A stretch of 64,000 bases of DNA from Spirirestis rafaelensis WJT71-NPBG6. Lineage in GTDB: Bacteria > Cyanobacteriota > Cyanobacteriia > Cyanobacteriales > Nostocaceae. The stretch's first letter is position 1. Each line of letters opens with the position of its first letter. The notes beneath the pieces are model-generated. The model did not search any database and was not told the DNA's origin. It was given only the letters and a program-made list of their open reading frames with translations. The DNA lies in contig JAHHID010000001.1 of NCBI GenBank assembly GCA_019359015.1, positions 43,274 through 107,273 of the forward strand. The letters are read 5' to 3'. Made by a program: the position numbers and the translations under genes. Positions 1 through 64,000 of this stretch are shown in pieces.

Positions 1-195
1 TAATTCTTTGCTACCTCGTGCTTGAAACATGACTTCCATCCCAGCAGTTCCGCAGTCATAAACTTGGATATTAGGATGAGGATGTTTGGTAAGATATTGC
101 TGTAGGCGTTGAGCAATTATTACGCCTACGGCATCGTCACTGCGGTTGAGATTACCGCAGCCAATGATGGTTATTTGTTCTTTGTTATTTGTCAT
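1..195 (-). CDS. hupW: Hydrogenase maturation endopeptidase HupW, N-terminal 65 residues
   Basis: HupW is the protease that trims the C-terminus of the uptake hydrogenase large subunit once the NiFe centre is in place. The first 65 codons are visible; the gene runs off the left edge. After MTNNKEQ comes IIGCGNLNRSDDAVGV, the N-terminal signature of the HycI/HupD-type maturation peptidases, whose Asp and Glu/Asp residues contact nickel, then a second block VYDCGTAGMEVM. The ATG lies at 193-195. Its substrate HupL is encoded in the same direction at 3804-5399, so hupS-hupL-hupW would be one cluster, now split by an IS200/IS605 element and a GST gene. Family assignment is firm for the visible part. 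Confidence 0.85.
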   Translation of the reverse strand, partial: MTNNKEQITIIGCGNLNRSDDAVGVIIAQRLQQYLTKHPHPNIQVYDCGTAGMEVMFQARGSKEL

Positions 196-322
196 TAGAA
201 GGGAAAGACTTGCGCCAAAAAGCCTATAGTCTATTTCAGACTCGAATTAATGCTCAACCACTTTCTTTAAGATAAATATGCAGGCTTTACAGCAGCATTA
301 TCGGGGTACAAGAATTAATGAA

Positions 323-1657
323 CTACCCCTGGCTAACTTTGTTTGAGCCAGGGGTTTCTACATCCCCCAGCGTAGCCTGAGATTTTTGACGCTTCGCACG
401 AGCTAGTTGCTTCATGCTTTCCGCACTTTTACGGGTACGTGAAGTAGAGCTAGAATCATCCACGTCTTTGAGGCTAGTTCCTAACCCCTGTAGATTATTT
501 GAGTACCAAAGCAACATAACTTCTGCGGATGCAATGTCACGCTGTTGCGAGTACTCGCAGTTTTTACAAACGTGCTGACGCTGGGTAAGTTCTTTTTTCT
601 CTTGATGTCCGCATTTAGGGCAAGTTTGAGACGGTTTTACCTTGCGAGTAGGAACTTCTACAAACACACCACCAACATCATCTAATTTGGCTTTGAGTGC
701 GCTTCTAATCATCCCCATTCCCACGTCAAGAATTGATTTATTTAGTCCAGCTTTTTGCTTTTTGCGTTTGCCATTATGAGCTTTGGCGGCCATTCTTTTC
801 ACTTCCAGTTTTTCAGTGACTACCGTGCTGTTACCGCTAATAATTCGTGTAGTCTGTTGATGAACCCAATTCTGACGCTGGTTAGAAACTTTTTTGTTCA
901 GTCTACTAACCTGTTTTTGAGCTTTTTTCCATCGCCTAGAAGCCTTGATTTTTTTCTTGAAGTTAGCCGAACGCTTACGACGCTTGGCTTTGCTCAGCTG
1001 CTTATTTTCTTGTTCTGCTTTCCTCAAAAATCGAGGTGCAGCAACTAAGGAGTTTTCGACTCCATTAGTCCAAGCAATTGCGTCATTACATCCTAAATCA
1101 ATAGCAATTATTCCCGTATCAGTCTTACGGCTGTTTTTCAGTAAGATTTCATCAATTTCTAAAACGATACTTGCATACCATTTCCCATTGCGGTAAACAA
1201 TATCCATCGATTTAGGATGCCCCCAAAGTCTAGCTTTGCCCCGCATCTGTATCTGACCAATCTTAGCTAATTCTAAATAACCATTGTCGCCTGTACTGTG
1301 TGCTTTCCACCCCGTAAAGCTTGGATAACTCCAGCCTGAATAATGCCTGATTGATTTAAATCTAGGATACTTCCCCAATCCCCTGAATAAACGTTGAAAA
1401 GCAAAATCAACGCGCTTCAAAGTTGCTTGTAATGCTTGGGAATTTATTTCTTTATATTCTATCCAAACGTCCTTGAAATCGGGTAAGCAATTTTGCTGTT
1501 CAAAGTATGAAACAGACTTACCAAACTTCTTATAAGAATTGATCCTGTTATGTACTGCGGCGTTATAGAGTTCCTTGTGCAATCGCCTATGATAGTGCAA
1601 TGATTCATTCACTTTCTTTGTAGTATATAGCCTAAAGGTAGCTCTACGTAACGCCAT
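323..1657 (-). CDS. tnpB: IS605-type TnpB RNA-guided nuclease (OrfB)
   Basis: TnpB is the RNA-guided DNA endonuclease of IS200/IS605 elements and the ancestor of Cas12. All parts of an active protein are visible. The three RuvC acidic residues are D187 in GIIAIDLGCNDAIAW, E282 in VTEKLEV and D374 in QQRDIASAEVM. A zinc ribbon with cysteines 346, 349, 364 and 367 (CPKCGH and CKNCEY) lies before the last Asp. At 444 residues it is slightly longer than most relatives (about 400), with a Ser/Lys/Arg-rich tail that runs over the right-end hairpin. In these elements the guide RNA is normally made from the 3' end of tnpB and the element end, here below position 400. It starts with ATG. Confidence 0.93.
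   Translation of the reverse strand: MALRRATFRLYTTKKVNESLHYHRRLHKELYNAAVHNRINSYKKFGKSVSYFEQQNCLPDFKDVWIEYKEINSQALQATLKRVDFAFQRLFRGLGKYPRFKSIRHYSGWSYPSFTGWKAHSTGDNGYLELAKIGQIQMRGKARLWGHPKSMDIVYRNGKWYASIVLEIDEILLKNSRKTDTGIIAIDLGCNDAIAWTNGVENSLVAAPRFLRKAEQENKQLSKAKRRKRSANFKKKIKASRRWKKAQKQVSRLNKKVSNQRQNWVHQQTTRIISGNSTVVTEKLEVKRMAAKAHNGKRKKQKAGLNKSILDVGMGMIRSALKAKLDDVGGVFVEVPTRKVKPSQTCPKCGHQEKKELTQRQHVCKNCEYSQQRDIASAEVMLLWYSNNLQGLGTSLKDVDDSSSTSRTRKSAESMKQLARAKRQKSQATLGDVETPGSNKVSQG
326..354. repeat. Subterminal hairpin at the tnpB end of the IS element
   Basis: A perfect 9-bp stem, CCCCTGGCT at 326-334 and AGCCAGGGG at 346-354, with an 11-base loop. It overlaps the last eight codons and stop of tnpB. 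In IS200/IS605 elements such imperfect palindromes near the right end are bound by TnpA and form part of the reRNA scaffold. Confidence 0.7.
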
Positions 1658-1722
1658 CAGTAATCACCCCCTATTCAGTTTATGAAATGGTATACTACCA
1701 TCATCTAATTTCAGTTGTCAAC

Positions 1723-2145
1723 ATGAAAGCTCAGCTTAGAAAAGGCGCTCATGCAGTTTTTGCAATTCAGTTTCACATTATTTTTGTTACCAAATATCGT
1801 AAAAATGCTATCAATCAAGAAATTCTTTCTAAATTACAAGAAGTTTTTAGTCGTGTTTGTGAGAAAAGAAAATGTATCTTGCTAGAATTTAATGGAGAGG
1901 AAAACCACATCCATTTATTAGTAGACGCTCATCCAGACAACAATATTTCACAACTGATTAGCTCTCTCAAATCTGCATCAAGTCGTATAGTTAGAAAAGA
2001 ATTTGAAATTTACCTAAAACAGTTTTACTGGAAAAAAGAAGATCCTAGTTTCTGGACTGACGCTTACTGTATTATTTCGTGTGGTGGTGCGCCATTGGAA
2101 ATAGTAAAAGAATATATCAAGAGCCAAGAAACACCTTGCATATAA
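1723..2145 (+). CDS. tnpA: IS200-type Y1 transposase TnpA
   Basis: Single-stranded-DNA transposase of the HUH Y1 class, which cuts and joins the element ends. From the ATG at 1723 it has 140 residues, the usual family size. The HUH motif is ENHIHLLVD (H62, H64) and the catalytic tyrosine is Y131 in EIVKEYIKSQE. An ATG further upstream at 1687 is in frame but adds a 12-residue leader that precedes the usual start of the family, so 1723 is preferred. It is divergent from tnpB with 65 bp between starts. Nothing looks disrupted. Confidence 0.9.
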   Translation: MKAQLRKGAHAVFAIQFHIIFVTKYRKNAINQEILSKLQEVFSRVCEKRKCILLEFNGEENHIHLLVDAHPDNNISQLISSLKSASSRIVRKEFEIYLKQFYWKKEDPSFWTDAYCIISCGGAPLEIVKEYIKSQETPCI

Positions 2146-2166
2146 TATATTGTCAAAAACTCAACT

Positions 2167-2210
2167 GTCCTCAAGATTCTTCCGGCTACGCCGAAAAACA
2201 CTTTGAGGAC
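2167..2210. repeat. Hairpin at the tnpA end of the IS element
   Basis: Outer arms GTCCTCAA and TTGAGGAC enclose an inner stem around TTCCGGC-TAC-GCCGAA, about 20 bases after the tnpA stop. The position and nested shape fit the subterminal palindrome recognised by TnpA. Confidence 0.55.
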
Positions 2211-2235
2211 GTTTCGTTTTTGACTTGCTTACATC

Positions 2236-2255
2236 CCCACCCTGTAGAGGGATGG
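2236..2255 (-). repeat. 20-bp repeat, left inverted copy flanking the GST gene
   Basis: Read on the minus strand this is CCATCCCTCTACAGGGTGGG, identical to the plus strand at 2984-3003. The unit is itself nearly palindromic and could form a hairpin. The two inverted copies bracket the GST gene at 2273-2911. Confidence 0.7.
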
Positions 2256-2272
2256 GGAATTACGCGAACTGG

Positions 2273-2911
2273 TTAAATACTGTTGGCAAAGTCGTATTTG
2301 CCTCCACGCTCAAGCGCACGTTTGTAAGCAGGTCGCGCATGGATACGAGCAAGAAATTCCTTCAGCTTCGGTCGGCTCTCGACATCAGGAGCGACTGTGG
2401 CGAGCAATTCCAGGGGAAAGCTCATTTGGATATCAGCTGCGGTGAATTCCTCGCCCGCAAACCACGTACTTTTATGGAGTTCGCCTTCGATGTAGTCAAA
2501 GTGAAGCTTGATCTGAGGCGCGATGAATCCGTCCATCGCGTTGCTGTCCCCTATTCCGAAATTGTTGAAGATGAGTCTCAGAAGCAGCGGCGGCATTGCA
2601 GAGCCTTCAGCGTAGTGCAGCCAGTAGGTGTAGCGCAGACGCTCCGGTGTACCGGGTGCTGGGATTAGCCGACCGTTGCCGTAGCGATCCATTAGGTATT
2701 CGATGATGGCACCTGACTCGGCGATCGTCTCTTCTCCATCTGTGATTACTGGTGACTTGCCGAGTGGATGGACTTGGCGGAGCGATGTCGGTGCCAGCAT
2801 CGTCTCGGTATCCCGTTCGTAGCGCTTGATTTCGTATTCTATAGCTAATTCTTCAAGCAGCCATAGCACGCGCTGCGATCGCGAGTTGTTGAGATGATGG
2901 ACAACGATCAT
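2273..2911 (-). CDS. Glutathione S-transferase family protein
   Basis: Cytosolic GST of about 212 residues. The N-terminal thioredoxin-like domain has LNNSRSQRVLWLLEEL, with the serine typical of bacterial GSTs that activate glutathione, and the ESGAIIEYL motif that binds the gamma-glutamyl group. The helical C-terminal domain contains FTAADIQMSFPLE, the usual N-capping box. The reading frame extends six codons upstream to a TTG, but the ATG at 2909-2911 has AGAAGGAA at good spacing and begins MIVVHHL as relatives do. The gene is more GC-rich than the hup genes around it and sits between two inverted copies of a 20-bp sequence, which suggests it arrived by transfer. The substrate cannot be told from sequence. 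Confidence 0.85.
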   Translation of the reverse strand: MIVVHHLNNSRSQRVLWLLEELAIEYEIKRYERDTETMLAPTSLRQVHPLGKSPVITDGEETIAESGAIIEYLMDRYGNGRLIPAPGTPERLRYTYWLHYAEGSAMPPLLLRLIFNNFGIGDSNAMDGFIAPQIKLHFDYIEGELHKSTWFAGEEFTAADIQMSFPLELLATVAPDVESRPKLKEFLARIHARPAYKRALERGGKYDFANSI

Positions 2912-2983
2912 AAAACGTTCCTTCTGCAAAGCAATTGTTACTATCCAACCGAGGTCAATTTTTAACTAATTTCGCGCTCTGCT

Positions 2984-3003
2984 CCATCCCTCTACAGGGT
3001 GGG
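2984..3003 (+). repeat. 20-bp repeat, right inverted copy flanking the GST gene
   Basis: CCATCCCTCTACAGGGTGGG, the exact inverted partner of 2236-2255. The spacer between the copies holds only the GST gene and its upstream region. Confidence 0.7.
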
Positions 3004-3185
3004 ATACAACTACCTCGGTCAAAATCCAGTCGATGCCGGCGCTCTTACCCGGTTGACAAGCGCTTGCTGAGAATGCTTCCATTGTTAATTGCCATAACAT
3101 TTCAAATAATCTGCCAATACCCAACCTTCATACTGTTGTAGTGATGAAAGTCAGTCTTGAAATTGTGTAAGCTATTTCCTCATTT

Positions 3186-3217
3186 ACTCGTTCCTAGCCA
3201 GAAGCCCAGGAACGAGT
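3186..3217 (-). terminator. Hairpin after the gene at 3229-3729
   Basis: Perfect 10-bp stem ACTCGTTCCT / AGGAACGAGT with a 12-base loop, 12 bases past the stop codon of the leftward gene. There is no clear T-run. It is related to the GTTCCCAGCC-type interspersed palindromes at 3704-3725 and 3775-3797, so it may be a repeat acting as 3' end structure. Confidence 0.5.
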
Positions 3218-3228
3218 AATGAAGCAGT

Positions 3229-3729
3229 TTAGCTAGAAATTTCTACATCATATTTTTTGGCAATTTCAGAAAGTTTCTCAAATTGCTGTTGTGATGCTTG
3301 AGTTAATATTGCTTCCGCCTTTTCTTGTTCGCTACCTTCTTTAGGAAGTAAATACCTAATGTAAAGTGAAACAAAATCGACTATAGCCGCTGAACCTGAT
3401 AAAGCGTGATTGTCAGCTTGCTTTCCGGCAATTGCTCCTGCTAAACCAGTTCTAATTGGGTCTGGTTTAACTTTCATAAATTGATCCACAAGTTGGTGAA
3501 TGTAGTCTCCTGTCGGTAAGTTATTTAACTTAGTTCTATCTGGAGTAAGCTTATATCCCGCTTCTTTTGCTTGTTCTAGAACACACCATTCTGTAAACTC
3601 TTGCAGTGCTTCTTCGGGAAGATGAGAAAGATGATTGTGTAATGCTAATTCAGTCACAATAATACCCGTGTAAATTTCAATGTTTTCTCGTTTTTCTCGT
3701 TCCCAGTCAGAGACTGGGAATGCTATCAA
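3229..3729 (-). CDS. Hypothetical protein downstream of hupL, start disturbed by a repeat
   Basis: I do not recognise this protein. It is up to 166 residues, soluble, mostly helical by composition, with no transmembrane segment. The middle part (PDPIRTGLAGAIAGKQADNH) is glycine/alanine-rich and the end is charged (AILTQASQQQFEKLSEIAKK). It follows hupL by 75 bp in the same direction and so could be cotranscribed with hupSL. The start is doubtful: there is no ATG, and the first codons (TTG at 3729) read through an interspersed palindrome that encodes FPVSDWERE. A GTG at 3655-3657 is the first start codon inside the protein-like part. The native 5' end may have been replaced by the repeat. Confidence 0.55.
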   Translation of the reverse strand: MIAFPVSDWEREKRENIEIYTGIIVTELALHNHLSHLPEEALQEFTEWCVLEQAKEAGYKLTPDRTKLNNLPTGDYIHQLVDQFMKVKPDPIRTGLAGAIAGKQADNHALSGSAAIVDFVSLYIRYLLPKEGSEQEKAEAILTQASQQQFEKLSEIAKKYDVEISS

Positions 3730-3797
3730 AGAGGCTCCGCCTCGCCTTCTAGGAGGCAGAGCCTCCTGAAGTACGTTCCCAGCCAGAGGCTAGGAAC
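3704..3797. repeat. Cluster of three interspersed palindromes upstream of the hypothetical gene
   Basis: Three hairpin-forming units follow one another: CCCAGTCAGAGACTGGGA (around 3704-3721), a 13-bp stem with one mismatch, GAGGCTCCGCCTC / GAGGCAGAGCCTC (3731-3765), and GTTCCCAGCC-AGA-GGCTAGGAAC (3775-3797, one mismatch). These resemble the short dispersed palindromes common in heterocystous cyanobacteria. They fill the spacer after hupL and may stabilise or end its transcript. Confidence 0.65.
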
Positions 3798-3803
3798 AAG
3801 GGG

Positions 3804-5399
3804 TTAAGCAGTACGGAAACGCGCTAATTCTTCACCTGTTTTCGCATCGTGAGCGTGAACGGTGCAAACTAAGCAAGAATCAAACGATCGCGCGACATGT
3901 CCCACTTCCACCGGATCGGTAGGATCGAAAATGGGTGTTCCTACCAAAGCTTCTTCAATCGGTCCGCGCAATCCTTCACCGTCGCGGGGTCCAATGTTCC
4001 AGGTACTAGGAGCCATGATTTGATAATTCTTAATCTTGCCTCCTTCAATATCTACCCAGTGACACAACGCTCCCCGTGACGCTTCGGTTGCACCCCAGCC
4101 ACGTCCATCTTTTTCTTGGGGTTTGATATACCAAGGGTCATTTAACTTAAATTCACGCAAGCAGTGTTCGGCTTGACGATATAACTTGACAATTTCGTGA
4201 ACTCGTGCTAATTGACGGATATGGATATTCGCACCGCCCATTTGCTTGAATGCGTCTAAAATGAAGCCGTCCTGGTGTTGCCAAGATTCGCCATGTTTGC
4301 CACCTGCGACTAACTGACGCGCCAGAGGTCCTGCTTCCAAACGTCCAAATTGTTCGTGGCTGACAGCACTTGACCAAGAATAAGCGTTGTCAAAGTCTTT
4401 GGTATTCTTTTGGCTTGGTTTGGTCGTGCGATCGAAGGGGTGAACGTCTGCCGTGCCTTCATCATACCAGGAGCGAATTGTATTTTCGCGGGTGAAGCTT
4501 TGATCCATCAAAACATGAGTATCGCTGAAGCTGTTATACACGCCACTCTTCATGATTGTGGCAGCATTTCGCCCTTCAATGGTCGGTTTTTGGTATCTAT
4601 CTTCATGGGGTAAATATCCCCAAGTTACATATTTACCAACACCAACACCGTATTTATCCAAACCGATTTCTAAACCCATTCGCCAATAAAAACCTAAGTC
4701 AGAATTTGCATGATTTGGGTTTTCATCTAGCCACGCCATGAAATCATCATAAGTCTGAATTTGTTCATAACGTTCTAAAGAACAACCTAACCAAACTGGT
4801 TCTAACCAATTAGTGCGGAAATATTCCAAAATTGACCAGGCGCGGGTAACATCTGTTAAGGTCGGGGCGCACATCACCCCACCAGGAACCATATAACTAG
4901 AATGGGGCCATTGTCCGCCAAATAAAGCATAAATTTCTACAGGTTTGCTAGAAATTGTGATGCCTATTTCATAAGATTTACCTGTGAAAGCGGCAAAGCG
5001 TCTGCAAGCTTCTTCATAAAAGCGGCTGTGCTGATACTTTTTGTTAGTCAAATCGATAGCAAATAGACCATAAAAGTAACGCGGTATACTTTGAATTGTT
5101 TCGACAATTTGACCTAAGTTTCTAGCTAAAATAGCGTTGCGCGGAACTTCTGTTCCCCAAGCGGTATCTAATGCCCAAGCTGCGGAGGTGAGGTGAGAAG
5201 CACCGCAAATTCCACAAACGCGAGGTGTGACAATTAATCCGGCTTGGGGGTCTTTGCCGCGTAAAATAACTTCAAATCCTCGAAAGAGTTCGGCATGAGT
5301 CCAGGCGTTTACTACCTGTCCATCATCGATTTCCACGCGCACATCTAAATCGCCTTCGACTCTGCCAACTGGGGAAATATCTAATGTTTTGATTGCCAT
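3804..5399 (-). CDS. hupL: Uptake [NiFe]-hydrogenase large subunit HupL
   Basis: HupL carries the NiFe active site that oxidises the H2 released by nitrogenase. All 531 residues are present. The proximal nickel-binding motif is RVCGICGASH (C62, C65) and the distal one is DSCLVCTVH (C509, C512, H515). The 16-residue tail after H515 (AHDAKTGEELARFRTA) is the peptide removed by HupW. The ATG at 5399 is preceded by AAGGAG at good spacing. hupS lies 63 bp upstream in the same direction, with a hairpin between. Unlike in Anabaena PCC 7120, there is no XisC-type element inside hupL. Function also requires a complete hupS, which is interrupted here. Confidence 0.97.
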   Translation of the reverse strand: MAIKTLDISPVGRVEGDLDVRVEIDDGQVVNAWTHAELFRGFEVILRGKDPQAGLIVTPRVCGICGASHLTSAAWALDTAWGTEVPRNAILARNLGQIVETIQSIPRYFYGLFAIDLTNKKYQHSRFYEEACRRFAAFTGKSYEIGITISSKPVEIYALFGGQWPHSSYMVPGGVMCAPTLTDVTRAWSILEYFRTNWLEPVWLGCSLERYEQIQTYDDFMAWLDENPNHANSDLGFYWRMGLEIGLDKYGVGVGKYVTWGYLPHEDRYQKPTIEGRNAATIMKSGVYNSFSDTHVLMDQSFTRENTIRSWYDEGTADVHPFDRTTKPSQKNTKDFDNAYSWSSAVSHEQFGRLEAGPLARQLVAGGKHGESWQHQDGFILDAFKQMGGANIHIRQLARVHEIVKLYRQAEHCLREFKLNDPWYIKPQEKDGRGWGATEASRGALCHWVDIEGGKIKNYQIMAPSTWNIGPRDGEGLRGPIEEALVGTPIFDPTDPVEVGHVARSFDSCLVCTVHAHDAKTGEELARFRTA

Positions 5400-5414
5400 T
5401 TTTTTCTCCTTATT

Positions 5415-5459
5415 GTAGTAAGCACGCTTCGTGCTTTTAAGCGCTGAAGCGCTTACTAC
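5415..5459. repeat. Cruciform hairpin between hupS and hupL
   Basis: Outer arms GTAGTAAGC (5415-5423) and GCTTACTAC (5451-5459) enclose two smaller hairpins, AAGCACG-CTT-CGTGCTT (5420-5436) and AAGCGC-TGAA-GCGCTT (5439-5454). Intergenic hairpins between hupS and hupL are known from other heterocystous strains and are thought to affect the ratio of the two transcripts. The same GTAGTAAGC...GCTTACTAC design recurs elsewhere in these genomes. Confidence 0.65.
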
Positions 5460-5462
5460 GAA

Positions 5463-6377
5463 CTAAACTGTAAAAAAGTCTTCTTCTGCCCAAGCTGGTA
5501 TTGAATCTTTCGCCACCATTGTTAACAATGCGTAGTCTTTTTTGTTAACTCCTGTAGGCAATTCTTTGGGAACTCCCATAACAGTTTGGGTTTTAAATAC
5601 GGTTCCCGGTTTGAGGTCGTGGAAGGGAAATTCTGGTTCGGTACAACCTATACAAGGCATCCCAGCGCGGGTTTTGGAGGAGACGCGATTCCATAAAATG
5701 CGGTTGCACGAAGAATGTGTCATTGGTCCGCGACAGCCTAAGTCGTAAAATAGGCATCCTTTACGTTGACCAAATTCGGCGGTTGATGCTTTGTAAGCAA
5801 AGTGGACGTTGCGAGTACAGCCTGTTTGGGTAAAACTCTTGAAGAAGGTTTCCGGACGATGCAATTCATCTAAGCTGATGTCGCTGATTCTTCCTGTGGC
5901 GATCGCTACTAATATTTGCGTTATCCAATCTGGATGCGCGGGACATCCAGGTATATTGATGACGGGTAATCCAGATAATGAATGGAAGTCTTTGCCTAAA
6001 AAGCCACCCTCTTGACGTTTGAGAAATTGCAATCCTTGAGATTCGGTGGGGTTGGGTGACATTGCGGGTATTCCTCCCCAGGTGGCGCAGTCTCCCACGG
6101 CTACGACGAAGTTGGCGACTTTGGATAAATCGTTTAACCAGTCTTTCATGGGGCGATCGGCAAAACGGTTCCATTCTCCGGTTCCGTTGGGAGCGTTGAT
6201 TACGCTGCCTTCAAATACCAGGATGTCCAGGGGAATTTTGCCGGAAATGCAATCCCAGAGCATGTTCTGCAAGTTTACACCTAGTTCCAGCCCCAAGGAT
6301 GGATGCCAAAGTATGTTGATGCCAAAGTCGGCAATTAAATCGCAAGCGGTGGGTTCTTCAGCATTGAGAAATGACAT
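5463..6377 (-). CDS. hupS: Uptake hydrogenase small subunit HupS, 3' part only (interrupted gene)
   Basis: HupS carries the three iron-sulfur clusters that take electrons from HupL. The visible 304 residues from MSFLNAEEPT to the stop match HupS with ligands in VAVGDCATWGG, INIPGCPAHPDW, FTQTGCTRN, GQRKGCLFYDLGCRGP, SSCNR and AGMPCIGCTEPEFPF. From knowledge of the family, cyanobacterial HupS begins about 16 residues earlier with a segment like WLQGGACSGNT, which supplies one ligand of the proximal cluster. That segment is absent: upstream of the ATG the frame reads unrelated codons to a stop. A recombinase gene starts divergently at this boundary. The gene is therefore probably interrupted by a DNA element and restored by excision in heterocysts. 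The given start is a break point, not a true start. Confidence 0.93.
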   Translation of the reverse strand: MSFLNAEEPTACDLIADFGINILWHPSLGLELGVNLQNMLWDCISGKIPLDILVFEGSVINAPNGTGEWNRFADRPMKDWLNDLSKVANFVVAVGDCATWGGIPAMSPNPTESQGLQFLKRQEGGFLGKDFHSLSGLPVINIPGCPAHPDWITQILVAIATGRISDISLDELHRPETFFKSFTQTGCTRNVHFAYKASTAEFGQRKGCLFYDLGCRGPMTHSSCNRILWNRVSSKTRAGMPCIGCTEPEFPFHDLKPGTVFKTQTVMGVPKELPTGVNKKDYALLTMVAKDSIPAWAEEDFFTV

Positions 6378-6392
6378 ATTATAGTCACTATA
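6375..6392. other. Putative recombination (att) site at the hupS break point
   Basis: hupS homology ends at the ATG at 6375-6377, and three bases further is a perfect 13-bp palindrome, TATAGTCACTATA (6380-6392). Large serine recombinases cut at a short core flanked by imperfect inverted repeats, so a site here is expected. The partner site, joined to the hupS 5' end, was not found in the window. The exact crossover cannot be set without it. Confidence 0.45.
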
Positions 6393-6415
6393 GAACAGAT
6401 ATAGTTGACTTGATT

Positions 6416-7966
6416 ATGGCTGAAAAGTGGTTCTATGGGCGGGTATCAACTGTTGAGCAACAGGAAGATAGAGGAGCGCTAAAAAAGCAACTAGAAAGGG
6501 GTAAAAACGCTGGGTGTAGTCGGTTTTATTGGGATATCCAATCGCGTGCAACCGAGGTGCGTAGCGGGTTACAGCAACTAATTGATGATTTAAAAATATT
6601 ACCTCATAGTGCTGTTAGCGAGTTAATAGTTACCCGCATCGACCGGATCGGGTCATCATCGCGTTTATTTTATTCTTTATTGGAAGTGTTACGTAGTAAA
6701 CATATTAGGCTGGTAGCCCTTGACCAAACAATAGATACCGAGTCTTTGGGAGGGGAATTAACGATTGATATTTTACTCGCAGCTTCTAAATTTGAAGTAA
6801 AGATGTTATCCAGCCGCGTCAGTGCCGAGAGGAAGCACCGGATGACGCAAAGAAAAAGCCACAGGTTAGCTCCTTTGGGATGGCAGGTAGAAAGCGATCG
6901 CTACATTAAGGATGAGTCATGGTGTGTTTCATTGCTATCCACAAAGCGTAGTTTTCGGGTTTGGGAGTTAGCATATTTTGCATTTGAAGTTTTTGCGGAG
7001 TGTGGTAGTGTCCGCAAAACTTGCGACACATTAAATAAGATGTTTGGTACTTCTGGGAAGGTTGACGCCAGAGAAAAGGAAAAATCGAAAGCTAGCCACC
7101 GAGCGACAGCCGAAAGCCTTGGGGAACTAGACCTATCCCCAGCAGATAAAAAAACATACAAACGATATCCTTGGGGTAGTTTGCAGTGGTCACCTGCCGG
7201 ATTGAAAAACTTTTTAGTTAATCCAGTTCACGCGGGGGGAACCCCTTTTAATGTCACAAAAAAGGGGGCAGGTGCTAGTAGAAAGGTACTTAAGCACTTT
7301 GACCAGTGGGACTGCAACTGGGATACCCATGAGGGAATTATTACCCGCGAACAACACGAGCAAATTAAGCGCACTATTCGCGCGAATGCGAACAACAAAT
7401 GGGCTGCTCACTCCGGAGAAACGACCAACCCATTCGCCAATCTATTGAAATGTGGCAGGTGTGGGGGTGCATTAACCCGCATGTCTTCCCGACGCGACGC
7501 ATCTGGAAATTATACCGCCTATTACCAATGTACCTACCACTCGCTCGGACGTTGCGATGCCAAAGAAATGATAAGTAGCCGCAGTCTTGATAATCAGGTG
7601 GCTGATTTGTTGGTGGGGGAAGCTACTAGGTTAGCTGGAATGGTGGATTTTGGAGAAGAGAAGCATCTTGAACCAAGAGAAGTAAAAGAACTGCGGGAAA
7701 CTTTAGCAGGGCTAGAGAAATTACCTCCCAACCCTTTTGTCGAAAAAGCCAAGGACGGGATACGCGACCAAATCGCCAGTATTCTAAGCCTGTACGAAAA
7801 AGTGACAAAACGCAGCCTGTTGGTTCGAGAGGAATTGATTGAGATGTTTCGCGATCGCGAATACTGGGAAAGCAGAACACCTGAAGACAAGAAGCGAATG
7901 CTAAACAGGCTTGTCCGACGTATCATTGTTGACGGGCGTGTTGTTTTGGGTATTGAGTTTCTTTAA
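6416..7966 (+). CDS. Large serine recombinase, XisF type
   Basis: Site-specific recombinase of the large serine family, the class to which the fdxN-element excisase XisF belongs. From the ATG at 6416 it has 516 residues beginning MAEKWFYGRVSTVEQQ; S11 is the catalytic serine. The resolvase domain continues with YWDIQSR and VTRIDRIGSSSRLF, the arginine-rich active site region. A recombinase domain follows, then a zinc ribbon (CGRCGGALTRMSSRRD ... YQCTYHSLGRC) and a coiled-coil C-terminus. An in-frame ATG at 6371 would overlap the end of hupS and is unlikely. Lying at the broken end of hupS and pointing away from it, it is best explained as the excisase that rejoins hupS in heterocysts. XisC and XisA are tyrosine recombinases, so this is a different class from the hupL and nifD excisases. 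Confidence 0.9.
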   Translation: MAEKWFYGRVSTVEQQEDRGALKKQLERGKNAGCSRFYWDIQSRATEVRSGLQQLIDDLKILPHSAVSELIVTRIDRIGSSSRLFYSLLEVLRSKHIRLVALDQTIDTESLGGELTIDILLAASKFEVKMLSSRVSAERKHRMTQRKSHRLAPLGWQVESDRYIKDESWCVSLLSTKRSFRVWELAYFAFEVFAECGSVRKTCDTLNKMFGTSGKVDAREKEKSKASHRATAESLGELDLSPADKKTYKRYPWGSLQWSPAGLKNFLVNPVHAGGTPFNVTKKGAGASRKVLKHFDQWDCNWDTHEGIITREQHEQIKRTIRANANNKWAAHSGETTNPFANLLKCGRCGGALTRMSSRRDASGNYTAYYQCTYHSLGRCDAKEMISSRSLDNQVADLLVGEATRLAGMVDFGEEKHLEPREVKELRETLAGLEKLPPNPFVEKAKDGIRDQIASILSLYEKVTKRSLLVREELIEMFRDREYWESRTPEDKKRMLNRLVRRIIVDGRVVLGIEFL

Positions 7967-8191
7967 CTCACGTTGCCGTACAAGTTCGCGCCATTCCTCA
8001 AGTTGACGCATCCAAAATTCTCTTTCTGATTCGATTCGCATGAGTTGCTTCAATACTTCTATTTCCAGGTTATTTGGTTGGACAAAAATTTCTGTTAGCT
8101 GCGAACAACGCTCATTCGTTACCCAAGCTTCGCATCTGCTTTTAATTTGGATGCGGCTATAAATACCAAGACCATATGTGCCGTGATTCAC
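7901..8191 (-). CDS. Small hypothetical protein convergent with the recombinase
   Basis: A 96-residue frame opening at a GTG. Residues 40-75 (LEIEVLKQLMRIESEREFWMRQLEEWRELVRQRELKKL, given here only by its ends) are strongly charged and should form a coiled coil. Its last 22 codons overlap the recombinase 3' end on the other strand, so it may not be real. Recombination directionality factors are often small proteins encoded next to large serine recombinases, which makes it a candidate, but there is no sequence match to support that. Confidence 0.4.
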   Translation of the reverse strand: MNHGTYGLGIYSRIQIKSRCEAWVTNERCSQLTEIFVQPNNLEIEVLKQLMRIESEREFWMRQLEEWRELVRQRELKKLNTQNNTPVNNDTSDKPV

Positions 8192-8649
8192 AAAGCCGGA
8201 ACTATATACACAGTAAAAATTTCAAGTTTTAAGCTTCCCAAGAATACTTCGCTCAAATTTGTGTTTGTAGCCCAATCAATGATAAAAAGAGCGTGTAATA
8301 GTTAGATATTACTAATTTTAAACACCTAAAAAGCCATAGTCTTAGGGGTGTTTCATGGTATTGAAAAATATTAAATAATCAACGTATTTTAGTTGTTAAA
8401 TTATCAACAATTAAGTCAGAATATAGTTGCCATGTTCAGAGAAATTAGGTTTTGAAGATTAAGTCTTCAGTAAGATGATAACCTCTCAGATCCATTGTTC
8501 TGACTAGGTTTTATCATCTGTTTTGAGATGGCATCTCAAAAAGAAACAGCATCAGCCTTTGGTCGGAAATGGACTAAAGCACCTCTGATCCTTTTTTAAT
8601 TGACTTGCCTACTTTAAAGCCTAATAAAATTATCCATCCCGCAAATGTC
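8192..8649 (+). promoter_or_regulatory. AT-rich spacer with a three-hairpin leader before the DUF2808 gene
   Basis: The first 250 bases show nothing clear. The last part is structured: GAAGA-TTAAG-TCTTC (8454-8468), a long hairpin GATGATAACC / GGTTTTATCATC (8474-8518), and a near-perfect palindrome TTTTGAGAT-GGC-ATCTCAAAA (8521-8541) followed about 50 bases later by a T-run. This could be a terminator/attenuator-like leader or a small RNA. It matches no riboswitch I know. Confidence 0.4.
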
Positions 8650-9174
8650 ATGAAAAATATTTCTAGCTTGTCTAAAGCTGTGTTTGCTTTTAGCTTCGGA
8701 ATATGTCTGCTGCCTGTAACCGAAGCCTATGCAAGCACTAAGACTGTCCAGGCACCTCTTGTTGCTACCACTACGTATAATCAAACGAGTGTCCGCGAAG
8801 CAACATATTATTTTACTGTATTCTTGCCTGCGGGGACAAAACCCTTACAACAAGTGACGCTGACGCAGATACAAGGTGGTGAAGACATCGAATTTGACGC
8901 AAAACAAAGTCGTGTCTTTCTGGGGACAAGAGATCAGCGAGGTGAAAATCTGCCATTTTCGCTCACAAGCAACGCAAGTCAAAACAATACAGTCACACTT
9001 CAGCTCGCGCAGCCAATAGCATCAGGGAAAACGGTAACAATCGCTCTCAAGCCTTACCGTAATCCTACTTATGATGGGGTCTATTTATTTCATCTCAAAG
9101 CTGCTCCCGCAGATCAGAGAACAGAAAGTCAATCTCTTGGGGTAGCTCGCTTACAATTCTACCCAATGCAATGA
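8650..9174 (+). CDS. Secreted DUF2808 family protein
   Basis: A 174-residue exported protein of unknown function from a family common in cyanobacteria. A signal peptide spans roughly residues 1-28 (hydrophobic FAFSFGICLLPV, then EAYAS). The rest is a small beta-rich domain with VREATYYFTVFLPAG near the start and conserved GVYLFHLKAAP near the end. The frame extends 15 codons upstream to a TTG, but the ATG at 8650 gives a normal signal peptide. It is isolated, with a structured leader before it and a terminator after it. Confidence 0.75.
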   Translation: MKNISSLSKAVFAFSFGICLLPVTEAYASTKTVQAPLVATTTYNQTSVREATYYFTVFLPAGTKPLQQVTLTQIQGGEDIEFDAKQSRVFLGTRDQRGENLPFSLTSNASQNNTVTLQLAQPIASGKTVTIALKPYRNPTYDGVYLFHLKAAPADQRTESQSLGVARLQFYPMQ

Positions 9175-9219
9175 AGTTGACTTGATAATCAGCATATACA
9201 AATCTTGTGATTGTTTAAT

Positions 9220-9249
9220 AGTACACCCTTACAAAGGTGTACTTTTTTT
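9220..9249 (+). terminator. Rho-independent terminator after the DUF2808 gene
   Basis: Stem AGTACACC (9220-9227) and GGTGTACT (9236-9243), 8-base loop, followed by a run of seven T. It lies 46 bases after the stop at 9174. Confidence 0.85.
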
Positions 9250-9324
9250 ATATTTGTAAGCTGTTTTAGCGATCGCTTAAAGGCTTGCTATCTGTAAATA
9301 TGTATGTCATAATCAAAACTTAAT

Positions 9325-9350
9325 TACGGTTTATCCATCGAATTACCGTA
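9325..9350 (+). promoter_or_regulatory. 26-bp palindromic operator, copy 1
   Basis: Arms TACGGT and ACCGTA separated by 14 bp, both arms perfect. It lies 104 bp before the arylsulfotransferase-like gene and is followed by GTTTAAATGG, an AT-rich -10-like stretch. Part of a family of at least twelve copies in the window. Confidence 0.8.
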
Positions 9351-9454
9351 GTTTAAATGGCTAAATCCAATATGGAAAGCTAATTTTGTCTGCTTTTCAT
9401 CTTCTATAAGCATTGATGTAACTTGGATTGAAGACTTAGAAATTAAGCATAATT

Positions 9455-10582
9455 ATGACACTTGCAACTACCTTTGTTGAGCAAAATACGATTCGTCGTC
9501 GGGGTACTGGCTTAAAAGCATATAATCCTGAAAAAGCTTTCTCTGGATACACACTTTTTACACCACTAACTGGTAAAGGAGAAGTCTACTTAATTAACTT
9601 GGATGGAAAAGTAGTACATGAATGGCAACTACCATACCCTCCAGGTTTATATGGCTATATTTTACCCAATGGCAACCTATTTTATAACGGCAAAACAGCA
9701 GAAATTCCGCCACGTTTTCCTGTATGGTCTTTGTTTAAAGGTGGTGTAGTTTTAGAAGTAGATCCACAAGGTAAAATTGTGTGGGAATATCATCATCCAG
9801 ACCACCATCATGATGGTCGTCGTCTGCGTAATGGAAACACAATTTTACTATGTTTAGAAAAGATACCAAAATCTTTAGTTTCCCAAATTAAAGGTGGTGT
9901 ATCTGGAACAGAAGTAGATGGTGATATTTACGCTGATGTTATTCATGAAGTAACTCCAGAAGGTGAGATAGTTTGGAGTTGGCACGCTTATGAACATCTT
10001 GACTCCGAAAAATATGTAATTACCGCGCAAGACCAACGTCATGAATGGACACATGGCAACACAGTCGGCGAGCTTGCTGATGGTAATATTGTATTGAGTT
10101 TTCGTAATATCTCTACAGTAGTAATAGTTGATAGAAAAACAGGAAAAATTATCTGGGAACTAGGAGATGATGTTCTCGCTCAACAGCATTTTCCTAATGA
10201 ATTGTCTAACGGTAATTTGCTGATTTTTGATAATGGCGCTCATCGGCAGGAAATAACTTTGAATTTCTCGCGCATCATTGAAGTAAATAGACAAACAAAA
10301 AAGATAGTTTGGGAATATACTGATAACCCACCACACAACTTTTTCAGTTCTTACATTTCGGGAGCGCAACGCTTACCTAATGGAAATACTTTGATTACCG
10401 AGGGTGGTTTTGGTCGCATTTTTGAAGTAACAACAACAGGATAAGTTGTTTGGGAGTATATTAATCCCTATTTTGCTCCTCAAAATGCTCCTGGTGAATC
10501 GGCACTAGTAGCGCGTGGAGAACAAAATTCTGTATTTCGGGCTTTTCGTTATGCACCCGAAGAAGTGCCTTGGCTTAGTTAA
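9455..10582 (+). pseudogene. Arylsulfotransferase-like beta-propeller protein, split by an in-frame stop
   Basis: The product resembles the arylsulfotransferase (ASST) family, PQQ-like beta propellers that move sulfuryl groups between phenolic compounds. Repeated blades read GKIVWEY, GEIVWSWHA, GKIIWELGDD and KKIVWEY, each followed by LPNGN-like turns, and a His cluster (HHPDHHHDGRRL) lies near residue 115. A TAA at 10442-10444 stops the frame after 329 residues. The same frame then continues VVWEYINPYFAPQ to a proper stop at 10580-10582, giving 375 residues without the stop. The position corresponds to the K of a GKVVW blade, so one base change (AAA to TAA) explains it. The truncated form lacks the last blade. 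The operator at 9325-9350 links it to the sulfur regulon. Confidence 0.8.
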
Positions 10583-10617
10583 TTTTGAGTTAAACATTTT
10601 GAAGCAAGAGAGATAAT

Positions 10618-11688
10618 ATGTCAGAAATTACAATCTACAGTGCGGTTGTTTGTCCCTTTGCCCATAGGTCGCGTTTAGTACTTTTAGAAAAAGGTATTGA
10701 CTTTGATTTAGTTGAAATTGATTTACAGAATAAGCCAGCCAATTTTACAGATATTTCACCTTACAGCAAAGTGCCAGTTATTAAACATGGCAATGAGCGA
10801 GTATGGGAATCCGCAATTATTAATGAATATCTGGATGAAGTCTTTCCTGAACCTTCCCTATTACCAAAAGATGCTATCAGTAGGGCACAAGCACGAATTT
10901 GGATCGACTTTGCCAATACTCGATTTGTCCCAGCTTTCTCTAATTTGCTGCGTTCTCAAGAGGACCAAAAGCAAAAAGAAGCCGCACAAGAGCTTTATCA
11001 TCATTTGCAATTTATTGAAAACGAAGGTTTAGGAAAATTATCGCTTAATGGTTCCTATTGGTTTGGGGAAAGTATTAGCTTAGTTGACTTGACCTTCTAT
11101 CCTTGGTTTGAGCGTTGGTCTGCGATTGAGCATTATCGAGGTTTTAAATTTCCTGCTGAATTTTCCAGAATACAACGATGGTGGAATGCGGTGAGCCAAC
11201 GAGAGTCTATCAAGGCGATCGCTAACTCAAAAGAATTTTATCTAGAGCGCTATGCTAAATTTGCTACACTCAATACCAAAAAAGTGAGTGAAGAATTAAG
11301 TTCTAGCGGACAAGTTACTCCTCAACAACTGCAACAAGCTGCACAGCAAGGATTTAAGTCAGTTCTAAATCTGCGTTCTTCCCACGAACAAGGTTTTTTA
11401 CATGACGAACAGCAGCACGCTAAAGACGCAGGACTGAATTACGCGAACGTCCCTCTGAATCCTTCAGAATCGAACCAAGAATTAATTGAAAAAGCAATCT
11501 GGGAAATAGAAAATTTACCATCACCAGTATTAGTTCACTGTGCAGCAGGTGCAAGAGCAACAGCGATCGCTTTAATTGCTACAGCTAGTCAACAAAAGCT
11601 GACACCAGAGGAAATCAAGCTCAAAGCTGAGGAACTTGGTTTAAATTTAGACCAACCTCACTTGAAACAATTTCTTCAAGAAGATTAG
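10618..11688 (+). CDS. GST fused to a DUF442/dual-specificity-phosphatase-like domain
   Basis: A 356-residue two-domain protein. Residues 1 to about 218 are a GST: SAVVCPFAHRSRLVLLEKGI with a CPF motif in the thioredoxin fold, then [16 protein letters not shown]. Residues about 225-356 resemble the DUF442 (beta-lactamase-hydrolase-like) phosphatase fold, with VHCAAGARAT as the Cys-x5-Arg P-loop. DUF442 domains elsewhere are fused to persulfide dioxygenase or rhodanese in sulfide metabolism. Here the GST partner suggests glutathione persulfide or a glutathionylated sulfur compound as substrate; that is inference. A GST without the second domain and clearly paralogous is at 54227-54910. The gene follows the arylsulfotransferase by 35 bp and may share its promoter. 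Confidence 0.85.
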   Translation: MSEITIYSAVVCPFAHRSRLVLLEKGIDFDLVEIDLQNKPANFTDISPYSKVPVIKHGNERVWESAIINEYLDEVFPEPSLLPKDAISRAQARIWIDFANTRFVPAFSNLLRSQEDQKQKEAAQELYHHLQFIENEGLGKLSLNGSYWFGESISLVDLTFYPWFERWSAIEHYRGFKFPAEFSRIQRWWNAVSQRESIKAIANSKEFYLERYAKFATLNTKKVSEELSSSGQVTPQQLQQAAQQGFKSVLNLRSSHEQGFLHDEQQHAKDAGLNYANVPLNPSESNQELIEKAIWEIENLPSPVLVHCAAGARATAIALIATASQQKLTPEEIKLKAEELGLNLDQPHLKQFLQED

Positions 11689-11706
11689 TCTACCTTTATA
11701 GTTTGT

Positions 11707-11745
11707 AGTGAGGACTTTAGTCCTCACTTAAGCGATAAATCGCTT
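11707..11745. terminator. Double hairpin between convergent genes
   Basis: AGTGAGGAC-TTTA-GTCCTCACT (11707-11728) is followed directly by AAGCGAT-AA-ATCGCTT (11730-11745). It sits between two convergent stops and probably serves both directions. The units are also common cyanobacterial interspersed repeats. Confidence 0.6.
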
Positions 11746-11757
11746 ATTACGAACCCC

Positions 11758-12405
11758 TCATTTTTTGTGAGGGATATTGGAATACCCTGAGCGAAAAGAC
11801 TGCACACTTTTTTGTTCTGGATTATACTTATTTCGCAAAATACTACCAATATCATTACCCATAACATGAATGGATACTGACGGGGCAAATATAGTTATCG
11901 CTTTGACAGCATGGATATCGCCATCAGGAGGCAAGAGACGGTAGACATCACCGCGTTTTTGTTGCTGGACTTCAACTAATTCTAATACTGCACTTTCTTG
12001 CGTATCGCCATTATCGACACGTCGATAACGAGTCTCTTCAAGTTGACCTTTATACAAACCAATCAGTCCCCAAGCGAGATGATCGTGGACGGGAGTTGTA
12101 GAACCTGGGGGAATTACCAAACTAAAGATGGTGAGAGAACGGTCTTGAGCGCGATATAGTAACCATTGCCCAATACCTCCCCCCATAGAACTGTTAGGGT
12201 TAGGTTGAGCAAAATTTTCCGGTAGCCAATCTTGTTTTGTTAGTAATGCTTTGAAGTAAGGCTCAAGTTCACTGAGGGTTAGGGCAGGATTATCTATAGT
12301 GCGATCGCGTATCTCTTTAGCAGTGGCAACAAAAGAACGCAAGTCAATACTATCTACAAACCATTGGTCTGCTTCGTCATGTTCAAGAATATTGGCGTGA
12401 GGCAT
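11758..12405 (-). CDS. Cysteine dioxygenase type I-like thiol dioxygenase
   Basis: A cupin of 215 residues in the cysteine dioxygenase/3-mercaptopropionate dioxygenase family, which adds O2 to a thiol to give a sulfinate. The iron site is the three-His type: H-x-H in TTPVHDHLAWGLIGLYKG and the third His in PPDGDIHAVKA. The substrate may be cysteine or another small thiol; bacterial members differ and the sequence alone does not decide. A sulfinate product would fit the surrounding sulfonate and sulfite genes. Its start faces the operator at 12569-12594 and a relic of a second tauE gene. Confidence 0.85.
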   Translation of the reverse strand: MPHANILEHDEADQWFVDSIDLRSFVATAKEIRDRTIDNPALTLSELEPYFKALLTKQDWLPENFAQPNPNSSMGGGIGQWLLYRAQDRSLTIFSLVIPPGSTTPVHDHLAWGLIGLYKGQLEETRYRRVDNGDTQESAVLELVEVQQQKRGDVYRLLPPDGDIHAVKAITIFAPSVSIHVMGNDIGSILRNKYNPEQKSVQSFRSGYSNIPHKK

Positions 12406-12568
12406 AGAATTTTAGATAGGTGATTTTGCGGAAAGTCTGATCGGAGGTTACGAGCCATCAGAACGCATCCAAGGGCAGATTTGGGCTTTAGATTGACGCG
12501 CTCTCCTCTCTACTCTTGATGGTTGTGAATTCTAGCACCAGCTATCTCCATGCAACACTCAAAAAAGA

Positions 12569-12594
12569 TACGATAACTCGATAGATAAACCGTA
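12569..12594 (+). promoter_or_regulatory. 26-bp palindromic operator, copy 2
   Basis: Arms TACGAT and ACCGTA with 14 bp between; the right arm is perfect and the left has one mismatch. It is followed by CTTTATAAAT. It lies between the divergent thiol dioxygenase (start 12405) and TPR gene (start 12761). Confidence 0.7.
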
Positions 12595-12646
12595 CTTTAT
12601 AAATATATCATCTCATAAATGGCTGCATAAATCCAGTCAATGTATA

Positions 12647-12707
12647 TTATCCACGAATAAAAAAATAGCAGGTCATCGCAAAAGCGACAATGATAACAAA
12701 ATGCGTA
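12647..12707 (-). pseudogene. Relic of the 3' end of a second tauE/safE gene
   Basis: The minus strand encodes FVIIVAFAMTCYFFIRG and a stop, almost the same as the C-terminus of the intact exporter at 13472 (FVIIVGFAMTWHFFIRG). The similarity continues a few bases past the stop. Only about 60 bases remain. It shows that another copy of the exporter once lay upstream of the thiol dioxygenase gene, or that part of the gene was duplicated here. Confidence 0.75.
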
Positions 12708-12760
12708 AAAAAATATATTTATACTTGATATAAACTTTAATTAAAGAAAAGTATTAAGCA

Positions 12761-13423
12761 ATGAAGCGAAAAAGTTTTATGGAGTCCGCTCTTTTTCAAA
12801 CTGCTAGTTACTTCATCCTGAGTATGTTGAGTGTAACTAATATGTCACAGCTAGTTAAAGCAGAGGTGCGCGATAGCTTTACAAGACAATATACGCAGGT
12901 ACAAATACTAGCACAGTTCTCTGAAAACGGACAGGAACGCGAACAACTCGTTCAAAAAGCAAATCTCTTATTTAACCAAGGTGACTTTACTGGTGCAGAA
13001 AAAGTTTTACGCAGCTTGATCAAGAAGTTCCCAGAGTCCAGCTATGGGCATTATCAATTAGGGAATGTCCTATTTCGTCAGAATAAAAAAGAAGATGCTA
13101 TCAAAGAATATCAAAAAGCAATTAGCTTGAATTCTAAATATGCTCTTGCATACAATGCGATCGGGCAAGTTTTTGCAAGTCAACAGCAATGGTCAGAAGC
13201 TATTGCGGAGTACCAAAAAGCATTAACAATTAACCCTGAGTATGGTGAGGCGCTAGCTAATCTTGCTTTAGCGCTTTGGGAACAAGGTAAACATCAGGAT
13301 GCTCGCGCTTCTTTGGAAAAAGCTTTAAATATTTTTAAAGCACAACAGAGATCTGACAAAGTACAACAAATTGAAAACATTTTACGGCAGATTAATTCTC
13401 GTGACGATCCGACGGTTTCCTAA
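12761..13423 (+). CDS. Exported TPR-repeat protein
   Basis: A 220-residue protein with an N-terminal hydrophobic segment (SYFILSMLSV, residues 16-25) that looks like a signal peptide or anchor, then about three and a half tetratricopeptide repeats from residue 70 on: GDFTGAEKVLRSLIKKFP, YQLGNVLFRQNKKEDAIKEY, YNAIGQVFASQQQWSEAIAEY and LANLALALWEQGKHQDARAS. TPR proteins bind other proteins; the partner is unknown. Its promoter region carries operator copy 2, so it may belong to the sulfur regulon. Confidence 0.8.
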   Translation: MKRKSFMESALFQTASYFILSMLSVTNMSQLVKAEVRDSFTRQYTQVQILAQFSENGQEREQLVQKANLLFNQGDFTGAEKVLRSLIKKFPESSYGHYQLGNVLFRQNKKEDAIKEYQKAISLNSKYALAYNAIGQVFASQQQWSEAIAEYQKALTINPEYGEALANLALALWEQGKHQDARASLEKALNIFKAQQRSDKVQQIENILRQINSRDDPTVS

Positions 13424-13471
13424 AGTTACCAAACAAGGATAACCAGAAAAAAGGGGTTGGATCGATGTATA

Positions 13472-14239
13472 TTATCCACGAATAAAAAAATGCCAGGTCA
13501 TCGCAAAACCTACTATGATGACAAAACGCTTCACCAAATCAGGCTGAAGTTTACGGGCATAATATGCTCCACCATAACCGCCAACAACTGTCCCTAGCAT
13601 CATCAAAAATGCTGGCTGCCATGCGACGACTCCAGCAATAATATAGGTGATAGCAGCAAAGCCAGAGTTGAAACTCATCAACAACATCTTCAAAGCATTC
13701 ATCTTGTGAATATCTTTCATTCCCAACACTTCCATCGTCGCTAACATCAACATAGCGACACCCGCACCGTAATATCCCCCATAAACGGCAATAAAAAATT
13801 GCATGAATGAAGCAATAATAAGCGATCGCCTAGATCCCAAATGATGTAACCAAGTTGAAATTTTGCCGCCGAAAGTAAATAGAAGTGTAGATAAAAGTAA
13901 AAGGTAAGGAATGAGACGATCAAAAATGCCTGTCGGAGTGTAAAGCAGTAACAAAGCCCCAATCATTCCACCCACGAGGCTGATAGTGCCTAGTACAAGA
14001 GATATACGCTGCTGCCCGCTCAACTCACGACGATAAGCAGCAACACTCACAGCGCATCCTAACCATGCTGCTGTCATACCTGTAGCATTGGCATTGATGG
14101 AAGGTAAGCCAATAAAAATTAGTGCGGGAAACGAAATAAAAGCGCCACCACTAGCAATAGAAGTTAATGCCCCACCCAGCATGGCAGCGACAAAGAGGAA
14201 ACAAGCTTGGGTAAACGTCAAATTTATCTCCTCGCACAC
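13472..14239 (-). CDS. TauE/SafE family sulfite or organosulfonate exporter
   Basis: An integral membrane protein of about 250 residues with 7-8 hydrophobic segments. The first TauE repeat motif is LGGALTSIASGGAFISFPALIFIGLPSI (residues 21-48), with the family's GG-x-F-x-x-P signature. TauE/SafE proteins are thought to export sulfite or sulfonates that build up when C2 sulfonates are broken down. The frame starts at a GTG overlapping the methyltransferase stop, but a TTG at 14219-14221 has GAGGAG at ideal spacing and begins TFTQACFL; that start is more likely. It ends the three-gene leftward operon. A chimeric relative is at 48692-49501. Confidence 0.88.
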   Translation of the reverse strand: MCEEINLTFTQACFLFVAAMLGGALTSIASGGAFISFPALIFIGLPSINANATGMTAAWLGCAVSVAAYRRELSGQQRISLVLGTISLVGGMIGALLLLYTPTGIFDRLIPYLLLLSTLLFTFGGKISTWLHHLGSRRSLIIASFMQFFIAVYGGYYGAGVAMLMLATMEVLGMKDIHKMNALKMLLMSFNSGFAAITYIIAGVVAWQPAFLMMLGTVVGGYGGAYYARKLQPDLVKRFVIIVGFAMTWHFFIRG

Positions 14240-15003
14240 AAAAAACGATAACCAACATCAATTTCTGATAAGTTTCTGATTTCTCCATATTTCGCATTCC
14301 ATTTTCCAGTTTCCAAATCTTCTTGAAGTCTGATAACTCCTTCTTCAACTTCATGTGCATCAGCTAAAGCCAAAGCTGATATATTCGCACGAACTTCTGG
14401 ATTTAAATATATTTCTGGTCGTCTCCATCCAGATGCAGCAAACATATCTGTTAAATCATGGGGAAGTTTAAAAGTAGAAATTTCAACGGTTCTTTGGGTA
14501 TGACTTTGAATTAGTTCAATAACATCATTTATCGGTGGAAAAACCCGAAAATCATAGTCACGATATAAAGGGAAATAGTCAACTAACCAAAGCTTTTCAC
14601 AAAGTCGAGGGTCAAATGTCAGAAAAACTAATGCTCCTTTTTTGGTAATTCGATGCATTTCTCTAACTGCTTTGCTTAAGTTAGAGAAATGATGCATTGC
14701 TAAAATGCAAATCACTCCATCGACAGATGCATTCGCTAAAGGAATATCTTCTGCATAACCTTCAAAATATTTAACCTGTGGATGTTCGATAGATTGAGAA
14801 CGCATTATCGATGAAGGTTCAACAGCGTAAACTGAATATTCTCTTTCAGCTATGGCTCGACTATAACCTCCTGTACCAGCACCAATATCAGCAATAATAC
14901 TTTTCTTTGGTAGGTTGAGTAAATCAATTAGAGAATTTACAATCCTCAGATCAGGAAGACGCGAATTAGAGTAGACTTTGCCAATGGAATTGTAGATAGT
15001 CAT
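14224..15003 (-). CDS. Class I SAM-dependent methyltransferase
   Basis: A 259-residue methyltransferase with motif I IIADIGAGTGGYSRAIAE (about 36-53), the acidic residue of motif II in YAVEPS, and the post-motif region VDGVICILAMHHF. The substrate is not evident. It starts 2 bp after the dehydrogenase stop and overlaps the exporter start, so the three genes are translated as one unit. Similar methyltransferases recur at 30102, 37718 and 47635. Confidence 0.85.
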   Translation of the reverse strand: MTIYNSIGKVYSNSRLPDLRIVNSLIDLLNLPKKSIIADIGAGTGGYSRAIAEREYSVYAVEPSSIMRSQSIEHPQVKYFEGYAEDIPLANASVDGVICILAMHHFSNLSKAVREMHRITKKGALVFLTFDPRLCEKLWLVDYFPLYRDYDFRVFPPINDVIELIQSHTQRTVEISTFKLPHDLTDMFAASGWRRPEIYLNPEVRANISALALADAHEVEEGVIRLQEDLETGKWNAKYGEIRNLSEIDVGYRFLCARR

Positions 15004-15005
15004 TA

Positions 15006-15953
15006 TTAGTAACCAGCATTCCTATCTACGACATTTCGTAGGGGCTTTTTGTGGCGATAGCGTGTTAAATTGTCGAGGAATAACTCTACAATACGGCTAC
15101 GAAGTTGTGGTGTAAGTGCTGAACAATGAGGTGTTATAAATGCATTAGGCAAAGACCAAAAGGGACTTTCTGTTGGTAGTGGTTCCGTTTCAAAAGTGTC
15201 TAATCCCGCACCAGCAATCCATCCCTGACGCAGAGCAGTCAGCAAGGCATTTTCATCCACAATTGCACCACGAGCAATATTAATCAGATAGGCACTAGGA
15301 CGCATTAAGCGTAATGTCTCTGCGTTAATCAAGCCTTTAGTTTCTGGTGTTAGAGGTGTGGCAATTACTATATAGTCTGCTTCCGGAAGAAGCGCTTTCC
15401 ATTCATTCGCACCAACTATTTTATCGAAATTTGGTAATGGTTCAGGATTTCGGCGACTACCCCAAATTTGCATTCCGAAGGCTTTGGCACGGAGAGCAAT
15501 TTCTTTACCAATATTTCCTGTTCCAATAATAAGTAAAGTTTTATTGTACAATTCTTGCATTTCTAACCACTTTAACCAGTGATGATTAGCCTGCAAATCT
15601 TCCAATTTACGAACATTTTTGGCGTGATAAAGCATGAAGCTCAGTACAAATTCTGCTATCGGAATAGCATGAACTCCTGAACCGTTGGTAAGAATTATAT
15701 CGTGTGACAAAAATGTAGGAGTGAGGATATGATTCACACCGGCACTAGGTGTATGTTGCCAACGAATTGTCGGTGCTGCGGCTAAAACTTTGTGCAGGGT
15801 AGTATTTTTTAACTTGAACCCGTTGAGATAAACTTCTGCTTCACTCGGATCGCCATCAAAATTACCCTCACTATCTACACGTACAAATGTAATATTTGAG
15901 GGTAACAATGGTTCAATATTATCAGCAAGTTCTACAGGTAAAATGATTTTCAT
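15006..15953 (-). CDS. D-2-hydroxyacid dehydrogenase, NAD-binding
   Basis: A 315-residue member of the D-isomer-specific 2-hydroxyacid dehydrogenase family. The Rossmann motif is LIIGTGNIGKEIALRAKAF (about 140-158). The catalytic residues are in INIARGAIVDENAL (Arg), LDTFETEPLP (Glu) and ITPHCSAL (His). It could act on glyoxylate, phosphonate/sulfo-hydroxyacids or similar; the substrate is not shown by sequence. First gene of the operon with the methyltransferase and TauE exporter, which hints at a sulfonate such as sulfolactate, but that is speculation. Confidence 0.85.
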   Translation of the reverse strand: MKIILPVELADNIEPLLPSNITFVRVDSEGNFDGDPSEAEVYLNGFKLKNTTLHKVLAAAPTIRWQHTPSAGVNHILTPTFLSHDIILTNGSGVHAIPIAEFVLSFMLYHAKNVRKLEDLQANHHWLKWLEMQELYNKTLLIIGTGNIGKEIALRAKAFGMQIWGSRRNPEPLPNFDKIVGANEWKALLPEADYIVIATPLTPETKGLINAETLRLMRPSAYLINIARGAIVDENALLTALRQGWIAGAGLDTFETEPLPTESPFWSLPNAFITPHCSALTPQLRSRIVELFLDNLTRYRHKKPLRNVVDRNAGY

Positions 15954-16196
15954 AATAGATAAAGAGTAATTTAATCACAAAATAAAGTAGAAAGATTTTT
16001 CGTCCCGCTTCCATAATTAAAGTTCACTTTTACTGTTGTGGCACAATCCAATCATTTAAGATGCAAAATCTAACAAAATATAGATGCGTAGTCATCATGA
16101 CTGATGCAAAGAAAACCTTATAGAGAGAAATCTGAGCGGGTGGAATCTTCCGCTCAGAACTTTAAGGAACACAAGGAAAATAAAATAGAAGTGATA

Positions 16197-16526
16197 CTAC
16201 TTCAACTGCTTGAGTATTTGATGAGTTGAATCTTGTTTTGCTGTGTTGGTGCGATCGCGTCCCCAACCGATGTTATTGCGGTAACTGCCCAAAAGTCCTG
16301 TTTCTTTAAGTGATTTTTCGTCCACTGATTCTAGAGGTTCGACTTGCGGTGCTACATACAAAGCATCCACAGGGCAATACAATTCGCACATGAAACAGGT
16401 TTGACAGTCGCTTTGTCTGGCAATAGTAGGTGGTGCATCTGGCACTTTGTCAAAGACGTTTGTCGGGCAAACCTTAACGCAAAGATTACATTCAATGCAC
16501 CGCGACTCACTCACTAACTCAATCAA
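16197..16526 (-). CDS. Two-[4Fe-4S] ferredoxin subunit paired with the flavoprotein
   Basis: A 109-residue ferredoxin with two cluster motifs, CIECNLCVKVCP (residues 10-21) and CQTCFMCELYCP (residues 41-52), followed by a 55-residue tail ending in KQLK. This layout resembles the beta subunit of adenylylsulfate reductase (AprB) or ferredoxins attached to fumarate-reductase-like flavoproteins. It lies 153 bp downstream of such a flavoprotein gene, same direction. The start is a TTG at 16524-16526 with no strong ribosome site; an ATG two bases upstream is out of frame. Confidence 0.8.
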   Translation of the reverse strand: MIELVSESRCIECNLCVKVCPTNVFDKVPDAPPTIARQSDCQTCFMCELYCPVDALYVAPQVEPLESVDEKSLKETGLLGSYRNNIGWGRDRTNTAKQDSTHQILKQLK

Positions 16527-16679
16527 TCATGTCAATTTTAGATTTTGGATTGGGGATTAAGAAGATGCGATCGCTTCTCACGATTGCAAGTTAATGCTTT
16601 TACTTTCTTTCGTAGTGAGCGAGAAGACCGCTTAATTCAAGGACGCGCATTCCTTACTACACATGCTTTATATCCCTAA

Positions 16680-18302
16680 TTAAACACCCACAGCCTCCAA
16701 TTTCTTAATTTTCTCTGTTTTCACCCAAACTTGATCCAAACCACCACTAATTAAATAATGTTGCTGGTTCGCATCCATCTCTGGATAGTCTAAATGTTTG
16801 TGCATACCGCGAGTTTCCTTACGTTCTAAAGCGCTGCTGTACATCCATCGAGATGTAGCTACCATTGCTGCTGCTTCCCTCACCCGGACAATGTTGTGAG
16901 TATCTACTTGGCTTGTACTAATCTCTTTCCAGAGGTGATTTAGTCTCTGCAATGATTCTGTCAAACCTTTCTCGTTGCGGAAATAATTGCGATCGTAGGG
17001 GAAGACTTCAGCCTGTGTTGCTTTGATTACTTCTTCGGTATTGATTTGGTGTTGACTATCATTTGTCAATCCTGCTTTACCAACTGCCTGAACAGAACGC
17101 TGTGTTCCCCACTCGCCCAACTTCTGGGCATATTCAGCCGCAGATTTCCCCGAACAGTATCCAGAAGATATCGCCCAAGCTGCATTGTGACTACCACCAC
17201 CAGTAAAGCCACCACAAATTAATTGTCGTGTGGCAGCATCACCAGCAGCATAAAGTCCCTGGACTGAAGTAGCGCAGGTATGATCGACAATCCGAATTCC
17301 ACCCGTACCGCGCACTGTTCCTTCCAAGCGCAAAGTCACGGGGAAGCGTTGAGTAAATGGATCGATACCTGCGCGATCGAGAGGTAAGAAGAAATTAGGC
17401 TGTGCTTTCCGCATATGCGATCGCATATCTTCAGTCGCTTGATCTAAGATGGCATAGACTGGTTGTGTCAACAAAGTTTGAGCAATAACCGAACGTCCTC
17501 TTTGCGAACCTGCACCAGGTATTGGTGTACCATCTTCATAAGTAAAAGTTGCCCAATTATAAAACAAAGTTTTAGTAACGGAAGAAAAGGCGGGAGAGAT
17601 GCCGTAAGCGTTGGAAAACTCCATCCCCGACATCTCAACACCCGCTTCTGCTGCCATGAGGTATCCATCCCCCGTCAACACATTGCAACCGAGTGCCTTG
17701 CTCAAAAAAGCACAACCACCAGTCGCAATGATTACTGCACCTGCACGTACAACCCATTTTTCACTTTTCTGACGGTTAACCCCCGTTGCCCCAGCAACTG
17801 CGCCTTCGGCATCTACCAATAGTTGCAAAGCTGGGCTATGGTCTAAAATTGTTACCCCAGCCCGTTTGATTTGCTTCCGCATGATTGCCATATATTCAGG
17901 TCCCTGTAGACTGCGGCGATAGGGTTTTCCCTCTTCATCCACAGGAAAGGGATAACCCCATTCTGCTAATAGGTTGACGTTGGTATAAGTCTGATTTAAT
18001 ACTTGCTGCATCCAGTCCCGGTTGGATAGAAATCCTCCCAAAGCTTCTCGACTCACCATTGCAGCTTCCCTAGCTTCAGAATCGGGTGGTACATACCATA
18101 CACCATTACCCGATGCTGCTGCACATCCACTAGTACCGCAGTAGCCTTTGTCAACTAACACAACTCTTGCGCCAGCAGATGCAGCACTCCAAGCAGCCCA
18201 AGTACCAGCCGGACCACCGCCAATGATTAATACATCACAGACTAAGCTTTGGTCAAAATCGGTGGCAAATGAATTAAGCGAATATAACTGGTAATTACTC
18301 AT
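16680..18302 (-). CDS. FAD-dependent oxidoreductase, AprA/fumarate reductase type
   Basis: A 540-residue flavoprotein of the succinate dehydrogenase/fumarate reductase/AprA superfamily. The dinucleotide-binding motif is VLIIGGGPAGTWAAWSAAS near the N-terminus, followed by KGYCGTSGCAAASGNG. The second FAD motif is QGLYAAGDAATRQLICGG, and the helical C-terminal domain has VRVREAAAMVATSRWMYSSA. The ATG at 18302 with GAGGGA upstream is chosen over a TTG eight codons earlier. With the ferredoxin at 16197 it forms a pair like AprAB. AprA reduces or oxidises APS/sulfite, but key residues cannot be confirmed here, and no sat gene is nearby. Operator copy 3 lies 162 bp upstream, which supports a role in sulfur metabolism. 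Confidence 0.82.
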   Translation of the reverse strand: MSNYQLYSLNSFATDFDQSLVCDVLIIGGGPAGTWAAWSAASAGARVVLVDKGYCGTSGCAAASGNGVWYVPPDSEAREAAMVSREALGGFLSNRDWMQQVLNQTYTNVNLLAEWGYPFPVDEEGKPYRRSLQGPEYMAIMRKQIKRAGVTILDHSPALQLLVDAEGAVAGATGVNRQKSEKWVVRAGAVIIATGGCAFLSKALGCNVLTGDGYLMAAEAGVEMSGMEFSNAYGISPAFSSVTKTLFYNWATFTYEDGTPIPGAGSQRGRSVIAQTLLTQPVYAILDQATEDMRSHMRKAQPNFFLPLDRAGIDPFTQRFPVTLRLEGTVRGTGGIRIVDHTCATSVQGLYAAGDAATRQLICGGFTGGGSHNAAWAISSGYCSGKSAAEYAQKLGEWGTQRSVQAVGKAGLTNDSQHQINTEEVIKATQAEVFPYDRNYFRNEKGLTESLQRLNHLWKEISTSQVDTHNIVRVREAAAMVATSRWMYSSALERKETRGMHKHLDYPEMDANQQHYLISGGLDQVWVKTEKIKKLEAVGV

Positions 18303-18463
18303 CGAATCCCTCTGTAGTAATATCAATGCTTGCGTATAACAGAAAAATCTTCACTTTTGTTGGGTGCGATCGCGCTAATTGCTGACTGCATTGAATTATG
18401 GATGCAATGTGCCAGCATCGTTAGTTAACTGGCATCTGGGATATTTAATCTACAGATTTCAAC

Positions 18464-18489
18464 TACGGTTTCTTGGTCAAATTACCGTA
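18464..18489 (-). promoter_or_regulatory. 26-bp palindromic operator, copy 3
   Basis: Perfect arms TACGGT and ACCGTA with 14 bp between. Read towards the flavoprotein gene, the downstream arm is followed by GTTGAAATCTG. Inner positions fit the consensus (TCAAATTACCGTA in one half, 12 of 13). Confidence 0.8.
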
Positions 18490-18631
18490 TTTTACATCTA
18501 AAAAAGCTTTGCACACTTTTCCAAAAAAATCAAGAGGATTGTTAAGTAAAATTAAGTCTTAGCGAAAAAGCCTGAAATACAACCAAAAACTAGTTTTTAG
18601 GGGCTTTCCGTGCTAATTGGCGCATCAAGCA

Positions 18632-18655
18632 CAAAAAACCGCCTAAAAAAGCGGT
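18632..18655 (-). terminator. Terminator after the tas-like gene
   Basis: On the minus strand a short stem ACCGC / GCGGT with a T-rich loop is followed by TTTTTTG. It lies 33 bases past the stop of the aldo/keto reductase gene. Confidence 0.65.
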
Positions 18656-18688
18656 AAAATTTCTAATATTTTTGAATTTTCAAATTAA

Positions 18689-19753
18689 TTAAGGTGCAGG
18701 ATTGGGATAACGTGTATGAACTGCGTCTAACTCTGCTAAAATCTCTTGGGTGAGAATTACATTCACACTATCAGTATTTTCTTGTAGTTGTTGTAAGGAT
18801 GTCGCACCAATAATTGTGCTACTGACAAACCAGCGACTGTTAACAAAAGCCAAAGCTAATTGTGTAGGCTTCAAGTTATATTTTTTGGCAATTTCTACGT
18901 ATGCTGCTACAGCTTCCTTGACATTTGGTTTGAGATAACGTTGTCCAAAACCTTGAAATAGAGACAATCGTGTATTTTCTGGTTTTTTATCATCTGTGTA
19001 CTTTCCAGATAACAAACCAAATCCAAGGGGACTATAAGCGAGTAAGCCAACATTTGTGTAACGAGAAACTTCCGCTAAAGCTGAATCAAATACGCGATTC
19101 AGCAAGTTATAAGCATTTTGAATCGAGATAACTTTGGGTAATCCTAGCTGTTTGGCGATATGAACAAACTCACTAACTCCCCAAGGTGTCTCATTACTCA
19201 AACCCAGATAGCGAATTTTCCCGGCTTTGATGACATCTGCAAATGCCTCTAATTGTTCGGCAATACTGATAGCTTCACGTTCAAAATCAGGTTTATACTC
19301 TGTCTGCCCGAAGGTGGGAACATAGCGTTCGGGCCAGTGAATTTGATATAAGTCGATATAATCTGTTTGCAATCGCTTCAGGCTATCATCTACTGCTTGC
19401 TTGATATTATTACTATCAACTTTGATGTTTCCTCCGCGCAGCCATTTAAAAGGACGACCGGGACCCGCAATTTTTGTGGCAATAATCAGGCGATGTCGGG
19501 ACGACAACGCTCCGCGAACGCGTTCCTGTTTTTTCAACCATTCCCCAATGTAAGCTTCCGTTTTTCCTTGGGTTTCACCACGGGGGGGTACTGGGTACAT
19601 CTCCGCAGTATCAATAAAATTGATTCCTTGAGCAACAGCATAATCTAACTGTTGATGTGCCTCCTCAATGCTATTCTGCTGTCCATAAGTCATGGTTCCC
19701 AGACAAATTTCGGAAACCTTGAGGTCACTTTCACCAAGTTGATTGTATTTCAT
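18689..19753 (-). CDS. tas: Aldo/keto reductase, Tas type
   Basis: A 354-residue NADPH-dependent aldo/keto reductase close to E. coli Tas in length and pattern. Catalytic tetrad parts are visible: D and Y in NFIDTAEMYPVPP, K in IIATKIAGPG, H in YQIHWPER. The coenzyme region has SSTIIGATSLQQL. The natural substrate of Tas is unknown. A weak operator copy at 19821-19846 lies upstream. A second, less similar reductase is at 51717-52697. Confidence 0.88.
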   Translation of the reverse strand: MKYNQLGESDLKVSEICLGTMTYGQQNSIEEAHQQLDYAVAQGINFIDTAEMYPVPPRGETQGKTEAYIGEWLKKQERVRGALSSRHRLIIATKIAGPGRPFKWLRGGNIKVDSNNIKQAVDDSLKRLQTDYIDLYQIHWPERYVPTFGQTEYKPDFEREAISIAEQLEAFADVIKAGKIRYLGLSNETPWGVSEFVHIAKQLGLPKVISIQNAYNLLNRVFDSALAEVSRYTNVGLLAYSPLGFGLLSGKYTDDKKPENTRLSLFQGFGQRYLKPNVKEAVAAYVEIAKKYNLKPTQLALAFVNSRWFVSSTIIGATSLQQLQENTDSVNVILTQEILAELDAVHTRYPNPAP

Positions 19754-19820
19754 ATTCTGGAATTAATTCTTTTGATTACTTTTAGCAAAAAAAGTAGCAC
19801 AACGGCAATTTTATTAAAAA

Positions 19821-19846
19821 TACACTAAATCTACCGAATTATCGGA
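19821..19846 (-). promoter_or_regulatory. 26-bp palindromic operator, copy 4 (degenerate)
   Basis: Arms TACACT and ATCGGA, each with four of six matches, with the standard 14-bp spacing. Read leftwards, the arm is followed by the AT-rich TTTTTAATAAAAT. It is listed because of its position upstream of the tas-like gene; on its own it would be weak. Confidence 0.4.
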
Positions 19847-19990
19847 GTTATTTTTTGGAAAAGGTATATTACCAGATATTATTCCTTAACACAAGCTTTT
19901 CCTCCTAATTTTAAATTATGTATAGTATGTAGCTAGAAATACTCAACTCATACAGTTTGTATGAAATACTTCTATCTAGTAAGATTAATC

Positions 19991-20016
19991 TGCACTATTT
20001 TGACCGAGTTTTCGTA
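19991..20016 (+). promoter_or_regulatory. 26-bp palindromic operator, copy 5 (degenerate)
   Basis: Arms TGCACT and TTCGTA with 14 bp between and TTGACCGA in the middle, followed by GATTATTAATT. It is 240 bp before the porin start. The rest of the 500-bp spacer between the divergent genes (19754-20255) shows no other clear feature. Confidence 0.45.
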
Positions 20017-20255
20017 GATTATTAATTAGGTAGTTTGATCATTGCCCTAAAATCATTTTCTCTTGCCTATTTTTGTTATTAGGAAGGGATAGTTTTGATG
20101 ATGACCAGATACGAAGCTGGAATCAGAATGGCGATAAAGTGCAAAATTGAAGCTTTTACCTCATTGGTAATAAAATTTTTCTTTTTTATCCAATGTCATC
20201 CGACAGATACATGTAGAAGTACAGAGGATTTCTACTAGACCGAATTGTGTGTTCT

Positions 20256-22016
20256 ATGAAAATGAAAAAAGAGTTTAAGAATTTTTTGTTTACTTTCCCA
20301 ATGTTTTTAATGCTGTTTTTCTTAGCAACCAGCGTGAAAAGTCTTGCTGAAGAAAAAGTAGGAGAGAGGGAGAAAGGGGGAGAAATATTACCTGAATTAC
20401 TACCTTTAAACGAAACTGCGTTTGAGACTAATTTCATAGCAAATTCTACTTTACCGAATGTAAAATTAGCGCCAGTCAGTCAGATAATTACTCAAAACAC
20501 ACCGGAAACACCAACCGTTGAACCAGTCAACGAGTCACCAGTGACATCGGTATCGGAACTTTCAGATATACAGCCTACAGACTGGGCATTTCAAGCGCTT
20601 CAATCTTTAGTTGAGCGGTATGGATGTATAGCAGGCTATCCTGACAGCAAATATCGAGGAAATCGTGCCTTAACGCGGTACGAATTTGCAGCAGGATTGA
20701 ATGCTTGCTTAGACCAAGTAACGAAATTGATTGCAACATCAACAGCTAATCTTGCCGCAAAAGAAGATTTAGTAACTTTACAACGCTTATCAGAGGAATT
20801 TCGCCCAGAACTTGCTCAATTACGGGGAAGATTAGATAGTTTAGAAGCGCGATCGGCACAAGTCGAGGCAAATGAGTTTTCAACTACAACCAAATTGGTG
20901 GGTGATGCCATATTTGTGGCAGCTGATACTTTTGGCGACAGGGCAAATAATAGACCTGCTAACGATACTGAAGATGAGACTAACACCTTGCTTTCGTACC
21001 GTGCTAAACTTACCCTTCAAACCAGCTTTACTGGTAAAGACCAACTGACAACTAGTTTACGAGCAGATAATATCCCCAACTTGGCAAGCAGTACGGGAAC
21101 CCACATGACCCGTTTATCCCTTGATGGATCTGCTAATTATCCCAGTGGTAGTCTTTATCTAGAAAACCTTTACTATCGTTTCCCTGTAGGCAAAAACGCT
21201 AATGTTTGGATTGGTACTAGAACGCTTAACTTTCCTCTTTGGGTACCGACACTCAACGCTTTAAATGGTAATCCTTTACAAGGTGGTTTCTCCCGCTTTG
21301 GACAGTTTAACCCGACAGTGTACCGTCCTGGTTTCGATGGTGCAGGTGCAGCTTTAACATATAAATTTAGCGATCGCCTACAAGTGCATTTAAGTTATAT
21401 AGCGGATAACTTTTTTGCAAATCGACCGGAAAATGGAGTTTTTAATAATAGTTCGCAAGCAGCGATCGCGCAACTTACTTTCACACCCAGTAAACAATTT
21501 GATTTAGGTCTGACATATACCCGCAAATACTATCCTACCAACTCCGGTAATAACCTCACTGGTGGGACAGGTAGCGCTTTTGCCAGAAATCCTTTCGGAC
21601 AACTTGCCACTACATCTGATAATTTCGGCGTAGAATTCAACTGGAAAGCCAGCCAACGTTTTAATTTTGGAGGTTGGTTTGGTTACACACTTGCACATCA
21701 AGAAGTCGGTGCTGATAACGATGCCACAATTATCAATGGTGCTCTAACCTTTAGCTTTCCAGATTTATTTAAAGAAGGTAACCTGGGTGGAATTACTGTA
21801 GGAGTCCCACCCAAAGTTACTAATAACGAATTTCAAGTTGCTGGACAGCGACGAGAAGACAAAGATACATCCTTACACATCGAAACTTTCTATCGTTTTC
21901 GGATGAGTGATAACATCAGCGTCACTCCAATTTTCTATTTGATTACCAAGCCAGAACATAATGATGCAAATGACCCAATCTGGGTAGGTGTTCTCCGCAC
22001 GACCTTTACTTTCTAA
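20256..22016 (+). CDS. SLH-domain porin, OprB/iron-uptake porin family
   Basis: An outer-membrane protein of about 586 residues, built like typical cyanobacterial porins. It has a signal peptide (NFLFTFPMFLMLFFLATS), a spacer, an SLH domain that anchors to peptidoglycan (DIQPTDWAFQALQSLVERYG and ALTRYEFAAGLNAC), a short coiled coil (LRGRLDSLEARSAQVEAN), and then a beta barrel of alternating strands ending in the C-terminal Phe (LRTTFTF). The frame opens at a GTG at 20247; ATG at 20256 is the first ATG. With the sulfonate transporter directly downstream (81 bp) it probably passes sulfonates or other anionic solutes through the outer membrane; this is inferred from context. Confidence 0.88.
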   Translation: MKMKKEFKNFLFTFPMFLMLFFLATSVKSLAEEKVGEREKGGEILPELLPLNETAFETNFIANSTLPNVKLAPVSQIITQNTPETPTVEPVNESPVTSVSELSDIQPTDWAFQALQSLVERYGCIAGYPDSKYRGNRALTRYEFAAGLNACLDQVTKLIATSTANLAAKEDLVTLQRLSEEFRPELAQLRGRLDSLEARSAQVEANEFSTTTKLVGDAIFVAADTFGDRANNRPANDTEDETNTLLSYRAKLTLQTSFTGKDQLTTSLRADNIPNLASSTGTHMTRLSLDGSANYPSGSLYLENLYYRFPVGKNANVWIGTRTLNFPLWVPTLNALNGNPLQGGFSRFGQFNPTVYRPGFDGAGAALTYKFSDRLQVHLSYIADNFFANRPENGVFNNSSQAAIAQLTFTPSKQFDLGLTYTRKYYPTNSGNNLTGGTGSAFARNPFGQLATTSDNFGVEFNWKASQRFNFGGWFGYTLAHQEVGADNDATIINGALTFSFPDLFKEGNLGGITVGVPPKVTNNEFQVAGQRREDKDTSLHIETFYRFRMSDNISVTPIFYLITKPEHNDANDPIWVGVLRTTFTF

Positions 22017-22096
22017 GAGAGTTAACCTTTTTTTGTCTACATACTACGCCAAGTCAATCAAGTTAATGTACTATAAAATTAGGAGAATAAATTTTC

Positions 22097-23197
22097 ATGA
22101 TTAGCTTAATTTTTCAGCGATTTATTGCAGCGTTGAAGAGATTCGGAGTTTCTCAAGTTGCGAATAAAAATAAGATACTCTCGGTTGTACCTGTTCCCAT
22201 CACTGGGGCTTTTATTACTGGCTTATGTCTCAGCGTCTTATTTGCCGCTTGCACAGCCAACAATGCAAGCAATACTACTGCTGTATCTACTAATAATTCA
22301 ACTCAAGCCAAGGCATCAGTAGTTAGATTTGGTTATCAAAAAGCAGCAATTATTATTAAGGCTAAAGGAGTATTAGAAAAGCGTTTACAACCTGAAGGAA
22401 AATCTGTACAGTGGATTGAATTCCCTGCTGGACCACAGCTTTTAGAAGCAATGAATGTAGGCAGTATTGACTTTGGACATACAGGAGAAACCCCACCGAT
22501 TTTTGCCCAAGCAGCAGGAGCATCTATCGCTTATATTGCCGGAATCGCTGCTAATCCTCCCGGTCAAGCTATTCTTGTCCCTCAAAACTCCAAAATCAAA
22601 ACAATAGCTGATTTAAAAGGCAAAAAAATTGCTGTTCAAAAAGCTTCTAGCGCTCATTATTTATTAGTACAAATTTTGGAAAAAGCAGGATTGCAATACA
22701 CTGATATTCAACCTGTATTTTTGCCCCCGGCTGATGCTCGTGCTGCTTTTCTTAAAGGTAGTATTGATGGTTGGGCAATTTGGGACCCCTTTTATGCTGC
22801 TGCGGAACAATCAATTAATGCTCGTGTTTTAATTACTGGTGAAGGCATTTCTAAACAAGGTGGCTATTATTTAGCTAGTCGTAAATTTGCAACGGAAAAT
22901 TCTGAGACAATTAAGGCAATATTAGAGGAAATTAAAAATTTAGAGGATTGGTCTGATAAACATCGGGATGAGGTAGCAGCAACACTCTCGCCTGTATTAG
23001 GAATTGATTTAGAAACAATGAAAAAGGCAACTCAAAGAAAGAATTTTGGAGTTGTGCCAATTGATGATAATTTAATTAATCTTCAGCAACAAGTCGCTGA
23101 TAAATTCTACGATTTGAAATTGCTACCCAAGCAGATTAATGTGAAACAAGCCATGCTGTCACCAGAGCAATATGCTGCTTTTTCACCGAAAATATAA
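22097..23197 (+). CDS. ssuA: Sulfonate ABC transporter, substrate-binding lipoprotein (SsuA type), copy 1
   Basis: A 366-residue periplasmic binding protein of the SsuA/TauA/NrtA family. A long N-terminal segment leads to a lipobox LFAAC, with C52 the lipidated cysteine. The ligand-binding core follows the family: FGYQKAAIIIKAKGVLEKRL, VGSIDFGHTGETPPIFAQAAG, DLKGKKIAVQKASSAHYLL and DGWAIWDPFYAAAEQ. AGGAGAATAAA precedes the ATG. A degenerate operator may lie at 22045-22070. Two paralogues follow, at 28782 and, broken, at 57376. Confidence 0.92.
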   Translation: MISLIFQRFIAALKRFGVSQVANKNKILSVVPVPITGAFITGLCLSVLFAACTANNASNTTAVSTNNSTQAKASVVRFGYQKAAIIIKAKGVLEKRLQPEGKSVQWIEFPAGPQLLEAMNVGSIDFGHTGETPPIFAQAAGASIAYIAGIAANPPGQAILVPQNSKIKTIADLKGKKIAVQKASSAHYLLVQILEKAGLQYTDIQPVFLPPADARAAFLKGSIDGWAIWDPFYAAAEQSINARVLITGEGISKQGGYYLASRKFATENSETIKAILEEIKNLEDWSDKHRDEVAATLSPVLGIDLETMKKATQRKNFGVVPIDDNLINLQQQVADKFYDLKLLPKQINVKQAMLSPEQYAAFSPKI

Positions 23198-23334
23198 GAA
23201 TTATTGAATAGGGCATGGGAAACCAGTCCCGTGAAAAGGGTTTCCCAACAGTCACGCGACTGGAGTCATGGGGAATGGGAATATGATGTATAAGACAAGA
23301 ATAATTACCAATCCCCAACAACTAACAAAAAATT

Positions 23335-24156
23335 ATGACCAATTTTTCCGAGTTGCTTAATCATCGTTATGGCATTAACGCCATTAATACAGATATACCT
23401 GGGAATGACTGTATTAGTTCTCTTTTATCTCACCGTTCGATTCGTGCTTACAAGAGCGATGCTTTACCAGCAGGAACTCTAGAAACGCTAGTTGCAGCAG
23501 CGCAGTCAGCGTCTACTTCCTCGAATCTCCAGACGTGGAGTGTAGTAGCGGTTGAAGATGCAAACCGTAAGGAAAAGTTATCACAATTAGCTAGTAATCA
23601 AGCGCATATTCGTCAATGTCCTTTATTTCTCGTGTGGTTAGCAGATTTAGCCAGACTGACTCACGTTGCAGAAAGTCGCGGATTACCCCATGAAGGATTA
23701 GATTATCTGGAAATGTTCTTAATGGCAGCCATAGATGCAGCGTTAGCAGCGCAAAATGCTGTGGTAGCAGCGGAATCTCTTGGTTTGGGAACTGTGTATA
23801 TTGGTGCGATGCGTAACGACCCGGAAGGTGTAGCGGAGGTTTTAAGCTTACCACCTCATGTGTTTGCAGTTTTTGGGTTGTGTGTGGGTTATGCAGATTC
23901 CGCAGTAGAAACAGCAATTAAACCACGCTTACCCCAAGCAGCAGTGTTGCATCGGGAAACTTATAAATTAACAGAACAAGATGAGGATATCTCTTTCTAT
24001 AACCAAGTAATGAAAGACTTCTACAATTCGCAACAAATGAATATTCCCGGTGATTGGGCAGAACATTCTGCTAAAAGAGTAGCGTTTGCTAAATCTTTAT
24101 CAGGACGCGATCGCTTGCGGTCAGCTTTGCAGAATTTGGGGTTTGAATTACGTTGA
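23335..24156 (+). CDS. Nitroreductase-family NADPH:flavin/nitro oxidoreductase (NfsA type)
   Basis: A 273-residue FMN-dependent oxidoreductase of the NfsA/FRP branch: HRSIRAYKSDALPAGTLETL at the N-terminus, AAQSASTSSNLQTWSVVAV as the FMN-binding SS-N-QxW segment, and LGLGTVYIGAMRNDPEGV for the later flavin contact. Members reduce FMN, nitro compounds or quinones with NADPH. Between ssuA and ssuB, it could supply reduced flavin to SsuD or SfnG; this is inference. It ends 226 bp before ssuB, whose promoter has its own operator. Confidence 0.85.
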   Translation: MTNFSELLNHRYGINAINTDIPGNDCISSLLSHRSIRAYKSDALPAGTLETLVAAAQSASTSSNLQTWSVVAVEDANRKEKLSQLASNQAHIRQCPLFLVWLADLARLTHVAESRGLPHEGLDYLEMFLMAAIDAALAAQNAVVAAESLGLGTVYIGAMRNDPEGVAEVLSLPPHVFAVFGLCVGYADSAVETAIKPRLPQAAVLHRETYKLTEQDEDISFYNQVMKDFYNSQQMNIPGDWAEHSAKRVAFAKSLSGRDRLRSALQNLGFELR

Positions 24157-24256
24157 TGATTAACATTTTCCCCTTTACCCCTTTCCATGCAACCCTTCTT
24201 CATAAAAAGATACTTGCCTTTTTTGGCTAACTGTGTGAAACTACTAGAAATAAATT

Positions 24257-24282
24257 TACTATATTCCGACCAATTTACCGTA
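24257..24282 (+). promoter_or_regulatory. 26-bp palindromic operator, copy 6
   Basis: Arms TACTAT and ACCGTA with 14 bp between. The right half CCAATTTACCGTA matches the consensus at 12 of 13. It is followed by GATTTAAAAAC and lies 100 bp before ssuB. Confidence 0.75.
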
Positions 24283-24382
24283 GATTTAAAAACGAGTTTT
24301 GATGGCTGCATGGATGAGATCAAAGCCAGAGTTATCAGAGGTACGGACTGCATATATATAGATATATAAGGAGATTTTCGGT

Positions 24383-25189
24383 ATGAAACATCAAGCGCGT
24401 GGAATGCATTTAAAACTCCAAGGACTACGAAAGTCCTTTGCGGGGAAAACAGTTTTGCAAGATGTGAGTTTAGATATTCAGCCAGGGGAATTTGTCGCCA
24501 TTGTTGGTCGGAGTGGATGTGGTAAGAGTACGATGCTGCGCTTGGTTGCAGGACTAGATGCTCCCAGTGCAGGTGATGTATTCTTAAATGATAAGATTTC
24601 GCATCATCGTATTAACCCAAGTATTCGGATGATGTTCCAAGATGCGCGGTTGCTACCTTGGGAACGAGTACTAGCAAATGTAGAGTTAGGCTTAAGCCAT
24701 TCAAGCTCAAAAGTGTATGAACGGCAAACCGCTCTGCAAGTCTTGCGTGCTGTGGGGCTGGAAGACAGAGCGAATGAATGGCCCGCCGTTCTCTCTGGTG
24801 GACAACGCCAACGGGTAGCTTTAGCAAGAGCCTTGGCAAGTCAACCTGCTTTGTTGCTGCTGGATGAACCATTGGGAGCATTGGATGCGCTAACGCGAAT
24901 TGAAATGCAGCAACTACTTGAGAAATTATGGCAAGAGCAAGGATTTACAGCATTGCTGATTACCCATGATGTGGAAGAAGCTGTTGTACTGGCAGACCGA
25001 GTGGTATTAATTGAAAACGGTCAGATAGGCTTAAATTTACAGATTAATCTTCCACGTCCGCGAGTTAGGGGAGATGCGGTGTTAGCTACTACAGTGGAGA
25101 GGATTTTACGCCGGGTGATGGGTAAGAGCGATCGCCTGCAAGAGCTAGAGCCAGAACATTCATATTTATTGAATTCAGCTAGTACATAG
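24383..25189 (+). CDS. ssuB: Sulfonate ABC transporter ATP-binding protein SsuB
   Basis: A 268-residue ABC ATPase of the nitrate/sulfonate/taurine class. Walker A is GRSGCGKST (42-50), the Q-loop [10 protein letters not shown] is diagnostic for this class, the signature is [15 protein letters not shown], Walker [13 protein letters not shown], and the H-loop THDVEEAV. The C-terminal extension ([18 protein letters not shown]) also fits SsuB. AAGGAG precedes the ATG. Its partner permease SsuC is 6 kb downstream at 30970, so the transporter genes are dispersed among accessory enzymes. Confidence 0.94.
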
Positions 25190-25332
25190 ATTCCCAATAT
25201 TTAGAGAAAGTTTATGGAATGCGTGCTATTAGCCTAGGACTGCAAGTCCTAAGCGAGATAAAAGGCTAATGCAAGATGTGGATAAATAAATATTGATGAA
25301 TAACTAACAAAAAGCAAGAGGAAATAAGAGCA

Positions 25333-26538
25333 ATGGTGCAACTATTAGTTAAAGAATCAAAAGATTGGGTTGAAATTGCCTCTTCTGTTTTCCAAGAACT
25401 TTCCCAAACCGCAGTAGAACGCGATATCAAAGCAGGAATTCCAGACTTAGAAATACGACAACTGCGTGAAAGTGGTTTACTTACCCTAATAGTACCAAAA
25501 GCCTACGGTGGTGTTGGCGCAACTTGGATAGAAGCTTTAAAAATTGTTCAACAACTATCTCAAGCTGATGGTTCTATTGGGCAATTGTATGGCAATCATT
25601 TAAATTTAGTTGCCTTGGGTCACGTTTCCGGAACCCCAGAACAAAAAGATAGATACTATCGAGAAACTGCCCAGAAAAACTTATTTTGGGCAAACGCTAT
25701 CAACACGCGAGATACACGCTTAAAAATCGCTCCAGAAAATGAAGATTTCCGCGTTAATGGCGTTAAAAGCTTCGGCACGGGTATAGCTTCCGCCGATTTA
25801 CGGGTATTCTCTGCTGTGCAAGACGGTGTAGAATACCCTTTATTATTTGTGATTCCCAAAGACCGTTCTGGTGTAGTTTCTAATCAGGATTGGGATAACA
25901 TTGGGCAACGACGAACCGATAGCGATACATTTACATTTCACGATGTTTTAGTGAAAAAAGATGAAATTTTGGGATATCCTCATCCTCCTGATAGTGCTTT
26001 TAGTACATTTTTGGGAATCATCGCTCAACTAACAAAAACTTATGTGTATTTAGGAATTACCCAAGGGGCATTTACAGCCGCTAAAGAATACACTACAACT
26101 ATTTCTAAACCCTGGATTACATCAGGGGTAGAAAGTGCAGCCAAAGACCCTTATATTTTGCATCACTACGGTGAATTGTGGACAGAACTGCAAGCTGCTA
26201 TACTGTTAGCTGACCAAGCTGCTGTGAAAGTACAACAAGCTTGGGAAAAGGATATTGACCTGACTATTGAAGAAAGAGGAGAAGTAGCGATGCCTGCGGC
26301 GGGCTTCGCCAACGCTGTTTTCTCTGCCAAAGCATTTGCCAGCAAAACCGGGTTAAATATCACCAACCGCATTTTTGAACTCATGGGAACTCGGTCAACT
26401 GCTACTAAATATGGTTTTGACCGTTATTGGCGGGATTTACGCACCTTCACCCTTCACGATCCCGTAGATTACAAATTCAAAGATATAGGTAATTGGGTAC
26501 TTAACCAAGAATTCCCACTTATTACCCAATACTCTTAA
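25333..26538 (+). CDS. SfnB/DszC-like acyl-CoA dehydrogenase family monooxygenase
   Basis: A 401-residue flavin enzyme of the acyl-CoA dehydrogenase fold, in the SfnB/DszC branch that acts on sulfur compounds such as dimethyl sulfone or dibenzothiophene. Landmarks are LTLIVPKAYGGVGATWIEAL, ADGSIGQLYGNHLNL and, near the end, FELMGTRSTATKYGFDRYWRDLRTF (given in two parts by its ends F..TRS and DRYWRDLRTF), followed by HDPVDYK. Compared with the paralogue at 58711, ten residues (AMPAAGFANA, near 317-326) are extra and are encoded by a dispersed repeat at 26287-26315. Whether the enzyme tolerates it is unknown. Confidence 0.86.
   Translation: MVQLLVKESKDWVEIASSVFQELSQTAVERDIKAGIPDLEIRQLRESGLLTLIVPKAYGGVGATWIEALKIVQQLSQADGSIGQLYGNHLNLVALGHVSGTPEQKDRYYRETAQKNLFWANAINTRDTRLKIAPENEDFRVNGVKSFGTGIASADLRVFSAVQDGVEYPLLFVIPKDRSGVVSNQDWDNIGQRRTDSDTFTFHDVLVKKDEILGYPHPPDSAFSTFLGIIAQLTKTYVYLGITQGAFTAAKEYTTTISKPWITSGVESAAKDPYILHHYGELWTELQAAILLADQAAVKVQQAWEKDIDLTIEERGEVAMPAAGFANAVFSAKAFASKTGLNITNRIFELMGTRSTATKYGFDRYWRDLRTFTLHDPVDYKFKDIGNWVLNQEFPLITQYS
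26287..26315 (+). repeat. Short dispersed repeat inserted in the sfnB-like gene
   Basis: The 29 bases from GCGATGCCTG to TTCGCCAACGC are a GC-rich palindrome-bearing repeat of a type scattered through heterocystous cyanobacterial genomes. It lies inside the coding frame and adds 30 bp relative to the paralogue, exactly ten codons, so the frame is kept. Confidence 0.7.
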
Positions 26539-26594
26539 ATGACAAGTTTTTCCCTTTAAGTTTTGCCTTAGTTATCCTCTGAACTGGCAAATTC

Positions 26595-26619
26595 ATAAGG
26601 TGGGTAATTCCCACCTTAT
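26595..26619 (+). terminator. Terminator after the sfnB-like gene
   Basis: Perfect stem ATAAGGTGGG / CCCACCTTAT with a 5-base loop, then TT. It lies 57 bases past the stop. The remaining spacer to 26854 holds a common repeat (GGAGACGCTGCGCGAA) and nothing else clear. Confidence 0.65.
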
Positions 26620-26854
26620 TTCCTCAATCATAAGAAAAACTTCTTCGCTAATCTAGGACTTACGCAAGAAGTCTTTAAAACTCTTATTACTTCTCTTCTC
26701 TTGTCGGAGACGCTGCGCGAATAAAGTTAATTTCCTCATAATTTTGCGTAATTATTCTAATAATTACCATTTAGCACAGCATTCCACAGCAATGTTATGC
26801 ATCATCTACCTGTAGTGTATTTTTCTACTTCACTATATTTAAAGACAAAAAAAT

Positions 26855-28693
26855 ATGAAATTCGATTCCTCTTCCGAGCAAGTTTCCCCAACAGATGCAC
26901 AAGCGGACAGCGAAATTAATAATTCTAGCCAGAAAACATCCAAGGTTAAACAGCATCGTTTAACTAGCCCCAGCAGACGCTCTTTTTTGGTTCATACTGG
27001 TATATTTACAGCCACTACCGTTGTGACGGGAGTTGTGGGTTCCACTTTATCCACCAAGAAAGGCAGTGGTGTGGTGCAGGCACAGGAAGGTGTGCGGCAG
27101 AACTATAATGCATTTCGTGAGAAAGCCTATCGAATTCGTGTTGCTGCGGCAGAGGCTAATCGGGCAATTCCTATTCCTGGGCATCCGACCAATGGTGATG
27201 AGAAGCGGTATCCTAATAAAATCGCCACTGACACTAGGGGACTGCCTCACGATGAGCGGGGTGAAGTCAAACTGGATGCCTACAATTCTCTGATTCAAGC
27301 TTTAAGATCCGGCAATCCTAATGACTATGAAAACATCATTCTCGGTGGTGGAAGAAAGCTAGTTAATCCTCAAGGTCCATTGGCAATCAGCCTAGAAGGA
27401 TATAATGCTTCGCAAGTAGCAATTCCACCAGCACCGACTTTAGATAGTGCAGAACAAGCAGCTGAAGCAGTAGAACTTTACTGGCAAGCCTTACTTCGTG
27501 ATGTACCTTTTACAGAGTTCCAAAACAATACTAGCAATCCCAAGGTTCTGGCTGCTGTCGAAGATTTGAACAAGCTTTCAGGATACACTGGACCTAAACA
27601 GAATGGTCAAATCACGCCTGAGATTCTGTTTCGCGGTACTGTTACCTATGTCGGTCAGTCCAATAATTCATACAGGTCAGCACGACACTTCATTCCTCCA
27701 GGAGTGGATATAGGTCCTTATATCTCACAGTTTTTACTATTAAATGTTCCTTTTGGCACTCAATATGTTTCTCCCCTGATTCGTACTGCCCTTCCTGGTA
27801 ACGATTTTCTCATCGATTTTCAGGAATGGTTGACTGTCCAAAATGGTGGTAGCTCTGGCAAATCGATTAAGTACGATCCACAGCGCCGTTATATCTTCAA
27901 TGGTCGGGATTTAGGTGAGTTTTCCCATATTGGCGGAGCTTTATTCTTGGGAGCATCGTTGATTCTCAGTAACGGCACTAACGTGAACGAGCCTTTAGGC
28001 AGTGGTATTGGTGCCCCTTTAAATCCAGGCAATCCCTACGTCAAATCTAAGACTCAACAAGGTTCTGCTGCTACATTTGCCGTCGCATATCTGCAAGGCT
28101 TGCTTCCTCTGGCAACCTCACGGGCGATTAGAGCTAGTTACTGGCAAAAGTGGTATGTACACCGCCGTCTGCGACCGGAGGCATTTGCTGGACTAGTCTA
28201 CAACAACATTGTCAATAAAACTGAATATCCGATTAATGATGAGTTTTTGAAGTCGCGAGCTTTGGCTGATATCTTCAGCACCTACGGGAGTTATTTATTG
28301 CCTCATGGATACCCAGAAGGCGCACCAACACATCCCTCTTACAGTGGAGGTGCTGCTTCTATTGCTGGTGTAAATGTCACTTTGTTGAAGGCGTTTTTTG
28401 ACGAGAACTTTGTCATCCCCAATCCGGTGATACCTGACCCCAATGACCCCACAAAGGTAATTCCCTACAATGGAGAACCACTTACAGTGGGAGGTGAGTT
28501 GAATAAGCTGGCAGTTAACTATACCCTTGGTCGCAACAACGGCGGAATCCATTGGCGCTCAGATGGTTCAGCTGCATTAGCTTTAGGCGAAGAAATTGCT
28601 ATCAGCATTCTCAAAGACGAAAGGCTAACATTCAACGAGCAATTCGATGGTTATACGTTCACTAAATTTGACGGCACAACGATTACAGTTTGA
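26855..28693 (+). CDS. Tat-exported vanadium haloperoxidase/PAP2-type protein with an altered active site
   Basis: A 612-residue member of the vanadium-dependent haloperoxidase family. The twin-arginine signal is SPSRRSFLVHTG (R41, R42). The helical C-terminal half has the phosphate/vanadate pocket: K432 and R440 in KWYVHRRLRPEAF, and R560 and H566 in GRNNGGIHWRSDG, where H566 is the vanadate ligand. The middle motif reads PTHPSYSGGAA, where bromoperoxidases have PTHPSYPSGHA, so the serine ligand and the acid-base histidine (SGH) are replaced by GGA. It may thus be a weak peroxidase, a phosphatase or inactive. It sits inside the ssu cluster with the same direction as its neighbours. A role in oxidising sulfides is possible but unproven. 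Confidence 0.83.
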   Translation: MKFDSSSEQVSPTDAQADSEINNSSQKTSKVKQHRLTSPSRRSFLVHTGIFTATTVVTGVVGSTLSTKKGSGVVQAQEGVRQNYNAFREKAYRIRVAAAEANRAIPIPGHPTNGDEKRYPNKIATDTRGLPHDERGEVKLDAYNSLIQALRSGNPNDYENIILGGGRKLVNPQGPLAISLEGYNASQVAIPPAPTLDSAEQAAEAVELYWQALLRDVPFTEFQNNTSNPKVLAAVEDLNKLSGYTGPKQNGQITPEILFRGTVTYVGQSNNSYRSARHFIPPGVDIGPYISQFLLLNVPFGTQYVSPLIRTALPGNDFLIDFQEWLTVQNGGSSGKSIKYDPQRRYIFNGRDLGEFSHIGGALFLGASLILSNGTNVNEPLGSGIGAPLNPGNPYVKSKTQQGSAATFAVAYLQGLLPLATSRAIRASYWQKWYVHRRLRPEAFAGLVYNNIVNKTEYPINDEFLKSRALADIFSTYGSYLLPHGYPEGAPTHPSYSGGAASIAGVNVTLLKAFFDENFVIPNPVIPDPNDPTKVIPYNGEPLTVGGELNKLAVNYTLGRNNGGIHWRSDGSAALALGEEIAISILKDERLTFNEQFDGYTFTKFDGTTITV

Positions 28694-28781
28694 ATTTGTT
28701 TGTATCTGAATTGTCAACAATTCAGATACAAACAAGTAAGTTTCTAACCCTTTAGTTATTTGTAATTTTTGTCATCATCTA

Positions 28782-29897
28782 ATGCAAGATTTAAAAGCTA
28801 AGTTTGAATCCTGGAAACGTAAACGAATCACTCGTCGTTCGGCGTTATTTGCCCTTGGCTACAGTTTAGTTTTATCTACTACAATGTTCAGTTGCAGGAC
28901 ACCAGAAAATAATACTCAGAAACAAGCAGCTTCATCTACATCTGATACTACCAATACAGCTAGTACATCTACATCTGGTAGTAGCAACAAAGTAGTCAGA
29001 ATTGTCCGTTCTAAACAGCTTACTGCTTTAGCAGTTTTAGAAAAGCAAGGCAATTTGGATAAAAAATTAGAATCCCTTGGATATAAAGTAGAATGGCCCG
29101 AATTTGCTGCGGGACCGCAACAATTAGAAGCCCTAAATGCAAACGGGCTTGATATTGCCTCCACCGCAGAATCACCCCCTGTATTTGCCCAAGCAGCCGG
29201 AACCGATCTTGTATATCTAGCTGTTAATTCCACTGATGGTCAAGCAGTTTCGCTTTTAGTTCCTGTAAACTCTTCTATTAAAAGTGTCAAAGATTTGAAA
29301 GGTAAAAAAGTCGCTTTTCAAAAAGCATCTATCGGTCATTACCTTCTACTCAGAGCTTTAGAAAAAGAAGGGCTAAAACTCACTGATATAACTTCAGTTT
29401 ACCTACCACCACCAGATGCTAGTGCGGCATTTAGTCAAGGTAAAGTGGATGCTTGGTTTATCTGGGAACCATTTGTCACTAGAAATGAGCAAAATAAAAT
29501 CGGTCGTGTTTTAATAGATGGTAGTAATGGTTTGCGAGATACTAACAACTTTTACACCACATCACGCAAATTTTATCAAGAAAATCCAGAAGTAATTAAA
29601 GTCTTTTTAGACGAACTACAGAAAGCACAAGTTTGGTCGAAACAACACCCGAAAGAAATAGCCGAACTACTTGCACCTGTGACGCAATTGGATATAGCCA
29701 CTTTAGAGAAAATGCACACCAAGTATGATTTTGCATTAGTACCAATTACCGATAAAATCATTACAAAGCAACAGGAAGTGGCAGATAAATGGTATAGCTT
29801 AAAACTCATACCCAAAAAGGTGAATGTTAGAGACGGGTTTTTGTCACCTGAAGAATATGCCAAAATTACACCTCAAGAAGTCCTAGCTAAACAGTAA
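28782..29897 (+). CDS. ssuA: Sulfonate ABC transporter, substrate-binding lipoprotein (SsuA type), copy 2
   Basis: A 371-residue paralogue of the protein at 22097. It begins with a twin-arginine-like ITRRSALFA and a lipobox with C38 (TTMFSC). The core has KVEWPEFAAGPQQLEALNA, STAESPPVFAQAAG, DLKGKKVAFQKASIGHYLL and DAWFIWEPFVTRNEQ. Differences in the SAESPP and WEPF segments, which contact the ligand, suggest another sulfonate than copy 1. It precedes a methyltransferase gene and ssuC. Confidence 0.92.
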   Translation: MQDLKAKFESWKRKRITRRSALFALGYSLVLSTTMFSCRTPENNTQKQAASSTSDTTNTASTSTSGSSNKVVRIVRSKQLTALAVLEKQGNLDKKLESLGYKVEWPEFAAGPQQLEALNANGLDIASTAESPPVFAQAAGTDLVYLAVNSTDGQAVSLLVPVNSSIKSVKDLKGKKVAFQKASIGHYLLLRALEKEGLKLTDITSVYLPPPDASAAFSQGKVDAWFIWEPFVTRNEQNKIGRVLIDGSNGLRDTNNFYTTSRKFYQENPEVIKVFLDELQKAQVWSKQHPKEIAELLAPVTQLDIATLEKMHTKYDFALVPITDKIITKQQEVADKWYSLKLIPKKVNVRDGFLSPEEYAKITPQEVLAKQ

Positions 29898-30101
29898 ATG
29901 CAAGGTGTAAGCTGTCGCGTCTACAAGTTGCACCATTTTAATTATAAATAAAACCTGCAAACCCTCTCCCCTGCTAGAAAGCCCCCTGCTAGAGTGCGGT
30001 CTCAATGTGCAAATTAAATGCTTAACAGCTTAGTAAGCGTTTTCAGGCTGAAATCAAGGACTAAAGTCCTTACTACCATACAAATTTAGGATTTTGAAAA
30101 T

Positions 30102-30914
30102 ATGACGACAATTACGACTTATGACCCAACTTTATTTGAAGGTGCAGCTTGGTACTATGCGCGTTACAGACCCCAGTATCCACCTATTTTATTTGATTTG
30201 CTGACAGAGAAATTTCAACTCAATGGTAAAGGAAGACTCTTAGACCTGGGTTGTGGTGCAGGGTTAATTGCAATTCCCCTGTGGCATCATTTTCAAGAAG
30301 TCATCGGTTTAGATCCCGATCCAGATATGCTCCAAGAAGCACAACAGCAAGCATTAGCAGTGGGAGCAACAAATATTAGTTGGGTATTAGAACGAGCAGA
30401 AAATATCTCTCCTGCTGCTGGTAAATTCAAGCTAGTGACAATTGGTAGGGCTTTTCATTGGATGCAGCGAGAATTGGTACTAGAACGTATATACGACTTA
30501 CTTTCTAGCGATGGTGGTATTGCTATTATCAAAACCTATGAAGACCCCTGGAATAGTGATCATCCGTGGAAAAAAACAGCTATTTCAGTTGTTAAACGTT
30601 GGTTGGGTGAACAGCGTCGCACAGGTCAAGGTGGTAACGGTGTATGGCAACCTTTAGCAGTTTCTCATGAAGAAATATTAGCTAAATCGCCCTTTCCGCG
30701 TCAAGCTAATTATGAAGTAAAATATAAAAAAGCTTGGACAATTGATAGTTACATTGGCTATCTTTATTCTACAGCTTTTTGTCTCCCATCTTTTGTAGGA
30801 GAAAACCGCAATAAGTTTGAGGCTGATTTAAGAGAATCTCTTTTACAGATAGAGCCTTCAGGAACATTTACAGAAGAATTGCCTATTACCGTAATTGCTG
30901 CTTGGAAAAGTTAG
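30102..30914 (+). CDS. Class I SAM-dependent methyltransferase
   Basis: A 270-residue methyltransferase with an N-terminal WYYARYRPQYP box, motif I RLLDLGCGAGLIAIPL (about 46-61), motif II VIGLDPDPDML, and RAFHWMQRE, a pattern seen in the Methyltransf_11 group related to trans-aconitate methyltransferase. The substrate is unknown. It lies between the second ssuA and ssuC, 56 bp before ssuC, and is probably cotranscribed. Confidence 0.83.
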   Translation: MTTITTYDPTLFEGAAWYYARYRPQYPPILFDLLTEKFQLNGKGRLLDLGCGAGLIAIPLWHHFQEVIGLDPDPDMLQEAQQQALAVGATNISWVLERAENISPAAGKFKLVTIGRAFHWMQRELVLERIYDLLSSDGGIAIIKTYEDPWNSDHPWKKTAISVVKRWLGEQRRTGQGGNGVWQPLAVSHEEILAKSPFPRQANYEVKYKKAWTIDSYIGYLYSTAFCLPSFVGENRNKFEADLRESLLQIEPSGTFTEELPITVIAAWKS

Positions 30915-30969
30915 TTTTACCCAGTTCCAGCAGCTTTGTAAACATCATTCATAAATATCACATCATACT

Positions 30970-31818
30970 ATGAAAACTGTCTCCTCTAGTTCTAATAAGT
31001 TTTTATCAAGGCAGACGATGAAAAAGCATAAGTTAAAATTAAAATTATTAAAAAATCGCCATGTTCAGTCCTTAATTCCTTGGTTAGTACCTCTGGTGAT
31101 AATTGTCTTGTGGCAGCTATTCTCTTCTATAGGTTTAATTCCAATCCGGATTTTACCTGCACCTTTAAGTGTTTTGGGTGCTGCTATTAATTTAGCGAAG
31201 ACAGGGGAACTATTTAGAAATATTAGTATTAGTGCCACAAGGGCAATTTCTGGATTTTTAATTGGGGGAAGTATTGGGTTTATCTTGGGTTTACTTAATG
31301 GCATCTCTCCCCTTGCAGAAAAGTTGTTAGATACTTCTATTCAAATGCTGCGTAATATTCCTAATTTGGCATTAATTCCCTTGGTTATTTTGTGGTTTGG
31401 CATTGGGGATGAAGCCAGATTATTTCTTGTATCTTTGGGTGTAATGTTTCCCATTTACTTAAATACTTTTCATGGAATTCGTAGCGTTGATCCGGGATTA
31501 ATTGAGATGGGGAAAGTGTATGGTTTTAGTACCTGGGGTTTATTTTGGCGAATTATTCTTCCTGGGGCATTGTCATCTATTTTGGTGGGTGTCCGTTTTT
31601 CGTTGGGTATCATGTGGTTGACACTGATTGTTGCAGAGACAATTGCCGCTGATTCTGGTATTGGTTATATGGCAATGAATGCGAGAGAATTTATGCAAAC
31701 AGATGTTGTCGTTTTAAGTATTTTAATATACGCATTACTTGGAAAATTAGCGGATACTATTGCTAGAGCTTTGGAAGATTATTGGTTGCAATGGAATCCT
31801 AATTATTCAAAAGCTTAG
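30970..31818 (+). CDS. ssuC: Sulfonate ABC transporter permease SsuC
   Basis: A 282-residue permease of the SsuC/TauC/NrtB class with six predicted membrane helices. An N-terminal basic segment (KKHKLKLKLLKNRH) precedes LIPWLVPLVIIVLWQLFSS. The cytoplasmic loop that docks on the ATPase is the EAA-like region FHGIRSVDPGLIEMGKVYGF (residues about 175-194). The carboxyl end has GYMAMNAREFMQTDVVV, typical of SsuC. It should work with SsuB at 24383 and either SsuA. Confidence 0.92.
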   Translation: MKTVSSSSNKFLSRQTMKKHKLKLKLLKNRHVQSLIPWLVPLVIIVLWQLFSSIGLIPIRILPAPLSVLGAAINLAKTGELFRNISISATRAISGFLIGGSIGFILGLLNGISPLAEKLLDTSIQMLRNIPNLALIPLVILWFGIGDEARLFLVSLGVMFPIYLNTFHGIRSVDPGLIEMGKVYGFSTWGLFWRIILPGALSSILVGVRFSLGIMWLTLIVAETIAADSGIGYMAMNAREFMQTDVVVLSILIYALLGKLADTIARALEDYWLQWNPNYSKA

Positions 31819-31845
31819 GTAGTTTGATCAAAAATAACTATCGTG

Positions 31846-32274
31846 ATGTTTCGCCCAATCTTTCATCTTGCGCTCCCCGTCCGAGACTTAGAAGAATCTA
31901 AGAACTTCTATGTTACCACCTTCGGTGCCAAGGTCGGTCGTGTCCGTGACAAGTGGATCGATATATTCCTCTTTGAAGCTCAGATTACTTTGCACGAACG
32001 ACCCTCTGAGGTTTTACCGACGGGACAACATGGTGTGCGTCACTTCGGTGCGATTTTGGCGTGGCATGATTGGCAGGCTCTTGCAAATCGTCTTGATGAA
32101 ATGAGGGTTCAGTTCAAGGTAAAGCCAAATGTTTCTGGTGTGGATACCGACGCAGAGCAAGCGAAAATGCTATTAAGCGATCCGAGTGGAAATGCGATCG
32201 AAGTAAAGGCATATAGAAATCTATCTGTCGCCTTAGAAATGGAATTGCAAGAGTGTTCAGCAAGCGAGGTTTAA
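31846..32274 (+). CDS. VOC/glyoxalase-fold protein
   Basis: A 142-residue vicinal-oxygen-chelate protein. The N-terminal half starts FRPIFHLALPVRDLEESKNFY, and the C-terminal half ends SDPSGNAIEVKAY, where the Glu is the usual metal ligand. The ATG at 31846 is preferred to a GTG one codon earlier. It could be a dioxygenase or a lyase; the sequence does not decide. It lies 27 bp after ssuC. Confidence 0.78.
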   Translation: MFRPIFHLALPVRDLEESKNFYVTTFGAKVGRVRDKWIDIFLFEAQITLHERPSEVLPTGQHGVRHFGAILAWHDWQALANRLDEMRVQFKVKPNVSGVDTDAEQAKMLLSDPSGNAIEVKAYRNLSVALEMELQECSASEV

Positions 32275-32318
32275 CCTAACCTAATGTGGGGCACACGTCC
32301 ATACGGCATTAAGGAAGA

Positions 32319-32732
32319 ATGATTCAAGGAATTAGCCATATCACATTCATTGTGAGCGACTTGGAGAAAATGACGAAATTTCTTACATCGATATTTGATG
32401 CTGAGGAAATTTATTCCAGTGGTGAGCAAACTTTCTCCATCTCAAAAGAAAAATTCTTCCTCATAAACGGCTTATGGATTGCCATCATGGAAGGAAAGTC
32501 TTTGCCAGAAAAAACTTATAATCATGTAGCTTTTAAAATCACTGAAGAGGACTATGAAATCTACGCTGCGAGAGTTAAGAGTCTTGAGTTAGAAGTAAAG
32601 AAAGGTCGAAGTCGTGTAAAAGAAGAAGGACGTTCCTTATATTTTTACGACTACGACAATCATTTGTTTGAGTTACATACAGGAACTCTAAATCAACGCT
32701 TACAAAGATATCGGGACGCGAGTAACAACTGA
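32319..32732 (+). CDS. fosX: Fosfomycin epoxide hydrolase-type protein FosX
   Basis: A 137-residue VOC protein with the full FosX pattern. The segments ISHITFIVSDLEKMTKFL, YSSGEQTFSISKEKFFLI, GLWIAIMEGKSLPEKTYNH, EEGRSLYFYDYDNHLFELH and GTLNQRLQRY run in order. FosX proteins open the epoxide of fosfomycin with water using Mn(II); the metal ligands are His in SHITF, His in YNHVAF and Glu in LFELHTG. In an environmental cyanobacterium the natural substrate may differ. Its end overlaps the convergent transglutaminase-like gene by 33 bp. Confidence 0.87.
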   Translation: MIQGISHITFIVSDLEKMTKFLTSIFDAEEIYSSGEQTFSISKEKFFLINGLWIAIMEGKSLPEKTYNHVAFKITEEDYEIYAARVKSLELEVKKGRSRVKEEGRSLYFYDYDNHLFELHTGTLNQRLQRYRDASNN

Positions 32733-33350
32733 TGCCGTATTTGAGTCGATACTATGAATTGATGCGGGCAGGTGCGACCACATCTGCCTACGGCTTTTGA
32801 ATTTCGTAAGAACATCGACGACTTCGGGGACGGGATTTGACCAGATCTCATCAAACACAAATTCGCCACGTGTCAAATCAGGAGGAAAAGCGAGGCATTC
32901 CTCTTGGAGATTGAATTGAGCATTGATTGTACCTGTGTTTCCACGTGGATCTACACGAACCCAGCGATTAAGACTTGTTAAATAGATTCCGTTGAAACCA
33001 TGTAAAACCATTCCTTGATAAGGCTCGTTTCGCGTGCAGACTTGATAACAAAAACCAGCAGGAATGCCAACCGCACGCAACATCGCTGCCAACAAATGGC
33101 TCTTAGCAAAACAGATACCCGTTCCTGCCTCAAGCACTTCACTAGCCGAACAGGTTACTAAGTCCGAATCAATATCTTTGGAATGGGGAATATTGTCTCG
33201 AACCCACTCAAAAAGACATTTGGCTTTTTCAACATCCGAGCGACAGTAATTAGTTACCTCTGCTGCTTTATTTGCTACTGCCGCTACATTCCAGTCGATG
33301 ATTGGAGTCACACAAAGGTATACATCATGGTTGTCGGATAGTGGTTTCAT
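32700..33350 (-). CDS. Transglutaminase-like cysteine protease-fold protein
   Basis: A protein of about 216 residues with the transglutaminase/peptide N-glycanase core. Catalytic Cys is in EAGTGICFAKSHLLAAMLRA, His in MVLHGFNGIYL and Asp in RWVRVDPRGNTG. Bacterial members are proteases or amidases. The frame reaches a TTG at 33407, but the ATG at 33348-33350 follows GGAAGAACTA and gives MKPLSDNHD. The 3' end overlaps fosX on the other strand. Confidence 0.8.
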   Translation of the reverse strand: MKPLSDNHDVYLCVTPIIDWNVAAVANKAAEVTNYCRSDVEKAKCLFEWVRDNIPHSKDIDSDLVTCSASEVLEAGTGICFAKSHLLAAMLRAVGIPAGFCYQVCTRNEPYQGMVLHGFNGIYLTSLNRWVRVDPRGNTGTINAQFNLQEECLAFPPDLTRGEFVFDEIWSNPVPEVVDVLTKFKSRRQMWSHLPASIHSIDSNTASVVTRVPISL

Positions 33351-33460
33351 TAGTTCTTCCACATGACAAGACACCGCTAGGTTAATCCTTAAAGCAGCTT
33401 GAGACAAGTACCAATTCTATCTCCAGATATCAGTCCACTTTCATAACTTACGGAGAAGCA

Positions 33461-33493
33461 AGATCCACGACTTCTCAAACAAGTCGCGGATCT
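33461..33493. repeat. Interspersed hairpin repeat, GATCCCCGACTT type
   Basis: AGATCCACGACTT and AAGTCGCGGATCT form a 13-bp stem with one mismatch and a 7-base loop. Related copies are at 42093-42127, 48305-48337 and 53171-53202. Confidence 0.75.
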
Positions 33494-33975
33494 GGGTTTT
33501 AATTAAACATCTTGCCAATATGCAACACCTAATAAATAAACAGGTTGCGCTTTTGGTATCTTTAGCTTTGTTATGTCAAGTGCAACTTCAAAGCGCAATT
33601 TACTTTTTAAATAAGATTAAGGAAATAGAGAGTCAGGATTGATGTAAATGAGTGACGAATGCTTTCGTTATTACTTACAAATCCTAACTCCCTCGTTTAT
33701 CTGTCTTAACGCGGAGGCATCTGGGAATTGCTTCTTACTTAGTCCTACTTTCGCCTGAGAGTCGCGCTGACTTAGTTGATATATATTTAAAATCTACGCT
33801 ATACCGCTCAAGTTACGAGACTATTTAAGATTTAGACAGTAACATACCATAAAAATTTACAATAGGCAAGAAGTTACGTCTAAAGTACGGAGAGGCGGAG
33901 AATATTTATTCCCAGTCAGCTTTGACCAGCCCTTGGGGCAAGTCAAACTCAAGTTGTAAAAGCTAAAAAACTAAA

Positions 33976-34001
33976 TACGGTAAATTGATAGACAAACAGT
34001 A
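33976..34001 (+). promoter_or_regulatory. 26-bp palindromic operator, copy 7
   Basis: The left half TACGGTAAATTGA is the exact consensus. The right arm is ACAGTA (five of six), spacing 14 bp. It is the distal one of two copies before ssuD, 92 bp upstream of the next. Confidence 0.75.
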
Positions 34002-34067
34002 CTTAATTTGTTCAAAGTGTTGCTTTCGCCATTTACCTGTGCAATACTCTTATGATGTCAGACAAAA

Positions 34068-34093
34068 TACGGTAATTTGATATATTTACTGTA
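34068..34093 (+). promoter_or_regulatory. 26-bp palindromic operator, copy 8
   Basis: Left half TACGGTAATTTGA (12 of 13), right arm ACTGTA (five of six), followed by GTATTAAAAT as a possible -10. It lies 44 bp before the ssuD start. Confidence 0.75.
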
Positions 34094-34137
34094 GTATTAA
34101 AATAATCCGAATTTTGCAGCTACTTTAAATAGGGATT

Positions 34138-35295
34138 ATGCAACTACTTTGGTTTATTCCCACACACGGAGAAGGACGCTATCTCGGTACTGCCATCGGC
34201 GGACGGACAGTTAACTTTGATTACTGGCGACAGATTGCTCAAGCGGTGGATCACTTGGGCTTTACAGGTGCTTTATTACCCACAGGGCGTTCTTGTGAAG
34301 ATGCTTGGGTTTTGGCATCAGCGCTGGTAACGCATACGAAAAAAATGCGGTTTTTGGTAGCAATTCGTCCGGGGTTGATGTCGCCAGGAGTAGCAGCGCG
34401 GATGGCGGCAACGTTCGATCGCGTTTCTGGGGGGCGCTTGCTGATTAACGTGGTTACAGGTGGCGATCCGGTAGAATTAGCAGGGGATGGTTTGCACCTT
34501 GACCATGACGATCGCTACAAACTCACAGACGAATTTTTAACAGTGTGGCGACAGATAGCTGCAAGTGAAACTGCTAATTTCCAAGGCGATTATCTCAACA
34601 TCCAAGACGGTAAGCTACTGTTTCCACCCGTGCAGAAACCTTATCCACCTTTGTGGTTTGGCGGTTCTTCACCGATTGCGAAAAGTATTGCCGCCAAACA
34701 CGTAGATGTGTACTTGACTTGGGGTGAACCACCCGCACAGGTTGCCGAAAAAATTGCCGCAGTCCGTCGGCTGGCTGAAGCCCAAGGACGCACACTTCGG
34801 TTTGGTATTCGTTTACATGTGATCGTGCGGGAAACCGAGAGTAAAGCTTGGGATGCGGCAAATGATTTAATTCGCTACGTAGATGAAGAAGCGATCAACC
34901 AAGCTAAGAAAGCTTATGCCCGCATGGATTCAGAAGGGCAACGCCGGATGGGAGAATTACATAAAGGTAGTCGAGAAGCTTTGGAAATTAGCCCGAATTT
35001 GTGGGCAGGAATTGGTTTAGTGCGCGGTGGTGCGGGAACTGCTTTGGTAGGCGATCCCGATACCGTTGCCAAAAGAATGTTGGAGTATGCAGACTTGGGA
35101 ATTGAGACTTTTATCTTTTCAGGTTATCCGCATTTAGAAGAAGCCTATCGCGTTGCCGAATTACTCTTTCCGCGTTTACCCTTGGAAAATTTACCTGTTT
35201 TAGAACCACAGATGACTAGTCCGTTTGGCGAGGTAGTCGCCAATCGGGAGTTTCCCGAACAAGTCAAAGAAAGAACCCCAGCTACCGTAGATTAA
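34138..35295 (+). CDS. ssuD: FMNH2-dependent alkanesulfonate monooxygenase SsuD
   Basis: SsuD splits C1-C14 alkanesulfonates with O2 and FMNH2 into an aldehyde and sulfite. The 385 residues match the bacterial luciferase-like SsuD closely: [16 protein letters not shown] at the N-terminus (His of the active site), [17 protein letters not shown] with the conserved Cys, [41 protein letters not shown] and [15 protein letters not shown] with the flexible lid arginine. ssuE follows after 29 bp. Two operator copies precede it. The ribosome site is weak (TAGGGATT) before the ATG. Confidence 0.96.
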
Positions 35296-35324
35296 CTGAA
35301 AAATTATTACCAGGATTTGACAAA

Positions 35325-35888
35325 ATGGCTCATATTTTAGCGATCGCAGGCAGTCCTTCTCATCCTTCCCGAACCTATGGCTTACTTGAGTATGCCGCCA
35401 AAATCCTCTCAAAACAGGGTTTCACAGTAGATATCATTTCGGCGCGTGATATCCCTGCTGAGGATTTGGTGTTTGGACGTTACGATAGTCCTGCCTTGGA
35501 AAAACCGAAAGCTTTATTAGAAAAAGCTTCGGGTGTGATTATTGCGACACCTATCTACAAAGCTGCATATACAGGTGTCCTGAAAGCCTTTTTGGATTTA
35601 TTACCGCAGAAAGCCTTAGCAGGAAAAGTCATACTCCCACTTGCTACAGGTGGAACGATCGCTCATTTATTGTCAATTGAATATGCTTTGAAACCTGTGC
35701 TGTCAGAATTAGGAGCGCGGCACATACTAAGCACTATTTACACTGTAGACAAGCAAATTCAAATACAGCCAGATGGAAGCATCCAGCTAGATGCAGAAGT
35801 TGAGCAGAGGTTACAGGATGTTGTAATTGATTTAGTAAAAGCGATCAATATTTCTCCTGTTACCAAAGAAGTCGCTCACGCTGGTTAG
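35325..35888 (+). CDS. ssuE: NADPH-dependent FMN reductase SsuE
   Basis: SsuE reduces FMN with NADPH and passes FMNH2 to SsuD. The 187-residue flavodoxin-fold protein shows AIAGSPSHPSRTYGLLEYA at the phosphate-binding loop and GVIIATPIYKAAYTGVLKAF, where the extra tyrosine in the pi-helix region is typical of SsuE. PLATGGTIAHLLSIEYALKP follows. It is cotranscribed with ssuD. Over the ssuD stop there is an isolated right arm (ACCGTAGATTAAC) without a partner arm. Confidence 0.94.
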   Translation: MAHILAIAGSPSHPSRTYGLLEYAAKILSKQGFTVDIISARDIPAEDLVFGRYDSPALEKPKALLEKASGVIIATPIYKAAYTGVLKAFLDLLPQKALAGKVILPLATGGTIAHLLSIEYALKPVLSELGARHILSTIYTVDKQIQIQPDGSIQLDAEVEQRLQDVVIDLVKAINISPVTKEVAHAG

Positions 35889-36176
35889 CTCGTAACGTTT
35901 CTCCTCTCAATCCTAAGTAGCAGAAGGGTTATTCGTCTCCATCTGCTACTTTTCTCAACAATTGCCAATAAAACGAGTTAGCCTTAGAAATGGTCATTCA
36001 TTTTTAAAAGTCAAAATTTATACTAGTAATATTAGCGAAATTCTCTGCCAAACTGCTATAAAGTGTAGGCGAAGTTTTCATTTTTTTGTGCGATCGCTAC
36101 AACATCAGCAGCCCTAATTTTTCTTTGAAAATCTATATAGCCCAGCGACTTATGAAGGAGTATCGCTCAAGCGTGC

Positions 36177-36848
36177 TTAATTGTAAAGCGTTGAAAAACT
36201 AGGTATAAGTTGAAAGGTTCCACTTTTCATCAAGATGGAGAGTCCCAACCAGATTAATATGAAGGGAAAGATTTTCCGACCATAGCGGGTTAGAACCGGA
36301 GCCATGAGAGGATTACGAGTCATGTGGTAAGACATAAAACACCACAATCCAACCGTAAAATAGCAAACAAGCAAGATTACGCCCAAACTGGGAAGATTAC
36401 TACTGGCAAATAACGGCACATAGATTCCAATATTGTTTCCTCCATTGGCAATGGTGACAGCGGAAACGCGGTAAGTTTGGCGATCGCGTAAAATTGCGAA
36501 TAGCGATTTTTTCTGACGTTGAGGTTTGCCAGCATCTAAGTTAACTGACACATCTTGCACTACTTCTTCATCATTTTCTCGACTCATGAGATGACTGATC
36601 CCAATAGCCACTGGAAGAAACCCTAGCAATCCAATCCAGGCTTCTGGAAGAACTAGACCACCAAAGAAACCAGGGAGACTAGCAAATATTAACGTAGTGA
36701 ATCCCAAAAATTCACCGACAATAACATGCTTGGGACGAAAATGACGATTGACTTTGCCGAAGAAAGCTGTCAAATACAAATTATCATCAAAGGTAGTTGC
36801 AAAAGCCACAGAAATCCCAATAAGTGAAGTACCAATTAACCAACTCAT
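36177..36848 (-). CDS. CadD-family cadmium resistance transporter-like membrane protein
   Basis: A protein of about 223 residues with six hydrophobic segments: SWLIGTSLIGISVAFATTF, HVIVGEFLGFTTLIFASLPG, IGLLGFLPVAIGI, a loop of about 45 charged residues, and AVTIANGGNNIGIYVPLFA. The N-x-GG-NNI motif is the signature of the CadD family. ATG at 36848 is chosen over a TTG five codons earlier. Transport of cadmium or another cation is inferred from the family only. Confidence 0.83.
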   Translation of the reverse strand: MSWLIGTSLIGISVAFATTFDDNLYLTAFFGKVNRHFRPKHVIVGEFLGFTTLIFASLPGFFGGLVLPEAWIGLLGFLPVAIGISHLMSRENDEEVVQDVSVNLDAGKPQRQKKSLFAILRDRQTYRVSAVTIANGGNNIGIYVPLFASSNLPSLGVILLVCYFTVGLWCFMSYHMTRNPLMAPVLTRYGRKIFPFILIWLGLSILMKSGTFQLIPSFSTLYN

Positions 36849-37112
36849 ATTTGTTGCTCTCAATGATTCAATGTGTGTTGCTCCTAGTCCCTCCCTGTTT
36901 TTTCAGGTGAGGGCACATTAGGAGATGCTTTGAGTATTTTGCTTAATATCAGCAGACAGATGATTATGGGAAATTTTGGAGGCGATCGCTATCAAATGAA
37001 CTGATAATTTTTTTTCTTAGCAAGATACCTTAGCTTTATTTAAAATTAATATTATTCGTTTTTGCTTAAGAACAGCAAATATTCTTTCTTTTTAAAACGA
37101 TAAATAAAATTG

Positions 37113-37628
37113 ATGAATAACTTAACTATCCCTTTTGACATTGAGGCGAATGATATGACCGCTATTCAGAAAAATATGTCAATCTTAAAGCTTCAAGACT
37201 TCTCATCAGACTATTTTGCTGATATGATTGCTGAAAGCTTGAACGCAGATTTCCCGGCTATCCAGCGTCTAGCTGACAAGTGGATTTCAAAAGCGAATCG
37301 ATTTGACCGCAATGGGGAAGCATTATTTGTTGCCAAAGAAGGCGATCGCATAATCGGTGTTTGTGGTTTGAATATCGATCCCTATGCAAATTCTGCAACT
37401 ACCGGACGTGTCCGACATCTGTATGTCATGCTTGAGCATCGTCGCAGAAGTATTGGTCGCGCTTTAGTTGAACGAGTTATAGATGAGGCAAGCTTGAACT
37501 TCGATCACCTTCATCTACGCACCCATAGTAATGTCGCTGATCAGTTCTATCGCGCGATTGGTTTTACTTCACATTACGGCGATGAATACTGTACTCATAC
37601 GCTTGAATTAATTCGACAATGCATTTAA
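37113..37628 (+). CDS. GNAT-family N-acetyltransferase
   Basis: A 171-residue acetyltransferase with the acetyl-CoA binding motif LEHRRRSIGRALVERV, in the R/Q-x-x-G-x-G/A position, preceded by RVRHLYVM and followed by LRTHSNVADQFYRAIGF. The substrate is unknown. ATG at 37113 is preferred over TTG one codon earlier. It stands alone between two leftward genes. Confidence 0.82.
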   Translation: MNNLTIPFDIEANDMTAIQKNMSILKLQDFSSDYFADMIAESLNADFPAIQRLADKWISKANRFDRNGEALFVAKEGDRIIGVCGLNIDPYANSATTGRVRHLYVMLEHRRRSIGRALVERVIDEASLNFDHLHLRTHSNVADQFYRAIGFTSHYGDEYCTHTLELIRQCI

Positions 37629-37717
37629 TGCCTTAAATATCAACTCATTCAAGGAAATTTAAATTATAATTTTCTCCTTCATCTGTGAGGCTGCAAAACG
37701 TCGCTTTTTTGGGCATT

Positions 37718-38449
37718 TTATTCTGGTTTGCGTGCAATGAATGCTGCATGAGCTTTTGGCAGAGAATATTTACCATAACTACGCATCGTTTGAACTTGAA
37801 AGCCGACTTGACCAAGTTCTCTGGCAATATCTGTCGCTTTGTATAACCGCAGGTGGTGTACTTCGTCATCCCGTCTGTAGTATTCTCCCACCTTCCTAAA
37901 GCTGATAATTCGACGGGTTAACGTTTCTTGCTCTGGATTTTCCTGCTTCTCGACGAGTACCACCCAATCTTTTCCTTCAGTAAATCCTTTAGCTGTTCCT
38001 TCTGTGACCTGTCCTGGTTCTGCAATGTCGAAGATGAATAGACCTCCAGGGATTAAGGCACTATATATACGATGAACCAGATGAATTAGGGAAGAGCGAT
38101 CGCTATCTGGATCAAACAGATAGTTAAGGCATTCACCGATTGACGTAACGGCATTGCACTGCGGAATATCAGCCTTGAACAGTGAAAGAGCGCGAAACTC
38201 AGCATTTGGCACTTTTGTTCGTGCGATCGCAATCATTGACTCAGAAATATCAATTCCAAGAACTTGGTAGTCAGCTTTTACAAACTGTTGCGCCGATAAT
38301 CCGCTCCCGCAACCTAAGTCTACTACCAATCCTTGTTGTATCTTGTTTTGAGCCAGAATTTCCAATATGCCAGGAGCAGACTTGAGAGCATAGTCGTGGA
38401 AACCGACATCATGAATAAATGCGAGGTCTTCTTTGTAATACTCTTGCAT
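37718..38449 (-). CDS. Class I SAM-dependent methyltransferase
   Basis: A 243-residue methyltransferase: GLVVDLGCGSGLSAQQFVKA as motif I (about 40-59), VLGIDISESMI as motif II, and SIGECLNYLFDP. A beta-hairpin insertion near EKQENPEQETLTRRIISF fits Methyltransf_25-type enzymes. The substrate is unknown. It starts with ATG and runs opposite to the efflux genes at 38575. Confidence 0.84.
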   Translation of the reverse strand: MQEYYKEDLAFIHDVGFHDYALKSAPGILEILAQNKIQQGLVVDLGCGSGLSAQQFVKADYQVLGIDISESMIAIARTKVPNAEFRALSLFKADIPQCNAVTSIGECLNYLFDPDSDRSSLIHLVHRIYSALIPGGLFIFDIAEPGQVTEGTAKGFTEGKDWVVLVEKQENPEQETLTRRIISFRKVGEYYRRDDEVHHLRLYKATDIARELGQVGFQVQTMRSYGKYSLPKAHAAFIARKPE

Positions 38450-38574
38450 GATTTCAAGACGGTATTTTATTTATGCTTCATTGTAAAAAAAATAAGCTCT
38501 TGACTTCCACAGAATATATGAGAAGCTAATAATTAGATAACCTAAATATACTATCAAGGAAGTGCATCCTACTC

Positions 38575-39482
38575 GTGACGAAACTGACAGGAAAAGCCGA
38601 TCGCTTGGAAATGCCTGCCAACTTTCCGAAATCGGTCATATTGGAAACCCAGGAACTCACGCGCAGATTTGATAAGTTCACTGCCGTTGATGCCCTAAAT
38701 ATTTCTGTCACATCTGGAGAAGTATTTGGCTTGCTCGGTCCGAATGGGGCAGGTAAAAGTACAGTCATCAAGATGTTGACAACGCTACTACCAGCAAGTG
38801 CTGGACGGGCAGCTATAGCTGGCTATGATGTAACTCATCAGCAAGATGCTGTGAGAAAAGTCATCGGTTATGTACCCCAAGCTCTTTCTGCTGATGGCAG
38901 TCTCACAGGCTATGAAAATCTCTTAATCTTTGCCAAGCTGTATGACATTCCCTCTAAACAACGCAGAGAGCGCATCCGTGATGTGCTGGCGTTTATGGGT
39001 TTGGAAGAAGCAAGCGATCGCCTGGTGAGAAATTACTCTGGTGGGATGATTCGCAAGCTAGAAATTGCCCAATCCATCTTGCATCGACCCCAAATTATGT
39101 TTCTCGATGAGCCCTTCGGGTTCGCCACTTCCTTCAAGTCGGGGAACCCGCCCAACGGAGTGGCTCACCAACAGTCGGACTCGATCCGGTTGCTCGTAGC
39201 CAAGTATGGAATCTTGTGGAGGAACTTCGTGCAGATTACGGCACAACCATATTTTTAACTACTCATTTTTTAGAAGAAGCTGATAGTTTGTGTAATCGGG
39301 TAGCAATTATGAATCGGGGTAAGGTGATTGCAACTGGCACACCCACAGATTTAAAAGCTGCTTTAGGTACAAACGCTACCTTAGATGATGTCTTTATCCA
39401 CTATACAGGGGACGAATTAGCGTCAGGAGTTAGTTATCGTGACACAGCAAAAACCAGACGTAACGCTCGACGGTTGGGTTGA
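38575..39482 (+). pseudogene. ABC efflux ATPase (DrrA/CcmA type) interrupted by a 56-bp repeat
   Basis: The product would be the ATPase of an ABC-2 exporter with the permease at 39439. Walker A is GLLGPNGAGKSTVIKML, the signature NYSGGMIRKLEIAQ, and Walker B reads IMFLDEP. Immediately after GAG of that motif, 56 bp (39112-39167) are inserted. The frame then breaks, giving FGFATSFKSG and a stop at 39256-39258. Without the insert the gene reads TVGLDPVARSQVWNLVEEL in frame and ends at 39482, for 283 residues. The H-loop (TTHFLEEAD) is downstream of the break, so the truncated form cannot be active. The start is a GTG. Confidence 0.88.
39112..39167 (+). repeat. 56-bp dispersed repeat inserted in the ABC ATPase gene
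   Basis: A GC-rich unit running from CCCTTCGGGTTCGCCACTTC to ACGGAGTGGCTCA. Internal inverted pairs are CGGGTTC with GAACCCG and GCCACT with AGTGGC. Similar units are common in Nostoc genomes. The length, 56 bp, is not a multiple of three. The exact ends are uncertain by 1-2 bases because CC occurs at both junctions. Confidence 0.85.
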
Positions 39483-40293
39483 ACCACGACGATTACGACG
39501 AGAAAATTTTATTTATGCGATCGCCCAACTAATTAGCAAAACTCTTGTTTTAGCTGAACTAGAAGTACGTAAACTTCGCCACGATCCCAGCGATTTAATC
39601 ATCCGAAGTGTACAGCCTGCATTATGGCTATTAGTCTTTGGACAAGTTTTCACCCGAACTCGCGCTATTCCTACAGGGAACTTATCTTATTTAGACTTTA
39701 TGACTCCCGGTATTTTAGCTCAAAGCGTGCTGTTTGTAGCAATTTTCACTGGGGGTATGACGCTGATTTGGGAGCGAGATTTAGGAATTGTGCAAAAACT
39801 GCTGGCTAGTCCCGTACCTCGTGCGGCAATGGTGTTGGGTAAAGCCGTCGGTTGTGGAGTAAGGTGCTTACCACAGATAGTAATTATTTACGGATTGGCA
39901 ATACTTTTAGGTGTCAAAATTAATCTCAATTTCTTAGCTTTTCTTCAAGTATTGGTAATTGTTGTTTTAGGGGCAGGTTGTTTTTGTGTTTTTTCACTCA
40001 TCATTGGCTGTCTGGTAAAAAGCCGAGAACAGTTTACAGGACTCGGACAATTAATGACTATGCCGTTGTTTTTTGCCAGCAACGCCATTTATCCCATCTC
40101 CCTGATGCCAAAATGGTTGCAGATAATTTCCCACATCAATCCCTTAACTTATCAAGTTGATGCCTTACGAGGTACAATGATAGCGAATAGCTCCAGTCTT
40201 TATGGATATGGTCTGGACTGTACAATTCTCTTGTTAACATTAATAGGCTTGACTATCATCTGTGGACGACTTTATCCACGGGTGGCGATGTAA
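39439..40293 (+). CDS. ABC-2 type exporter permease
   Basis: A 284-residue integral membrane protein of the ABC-2 family (DrrB-like). Six hydrophobic segments follow an N-terminal cytoplasmic stretch; landmarks are RSVQPALWLLVFGQVF, YLDFMTPGILAQSVLF, ERDLGIVQKLLASPVPRAA (the coupling loop) and MPLFFASNAIYPISLMP. The GTG start overlaps the ATPase 3' end by 44 bp, which indicates translational coupling. The drug or lipid it exports is unknown, and its ATPase is broken. Confidence 0.88.
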   Translation: MTQQKPDVTLDGWVEPRRLRRENFIYAIAQLISKTLVLAELEVRKLRHDPSDLIIRSVQPALWLLVFGQVFTRTRAIPTGNLSYLDFMTPGILAQSVLFVAIFTGGMTLIWERDLGIVQKLLASPVPRAAMVLGKAVGCGVRCLPQIVIIYGLAILLGVKINLNFLAFLQVLVIVVLGAGCFCVFSLIIGCLVKSREQFTGLGQLMTMPLFFASNAIYPISLMPKWLQIISHINPLTYQVDALRGTMIANSSSLYGYGLDCTILLLTLIGLTIICGRLYPRVAM

Positions 40294-40317
40294 CCGTAAC
40301 CAGGAGAAAAACAGTTG

Positions 40318-40779
40318 ATGAAGCTCGGTAAACCCTCTGAAGAATGTGCCGTTAAAGTAATGGATACGGTTCCCTTATTAATGCGGTTTATCCGAGCGGA
40401 TATGCGTGAGAATAGTGTTGCGTCTCTATCTATACCGCAATTGCGCTCGATGCTATTCATCAAACGCAATCCAGGAGCGTCTTTATCGGAAGTTGCGGAA
40501 CATTTAGGTGTAACTTGTGCTACTGCTTCTACAACTACAGAACGGCTAGTACAGCGTAGTTTTATTCAACGTACCGACCATCCCCAGGAAAGACGACGGG
40601 TGGTTCTCAATCTTACGGATGAGGGTAAGCACCATCTTGAGCAAACCCTTGCCCAAACTCGCACTCACATTGCAGACTTGCTAGAAAGTCTGACGGCAGA
40701 AGAAATTGCACACATTGAAGAAGGGTTGACTCTACTTAAACATGTCTTCGAGCGATCGGAAGTTAAAAAAGCACCTTAA
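40318..40779 (+). CDS. MarR-family transcriptional regulator
   Basis: A 153-residue winged-helix regulator: LRSMLFIKRNPGASLSEVAE, LGVTCATASTTTERLVQRSF as recognition helix, and RTDHPQERRRVVLNLTDEG as the wing with the conserved D-x-R-x-x-x-L pattern. It probably represses the surrounding efflux genes. ATG at 40318 is preferred to TTG one codon earlier. It starts 24 bp after the permease and overlaps the MFS gene start. Confidence 0.88.
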   Translation: MKLGKPSEECAVKVMDTVPLLMRFIRADMRENSVASLSIPQLRSMLFIKRNPGASLSEVAEHLGVTCATASTTTERLVQRSFIQRTDHPQERRRVVLNLTDEGKHHLEQTLAQTRTHIADLLESLTAEEIAHIEEGLTLLKHVFERSEVKKAP

Positions 40780-42013
40780 GGCTGAGGCTGTAAAACAAGA
40801 TGCCTTTGCAGCCTTGAGGTTTCGTGATTATCGACTATTTATTATTGGACGGGTACTGCTATTTACAGGATTCCAAATTAGAAATATTGCAGTAGGCTGG
40901 GAACTGTACGATCGCACTGGTTCAGCAATGGTTTTGGGGGGTGTGGGTTTGGTACAAGTGTTACCAATTCTCGCGCTAACATTAATTGCCGGACATGTGG
41001 CAGATAAGTATAACCGCAAACATATCATGATGGTAACAGTGCTGCTATCGTGTTTATCTTCGCTGGGGTTGGCAGTTGCTTCTTATACTCAAGCACCAAT
41101 TTATCTGGTGTATGCTTGTTTGCTGGTAACAGGTGCAGCTAGAGCATTTAACAAGCCTGCCAGTGATTCCCTTTTGTGGCAGTTGATACCTAATAATTTG
41201 TTTACGAATGCAGCCACCTGGAATAGTAGCAGCTTTCAACTCGCCTCAGTAATGGGACCAGCTATAGGAGGATATGCGATCGCTTCCTTAGGAAGTGCAA
41301 GTGGAGTGTATTTATTGGCAGCATTTGCAGCGTTTTTGTCTTTTGTTTCTGTAGCGACGATCAAAGACCAGCCTACCATCACTTCCAAAGAACCACTTTC
41401 CATCAAAGCATTATCTGCTGGTGCTAAATTTGTCTGGCAGAATCAGTTAATTCTCGCAGCTATTACCTTAGATTTGTTTGCTGTATTGTTTGGGGGTGCG
41501 ACAGCCTTACTACCCATTTTTGCTAAAGATATTTTGCGGGTAGGACCGATAGAACTGGGATATCTACAAGCTGCACCGTCAATTGGTGCCTTGATTATGG
41601 CGGTGATTTTGGTACATTCACCCCCCTTACGCAAAGCCGGAAAAGCTCTACTTTTATCAGTTATAGGCTTTGGTGTGGTGACGATTATCTTTGGCTTATC
41701 GCGTTGGTTTTGGCTGTCACTGCTGATGTTGGCGTTGAGTGGCGCACTAGATAATATTAGCGTTGTGATTCGCCAGACATTGGTGCAAATTCGCACTCCC
41801 GATTATTTACGCGGTCGGGTTGCAGCGATTAATGGTGTGTTTATTAGTGCATCGAATGAGTTGGGTAGTTTTGAGTCTGGTTTGGCTGCGGCTTTATTTG
41901 GTCCGGTGGTTGCCGTTGTTGGTGGGGGAATTGGCACGATTTTGGTAGTAATTGCCGTGGCTTCGATATGGTCGGGGATTGGGAAGTTAGGGGCTTTGCA
42001 TGAGTATGAGTAG
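40742..42013 (+). CDS. MFS transporter (EntS-like, MFS_3 group)
   Basis: A 423-residue exporter with about 12 membrane segments. The N-terminal RFRDYRLFIIGRVLLFTGFQIRN and the loop-2/3 motif GHVADKYNRKHIMM fit the MFS_3/EntS group, which exports siderophores and drugs. The second-half loop has LRGRVAAINGVFISASNELG, also typical of the group. It overlaps the marR stop by 38 bp and completes the efflux operon. Confidence 0.88.
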   Translation: MSSSDRKLKKHLKAEAVKQDAFAALRFRDYRLFIIGRVLLFTGFQIRNIAVGWELYDRTGSAMVLGGVGLVQVLPILALTLIAGHVADKYNRKHIMMVTVLLSCLSSLGLAVASYTQAPIYLVYACLLVTGAARAFNKPASDSLLWQLIPNNLFTNAATWNSSSFQLASVMGPAIGGYAIASLGSASGVYLLAAFAAFLSFVSVATIKDQPTITSKEPLSIKALSAGAKFVWQNQLILAAITLDLFAVLFGGATALLPIFAKDILRVGPIELGYLQAAPSIGALIMAVILVHSPPLRKAGKALLLSVIGFGVVTIIFGLSRWFWLSLLMLALSGALDNISVVIRQTLVQIRTPDYLRGRVAAINGVFISASNELGSFESGLAAALFGPVVAVVGGGIGTILVVIAVASIWSGIGKLGALHEYE

Positions 42014-42092
42014 TTAGTTTTGGGTTTTATTATCTTTTTACAGCATTTTTTGGGATTGATTAAAAATCTGTAGAATAATGATATTGAGAAAC

Positions 42093-42127
42093 AAGATCCC
42101 CGACTTATTTAAGAAGTCGGGGATCTT
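42093..42127. repeat. Interspersed hairpin repeat, GATCCCCGACTT type
   Basis: A perfect 14-bp stem, AAGATCCCCGACTT and AAGTCGGGGATCTT, with a 7-base loop, between the MFS gene and the antitoxin gene. It may act as a terminator for the efflux operon. Confidence 0.8.
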
Positions 42128-42162
42128 GGTCTTTCAGTCAACCTTTAATTGAGGTTTAAAAC

Positions 42163-42405
42163 ATGGATGTAATTCATGTTCATGAAGCAGAACAACATCT
42201 TGATGCTGTTATTAACAAGAGCGTAGAATCTCATACGCCAGTGATAATTACTGGCGATGAAAATCAAGCCGTACTTGTTGCTCTTGAGGATTGGAACGCA
42301 ATTCAGGAAACATTACATTTACTTCAAGTACCTGGTATGCGGGAGGATATCCTTGAAGGAATGCGTACCCCTATTGAAGAATGTGCAACAATCATAGGAA
42401 CTTGA
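42163..42405 (+). CDS. Phd/YefM-family antitoxin
   Basis: An 80-residue antitoxin. The N-terminal fold has EAEQHLDAVINKSVESHTPVIIT, followed by GDENQAVLVALEDWNAIQET, the Phd/YefM DNA-binding signature. The C-terminal part (MREDILEGMRTPIEECATI) would wrap the toxin. It is directly followed by the YoeB-type toxin. Confidence 0.88.
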   Translation: MDVIHVHEAEQHLDAVINKSVESHTPVIITGDENQAVLVALEDWNAIQETLHLLQVPGMREDILEGMRTPIEECATIIGT

Positions 42406-42411
42406 TTGGTA

Positions 42412-42672
42412 ATGTGGGAGTTACGCTTTACCAAACGAGCGCAGAAAGATGCAAAAAAGTTAGCCGCAGCAGGACTCAAGCCTAAAGCAGAAGAGTTGCT
42501 TGCAATACTAGAGCAAAATCCCTATGAAAATCCTCCTTCATACGAAAAATTGAAAGGAGATTTACAAGGGGCATATTCTCGGAGAATTAACATCCAGCAT
42601 CGGCTTGTATATGAAGTGCTTGAAGAAGAAAACGTAGTGAAAGTCTTAAGTATGTGGACTGATTATGAGTAA
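42412..42672 (+). CDS. YoeB/Txe-family mRNA interferase toxin
   Basis: An 86-residue RelE-fold toxin that cuts mRNA in the ribosome. The start MWELRFTKRAQKDAKKL, the middle PYENPPSYEKLKGDLQGAYS and the end RRINIQHRLVYEVL then VLSMWTDYE fit YoeB; the last His of the usual THYE is Asp here. ATG at 42412 lies 6 bp after the antitoxin stop; a TTG two codons earlier is also possible. The D for H change may lower activity. Confidence 0.88.
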   Translation: MWELRFTKRAQKDAKKLAAAGLKPKAEELLAILEQNPYENPPSYEKLKGDLQGAYSRRINIQHRLVYEVLEEENVVKVLSMWTDYE

Positions 42673-42861
42673 ATCATTATAGTCTACAACTTTCTACGCT
42701 ACTGCAAAAATAGCTATTGCTTAGATATAAATACAGATTTTAAAGTCAACAATTAAAACCTTTAATTGGTAATGGTTTTATTTTGTTTACTACATTTGTA
42801 TAGGGAAAGTCCAGTTTAAGGTTTGACTTAGTTAAACGTAACTTAAAAATTTAATAAAATA

Positions 42862-44220
42862 TTAATTGCCATCGCATCGAAGCTTAATAATTATATTTAT
42901 AAGTTCTTCTATCGTCACGATTTTGTCGGAATCGCCAGAAGGAATATCAATATCAAATTCCTCATCAATAAATATCATCAGTTCTGCGCCATCTAAAATA
43001 TCCATTCCTAATGAATTATCAGGAGCATCGTATCTTTGCGAATATTCACTGGAAGATAAACTACCCCAAGAGCCTGAACTGATAGGTTTAAAACTAGGAG
43101 AATCTCCTAAAAATACTGTCGATTCAAGTGTTATCTTGTCTAAAGGAACATCGCACAAGCCTGAAAGATACTGCTGTAAATCTATAAACATATTTTCAGG
43201 TTGTAAAATTCTATTTTTATCTTCATATTTTTGAACTACCACTGACTCGATATTAGTAATTATAAGCTCTGATTTATTATTTTGAGCTTTTTCTAGCTCA
43301 TTTAGATTTTCTAAATCCTCTGTTTCATTTATATTTATCAAACATTCTGAATACTGCAAATCATGATTCTGTTTTAAACCGAATTCAGTAAGATATTGAG
43401 TAGCTTTAATTTTTAATTCATCCCCACATATCGCCAAGATTCTTTGTAAATCAGTTAATTTCCCATACTTTAGTTCTGCGGCTTGATTAAGGTTATAGTC
43501 TTTCTCAGCCTGTGCAATCTCAGCATCAATGGTATCAATGGTATATTGCAATTCTGCCAAAGCCTTAAATTCTTTTTCGTATTTTCCTGCAATAGCAAGT
43601 GCTGCTTTAATTTCAAATTGCTCACACTTGGCAATATCAATTATGCGATTAATTTTATTTGCATCATTAAGTACATAAAAACTGACTTTATCTTCGACTT
43701 TTTTTGCTGTCTCTTCAATCCAATTTAGGATATTGCAGGCATGGATGTATTGCTGAACGTATTTTAAACTTAAAGCACTTACAATAGCTTTCATCAGTGA
43801 ATCATAGAATTTTTGTCCAAGCTTCGCTATGATTTTCTCTGAAGTTATGCTAGGGTGACGTAAATATAGTTGGATGACAGCATAATAAGCAGCTATACGT
43901 GCAGATAGACGAACATGAATCTCGAAACTCTTCACTGAAAAATTAAGCCCAGGGGTACTTTGTTGTAAAGTATTTGTACAGACATAGATCAATGTTTCCA
44001 TATCGGCACTTAATTTACTAATACGTCCAGTATTATAAATCTTAATTGCTTGCTCTAACGTTGGGACATACTCCTCATCACCTAAGCGCTTGCCTAAGTC
44101 ACAACCAAATTCATAATCTGATTTATCATCAAGATACTCCAAATTGTCACTGTCTAAAGATAATGGGTGAATAGCGTTAAGTGAATTAATCAGATCGTCA
44201 AGCTTTTTTCTAATTTCCAT
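42862..44220 (-). CDS. Unrecognised protein with ClpB-like coiled-coil segment and carrier-like C-terminal domain
   Basis: I do not know this 452-residue family. Residues 100-225 are helical. Residues 229-262 (DTIDAEIAQAEKDYNLNQ then AAELKYGKLTDLQR) closely match the M-domain coiled coil of ClpB/Hsp104, where the AAELKYGKL block is a hallmark. Residues about 340-448 resemble an acyl carrier protein: LGMDILDGAELMIFIDEEF and DIPSGDSDKIVTIEELINII align with the LGxDSLDxVEL and EEFDIEIPDEDAEKI parts. The serine that carries phosphopantetheine is replaced by Ile (DIL for DSL). There is no AAA+ domain. It is flanked by toxin-antitoxin genes, AT-rich, and starts with ATG. A scaffold, immunity or defence role is possible; none is shown. 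Confidence 0.7.
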   Translation of the reverse strand: MEIRKKLDDLINSLNAIHPLSLDSDNLEYLDDKSDYEFGCDLGKRLGDEEYVPTLEQAIKIYNTGRISKLSADMETLIYVCTNTLQQSTPGLNFSVKSFEIHVRLSARIAAYYAVIQLYLRHPSITSEKIIAKLGQKFYDSLMKAIVSALSLKYVQQYIHACNILNWIEETAKKVEDKVSFYVLNDANKINRIIDIAKCEQFEIKAALAIAGKYEKEFKALAELQYTIDTIDAEIAQAEKDYNLNQAAELKYGKLTDLQRILAICGDELKIKATQYLTEFGLKQNHDLQYSECLININETEDLENLNELEKAQNNKSELIITNIESVVVQKYEDKNRILQPENMFIDLQQYLSGLCDVPLDKITLESTVFLGDSPSFKPISSGSWGSLSSSEYSQRYDAPDNSLGMDILDGAELMIFIDEEFDIDIPSGDSDKIVTIEELINIIIKLRCDGN

Positions 44221-44518
44221 AAATCAACTTTCCAACAAAATTGCTACGTGAGTACAATTAGTTTAACTATATTTAACAGTATATTCACGTAAAATAAGTA
44301 CATTGTAGCAAGTAGTTGGATTGATGTAAGCCAGACTTTAGGCTAGGTAGAGTAAAGCAAAAGTCAACACCCAAAAGTTTTAACAGCGTATCTCATCCCT
44401 GGAAATTACCCTTTACTACTTCGGACGAAAAGAGCGATCGCACATCTTCCGCATAATCATGCGATCGCTTCTCCTCTCCATAATCATGCGATCGCACCAA
44501 ATCAGATATCATTAATAC

Positions 44519-44794
44519 ATGGAGTTTGAGTGGGATGAAACCAAAGCAGCAACTAACCTTAAAAAGCACAGTGTAAGCTTTGAAGAAGCCAAGACAGTGT
44601 TTGACAATCCGCTAGCACTTATTTTTGATGATGAAGCTCACTCGATTGACGAGCAACGAGAAATTATTATTGGTCATTCTCAAAGTAATCGGTTGCTGCT
44701 GGTCTGTTTTACTGAACGTCCTAATGCCATCCGTATCATCAGTGCCCGTTTAGCCACTCGAAGGGAACGTGAAGACTATGAACAAAACGCATGA
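44519..44794 (+). CDS. brnT: BrnT-family ribonuclease toxin
   Basis: A 91-residue RelE-like toxin of the BrnT family: FEWDETKAATNLKKHSVSFEEA, DDEAHSIDEQREIIIGHS and AIRIISARLATRREREDYE are the family blocks. In BrnT the toxin gene comes first. The spacer before it (44221-44518) holds HIP1 sites and the start of a rightward transcription unit, nothing else. It overlaps the antitoxin start by 4 bp. Confidence 0.9.
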   Translation: MEFEWDETKAATNLKKHSVSFEEAKTVFDNPLALIFDDEAHSIDEQREIIIGHSQSNRLLLVCFTERPNAIRIISARLATRREREDYEQNA

Positions 44795-45021
44795 ACGATA
44801 AATCTCCAAACTCAAACGATGAAATGTTGCCTGAATACCACTTGGATTACCATTCGGCAAAACCTAATCGCTTTGCTGCAAAAAGTGGAAAGCCGAAAAT
44901 GACGGTTGTTGTACTAGATGAAGATGTTGCTCAAGTCTTCACCACAGCAGAGTCTGTGAACAAGGTGCTACGGGCATTAATTGAAACAATGCCACAAACA
45001 ACCGAAGGTGAAACAGTCTGA
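44791..45021 (+). CDS. BrnA-type antitoxin
   Basis: A 76-residue partner of BrnT. The N-terminus (MLPEYHLDYHSAKPNRFA) and TVVVLDEDVAQVFTTAESVNKVLRAL, a ribbon-helix-helix-like region, are visible. The ATG overlaps the toxin stop (ATGA). Placement after the toxin fits the family. Confidence 0.82.
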   Translation: MNDKSPNSNDEMLPEYHLDYHSAKPNRFAAKSGKPKMTVVVLDEDVAQVFTTAESVNKVLRALIETMPQTTEGETV

Positions 45022-45044
45022 ATACGATAAGGAAAAGTGGAAAA

Positions 45045-45173
45045 ATGACTCTTACTTTTGACCAAAGCACCTATCGCAATCTGTTGGCTGAAGTTGCTCC
45101 TGTCGCAATTGAGACTGAGGAAGAATACGAACGTGTCTCAAAAATTGCTTTAGTGTCTTCAGACGATATTTAA
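45045..45173 (+). pseudogene. Truncated antitoxin of the HigA-like/DUF type
   Basis: A 42-residue frame, MTLTFDQSTYRNLLAEVAPV followed by AIETEEEYERVSKIALVSS. It matches the first 35 residues of cyanobacterial antitoxins that begin MTLTF..TY..LL and contain TEEEYE, which normally continue to a full helix-turn-helix. Here it stops early and no toxin gene is near. It is either a relic or a very short protein. Confidence 0.6.
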
Positions 45174-45185
45174 CATAATATTTTG

Positions 45186-45542
45186 TCAAGTTATTCTAAG
45201 CTTTTGCAAAAACTCGATATTCAGTTCTAGCTTTTCTCCCAGCCACAAAGAATGATCCGTATGGTCTTTCACATCATCGCCTGTTTCAGGATGGATGAGA
45301 ATATCTAAACCCTCGCGATTAAGCATTAACCACGGAACAACTTTGCTAAACTGATCCGGTAAAAATGCAACTTGATACATCGCTTTTGGGTGTGGACCGA
45401 TGAGCTTATCATGCCAGCGTCCGAGCCGCACATCAAATTTAGCGCCCAAGGAATCGCGTACACGCGCAGCTGTGTCACGACTCGCGGTATCGAAGTAGAC
45501 ATGAGCGTGAAAACCAGTAATTTCGATGGTATCTTCTTTCAT
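45186..45542 (-). CDS. DOPA 4,5-dioxygenase family protein
   Basis: A 118-residue protein of the DOPA_dioxygen family. It has EITGFHAHVYFDTAS with the HAH metal motif, GRWHDKLIGPHPKAMYQV with two more His, and LDILIHPETGDDVKDHTDH. The frame opens far upstream at 45668, but the first 42 residues are unlike the family, so the ATG at 45540-45542 is chosen. Members cleave catechols; the substrate here is unknown. Confidence 0.85.
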   Translation of the reverse strand: MKEDTIEITGFHAHVYFDTASRDTAARVRDSLGAKFDVRLGRWHDKLIGPHPKAMYQVAFLPDQFSKVVPWLMLNREGLDILIHPETGDDVKDHTDHSLWLGEKLELNIEFLQKLRIT

Positions 45543-45796
45543 CGGGTTTGCTCTCAACTCTAAACGTACTACAGCAGCCTTGTTTATTACGATACACAAA
45601 TTGTTCCTGCCGTGGAATGTAATACACGCCGATGTTGTACTACTTCTCGTTTTCGTACAAGATAGCATCTAAGTTCTGCCGGATGTCGAACGCGATCGCA
45701 AATTTTGCAACCAGTGCAGCAATAAGCGTACAGGTGCAAGCCAACCAGGTAACACCTCATTAGCTTTTGGCTTTGAAGGACGCTATCAGCAAGCTC

Positions 45797-46189
45797 CTAC
45801 GTCTTGAATTGCTCGTCCACTGGAATCTGATAGCCGTTGGCTAGACGATTAGTCATGTTCGCGGCAGCAATAATTGCCATAAGTTCGGCGAACATGGCAT
45901 CATTCATTCCTTTAGTACGCGCTGCTGCTGTGTGCGAGGCAATGCAGTATTCACAACCGTTTGTGACGCTCACGGCAATGTAAATTAATTCGCGCATCAG
46001 TGGATCTATTTCGCCAGGACTAGCCATTACTTCCTTCAGCGTGTCCCAGGTTCGTCGCAGGGTGGGAGGATGGTTGGCTAAAGCTTTCCAAAAGTTGTTG
46101 ATGTAATCAGTCTGCCGCGTGGCGCGGATATCGTCATATACTGCACGCACTTCGTCGCTACTGTCTTCGTATTCTATCAGATTTGTCAT
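45797..46189 (-). CDS. Carboxymuconolactone decarboxylase/AhpD-like protein
   Basis: A 130-residue all-helical protein with the CMD family's redox motif EYCIASHTAAARTKG (C-x-x-S-H here, where AhpD has C-x-x-C-H). The leading Cys and the His are kept, the second Cys is Ser, so peroxidase activity is doubtful and another role likely. ATG at 46189 is preferred over a TTG four codons upstream. It lies 43 bp after the aldolase gene, same direction. Confidence 0.82.
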   Translation of the reverse strand: MTNLIEYEDSSDEVRAVYDDIRATRQTDYINNFWKALANHPPTLRRTWDTLKEVMASPGEIDPLMRELIYIAVSVTNGCEYCIASHTAAARTKGMNDAMFAELMAIIAAANMTNRLANGYQIPVDEQFKT

Positions 46190-46243
46190 ATTTCCATTCA
46201 AGAAGATTTTTAAATTTTGATTTTTGAATTCCGCAAAGTGATA

Positions 46244-47281
46244 CTAGGCGATCGCTTCCTTAATATCGCCCACCAATTCATCCATCCTTGCCTGAGTTGT
46301 ATTCCAAGAACACATAAACCGCACTCCTCCCACACCAATAAATGTATAAAACTGCCAATTTTTGGCTCTTAAGCTGGCGATCGCTTGTTCGGGTAACTTC
46401 ACAAAAACGCCATTGGCTTCTCTCTTAAACATCATTTCAACGCCTTCTATTTTTAGCAATTGATTCTCTAAATATTCAGCACATTGATTTGCGTGACGTG
46501 CATTCTTAAACCAAGCACCCGTTTCTAATAAACCAAGCCAAGGAGCCGAAATAAATCGCATTTTAGATGCAAGTTGCCCCGCTTGTTTACAGCGATAGGC
46601 AAAATCTTCTGCTAACGCTTTATTAAAGAAAATAATCGCTTCTCCTAACGCCATGCCATTTTTTGTACCACAAAAACACAATACATCTACACCACTTTTC
46701 CAGCTAATTTCCGCAGGAGTTTTATTCATCGCCACCACTGCATTGGCAAAACGAGCGCCATCCATGTGAATTTTTAAATTGTATTTTTGTGCGACTGACT
46801 TAATGGCAACCAATTCATCAATTGAATATAAAGTTCCTAATTCTGTTGATTGAGTCAGACTAATTACTTTAGGTTTGGGATAGTGAATATCCGCCCGCTT
46901 ATTGACGATCGCTTCTATACCCTCTGAAGTTAACTTGCCATTTTGCCCTTTAGCAAGTAGCAGCTTGGAACCATTAGAAGCAAATTCTGGCGCACCACAT
47001 TCATCAGTTTCGATATGGGCATTTTCATGACAAATCACACTATGGTAAGATTGACATAATGCAGCCAATGATAATGAATTTGCCGCAGTGCCATTAAAGA
47101 CAAAAAAGACTTCGCAATCAATTTCAAATAAGTCTCTAAAATAGTCTGTTGCTAATGAAGTCCATTCATCATTTCCATAAGCGGGAGCACTACCTAGGTT
47201 TGCCTTAATCATGTATTCCAATGCTTCCGGACAAATCCCAGAGTTGTTATCGCTAGCAAACTGCTCTAAATTACAATCCAT
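46244..47281 (-). CDS. Low-specificity threonine aldolase/beta-eliminating lyase
   Basis: A 345-residue PLP enzyme of the threonine aldolase family, cleaving L-threonine-type hydroxyamino acids to glycine and an aldehyde. The PLP-stacking region is ENAHIETDECGAPEF, the aspartate holding the pyridine nitrogen is in IHMDGARFANAVV, and the lysine is in LCFCGTKNGMALGEAI. It starts 154 bp to the left of an operator copy that points the other way. Confidence 0.88.
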   Translation of the reverse strand: MDCNLEQFASDNNSGICPEALEYMIKANLGSAPAYGNDEWTSLATDYFRDLFEIDCEVFFVFNGTAANSLSLAALCQSYHSVICHENAHIETDECGAPEFASNGSKLLLAKGQNGKLTSEGIEAIVNKRADIHYPKPKVISLTQSTELGTLYSIDELVAIKSVAQKYNLKIHMDGARFANAVVAMNKTPAEISWKSGVDVLCFCGTKNGMALGEAIIFFNKALAEDFAYRCKQAGQLASKMRFISAPWLGLLETGAWFKNARHANQCAEYLENQLLKIEGVEMMFKREANGVFVKLPEQAIASLRAKNWQFYTFIGVGGVRFMCSWNTTQARMDELVGDIKEAIA

Positions 47282-47434
47282 GTGCTACTTATAGTTTTAA
47301 GCTTTCTGTAAAAGATTCCATGTTACCTGAAGCGATCGCCTGACGACAAAAAAGGCTTGACTATGCCGTAAATATAATTCACTCATATTGATTTTGTCTG
47401 TATTTCTGTGATATCTTACCTCTATCAAAAATAC

Positions 47435-47460
47435 TACTGTTTATTGATAAAATTACCGTA
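47435..47460 (+). promoter_or_regulatory. 26-bp palindromic operator, copy 9
   Basis: Arms TACTGT and ACCGTA, 14 bp apart; the left half TACTGTTTATTGA is 10 of 13. GATTTAAGATTTAAGG follows. It lies between the divergent aldolase and methyltransferase genes. The rest of the spacer (to 47634) holds a CCTCACCCC / GGGGTGAGG hairpin. Confidence 0.75.
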
Positions 47461-47634
47461 GATTTAAGATTTAAGGTGACAGCGAGTTGCACATCAAAAC
47501 CTCACCCCGCCTACGGCACTCCTCTTTTTAGGCTTGTAGAGGGGATGGGGGTGAGGTGTAAGTCATGAACAAGGGCGCGCGTATGACGAGCTTCACCTGC
47601 AAAAGCATAGTTTGAATGAGGAGAGAACCGCCTT

Positions 47635-48291
47635 ATGCCTAAAGACTGGTTAGAATGGCACGACCTCTACAATACTGAGCCGAAATTGCAACAACGTTTG
47701 CAAATCGTGCGGGAATACATTTCTCATAGCTTAGATGCGTCCCCACCAGGAATAATCCGTATAGTGAGTGTTTGTGCGGGTGATGGACGAGATTTATTGG
47801 GAACTTTAGCAAACCACCCTCGTGCAAAAGATGTTCATGCACGACTCGTTGAGATCAATTCCCAATTAGTTGAACGTGGACGCGCAACTATAGAATCCTT
47901 GGGTTTGACACAGCAAATTGAGTTTATCAACGGTGATGCAACTATTTCCTCCAACTATGTGGGAGCAGTACCAGCAGACATTGTTATTGTCTGCGGTATC
48001 TTTGGTAATCTCGCTGATGAAGCTGAACTTAATCGCTTGCTAGGAAACCTAAGTTTTCTAAGTAAACAAGGTGCTTTTGTTATCTGGACTCGCGGACACT
48101 CTAACGGTATTCCCTACTCACAGACTGTGCGTAGATTATTGCGTGAATCTGGATTTGAGGAAGTTAACTTCAAACTCACTGCAACAAAAGACATGGGAGT
48201 AGGTCTTCATCGTTACCTGGGTGAAAACTTGCCTGCACCCAAAGAGCAGCAGCTGTTCGTGTTTTCTGGTATTGCCAATAAAGCAAGGTAA
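47635..48291 (+). CDS. SAM-dependent methyltransferase
   Basis: A 218-residue methyltransferase: IIRIVSVCAGDGRDLLGTLA as motif I with the AGDGRD loop, LVEINSQLVERGRATIE as motif II, and IEFINGDATISSNYVG. It ends LGENLPAPKEQQLFVFSG. It resembles class I enzymes acting on small molecules. Possible membership of the sulfur regulon rests on operator copy 9 about 175 bp upstream. Confidence 0.82.
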   Translation: MPKDWLEWHDLYNTEPKLQQRLQIVREYISHSLDASPPGIIRIVSVCAGDGRDLLGTLANHPRAKDVHARLVEINSQLVERGRATIESLGLTQQIEFINGDATISSNYVGAVPADIVIVCGIFGNLADEAELNRLLGNLSFLSKQGAFVIWTRGHSNGIPYSQTVRRLLRESGFEEVNFKLTATKDMGVGLHRYLGENLPAPKEQQLFVFSGIANKAR

Positions 48292-48304
48292 AAAATGTCA
48301 AATC

Positions 48305-48337
48305 AGAACCCCCACTTTCTAGAGAAGTCGGGGTTCT
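48305..48337. repeat. Interspersed hairpin repeat, variant
   Basis: AGAACCCC and GGGGTTCT arms around ACTTTCTAGAGAAGT. It follows the methyltransferase stop by 13 bases and may terminate it. Confidence 0.6.
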
Positions 48338-48377
48338 CGGACTTCCAATAGGTAGCTGGTGATTTCCGCCATAAACA

Positions 48378-48654
48378 ATGATTCGAGCAATTCTCTTCGA
48401 TTTTGATTTCAGAACTTGAGAAAGTCCGCAAGCCAGAGGCAGAAATATTTCTTCGCGCTTTACGCAACCTTGGGGTAACACCAAATGAAAGTGTATTTAT
48501 CGGCGATCATCCCGACACAGATGTTATGGGAGCTAAACGCATTGGGATGAAAAGTATTTGGAAAAGAGACTTAGGGTGGCAAGAGCCAGAAAATTCAGAC
48601 GGCATTATTGATGATTTAGGAGAGTTGCCTATGATAATCCAACGTCTTTCATAA
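48378..48654 (+). pseudogene. HAD hydrolase remnant with internal deletion
   Basis: The ATG at 48378 starts MIRAILFDFDF, the HAD motif I with its nucleophile Asp. The sequence then jumps, in another frame, to SELEKVRKPEAEIFLRALR, NLGVTPNESVFIGDHPDTDV and GAKRIGMKSIWKRD, which are motifs III and IV. About 120-140 residues, holding the cap and motif II, are missing. The frame after the junction opens at a TTG at 48403. It cannot be an active phosphatase. Confidence 0.85.
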
Positions 48655-48691
48655 CTCAATAAAGTCTAAGCCTATATTTTGCAACACAGCG

Positions 48692-49501
48692 CTACTGGTC
48701 AGTGGTAACGATCGCAATCGCGAAGCCGTCGTAACCTTTGCTGCCCACGGTCTGGATTGCCGTGGCACTTACGTGCGGCGACTCGCCGAGCAGCTTGTTG
48801 AAGCGACGTATCCCTTGGACGCTCGGATCGCCGCTCTTGGCATCCACCACCGCTGCGTTACGCACGACATTATCGGCGATTATCAAGCTGCCGCGACGAG
48901 AGAGCTTGAGCGCCCACGCAAAGTAATCTGGATTGTTTGGCTTGTCGGCATCGATAAAGATTAAGTCAAATGGGTCGCGACCCTCGGCGGCAAGCTGTGG
49001 CAGCGTATCGAGCGCCCGTCCGAGACGCAACTCAACGACATCAGACAGACCAGCACGGGCGATGTTGGCGCAGGCGACTTCGGCGTGCTTTGGATCAGCT
49101 TCCAGCGTCACCAGACGACCGTCGGGGGGCAGCGATCGCCCTAGCCAGATGGTGCTGTAGCCGCCCAGCGTTGCTAGCAGCAATAGATACGGAATTAGCT
49201 TTTGAAAAACATCTGGAGAGGTATATAACAAAGCAACAGAACCAAGCATTCCACCGACTAAACTGACACCACATAGTAAGAATAATTGCCGTTGCGGGAT
49301 GCTTAAATTATTACGATATGCTCTAGCACTCGCCAAAGCCGCTACCCATAAAGCAGTATTATTTGTTGCATTGGCACTAATTGGAGGTACACCCGTAAAA
49401 ATTAAGACTGGAAATGTAATAAAACTTCCACCCCCTGCAACAGCATTGAGTCCACCCGCAATAAACGCGGTAATAAATAGAAGTAAGGAATGGAACATCA
49501 T
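48692..49501 (-). CDS. Chimera: N-terminal half of TauE/SafE fused to C-terminal part of an O-methyltransferase
   Basis: A single 269-residue frame made of two unrelated parts. Residues 1 to about 110 are the first half of a TauE/SafE exporter (GGLNAVAGGGSFITFPVLIF then TGVPPISANATNNTALWV). From about residue 111 (LATLGGYSTIWLGRSLPP) it is a family 3 O-methyltransferase without its first 60-odd residues: ADPKHAEVACANIARAGL, FDLIFIDADKPNNPDYF and IIADNVVRNAAVVD are all in order. The second part is clearly more GC-rich than the first. The join falls where both have an L-x-TLG-like stretch. It has neither a whole membrane domain nor a whole methyltransferase fold, so it is probably inactive, the product of a deletion or transfer. 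Confidence 0.85.
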   Translation of the reverse strand: MMFHSLLLFITAFIAGGLNAVAGGGSFITFPVLIFTGVPPISANATNNTALWVAALASARAYRNNLSIPQRQLFLLCGVSLVGGMLGSVALLYTSPDVFQKLIPYLLLLATLGGYSTIWLGRSLPPDGRLVTLEADPKHAEVACANIARAGLSDVVELRLGRALDTLPQLAAEGRDPFDLIFIDADKPNNPDYFAWALKLSRRGSLIIADNVVRNAAVVDAKSGDPSVQGIRRFNKLLGESPHVSATAIQTVGSKGYDGFAIAIVTTDQ

Positions 49502-49580
49502 AAAAGATAAATGGTTATATGGTTTTAGTCAGTAGACTTCTGACAAAATCGATTTCTAGCGAGTAGAAAAGAGTTAATTT

Positions 49581-49961
49581 TTATGAAAAAATACTGTTCG
49601 CTTCTGCTATTTCTATCCGATTTCCAGCAGGATCGCGCAAAAAGAAGCGATCGCGTCCTGGTATTGGTCGTTGATCAAGAATAATTTCCACACTATGCGA
49701 TCGCAGGTGTTCCTGAAAAGCCTGCAAATCATTTACTAAGTAACAAATATGTCGTCTAGATGCTGTGTTATTCGGGTTTTGCTCAGTACTAATATGAATC
49801 TGAATATTTCCCAGAACATACCAAGCACCTCCATTCGCTTTGATTGTCTCAGGTTTAGGAATTTCTGTAAGTCCCAAAACTTTGCTGTAGAAAAATAGCA
49901 TTGCATCTTCTGCTTCCGGGGAAGATGTCACTTGAATATGATCAATTGTATTCAACCACAT
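49581..49961 (-). CDS. VOC/glyoxalase-fold protein
   Basis: A 126-residue vicinal-oxygen-chelate protein: NTIDHIQVTSSPEAEDAMLF at the start, HICYLVNDLQAFQEHL in the middle and RDRFFLRDPAGNRIEIAE at the end, with His and Glu as probable metal ligands. The substrate is unknown. Its start faces the operator at 49984-50009. Confidence 0.82.
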   Translation of the reverse strand: MWLNTIDHIQVTSSPEAEDAMLFFYSKVLGLTEIPKPETIKANGGAWYVLGNIQIHISTEQNPNNTASRRHICYLVNDLQAFQEHLRSHSVEIILDQRPIPGRDRFFLRDPAGNRIEIAEANSIFS

Positions 49962-49983
49962 AATTACTCATCATTTCATAATA

Positions 49984-50009
49984 TACGATATACCTATCAA
50001 CTTACCGTA
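49984..50009 (+). promoter_or_regulatory. 26-bp palindromic operator, copy 10
   Basis: Arms TACGAT and ACCGTA, 14 bp apart; right half TCAACTTACCGTA is 12 of 13. It is followed directly by GTATAATACC, a perfect -10 hexamer one base after the arm. This is the clearest case of the operator covering the -35 region. It lies 41 bp before the dienelactone hydrolase. Confidence 0.82.
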
Positions 50010-50050
50010 GTATAATACCCAGAGTAGAAAAATCCTAACTGTTTGCAAAG

Positions 50051-50800
50051 ATGACCAACACAGCGACAAATACGGCAATTCGCACCGCAAGAGTGAAAAT
50101 CCCTAATGGTGATTTGCAGATAGATGCTTACCTAGCTGAACCTCAGGGTGAGGGAAATTTCAACGCGGTAATTGTGGTTCAAGAAATTTTTGGGGTCAAT
50201 ATTCACATTCGGGAAGTGACGGAGAGATTAGCCAAAAAGGGGTACGTGGCAATTGCACCGGCAATTTTTCAGCGAATTGCTCCCGGTTTTGAAGCTGGAT
50301 ACAAAAGCGAAGATATCCAGCTTGGCAGAAAATATAAAGAACAAACTAAAGCGGATGAAATATTGAGCGATATTCAAGCAACGATCGCTTATCTGAAAAC
50401 TCTGCCGAATGTAAATGGCGATCGCATCGGTTCCATTGGTTTCTGCTTTGGGGGACACATTGTATATTTAGCTGCAACGCTTTCTGATATCAAAGCTACT
50501 GCTTCCTTCTACGGTGGGGGTATTGCTAACTCTACCCCTGGTGGTGGTGTGCCTACTATTACCCACACTCCAGATATCAAGGGTACTGTTTACGCTTTCT
50601 TTGGTACACAAGATGCAGGAATTCCCCAAGAACAAACTGAGCAAATTGAGGCAGAGTTAGAGAAGCATCAGATTCCTCATCAAGTCTTTCGCTATGAAGC
50701 CGATCACGGTTTTTTCTGCAACCATCGCGGTAGTTATAATCCAGAAGCTGCTGCTGATGCTTGGATCAAAGTTAAGGAACTGTTTCAACAGCTTCAGTAA
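50051..50800 (+). CDS. Dienelactone hydrolase family protein
   Basis: A 249-residue alpha/beta hydrolase of the dienelactone hydrolase type. The nucleophile elbow is GSIGFCFGGHIVYLA (Cys), the acid is in FFGTQDAGIPQEQ and the His in YEADHGFFCNHRGSY. The family opens lactones such as those from catechol breakdown. Operator copy 10 is immediately upstream, so it is likely part of the sulfur regulon; its sulfur link is not obvious from the enzyme. Confidence 0.9.
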   Translation: MTNTATNTAIRTARVKIPNGDLQIDAYLAEPQGEGNFNAVIVVQEIFGVNIHIREVTERLAKKGYVAIAPAIFQRIAPGFEAGYKSEDIQLGRKYKEQTKADEILSDIQATIAYLKTLPNVNGDRIGSIGFCFGGHIVYLAATLSDIKATASFYGGGIANSTPGGGVPTITHTPDIKGTVYAFFGTQDAGIPQEQTEQIEAELEKHQIPHQVFRYEADHGFFCNHRGSYNPEAAADAWIKVKELFQQLQ

Positions 50801-50975
50801 AGAATTGTATGTATGCTTGTGTGCGATCGCTTCCATAGTCTGTCCAATCAACTTGGTTAGAAGTGGTTCTACCCGCAGATCGTGGCATGATTGCTCATGC
50901 TCAAGGTAACATGCATAAAGCGATCGCCCTCGCTTAAATCGCTATTACCAAGATTACAGGAGACAGGTGGTAGCC

Positions 50976-51092
50976 ATGCGATCGCGGGATTTATTTGAGC
51001 AAGTTTATCTTGATGCCTTAATTAATGCGAAGGAGAATAGCAAAGTGCTGATGCTGAAAAAACGTCATTCAAAGCAAAGTAAATACCAATAA
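50976..51092 (+). CDS. Small open frame of 38 residues, doubtful
   Basis: An ATG-started frame (RSRDLFEQVYLDALINAKEN and a basic tail) in the 375-bp spacer between the hydrolase and the acetyltransferase. The same spacer also encodes, just before, a stretch LPADRGMIAHAQGNMHKAIA that ends in a stop and looks like the tail of a lost gene. Neither is recognised. The small frame may be chance. Confidence 0.25.
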   Translation: MRSRDLFEQVYLDALINAKENSKVLMLKKRHSKQSKYQ

Positions 51093-51175
51093 TTCAGCGA
51101 GACTTGGCTTATGTCTAGAGAGAATTAGGACGTTTGGTAGTATAAGGGAATGTAATATTTTTATAAACAACATTT

Positions 51176-51595
51176 GTGTTAATACAATTGGCAGAATCTG
51201 ACTCTCAAATTTTAGGGTGTTTCCCTGTTATGTTTCAGTTACGCCCGCACCTTCAGCAGGCTGACTTCGTAGAACAAGTTCGGTATCAGATGAAAGAAGG
51301 ATATAAACTTGCCTTTTTGCAAAAAGAAGAGCAAACTTTAGCAGTGGCGGGATTTCGTATTTCTAACTGTTTGGCATTAGGAAAGTTTTTGTACATTGAT
51401 GACTTAGTTGTTGATGAGTTAAAGCAGTCACAGGGTTATGGTCAACAGTTATTCCAGTGGCTAATTGAATATGCTCAAAATCATCAGTGTCAACACCTTA
51501 GCCTTGATTCTGGAGTCCAGCGATTTGAAGCTCACAGGTTTTATCTAATGCAGCGTATGAGTATTACGAGTCATCACTTTTCGAGAAAGTTATAG
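51176..51595 (+). CDS. GNAT-family N-acetyltransferase
   Basis: A 139-residue acetyltransferase starting at a GTG. The acetyl-CoA motif is LKQSQGYGQQLFQWLIEYA (Q-x-x-G-x-G-type), preceded by FLYIDDLVVDE and followed by LSLDSGVQRFEAHRFYLMQR. The substrate is unknown. No operator is near. Confidence 0.82.
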   Translation: MLIQLAESDSQILGCFPVMFQLRPHLQQADFVEQVRYQMKEGYKLAFLQKEEQTLAVAGFRISNCLALGKFLYIDDLVVDELKQSQGYGQQLFQWLIEYAQNHQCQHLSLDSGVQRFEAHRFYLMQRMSITSHHFSRKL

Positions 51596-51716
51596 TTACA
51601 ATTTATGAGCTTGGCAGTTTATTAAATAGGTATTGTTTTGTTAGGAAAAAGTAATTATGTCCTCCTAGCGATCGCAAAATTAATCAAGCACCTGAAAATT
51701 TAGTAAAGTTAACCAC

Positions 51717-52697
51717 ATGAAATACATAAATCTTGGCAAAACCGGACTGAAAGTATCGCGCTTGTCTCTTGGTACAATGACTTATGGCTCTCGCAAATGG
51801 CGAGAATGGATACTAGAAGAAGAAGAAAGTCGCCCATTTATCAAACTTGCTTTGGAGTTGGGGATTAATTTCTTTGACACCGCTGATGTTTACTCTTTGG
51901 GTGTTAGCGAAGAAATATTAGGGCGATCGCTCAAAGACTTTGCCAAAAGAAATCAAGTCATCATTGCTACCAAAGTTTACAACCAAGTGGGTGATGGTCC
52001 CAACGATAAGGGACTGTCTCGCAAACATATTTTTGATAGCATTGATGCCTCATTAAGACGATTACAGACAGATTACGTAGATTTATACCAAATTCACCGT
52101 TGGGACAACGAAACACCGATTGAGGAAACCTTAGAGGCACTGCATGATGTCGTCAAATCCGGTAAAGCTCGTTACATTGGTGCATCGAGTATGTACGCAT
52201 GGCAGTTTGCCAAAGCTCTTTACACAGCAGACAAACACGGCTGGACGCGCTTTGTTTCCATGCAAAATCACTACAACTTAGTTTATCGGGAAGAAGAAAG
52301 AGAGGTAATACCATTATCTCGCGCTGAAGGCATTGGGATAATTCCCTGGAGTCCCCTTGCACGGGGATTTCTAGCTGGGAATCGGCGTCCCCAAGGTTAT
52401 GGTGAAACTATTCGCGCTAAAACCGATGAATTTGCCCACAATCTCTACTATGAAGAATCAGATTTTCAAATAGTTGATCGCGTCGTAGACTTAGCTAAAC
52501 AACGTGAAGTTACCCCAACGCAGATTGCCTTAGCTTGGCTATTACACCAACCAGGTGTAACAGCTCCAATTATTGGTGCTAGCAAGATAGAACATCTCAA
52601 AGATGCTGTAGAGGCTGTGGATTTGGTACTTTCTGAAGACGAGCGGAAGTTACTTGAGGAACCTTACAAACCTCACCCCATCTTAGGGCATCGCTAG
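51717..52697 (+). CDS. Aldo/keto reductase
   Basis: A 326-residue NADPH-dependent reductase of the YajO/IolS-like group: LSLGTMTYGSRKWREWIL, the tetrad D and Y in NFFDTADVYSLG, K in IIATKVYNQVG and H in LYQIHRWDNE, then APIIGASKIEHLKDAV for NADPH. The substrate is unknown. Start at ATG 51717. Confidence 0.88.
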   Translation: MKYINLGKTGLKVSRLSLGTMTYGSRKWREWILEEEESRPFIKLALELGINFFDTADVYSLGVSEEILGRSLKDFAKRNQVIIATKVYNQVGDGPNDKGLSRKHIFDSIDASLRRLQTDYVDLYQIHRWDNETPIEETLEALHDVVKSGKARYIGASSMYAWQFAKALYTADKHGWTRFVSMQNHYNLVYREEEREVIPLSRAEGIGIIPWSPLARGFLAGNRRPQGYGETIRAKTDEFAHNLYYEESDFQIVDRVVDLAKQREVTPTQIALAWLLHQPGVTAPIIGASKIEHLKDAVEAVDLVLSEDERKLLEEPYKPHPILGHR

Positions 52698-53233
52698 AAC
52701 ATACAGCATAATTCAGGAGTCAGAAGCCAGGAGCCAGAATTGCTGGAGAATTCTCTGCGTAGGTGTGGATGAATCATGGTGAGACAGCAAAACGTTTTTA
52801 ATAGTGGAAAAGGGTGAAATTTAACATGTTGAAACTTTTATTCCTTTAGGACAATTCAAATCTTTGAGTACGCGCGATCGCTTCTTCCACCATATACTGA
52901 CCGTCGCTTCTCTTTCAGAGACGCTACGCGAACGCTCCAATTCAAAATTCAAAATTCACGCATTCAAAAAAAAGGATACAAGCCCCTGAATTTATTTATG
53001 GAAAATGTAAAAAAAATTTTTCCGAGACGCATAGCGCTCTTGAAAAAGGCATCCTTGTTTCAAGCCCCTAAATTTATTTATGGGAATTCTTCATTTTGAA
53101 TTTTGAATTTTGAATTTTGAATTCCCCGCAGGGGTTGACTTATACCCTGCCTATGAGATTACGGATAGTCAGATTCCCGACTTCTTGAAGAAGTCAGGAA
53201 TCTTGGAACCACTCAAACTAATTACACAGACTA
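52698..53233. repeat. Repeat-rich spacer
   Basis: No gene seen. It holds a repeat GAGACGCTACGCGAACG (near 52917), two copies of AAGCCCCT-A/G-AATTTATTTATGG (52981 and 53061 areas), a heptamer array of TTTTGAA about four units long (around 53092-53121) and a hairpin repeat at 53171-53202 (AGATTCCCGACTT / AAGTCAGGAATCT). Confidence 0.7.
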
Positions 53234-54100
53234 CTAATCGGCATAAAAGACCAGCGCCCTCAATTCAATGCTTTCGCGGGGTGGGGCATCCGGGGGGCTT
53301 GTCGGGTCCTCGAAGGCAGTGTGTGCCGCAAATCGCGCCCGTCCGTCCTCGGCAGAGTCGAAGCACTTGATAAACAGTGCCTCATTCGGTTGCAATTGCG
53401 GAAAGTAGAACCATCGGTGCGCCGGATTGTACGTAATTGCGTAAGTCTCACCAACGCGATCGCGATATACCAGATCCCCAGCTACCAAGTCTTTGGGTGC
53501 GATGCTTTGGGCGTCACACACTGCCAATGGAGACTCTTGGACTGGTTGGGCGATCGCTCGCCAGATGTTGATTACGGCAAACCTTTGTTGCAGCAACTCA
53601 TCAGTGTTATCTATTCCCCGTGCTGCCAACTCCAGAAGGGCGCGAGTATAGCCAGATTTGGCTGTAAAGTCGTTATGTACGCGCTTGACTGGCTCTTTAA
53701 TTTGGCTCTCACCCTGTTGCAAGCGTTGAGCATTACGGAGAGTATGATCGAAAATCACCACCTGAGTTGCACCTGTTACCTCTTTCAAAAGTTGCTCGGC
53801 TTCAGGATAATAGACGCGCTGTATCTCCGAATCGTCGTAGAAATTACGGACATTGCTATGATGGGCAGCGTAAGCGAATCCCTCTCGATCTAAGGATAAA
53901 TCTCGTGCGATCGGGCGAGCATTGCGGATCGGCAGGTTGTGCGCTTCGTACACTCCGTTCTGCCTTGGAACGCCTGGTGGTGGTTCATAGGTGTAGTTGA
54001 CAGGCTTTTCTGCCATTGGAGTCAGGTAATTGAGGACTGCCTCAACATACGGCAAATCCTCTAAAACAGGTTTGGATAAAATTGGGCTGGATAAGCTCAT
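53234..54100 (-). CDS. CmcJ/NvfI/AsaB-type oxidoreductase (2-oxoglutarate oxygenase-like)
   Basis: A 288-residue protein of the CmcJ/AsaB/GA4-desaturase-like family. Landmarks are TYEPPPGVPRQNG near the N-terminus, YYPEAEQLLKEVTGATQVVI, FDHTLRNAQR with a conserved His, KRVHNDFTAKSGYTRA with HxD as likely iron ligands, and FAVINIWRAIAQPVQESPLA. Members hydroxylate or desaturate small molecules in secondary metabolism. The sequence is GC-richer than its surroundings. It shares no operon with neighbours; 126 bp downstream of the GST gene, same direction. Confidence 0.84.
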   Translation of the reverse strand: MSLSSPILSKPVLEDLPYVEAVLNYLTPMAEKPVNYTYEPPPGVPRQNGVYEAHNLPIRNARPIARDLSLDREGFAYAAHHSNVRNFYDDSEIQRVYYPEAEQLLKEVTGATQVVIFDHTLRNAQRLQQGESQIKEPVKRVHNDFTAKSGYTRALLELAARGIDNTDELLQQRFAVINIWRAIAQPVQESPLAVCDAQSIAPKDLVAGDLVYRDRVGETYAITYNPAHRWFYFPQLQPNEALFIKCFDSAEDGRARFAAHTAFEDPTSPPDAPPRESIELRALVFYAD

Positions 54101-54226
54101 ACCATTTTGGATTTTAGATTTTGGATTAATTAGGGATTCGGGATTAGGGATTCGGGATTAAAGATTAGGAACCCTTGGAAGATTATTTCCCAGTCCCCAG
54201 TCCCCAGTCACCAGTCCCTCATTGCC

Positions 54227-54910
54227 CTACTTTTGAGCAGCACCCACAGCAGTCGGTTCACCGAGAATCTTGGTAAATCGCTCTATATAGTAGCTGACGG
54301 GATTTTCGACGACACGAATTGATTCGCCATCGCGCACCACATTCCACCATTGCTGCAAGCGAGGTGTTTCTGCTGGTAGTGTGAATTTGCGGAAATGTTC
54401 TAAAAGCGGTAAGCGTTCAAACCAGGGATAGAAACTGATATCAACTAAACTCAGTTTATCCCCTAACCAGTACTGACTATTTCCAGACAGCTTGCCTAAT
54501 CCTTCTTGCTCTATATACAGCAGGGATTCTAGGAACTCTCTTCGTCCCTGTTCCTGTTCGATGCTATCTTTACCCCGTAGGAATTTGTTAAACGCAGGTA
54601 CTAAGCGAGTATTAGCGTAGTCGATCCAGATGCGAGCGATCGCTTTTGCTGCTGGATCGTGGGGTAATAAAGGTGGTTCCGGGAAGACTTCATCTAGATA
54701 TTCATTGATGATGGCAGACTCGTATATCTCGATATCCCCATGTTTGATGGCTGGTACTTTGCCATAGCCGGAAATCTGCGTGAATCCATCCGGTTTGTTC
54801 TGTAAGTCAATTTCAATCGGGGTAAAGTCAATTCCTTTTTCCAGCAAAACAACACGGGTTCGTTGGGAGAAGGTAGAGCCTTTGGCAAAGTAAAGTTGTA
54901 TGTTGCTCAT
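54227..54910 (-). CDS. Glutathione S-transferase
   Basis: A 227-residue GST closely related to the N-terminal domain of the fusion at 10618: [20 protein letters not shown], then [20 protein letters not shown] and [20 protein letters not shown]. The fusion has CPF in the active-site loop; here it is SQR, so the residue that activates glutathione may be Ser. It is transcribed away from operator copy 11. A role in handling organosulfur conjugates is plausible from context. Confidence 0.88.
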
Positions 54911-55094
54911 GGAATGCTTTCCTTTTAAATATTGCGCTTATGTCATCGAATTGCGATCAAGTGTGGGGTAACGCGAAGTATTGCGAGCAAGAAATTGGGA
55001 GAATTTGCTTATAGGATTGGAACCCCTGCCAAATTTATTTTTGGGAATTTTGAATTTTCCCTGGCAGGTATCTACACCAGCTAATCCATAATAC

Positions 55095-55120
55095 TACACT
55101 TTATCGGTCAATTTACCGTA
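55095..55120 (+). promoter_or_regulatory. 26-bp palindromic operator, copy 11
   Basis: Right half TCAATTTACCGTA is an exact match to the consensus; left arm TACACT has four of six. Spacing 14 bp. CAATAACTTATATTG follows. The 666-bp spacer (54911-55576) between the GST and amidohydrolase genes has no other clear feature beyond a CTGCCA...TGGCAG repeat near 55026-55068. Confidence 0.75.
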
Positions 55121-55576
55121 CAATAACTTATATTGTATTGCAAAAACTGAAAACCATCTGAAAAAAACTGATGAAAGTCGCCTTGGATATCTATTTAGGT
55201 TATCTAACAATTAGTAAATAACAAATTTAGATTAACGTATAGTTTGTTTGCTAAAGACTTGTTTTGTCGCTCTTGCTGTGTAATACTACTAAACAAATCA
55301 CCGTTAACTCGGTAGAGAAGCCGTAGATAATTGATTTTGGTGCAAGTATTGCACAGATCAATCATTCAGGCACTTTGAGCAATCTTGCAATGCCCGTTTT
55401 TTGGGTATCGCTGGCACAAAAACAGTATTGAATTTTCCTCTTTGAAAATCCTCTGGGCATATACAGGCATAGCTTGATGTGAGTTTCAATTTTTGCGCTT
55501 GTCGTGAAACTCGATTTTTGTCAGGGTTTACGAAAGAGTGAAAGTCAACGAGTGACATAACTGTGGAGAAATTATC

Positions 55577-57061
55577 ATGACAATTGCACTTGAACGTCCC
55601 ACAAAGAAGTCTCGGTCAGCACAGATTCGGGAGCAACTAGGTTATCCCATCATTGATACGGATGTGCATACCCAGGAATTTGAACCTGCTTTTCTCGATT
55701 ATTTAGCTCAAGTGGGTGGTTCTAAGATTGCCGATAGCTTCCGAGAGCATCTACCCGGAGCAGGTCGCTATCGTTGGTTCCAGCAAAGTTGGGAAGAACG
55801 TCGTACCTACCGCACAGCTCGTCCTCCCTTCTGGGGTCGTCCCACTAAGGACACGTTGAATCTGGCAACTATCAGCTTGCCAAAGCTGCTGCATGAACGT
55901 TTGCAGGAAGCGGGGACAGACTTTGCTGTGCTATATCCCAACTTGGCAACCCTAGCACCGCAAATCAAAAACGAAGAAATGCGACGGGCAGTTTGCCGTG
56001 CAGCGAACCTTTATCATGCAGATATATTCCGTGCTTATAGCGATCGCGTTACTCCCATCGCTACTATTCCTCTGAATACACCCCAAGAAGGAATTGAGGA
56101 ATTGGAATATGCAGTCAAAGAACTGGGACTCAAAGCGATTCAAATTCCCGCTTACGTTACTCGCGTTATTCCTGGCTTCGAGAAATATCCTGAAGAAGTG
56201 CAACGGGAAGCAACGTGGATTGATACTTTCGCTTTGGATAGTGCCTACGATTACGATCCCTTCTGGGCGAAGTGCGTAGAATTGAAAGTTGTTCCTACCA
56301 CTCATGCTTCTGGTATGGGTTGGACTGCTCGTCGTTCAATTTCTAACTACCAATACAATCACATTGGACACTTTGCCTCAGCGGGTGAAGCGTTCTGCAA
56401 AGCTTTGTTTTTTGGTGGTGTTACCCGTCGTTTTCCGAACCTCAAGTTTGCCTTCCTTGAAGGTGGTTCAGCTTGGGGTGCTAGCCTGTATGCTGATATC
56501 ATCTGGCACTGGGAAACTCGCAATCCAGAGATTTTACAGAATAATCATCCGGGCAACGTAAATAAAGAAGAATTGCGTGAACTGTTTGCTCGTTATGGTG
56601 GACCAGAATTGCGCGATCGCTTTGAGGAAATTGGTAGTGGTTTAGGCTTCCACGGTAAATACTTTGCCCCAGAAGACCCTGGTGAGTTGAATGAATTTGC
56701 TGAAGCTGGAATTACAAAACCCGAAGATGTGCGCGATCGCTTCCTAAATCACTTCTACTTTGGCACAGAATCCGACGATACCCGCGTTGCCTATGCTTTC
56801 CATCAAAAAGCGAATCCTTATGGCGACAGAGTAAAAGCTTTCCTGGGTTCTGATTCCGGTCATTGGGATGTGCCTGATATCACCGCTGTTACCTCCAACG
56901 CTTACAGCTTTGTAGAACGCGGCATTTTTAGCGAAGAAGACTTGCGCTACTTCTTATCTATCCATCCTTTGGAGTTGTACACCAGTCTCAATCGTGACTT
57001 TTTCAAGGGTACGGGAATTGAGAAAGAAGCAGAAGAATATCTAGTAAGTGTTGGTCACTAA
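55577..57061 (+). CDS. Amidohydrolase-family metal-dependent hydrolase/decarboxylase
   Basis: A 494-residue TIM-barrel protein of the amidohydrolase 2 family (ACMSD-like). The N-terminal metal motif is IIDTDVHTQEF (D-x-H here), strand motifs are KVVPTTHASGMGWT and FAFLEGGSAWGASLYADIIW, and the late acidic motif is FLGSDSGHWDVPD. Relatives hydrolyse or decarboxylate aromatic or heterocyclic acids. Long insertions relative to the family (GGPELRDRFEEIG) are visible. It probably processes an organosulfur-derived acid, by context only. Confidence 0.85.
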   Translation: MTIALERPTKKSRSAQIREQLGYPIIDTDVHTQEFEPAFLDYLAQVGGSKIADSFREHLPGAGRYRWFQQSWEERRTYRTARPPFWGRPTKDTLNLATISLPKLLHERLQEAGTDFAVLYPNLATLAPQIKNEEMRRAVCRAANLYHADIFRAYSDRVTPIATIPLNTPQEGIEELEYAVKELGLKAIQIPAYVTRVIPGFEKYPEEVQREATWIDTFALDSAYDYDPFWAKCVELKVVPTTHASGMGWTARRSISNYQYNHIGHFASAGEAFCKALFFGGVTRRFPNLKFAFLEGGSAWGASLYADIIWHWETRNPEILQNNHPGNVNKEELRELFARYGGPELRDRFEEIGSGLGFHGKYFAPEDPGELNEFAEAGITKPEDVRDRFLNHFYFGTESDDTRVAYAFHQKANPYGDRVKAFLGSDSGHWDVPDITAVTSNAYSFVERGIFSEEDLRYFLSIHPLELYTSLNRDFFKGTGIEKEAEEYLVSVGH

Positions 57062-57375
57062 GTGACTAACATATTGCATTATTCTCAATTACTATCCTCA
57101 GCCACCCACATTTAAAACTTCGGGCTAATAGCTGAAGTCCATTTTAATGGACTGAAAACCTTTAGCAATCTACTTTAGTAGACTTGTGCTACTCGCTGTG
57201 ATTTAATCTCTGGTGGACGTGGGAAATAAATGAGGAAGATGCAAGGAAACCAGAATTTAAATATTCCATGTGTCTGCTATATCAGTCTCAATCTAACAAT
57301 TTTAGTTTGATCAAGTACTAGCGCTACCGGGGCTAAAGGTGGGCAATGCCCACCTTACCTTTACACAGAAAACCT
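57062..57375. repeat. Spacer with three hairpins before ssuA copy 3
   Basis: GTCCATTTTAATGGAC (near 57137), TCTACTTTAGTAGA (near 57169) and AAGGTGGGCAATGCCCACCTT (57337-57357) follow one another. The last covers an ATG that opens the ssuA frame, so that ATG is an unlikely start. No gene seen. Confidence 0.65.
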
Positions 57376-58110
57376 ATGGTTGCTACAGTCAAACCTCAGT
57401 ATTTCAACATTTTTCACCGCTTTACGCTCTCCTTAGTACCAGGATTATTAATAGCGACTTCGTTGACGTTAGTTGGTTGCACGCAAGAAAGCCAAAAAGC
57501 AACAAACCAATCTCCTGCTAAAAATGTATCGGACACGAATACATCTAAAATCAAGACTAAAGTACTCCACATGGGGTATCAACAAGCAGGCGATCTAATT
57601 AGGGTAACGAAAGTCTTGGAAAAGCGCTTAGAACCCTTGGGTGTCAAGATAGAGTGGGCGCAATTTGCCCAAGGTCCGCAGTTGATGGAAGCGATGAATG
57701 TCGGCAAAATAGATTTGGGATCTGTGGGGGAAACTCCGCCTATATTCGCCCAAGCAGCTGGCGCTCAGATCGTTTATGTTGTTGGTCGGCGAAGTGATGG
57801 TAGAAAAAGTGCGATCGCTGTCCCGCCAGATTCTCCGATTAAGAGTGTAAAAGACCTTAAAGGGCAAAAAGTAGTCTTCCAAAAAGCTTCAGCCTCTCAC
57901 TATTTCATCCTCAGAGTTTTGGAAGATGCAGGTTTGAAATATAGTGATATTCAAGTCCAGAGTATACCCAACGTCGAAGCTAGCAGTGCATTTTTAGAAG
58001 GGAAAATTCCCGTTTGGGTAACAGGCGATCCACATTTAGCCAGAGCGGAAAAATTGGGTAAGGTACGAATTCTCAGGACTGCCGAAGAGCTTGATTCACC
58101 TGGGGGAACT
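57376..58110 (+). pseudogene. ssuA: Third SsuA-type binding protein, 3'-truncated
   Basis: The first 240 or so residues are an SsuA-family lipoprotein: lipobox LTLVGC, VKIEWAQFAQGPQLMEAMN, LGSVGETPPIFAQAAGA, KGQKVVFQKASASHYFILRV and VWVTGDPHLARAEK. After RTAEELDSPGG the family would go on with a YYLA-type segment and about 100 more residues. Instead the DNA joins a foreign piece and the frame ends after TTTPGAVPD at 58152. The C-terminal lobe is lost. The ATG at 57376 (MVATVKPQYF) gives a normal signal peptide. Confidence 0.85.
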
Positions 58111-58261
58111 GGTGATTCCCGAACTACAACGCCGGGGGCTGTTCCGGACTGAGTACGAAGGTCGAACCCTGCGCGAGAATCTGGGATTACCTCGTCCGGC
58201 AAATAAGTTTAGCACAGTTGCCGCTTCTCCTGAGCCGGTGGCAGTCGGAGCATCTGCATAA
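58106..58261 (+). pseudogene. 3' end of an NtaA/SnaA/DszA-type monooxygenase
   Basis: In a different frame from the truncated ssuA, 51 codons read LVIPELQRRGLFRTEYEGRT then LRENLGLPRPANKF and a stop. This is the typical C-terminus of the FMN-dependent NtaA/SnaA/DszA monooxygenases. The other 400 residues are absent. The join at 58105 marks a deletion that removed the end of ssuA and the start of the monooxygenase gene. Confidence 0.85.
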
Positions 58262-58488
58262 TATTGCTTACAAAAAAAGGCAGAGGGCAGAGGGCAGATG
58301 GCAGAAGGAAAGAAAAAGTATAAATAAAAACTTTAGTTCTGGGTTTAAAGCCCAGTTCAAAAAAATAATTATACTGAGACGGCTTGCAGCGAGGTATAAA
58401 ACGTCATTGCTTCAATCCCACTCTTTTAAGGGTGGGTAGCATAGCTGCCTTCTGAATTGTTTGTATTAATTTTAAGGTTTTTATTATG

Positions 58489-58512
58489 AGCCAGGAAGTT
58501 ATCCTGGCTTTT
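58489..58512 (+). terminator. Rho-independent terminator
   Basis: AGCCAGGA and TCCTGGCT stem (58489-58496, 58502-58509), 5-base loop, then TTTT. The spacer 58262-58710 otherwise holds short direct repeats (GGCAGAGGGCAGA) and no gene. Confidence 0.75.
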
Positions 58513-58710
58513 GCTGTGGAAATAATTGGGAAGATTTGTTTAGATTTGAAACTTACAATCACAAGATAAGGCACTTACAAGTAATAAAATATCCAGCCGT
58601 GTATAGCCATTGCTTGGTTGCGGATGGGGACATCTGGGTTATGCAAGAGTGATATTTTATTTTTTGGATCTCCCTAATGCGATCGCTCCAATTTAATCGC
58701 AAACATCCTC

Positions 58711-59921
58711 TTAGAGCCAAGGATGACGGGGTGGGTTAACACCATTCAAATAAAAGTTTCCAACAGCGTAGTATTTCCAGCGGGCAGGATCGTGTAGAGT
58801 ATGAGTCCGAGCATTGCGCCAGTGGCGATCTAAGTTATATTGCTGCAAGGTAGATTTAGTACCCGCCAACTCAAATAGCTTATTAGTCGTCAAAATCGCC
58901 GCTTCCGCAGCCAGTGCTTTCGCTTCAGCAACAGCAATGGAAGCTTCTGCCACACTGATATCGGTTGGGTCTGCTATCGCTTGATCAATATACTCACCCG
59001 AACGACGCAGCAGTGCTTCGGCTGCATGAACTTGGATAACTATGCTCCCAACATTATAGATAGTCAGCGGATCTTCGTAACCATGCTTTAGTTCCACATC
59101 AATCCAGGGACGAGCATAGTTGTGAACATAGTGGATTGTATCTCTCAAGGCTGCTTTGGCTATGCCGACATCTACGGCTGCTTGAATAATTTGGGCGATA
59201 GGTCCTTGAGTAGTCGGACGTTCAAAGGCTAAGAAGTGAGGAATCACATGCTCTGCCGAGACTTTCACATTCTCAATAATAGTAGTGCCGCTAGCAGTGG
59301 TACGCTGCCCAAAACTGCTCCAGTCGTCAATCACATTTAAGCCTGGTGTGCCGCGTTCTACCAGAGCAATCACTGTTTTATCGTCATCATTACGAGCAAT
59401 GACTGGAATCCAATCGGCTACCAATGCACCGCTAGAATAGAATTTACGTCCGTTGAGAACGTATCCATCTCCAGACTTTTCTAAGCGTGTCTGCACGTCG
59501 GTTACTGATTTGGTGCCAATCTCAGAGAAAGCGTTGCCAAATCGCTTACCTTGCAATACTAGGTCAAAGAAAAAACGTTTTTGTTCTTCCGTGCCATCCA
59601 ATCGAATAGATTCTACAATATACCAATGATTTTGGGGAATTTGTCCCAGGCTAGAATCGGCTTCAGAGATAATTTTGGTTACTTCTGCCAAACTCGATTC
59701 GATACGAAAGCACCGCCATACTCTTTAGGAACTGTGATTGCCCACAGCCCACTTTGAGAGTATCTATTTACCTCATCAACAGGTATCTTTCCTTGTCTAT
59801 CTCGTTCGGAATCTCCTTTGACAAATTCAGCTGCTAATTCTTGGGCGATCGCGATCGCTTCAGCATCATCACGAATCACATAAGCTTTTTGTTCAGTGTT
59901 CGTATTAATTACAGATGTCAT
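58711..59921 (-). pseudogene. sfnB: SfnB-type acyl-CoA dehydrogenase family monooxygenase, one-base frameshift
   Basis: SfnB helps oxidise dimethyl sulfone-derived compounds. The two frames 59921-59679 and 59691-58711 make one gene of about 403 residues: N-terminal part ends WAITVPKEYGGAFVSNR, the second begins AEVTKIISEADSSLGQIPQ. At 59685-59695 the minus strand reads CGAGTTTGGCAG; one more T would give R-V-L-A-E-V and restore the frame. The C-terminal part is normal, with FELAGTKSTLQQYNLDRHWR and HTLHDPARW. The shift in a T-run may be a real mutation or a sequencing error. The next gene, sfnG, is in the same direction 67 bp upstream. Confidence 0.85.
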
Positions 59922-59988
59922 GTATTACCTTACTTTTATATCTGCTGCGTAATTTTACATGTATCTCAATCGCAGTATTAGCACCTAT

Positions 59989-61086
59989 TTAAACCGTCAC
60001 TAACTCATCAAATGTGCGATCGCGCGATTCAATTTCTCGCACCAAAGGAATTACCGTGCGACCAAAAGCTGGTAAATCATCGCTGTAATGCAAGAATCCA
60101 CCCAGAATCAAATCCACCCCAACTTCATAGAATTGGCGAATGCGATCGGCTACTTGGTCTGCTGTGCCAATCAAGCCTGATCTAAAGCCATCGTTATATT
60201 GCACCAAGTCTTCAAAATTAGAGTTTGCCCACATTCCGACTTTCTCACGAGTTGAAGATCCTGCTTGTTTTACTGCCTCTCCAAAACCTGCAACAGCTTC
60301 TTTGTCTGCTTGAGCAATAATCTCTCGCAGCACGTCATGAGCTTCTTTTTCGGTGTCTCGCACTATGATAAAAGCATTTAGTCCAAACTTGAGTTTACGT
60401 CCTTCCTCACGCGCTAAGGCAGAAACTTCCTGAATTTGTTCGCGCACACCTTCAATTGTGTTGCCATTCATGAAATACCAATCAGATACCCTTGCTGCCA
60501 TCCGTCGTGCAGCTTTGGAGTTACCACCTTGAAAGATTTCTGGATGGGGATTTTGATTAATTGGTTTAGGCTTCACCCAACCACCGTTGATGCGGTAAAA
60601 GTCTCCCTTAAAGTGGAACTCATCTTCTGTCCACATTCCTTTGAGTACGCGGATGAACTCCTCGGATCTGCGATAGCGTTCATCATGGTCTAACCAGGGT
60701 TCGCCATAAATTGTGAATTCACCTTTAAACCAACCACTGACAACATTTAGAGCAAAGCGACCTTTAGAAATAAAATCAATTGTCGCACCCATCTTGGCAA
60801 CTACACCCGGATGCCATAATCCTGGATGAACTGCGGCAATCAATTTCAGCCGTTCAGTTACAGGTGCTAAAGCTGCAACTGTAGTCAGTGCCTCTAGTTG
60901 GTACTCAGCACCGTAGCTGGCAATAAATCGAGCTTGTGCCAAAGCATAATCAAAGCCTACCTGTTCCGCAGTTTGAGCGAGTTGGACATTGTAATCAAAT
61001 GTCCAATCTGTGCGTTGAGGAATTTTGCTGACAACCAATCCACCACTAACATTCGGAACCCAATATGCAAACTTAATATCCACCAT
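59989..61086 (-). CDS. sfnG: Dimethyl sulfone monooxygenase SfnG
   Basis: SfnG uses FMNH2 and O2 to convert dimethyl sulfone to methanesulfinate and formaldehyde. The 365 residues match SfnG closely in order: KFAYWVPNVSGGLVVSKI, LIAAVHPGLWHPGVVAKMGA, NVVSGWFKGEFTIYGEPWL, DHDERYRRSEEFIRVLKGMW and NGNTIEGVREQI. It belongs to the same luciferase-like class as SsuD (34138). Methanesulfonate formed from its product is a substrate for SsuD. ATG at 61086 is preferred to a GTG three codons upstream. It is the middle gene of a leftward group GST-sfnG-sfnB. Confidence 0.92.
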   Translation of the reverse strand: MVDIKFAYWVPNVSGGLVVSKIPQRTDWTFDYNVQLAQTAEQVGFDYALAQARFIASYGAEYQLEALTTVAALAPVTERLKLIAAVHPGLWHPGVVAKMGATIDFISKGRFALNVVSGWFKGEFTIYGEPWLDHDERYRRSEEFIRVLKGMWTEDEFHFKGDFYRINGGWVKPKPINQNPHPEIFQGGNSKAARRMAARVSDWYFMNGNTIEGVREQIQEVSALAREEGRKLKFGLNAFIIVRDTEKEAHDVLREIIAQADKEAVAGFGEAVKQAGSSTREKVGMWANSNFEDLVQYNDGFRSGLIGTADQVADRIRQFYEVGVDLILGGFLHYSDDLPAFGRTVIPLVREIESRDRTFDELVTV

Positions 61087-61128
61087 GATTGACACCTATT
61101 ATTGATATTAACCTGTCACGGATGAGCG

Positions 61129-62346
61129 TTAATAAAGCGATGCCAACACTTTATCGGCTGCCCTTCGGAATGCAGTTGCAGCACCAGCGCTCATGTCGCG
61201 GGGCGCACATACGCGATTCCGCAAATATGCGAGAGTAATCGCTCCGACAGCAGCAGATGCGGGATCGAAACTATCTTTTCCACCAACTCGACCACCGGGT
61301 AATAATGTAGAATTACCACTGATCAGATACTCCGCCAAAAGTCTAAGGTGAAAATCAACAGCTTCTTGAATTGCTGAGGTATCACCCTCTCTTGCCAAAG
61401 CTTGAACCCCAGAGTTTTTTAGTACGTCTTTGATGGCTGCTTCATGATTATCACTCAGTCTTTCGGCGGCTTCTGCCCGATATTGAATTGCCTCACTATC
61501 TGCGGTTTCCAAAGGCAATGAATTTCCTAAAGGTTCTAAGCCGAATCTGCGACGCAAAAGTAAATTGTTGGTGATATTATCCGACTTGACCCGATGATAA
61601 GCAGGACGCTGATTAAGTGCTTCAAACCAAGCATTGATGCGAGGAAAACGCTCATTTCCTTTGATGTGATAACCCCGGTACACGGGTAAATTAGCCGCCA
61701 ATCTGTCTAAATGGGGGCTATACATAATGTCTACTAAGCTAAAGGTTGAAACAAAGTAGGGACCTGGGTATTTAGCTAAGGCTTGCTCAATCTCGTCTAA
61801 TTTAGCTTCAAACTCTGTTTGTAAACTTGCTAACTCGTTAGCATCACTAGTCTGTTCCCGCAGAAATTTGTAGCTAAGACTGAGAAAGCCGTTAGTTTCA
61901 ACATTCTCAATTAGCTCTTTTGCAACGGCGTTTTCCTCTGGATCTTCAGGAAGCAGTGATGGACTGCTAAATCGCTTTTCTAAGGCTAAGAGAATATCCT
62001 TAGATTCATACACTAACTCTTCCTCAATTTTTGCTGCCGGGACAAGGGTTGTAGGAACTAAGTCAGTGTACCATTTGGGTTTGTTACTCAGGTCAATAAA
62101 CTCCGTCGCAAATGGAATTTCCTTTTCTTCTAGAGCGAACCAAACCCGCTCGCAGAAAGGACACCATGAGTTGGTATCTCGATAAAGCAGAACTGGCGGT
62201 GTGGTATCTGGAGGAAGTTTTTCTAAACTGCTGGGTATGGGAGCAGTAGAAGGAGATTGTCCCGGTCTACGCACCCTGCGAGCAGAGGTATTTTGTTGGG
62301 CAATTTCTAACAGTTGTTCCCAATTAGATACTGTGTAAATTGACAT
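61129..62346 (-). CDS. GST-domain protein with CPFC active site and C-terminal extension
   Basis: A 405-residue protein. A 45-residue linker-like N-terminus is followed by a GST domain with NSWCPFCERVWFALEEKEIP (about 60-79, a CPFC redox motif unlike classic GSTs) and YESKDILLALEKRF. After FPRINAWFEALNQRP the GST fold ends and an extra 130-residue helical region follows, ending FRRAADKVLASLY. A glutathionyl-hydroquinone-reductase-like or dethiolase role is possible. It lies 43 bp upstream of sfnG and is probably cotranscribed. Confidence 0.83.
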   Translation of the reverse strand: MSIYTVSNWEQLLEIAQQNTSARRVRRPGQSPSTAPIPSSLEKLPPDTTPPVLLYRDTNSWCPFCERVWFALEEKEIPFATEFIDLSNKPKWYTDLVPTTLVPAAKIEEELVYESKDILLALEKRFSSPSLLPEDPEENAVAKELIENVETNGFLSLSYKFLREQTSDANELASLQTEFEAKLDEIEQALAKYPGPYFVSTFSLVDIMYSPHLDRLAANLPVYRGYHIKGNERFPRINAWFEALNQRPAYHRVKSDNITNNLLLRRRFGLEPLGNSLPLETADSEAIQYRAEAAERLSDNHEAAIKDVLKNSGVQALAREGDTSAIQEAVDFHLRLLAEYLISGNSTLLPGGRVGGKDSFDPASAAVGAITLAYLRNRVCAPRDMSAGAATAFRRAADKVLASLY

Positions 62347-62449
62347 TTGGCACCTCTTTAAAAGTTTCCTAACAAACCGCCTTCAAGTTAACTGCACTGA
62401 CGATGAAAACTGTTTTATACTTAGCGATCGCCTAAATTAGTAGTAGTGG

Positions 62450-62638
62450 TTAAATATCATCACTACTAATTTCGATAGATTTTTTAATTTTATCTTCACT
62501 CGGTAATTCCCAAATATCATCACGTTTTCTCTGTTCTTTATCTACTACTAATTGCAGATGTTGTGGTAACTTCGTTTGTTGCCACACTGACCATAATTCA
62601 CCATCTAACAAGTCTTTTTCAATTTTTCCAAAAAACAT
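62450..62638 (-). CDS. Small hypothetical protein with a strong ribosome site
   Basis: A 62-residue frame with a near-perfect Shine-Dalgarno (AAGGAGG, nine bases before ATG). The sequence is charged (FGKIEKDLLDGELWSVWQQT, then KEQRKRDDIWELPSEDKI) with no membrane segment. I do not recognise it. Its start faces operator copy 12; it may be the first gene of the leftward group. Confidence 0.6.
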   Translation of the reverse strand: MFFGKIEKDLLDGELWSVWQQTKLPQHLQLVVDKEQRKRDDIWELPSEDKIKKSIEISSDDI

Positions 62639-62923
62639 TTATCCATCCTCCTTAGTTTTGATAGAAATAAGAAATTTTTCAAGGATATATTTGCATCGCT
62701 TCTTCATCTAGTTCTGCTTTCTCCCCTGGTGACGCTTGGTCATACTTGCGTTGCTACCAATCTGCAACCTCTAATACTGTTCATCACACCGCAGTTGCCA
62801 TAAACAAAAATCCAAATCCCGTAGCGATGCTCAGACATAGCTTTCAAGAACCCTTGTAAAAGTTTGATTTCGGCAAAAGAATGCAATTGATTTTTCAAGT
62901 AACCGATCTATTACTTAACATAA

Positions 62924-62949
62924 TACTGTAAATTAATCGATATACCGTA
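62924..62949 (+). promoter_or_regulatory. 26-bp palindromic operator, copy 12
   Basis: Arms TACTGT and ACCGTA, 14 bp apart; left half TACTGTAAATTAA is 11 of 13. It is followed by GTATTTAAAG as a possible -10, 150 bp before the oxygenase start. Confidence 0.75.
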
Positions 62950-63068
62950 GTATTTAAAGATATAATTATGAGAGTTACACAAATTGCGCTAAAAAACAAG
63001 GGGTAATGAAAATAAGTGCGATCGCACCAGTTGCACCAATGTGTGCGTCATAATTCTTTTGATGTGAG

Positions 63069-63089
63069 GGTTATGCACCGCGCATAACC
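63069..63089 (+). promoter_or_regulatory. Hairpin just upstream of the oxygenase ribosome site
   Basis: GGTTATGC (63069-63076) and GCATAACC (63082-63089) form an 8-bp stem one base before AGGAGG. It could control access to the ribosome site or be a second protein-binding site. Confidence 0.5.
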
Positions 63090-63098
63090 AGGAGGATC

Positions 63099-64000
63099 AT
63101 GAAAATCTCGCAAGTTCCTATTATTGATATCAGCGGGTTGGTCAAAAAAAGCGGCGATTTGGCGATCGCATCTCAAATCGGGCAAGCGTGCCGCGAGTAC
63201 GGGTTTTTCTATATCGTCGGACATGGTGTGGATGAAAAGTTGCAGCAAAGGCTGGAACAACTCAGCCGACAGTTTTTCGCCCAGGATTTGGAAACTAAGC
63301 TGGAAATTCGCATGGCTTTGGGTGGTAAAGCATGGCGGGGATACTTCCCGGTTGGGGGTGAACTAACATCGGGCAAACCTGACTTGAAAGAAGGTATCTA
63401 CTTTGGTGCGGAATTGGGAGAGAATCACCCACTTGTGCAAGCCCACACTCCTATGCACGGTTCTAATCTCTTCCCTGACAACATACCTTTATTTCGGGAA
63501 ACAGTGCTCGAATATATGGAGACAATCACGCAACTTGGACACACGCTGATGGCTGGTATTGCCCTGAGCTTAGGGCTGGAAGAGTCTTACTTTGCCGACC
63601 GTTACACATCAGACCCTTTGACATTGTTTCGTATCTTTAACTACCCTCCAGATTTATCATTACCTGATGATGAAGATAAATGGGGCGTGGGAGAACACAC
63701 CGACTACGGTGTTTTAACCATTCTCAAACAGGATAACTGCGGCGGATTGCAAGTGAAGTCAAAGTCAGGTTGGATTTCTGCGCCTCCTATTCCCAATTCC
63801 TTTGTGTGTAATATCGGGGATATGCTGGATCGCATGACGGGAGGATTGTATCGTTCTACGCCTCATCGCGTTCAGAACCAGTCTGGAGGCGTAGACGCAA
63901 AGCGGCTTGTCGCCAGACATCGCCTTTCGTTCCCCTTCTTTTTCGATCCGAATTTCGATGTTGAGGTAAAACCGATTCAACTTTCGGGAGTGGTGGTAGA
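63099..64000 (+). CDS. Isopenicillin N synthase-like 2-oxoglutarate/Fe(II) oxygenase, 5' part
   Basis: The first 300 residues are visible; the gene runs off the right edge. The N-terminal DIOX_N domain has VPIIDISGLVKKSG and REYGFFYIVGHGVDEKL. The iron site is H-x-D in GEHTDYGVLTILKQ and the distal His in YRSTPHRVQN, and the R-x-S cosubstrate motif is in RLSFPFFFDP. AGGAGG precedes the ATG. Between NQSG and RHRLSF there are about ten extra residues (GVDAKRLVA region), encoded by a repeat at 63881-63918. The likely role is hydroxylation or desaturation of a small molecule. The AGGAGG and operator copy 12 suggest control by the sulfur regulon. Confidence 0.88.
   Translation, partial: MKISQVPIIDISGLVKKSGDLAIASQIGQACREYGFFYIVGHGVDEKLQQRLEQLSRQFFAQDLETKLEIRMALGGKAWRGYFPVGGELTSGKPDLKEGIYFGAELGENHPLVQAHTPMHGSNLFPDNIPLFRETVLEYMETITQLGHTLMAGIALSLGLEESYFADRYTSDPLTLFRIFNYPPDLSLPDDEDKWGVGEHTDYGVLTILKQDNCGGLQVKSKSGWISAPPIPNSFVCNIGDMLDRMTGGLYRSTPHRVQNQSGGVDAKRLVARHRLSFPFFFDPNFDVEVKPIQLSGVVV
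63881..63918. repeat. Dispersed repeat inserted within the oxygenase gene
   Basis: GTCTGG at 63881-63886 and CCAGAC at 63913-63918 are inverted ends of a repeat whose inner part is GCGTAGACGCAAAGCGGCTT. The same kind of unit is common in heterocystous genomes. The reading frame stays open through it. Confidence 0.65.

Follow-up and report, generated by a model that had tools for sequence, protein, structure and literature searches.

To our knowledge, most of what is understood about the control of sulfur genes in cyanobacteria comes from work on CysR in a single unicellular strain. In Proteobacteria, the Ssu and Sfn scavenging genes are controlled by the LysR-type regulators CysB/Cbl and by sigma-54 regulators, and IscR, of the Rrf2 family, carries three Fe-S ligand cysteines. 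CysR is a sulfur regulator of Synechococcus elongatus (PMC12016511, in excerpt) and belongs to the Crp family. In Firmicutes such as Bacillus subtilis and Staphylococcus aureus, the Rrf2 protein CymR works with CysK and O-acetylserine and controls ssu genes, as described in the consulted sections of PMC2940859, PMC3828012 and PMC12895370, thereby governing cysteine supply including that from sulfonates (PMC3828012). Moreover, palindromic operators are bound by further Rrf2 proteins (IscR, NsrR and SifR/HypR); the SifR/HypR subgroup has a shorter one of 19 bp, TGTAA-N9-TTACA (PMC9218516, in part), while the Synechocystis Rrf2 protein Slr0846 is listed as not studied in the accessible part of PMC7058544.

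The window, that is, the whole 64-kb stretch of DNA that was analysed, had been described in a first-pass annotation as holding at least twelve copies of a 26-bp palindrome and a possible thirteenth, all in spacers, with a constant 14 bp between the arms and marking an organosulfur regulon. This palindrome, with the halves TACGGTWWATYGA and TCRATWWACCGTA, most likely serves as operator in a regulon with which cyanobacteria respond to sulfur limitation, and binding of a regulator to it is predicted. The predicted operators and the genes around them are as follows:

9325..9350, operator with perfect core, 32.6 bits, 104 bp before an arylsulfotransferase gene, 9455-10444 (+)
12569..12594, operator, 30.7 bits, between divergent genes for a thiol-dioxygenase-like protein, 11758-12405 (-; Pfam match under the cut-off), and a TPR protein, 12761-13423 (+)
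16197-16526 (-), ferredoxin-like gene, after the AprA-like flavoprotein gene
18464..18489, operator with perfect core, 31.6 bits, 137 bp before an AprA-like flavoprotein gene, 16680-18326 (-)
19821..19846, weaker operator, 19.4 bits, before an aldo/keto reductase gene, 18689-19753 (-)
19991..20016, weak operator candidate, 13.6 bits, before an OprB-type porin gene, 20247-22016 (+)
22045..22070, weak operator candidate, 14.0 bits, immediately before an SsuA-like binding-protein gene, 22097-23197 (+)
24257..24282, operator, 27.6 bits, 100 bp before an SsuB-like ABC ATPase gene, 24383-25189 (+)
33976..34001, operator, first of the ssuD pair, 31.0 bits
34068..34093, operator, second of the ssuD pair, 29.3 bits, 44 bp before ssuD
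34138..35295 (+), ssuD, FMNH2-dependent alkanesulfonate monooxygenase, TIGR03565 at 621.9 bits (cut-off 518.2)
47435..47460, operator, 31.4 bits, between divergent genes for a beta-eliminating lyase, 46244-47281 (-), and a methyltransferase-like protein, 47635-48291 (+)
49984..50009, operator, 29.1 bits, between divergent genes for a glyoxalase-family protein, 49581-49961 (-), and a dienelactone hydrolase-like protein, 50051-50800 (+)
55095..55120, operator, 28.2 bits, before a glutathione transferase gene, 54227-54910 (-)
55577-57061 (+), amidohydrolase gene, on the other side of the preceding operator
59989..61095 (-), sfnG, dimethylsulfone monooxygenase, TIGR04021 at 632 bits (cut-off 382.95), in the island, with no operator directly upstream
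62924..62949, operator without a clear target, 32.1 bits, nearest leftward gene a glutathione transferase, 61129-62346 (-), 577 bp off

The island thus resembles the Proteobacterial scavenging systems in its ssuD and sfnG, both of which pass curated cut-offs, but neither CysB/Cbl nor sigma-54 regulators are proposed for it.

A total of 11 matches to the core TACGGT-N14-ACCGTA with up to two mismatches were found in the window, compared to 1.01 expected, a number reached in 0 of 100 shuffles. Ten of them were the strong sites of the first-pass annotation, while the eleventh (26167-26192) was taken as a chance match, as it lies entirely within a coding frame. The weight matrix built from the ten strong sites scored them at 27.6-32.6 bits (25.1-30.3 with leave-one-out); 0.14 matches scoring at least 12 are expected per window, and the best position remaining after the thirteen sites reached 9.6. 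The window therefore contains ten strong sites, one good site and two weak, plausible ones, which upholds the earlier count with up to three weaker copies. Their placement in spacers and the identical arm spacing were likewise borne out, with 0 bases of overlap between the thirteen sites and the 49 frames taken as genes, which occupy 72% of the window. Beyond the 26 bp, the only information was an A/T preference 2-4 bp outside each arm, and the 100-bp flanks were 28% identical on average and 38% at most; hence, no mobile repeat underlies them, a possibility that had been raised for checking. Palindromes with A/T-rich centres form easily, but an origin of the copies by chance or from mobile-repeat pieces is extremely improbable in view of the shuffles, the concentration in one island, the lack of common flanks and the conservation of the operator.

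As to that conservation, which the first-pass annotation had proposed to assess by scanning relatives, the strict operator was present in 77 of 145 genomes of the family, whereas the reversed-pattern control gave a single match over all 145. Furthermore, 53 of the 54 database stretches with near-perfect copies were cyanobacterial, and 38 of 82 proteins flanking operators (one counted twice) could be assigned to families whose role in sulfur metabolism is clear, as judged by the cluster or by the Pfam of its representative. Among the matches listed, no description of the motif was found in the open-access literature searched, in line with the novelty claimed earlier. The phylum-wide count (20 of 244 genomes matching) was rejected as a test of the regulator, the genome set being too skewed towards the family of the window.

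The earlier reading had been made to depend on the motif being rarer elsewhere, and only few copies were found in the 7.07-Mb genome outside the window, close to sulfate and cysteine genes and to genes for binding proteins. The exact core with TACNGT occurred there at one place only (C14:30742), and two of 24 one-mismatch places exceeded 10 bits when rescored, C5:58677 (24.9) and C12:64646 (18.4). At E <0.3, a sequence-model search of the genome recovered C14:30742 in addition to the ten strong sites of the window; it scored 150 of 6433 first-look candidates, so that some middling copies were missed. The C12 copy, a possible site, is located between genes, upstream of one that was not recognised. 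The C5 copy is found at the start of a binding-protein gene, 12-37 bases within its mechanically started frame, and is probably a genuine site, since the encoded protein shares 54% identity over 101 residues with the product of a gene that follows a strict operator in a second genome. On contig C42, weaker copies precede sbpA, cysA/Crp and a NIL-domain gene, and others lie within the cysE/rrfB spacer. The predicted regulon is thus broader than the organosulfur regulon first proposed: it is concentrated in the island, but includes sulfate and cysteine genes on C42. The first-pass annotation had placed most sites next to sulfur genes; the copy at 62924 has no clear target.

No regulator gene was recognised in the window, as already noted, and the candidate, RrfB, sits on C42 (36954-37382), in the sulfate locus, divergent from cysE and adjoining sulfate-transport genes. 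The starting clue came from Microcoleus, where a perfect operator precedes an Rrf2 gene. RrfB belongs to the Rrf2 superfamily by PF02082 (116.3 bits, cut-off 30) and TIGR00738 (107.4 bits, cut-off 73.3). Its orthologues had a best upstream operator scoring at least 11 in 49 of 50 cases (lowest, 8.1), located at -67 to -79 or -151 to -163 in 45 of 50, and with a stricter matrix a score of 10 was reached by 36 of 50, compared to 0 of 352 control windows. Seven of eight diverged RrfB copies also had the operator, although in the studied genome those of RrfB itself score poorly, at 11.6 and 10.9 bits. In contrast, none of 40 paralogue loci had an operator upstream: scores were at most 1.2 in 21 of 21 RrfA loci, at most 4.8 in the 18 readable of 21 RrfC loci (three being left out of the scan) and negative in the single RrfD locus. 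Among named genomes outside the Nostocaceae, the operator was found at 5 of 28 readable Rrf2 loci, all five in the RrfB clade; this set excludes L181, L220 and L223, and 14 of 44 Rrf2 matches (7 of full strength) as well as L066 fell outside the locus scan. RrfC and RrfD were accordingly rejected as the regulator, with no upstream operator in their 18 and 1 loci, nor in 23 of those 28. Every operator-bearing Rrf2 protein in the tree fell into one clade, with a FastTree support of 1.0 in a tree of 64 rows that includes one gene twice.

The widespread paralogue RrfA (C4:34494-34928) could instead be the main binder, RrfB being a further target or a helper. This is rather unlikely, even though RrfA is present in all 11 of the 77 operator genomes without RrfB or its diverged form, and its recognition helix (PDRYLEQ) and wing (KSQRGSKGGY) resemble those of the RrfB clade (PERYLEQ and QSQRGSKGGF). 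In one such genome (G080), which encodes RrfA and gave one other Rrf2 match, a sulfate-type binding-protein gene has four operators in its vicinity. However, RrfA lacks an upstream operator in all 21 loci scored, and 135 of 145 genomes encode it (best E <1e-60), among them 63 without the strict operator. RrfB is thus retained as the candidate, RrfA probably standing in where RrfB is missing. Conversely, 24 genomes have RrfB or its diverged form and no strict operator, a pattern that misses weak copies.

The presence of RrfB and of the operator was associated across the family (62/15/22/46, p = 4.9e-9, uncorrected for kinship), and so was that of a CysR-like Crp-family gene located 2.3 kb from RrfB (C42:39648-40187; 69/8/29/39, p = 1.3e-9). 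As both genes travel together, co-occurrence was rejected as a means to choose between them. In the master loci, which were picked by RrfB and overlap the orthologue set, operators scoring at least 10 lay close to rrfB in each of 16 loci, close to sbpA in all 8 holding one and close to crp in 12 of 17, with 0.075 operators expected per 16 kb. The Crp protein, the main rival candidate and kin of a known cyanobacterial sulfur regulator, might therefore bind the operator and activate sulfur genes, but this is quite unlikely. Its NCBIfam matches were weak, none being above the cut-off and NtcA being among them; NtcA sites read GTA-N8-TAC, and such CRP/NtcA-type short motifs were absent within 200 bp of the ten strong operators. 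The operators upstream of the Crp gene equally fit Crp as a target, and the gene is missing, by score cut, from 8 of the 77 operator genomes. Moreover, the operator was not found (best score, 6.1) in the S. elongatus plasmid pANL (46,366 bases), whose genes we presume to be CysR-controlled, taking it to be the plasmid of a published title. That title, cited in PMC8049743, which was seen in part, states that S. elongatus plasmid genes respond to sulfur and CysR. The Rrf2 protein of S. elongatus has YLGQ, while RrfB has YLEQ.

In 7 of 8 master loci, moreover, the distance from the end of the operator to the sbpA frame was 19-27 bp, which is ill-suited to an activator. The first-pass annotation had left open a repressor or an activator; these positions and the regulator family favour the former. 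A -10-like box next to the gene-proximal arm had also been described, but TAnnnT was seen no more than 4 bases away from the operator at 16 of 58 gene-proximal and 12 of 58 distal sides (3.8 expected; 19 sites with a gene on both sides or on neither were left out), and was thus rejected as a specific sign of promoter layout.

Regarding the type of repressor, the best NCBIfam equivalog for RrfB was CymR, but its score for NF047409 (95.8 bits) was below the cut-off of 195, so RrfB is claimed to work like CymR and membership is not asserted. Its solved relatives were PDB 4cic, 2y75 (E 1.8e-17) and 3lwf. The C-terminal tail MYYI, of the CysK-docking type, was found in 62 of 63 clade rows, and 4cic and 3lwf end in YI; this tail is common to RrfA and RrfC and hence not specific to RrfB. 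RrfB shares with CymR its place in the CymR/IscR group of the family, the C-terminal isoleucine and the linkage to cysE/cysK, the latter extending in Pseudanabaena ABRG5-3 to a cysK-cysE-rrf2 run with operators before cysK and cysA. The predicted operators precede cysteine, sulfonate and sulfur-uptake genes, a set of the kind governed by CymR that RrfB may control. The likeness to CymR is drawn from protein, tail and gene linkage, not from operator letters, and the present system differs in its cyanobacterial host and in operators at sulfate ABC transport genes, at a large organosulfur island and at the regulator's own gene. The RrfB clade lacks the three-cysteine loop of IscR (no cysteine between the wing and the C-terminal helix in 48 and one in 13 of 61 readable rows), and the SifR/HypR operator is unlike the 26-bp one.

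Taken together, a CymR-like Rrf2 repressor, here RrfB, probably occupies the operator as a dimer and acts as a sulfur-limitation switch; binding, repression and sensing through CysK and O-acetylserine are what we infer from sequence. When sulfur is replete, CysK docked on the MYYI tail would hold RrfB on the DNA, covering the promoter regions of the organosulfur, sulfate-transport and cysE genes, of the CysR-like Crp gene and of rrfB itself. Under sulfur shortage, O-acetylserine would rise, CysK would release the tail and the repressor would leave the DNA. More tentatively, and with less confidence than doubt, RrfB might be a second master regulator of cyanobacterial sulfur metabolism, as yet unnamed and of CymR type, which would read cysteine status through CysK and rank above sulfate transport and CysR as well as its own gene. 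Its operators would form a graded series, the weaker ones at sulfate genes and the stronger ones at those for scavenging; the uptake of sulfate would accordingly open first and the scavenging of sulfonates, sulfones and sulfate esters last.

The operator and its candidate repressor make the sulfur regulon of filamentous cyanobacteria testable and scannable in any genome, and suggest that cysteine sensing by CymR-CysK extends beyond Firmicutes. If the master-regulator reading is true, RrfB could switch the alkanesulfonate genes needed by symbiotic Nostoc for moss colonisation: Nostoc punctiforme was unable to colonise feathermoss when mutated in Npun_F5882, which encodes an alkanesulfonate monooxygenase, and the regulator of this gene is not named in the consulted part of that report (PMC7784912). 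In moss-touching Nostoc, according to the same source, sulfonate transporters were up and sulfate transporters down, an opposite response for which a single common repressor is an insufficient explanation, so that more than one signal may act in moss contact.

All the operator copies described in the first-pass annotation, ten strong, one good (19821) and two weak (19991 and 22045), were present in the window (C1:43274-107273 of a 7.07-Mb genome), and all 13 were indeed in spacers, none overlapping the frames accepted as genes (72% of the window). A total of 11 core matches were found, a number reached in 0 of 100 shuffles. Within the ten strong sites, half-site positions 1, 2, 3 and 6 did not vary among the 20 halves, T occupied position 10 in 18 of them and A occupied position 13 in 17, the symmetrised operator being TACGGTWWATYGA followed by the reverse complement of TACGGTWWATYGA, with a preference for A/T 2-4 bp beyond each arm.

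Among the genes of the window, ssuD (34138) and sfnG (59989) exceeded curated cut-offs. Genes beside the operators were assigned by Pfam to arylsulfotransferase, AprA-like flavoprotein, SsuA-like and SsuB-like transporter parts, OprB porin, glutathione transferases, methyltransferase-like, glyoxalase-family and dienelactone-hydrolase-like families; a thiol-dioxygenase match was under the Pfam cut-off. The products of 26855-28693, 42862-44220 and 53234-54100 had no match in the Pfam scan, and the last was a CmcJ/NvfI-family oxidoreductase in NCBIfam. Other features observed in the window were:

323-1657, left edge: IS605 OrfB/TnpB-type protein.
3804-6377 and 6371-7966: two NiFe-hydrogenase subunit genes (minus strand) against a large serine recombinase gene (plus strand), with a 7-base overlap; this recalls the excision-element recombinase beside a hydrogenase gene in heterocyst rearrangements.
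10618-11688: glutathione transferase fused to a phosphatase-like domain (BLH_phosphatase), adjoining the operator-led arylsulfotransferase gene.
48692-49501: N-terminal half of a TauE-type exporter and an O-methyltransferase in a single frame, which may be a fusion, a frameshift or an assembly effect.

Genome-wide, the exact core TACNGT-N14-ACCGTA appeared five times in the window and once outside it, at C14:30742. Moreover, 24 of the one-mismatch places outside the window were rescored, of which only C5:58677 (24.9 bits) and C12:64646 (18.4 bits) exceeded 10 bits. A 26-column sequence model, trained on 25 sites taken in both orientations, of which 11 belong to the Spirirestis genome and 14 come from elsewhere, gave 21 matches at E < 0.3, representing the ten strong window sites and C14:30742; this was no full census, as scoring covered only 150 of the 6433 first-look candidates, 11 of the training sites were the sites found, and the C5 copy and most copies on contig C42 failed to be picked up. 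Contig C14 carried three copies, one perfect (33.5 bits) and two of lower score (21.0 and 16.6 bits), located among genes for a TPR protein, an acetyltransferase and a binding protein, named by reading translations. Contig C42 harboured six weaker copies, against a Markov expectation of 0.075 per 16 kb for scores of at least 10 (genes named by reading translations, with the Crp and Rrf2 proteins scanned against NCBIfam):

one before tauE
two in the spacer between rrfB and cysE
one in the interval between cysA and the Crp gene
one before a NIL-domain gene
one 26 bp before sbpA

These C42 sites scored 9.9-23.2 bits, lower than the ten island sites (25.1-30.3 bits, leave-one-out), suggesting the idea, based on the Spirirestis genome only, of a graded operator strength; the relatives' copies at C42-type loci were stronger, reaching 29.1 bits. 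The C5 copy (C5:58677-58702; L008:6678-6703) coincided with the beginning of a PstS-like gene with phosphate-type ABC genes downstream. As a strict operator also precedes a related gene of strain HT-58-2, encoding a PBP_like_2 protein with 54% identity over 101 residues, the transporter may be part of the sulfur regulon, or its substrate may be something other than phosphate.

The strict pattern was present in 77 of 145 family genomes (the reversed pattern gave one match) and in 20 of 244 genomes drawn from the phylum. An exact scan of contigs from 84,980 species returned 54 stretches, some sharing one genome, of which 53 were cyanobacterial, the named records being Nostoc and other cyanobacteria; the sole exception, from Lunatimonas (Bacteroidota), had its copy inside a gene. 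Among the proteins flanking operators (loci L015-L080), 38 of 82 belonged to families with a clear sulfur role, one protein being counted twice:

Operator-flanking proteins with a clear sulfur role
Luciferase-type monooxygenases: 13
SsuA-like: 8
Sulfate-type binding proteins: 4
TauD: 3
AprA-like: 2
FGE-sulfatase factor: 2
Cysteine dioxygenase: 2
TauE: 2
SsuB-like: 1
SsuC-like: 1

Other flanking families were common to the window (five methyltransferase-like proteins, glutathione transferase, aldo/keto reductase and OprB), and those with no known sulfur tie included PAP2, a PSII-type protein and Cpn10. In stretches of two genomes (L188 and L189), near-perfect operators at 2003 and 2072 were found no more than 4 kb from a relaxase-like gene, identified by reading, and no sulfur gene was recognised in these stretches.

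In Microcoleus, an Rrf2 gene was found behind one perfect operator, and the Spirirestis genome has four Rrf2 genes, of which rrfB, encoding the candidate regulator, is divergent from cysE on C42. Upstream of 50 RrfB orthologues, 36 scored at least 10 with the stricter matrix and 49 at least 11 with the window matrix; for 45 of them, the best match fell within either -67 to -79 or -151 to -163 (start codons were assigned mechanically and distances are approximate). Sixteen more rrfB loci, overlapping that set, showed the same layout. No upstream operator was found for the paralogues RrfA (0/21), RrfC (0/18 readable, of 21 loci) and RrfD (0/1). Diverged RrfB copies had it in seven of eight cases, six of the eight coming from genomes with no RrfB match. 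Outside Nostocaceae, 12 named genomes gave 44 Rrf2 matches, of which 30 loci were fetched and 28 were readable; five presented the operator (Oscillatoria princeps, Oscillatoria PCC 10802, Microcoleus, Elainella and Tildeniella) and 23 did not. In a FastTree phylogeny, all the operator-bearing Rrf2 proteins entered formed part of one clade (support 1.0), with RrfA, RrfC and RrfD branching outside; a Chroococcus member of the clade had no operator by scan (4.1 bits; start uncertain).

The nearest solved relatives of RrfB were 4cic, CymR (2y75) and 3lwf, and its C-terminus, MYYI, ends in isoleucine as in CymR. CymR represses cysteine genes in Bacillus subtilis and Staphylococcus aureus, and sulfonate genes also in B. 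subtilis, being stabilised on DNA by CysK and released by O-acetylserine (PMC2940859, PMC3828012, PMC2869319); CysE inserts its C-terminal isoleucine into CysK, and the proteins listed as having such a tail include CymR (PMC12895370). By strong analogy, RrfB would be a CymR-like repressor held on the operators by CysK and released by O-acetylserine. In Pseudanabaena sp. ABRG5-3, cysK, cysE and rrf2 are consecutive, the third encoding the RrfB relative, with a Crp gene and cysA beside them and operators before cysA and cysK.

The CysR-like Crp-family gene near rrfB is a rival candidate, and the two co-occur too closely for presence to separate them, in counts that ignore kinship. Since 11 operator genomes had no RrfB, and in one genome (G080), whose Rrf2 genes are an RrfA and one other, four operators lay close to a sulfate-type binding gene, RrfA, a possible counterpart of Slr0846, may share the operator specificity of RrfB. 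Furthermore, a single repressor does not explain the opposite responses of Nostoc on moss, where sulfonate transporters reportedly increase and those for sulfate decrease (PMC7784912). Among the matches listed in open-access literature, neither the operator nor a cyanobacterial CymR-like regulator was recognised; RegPrecise 3.0 includes cyanobacteria, in a collection that appears to comprise 14 genomes and 18 regulogs.

Rrf2 genes were also observed on plasmids. A Nostoc sp. UHCC 0302 plasmid (L248), typed as conjugative, has an extra one at 5983-6465, neighboured by sulfonate-binding, FAD-binding and ferredoxin-family genes; operator scores across 12.5 kb did not exceed 12.3 bits. Plasmid pANL of Synechococcus elongatus (L245) has its own at 31647-32081, amid cysK, cysE and srpI, whose product has YLGQ in the recognition helix and the tail MFYI, and a half-operator-like TACTTAAACTC starts 61 bp upstream of this gene.
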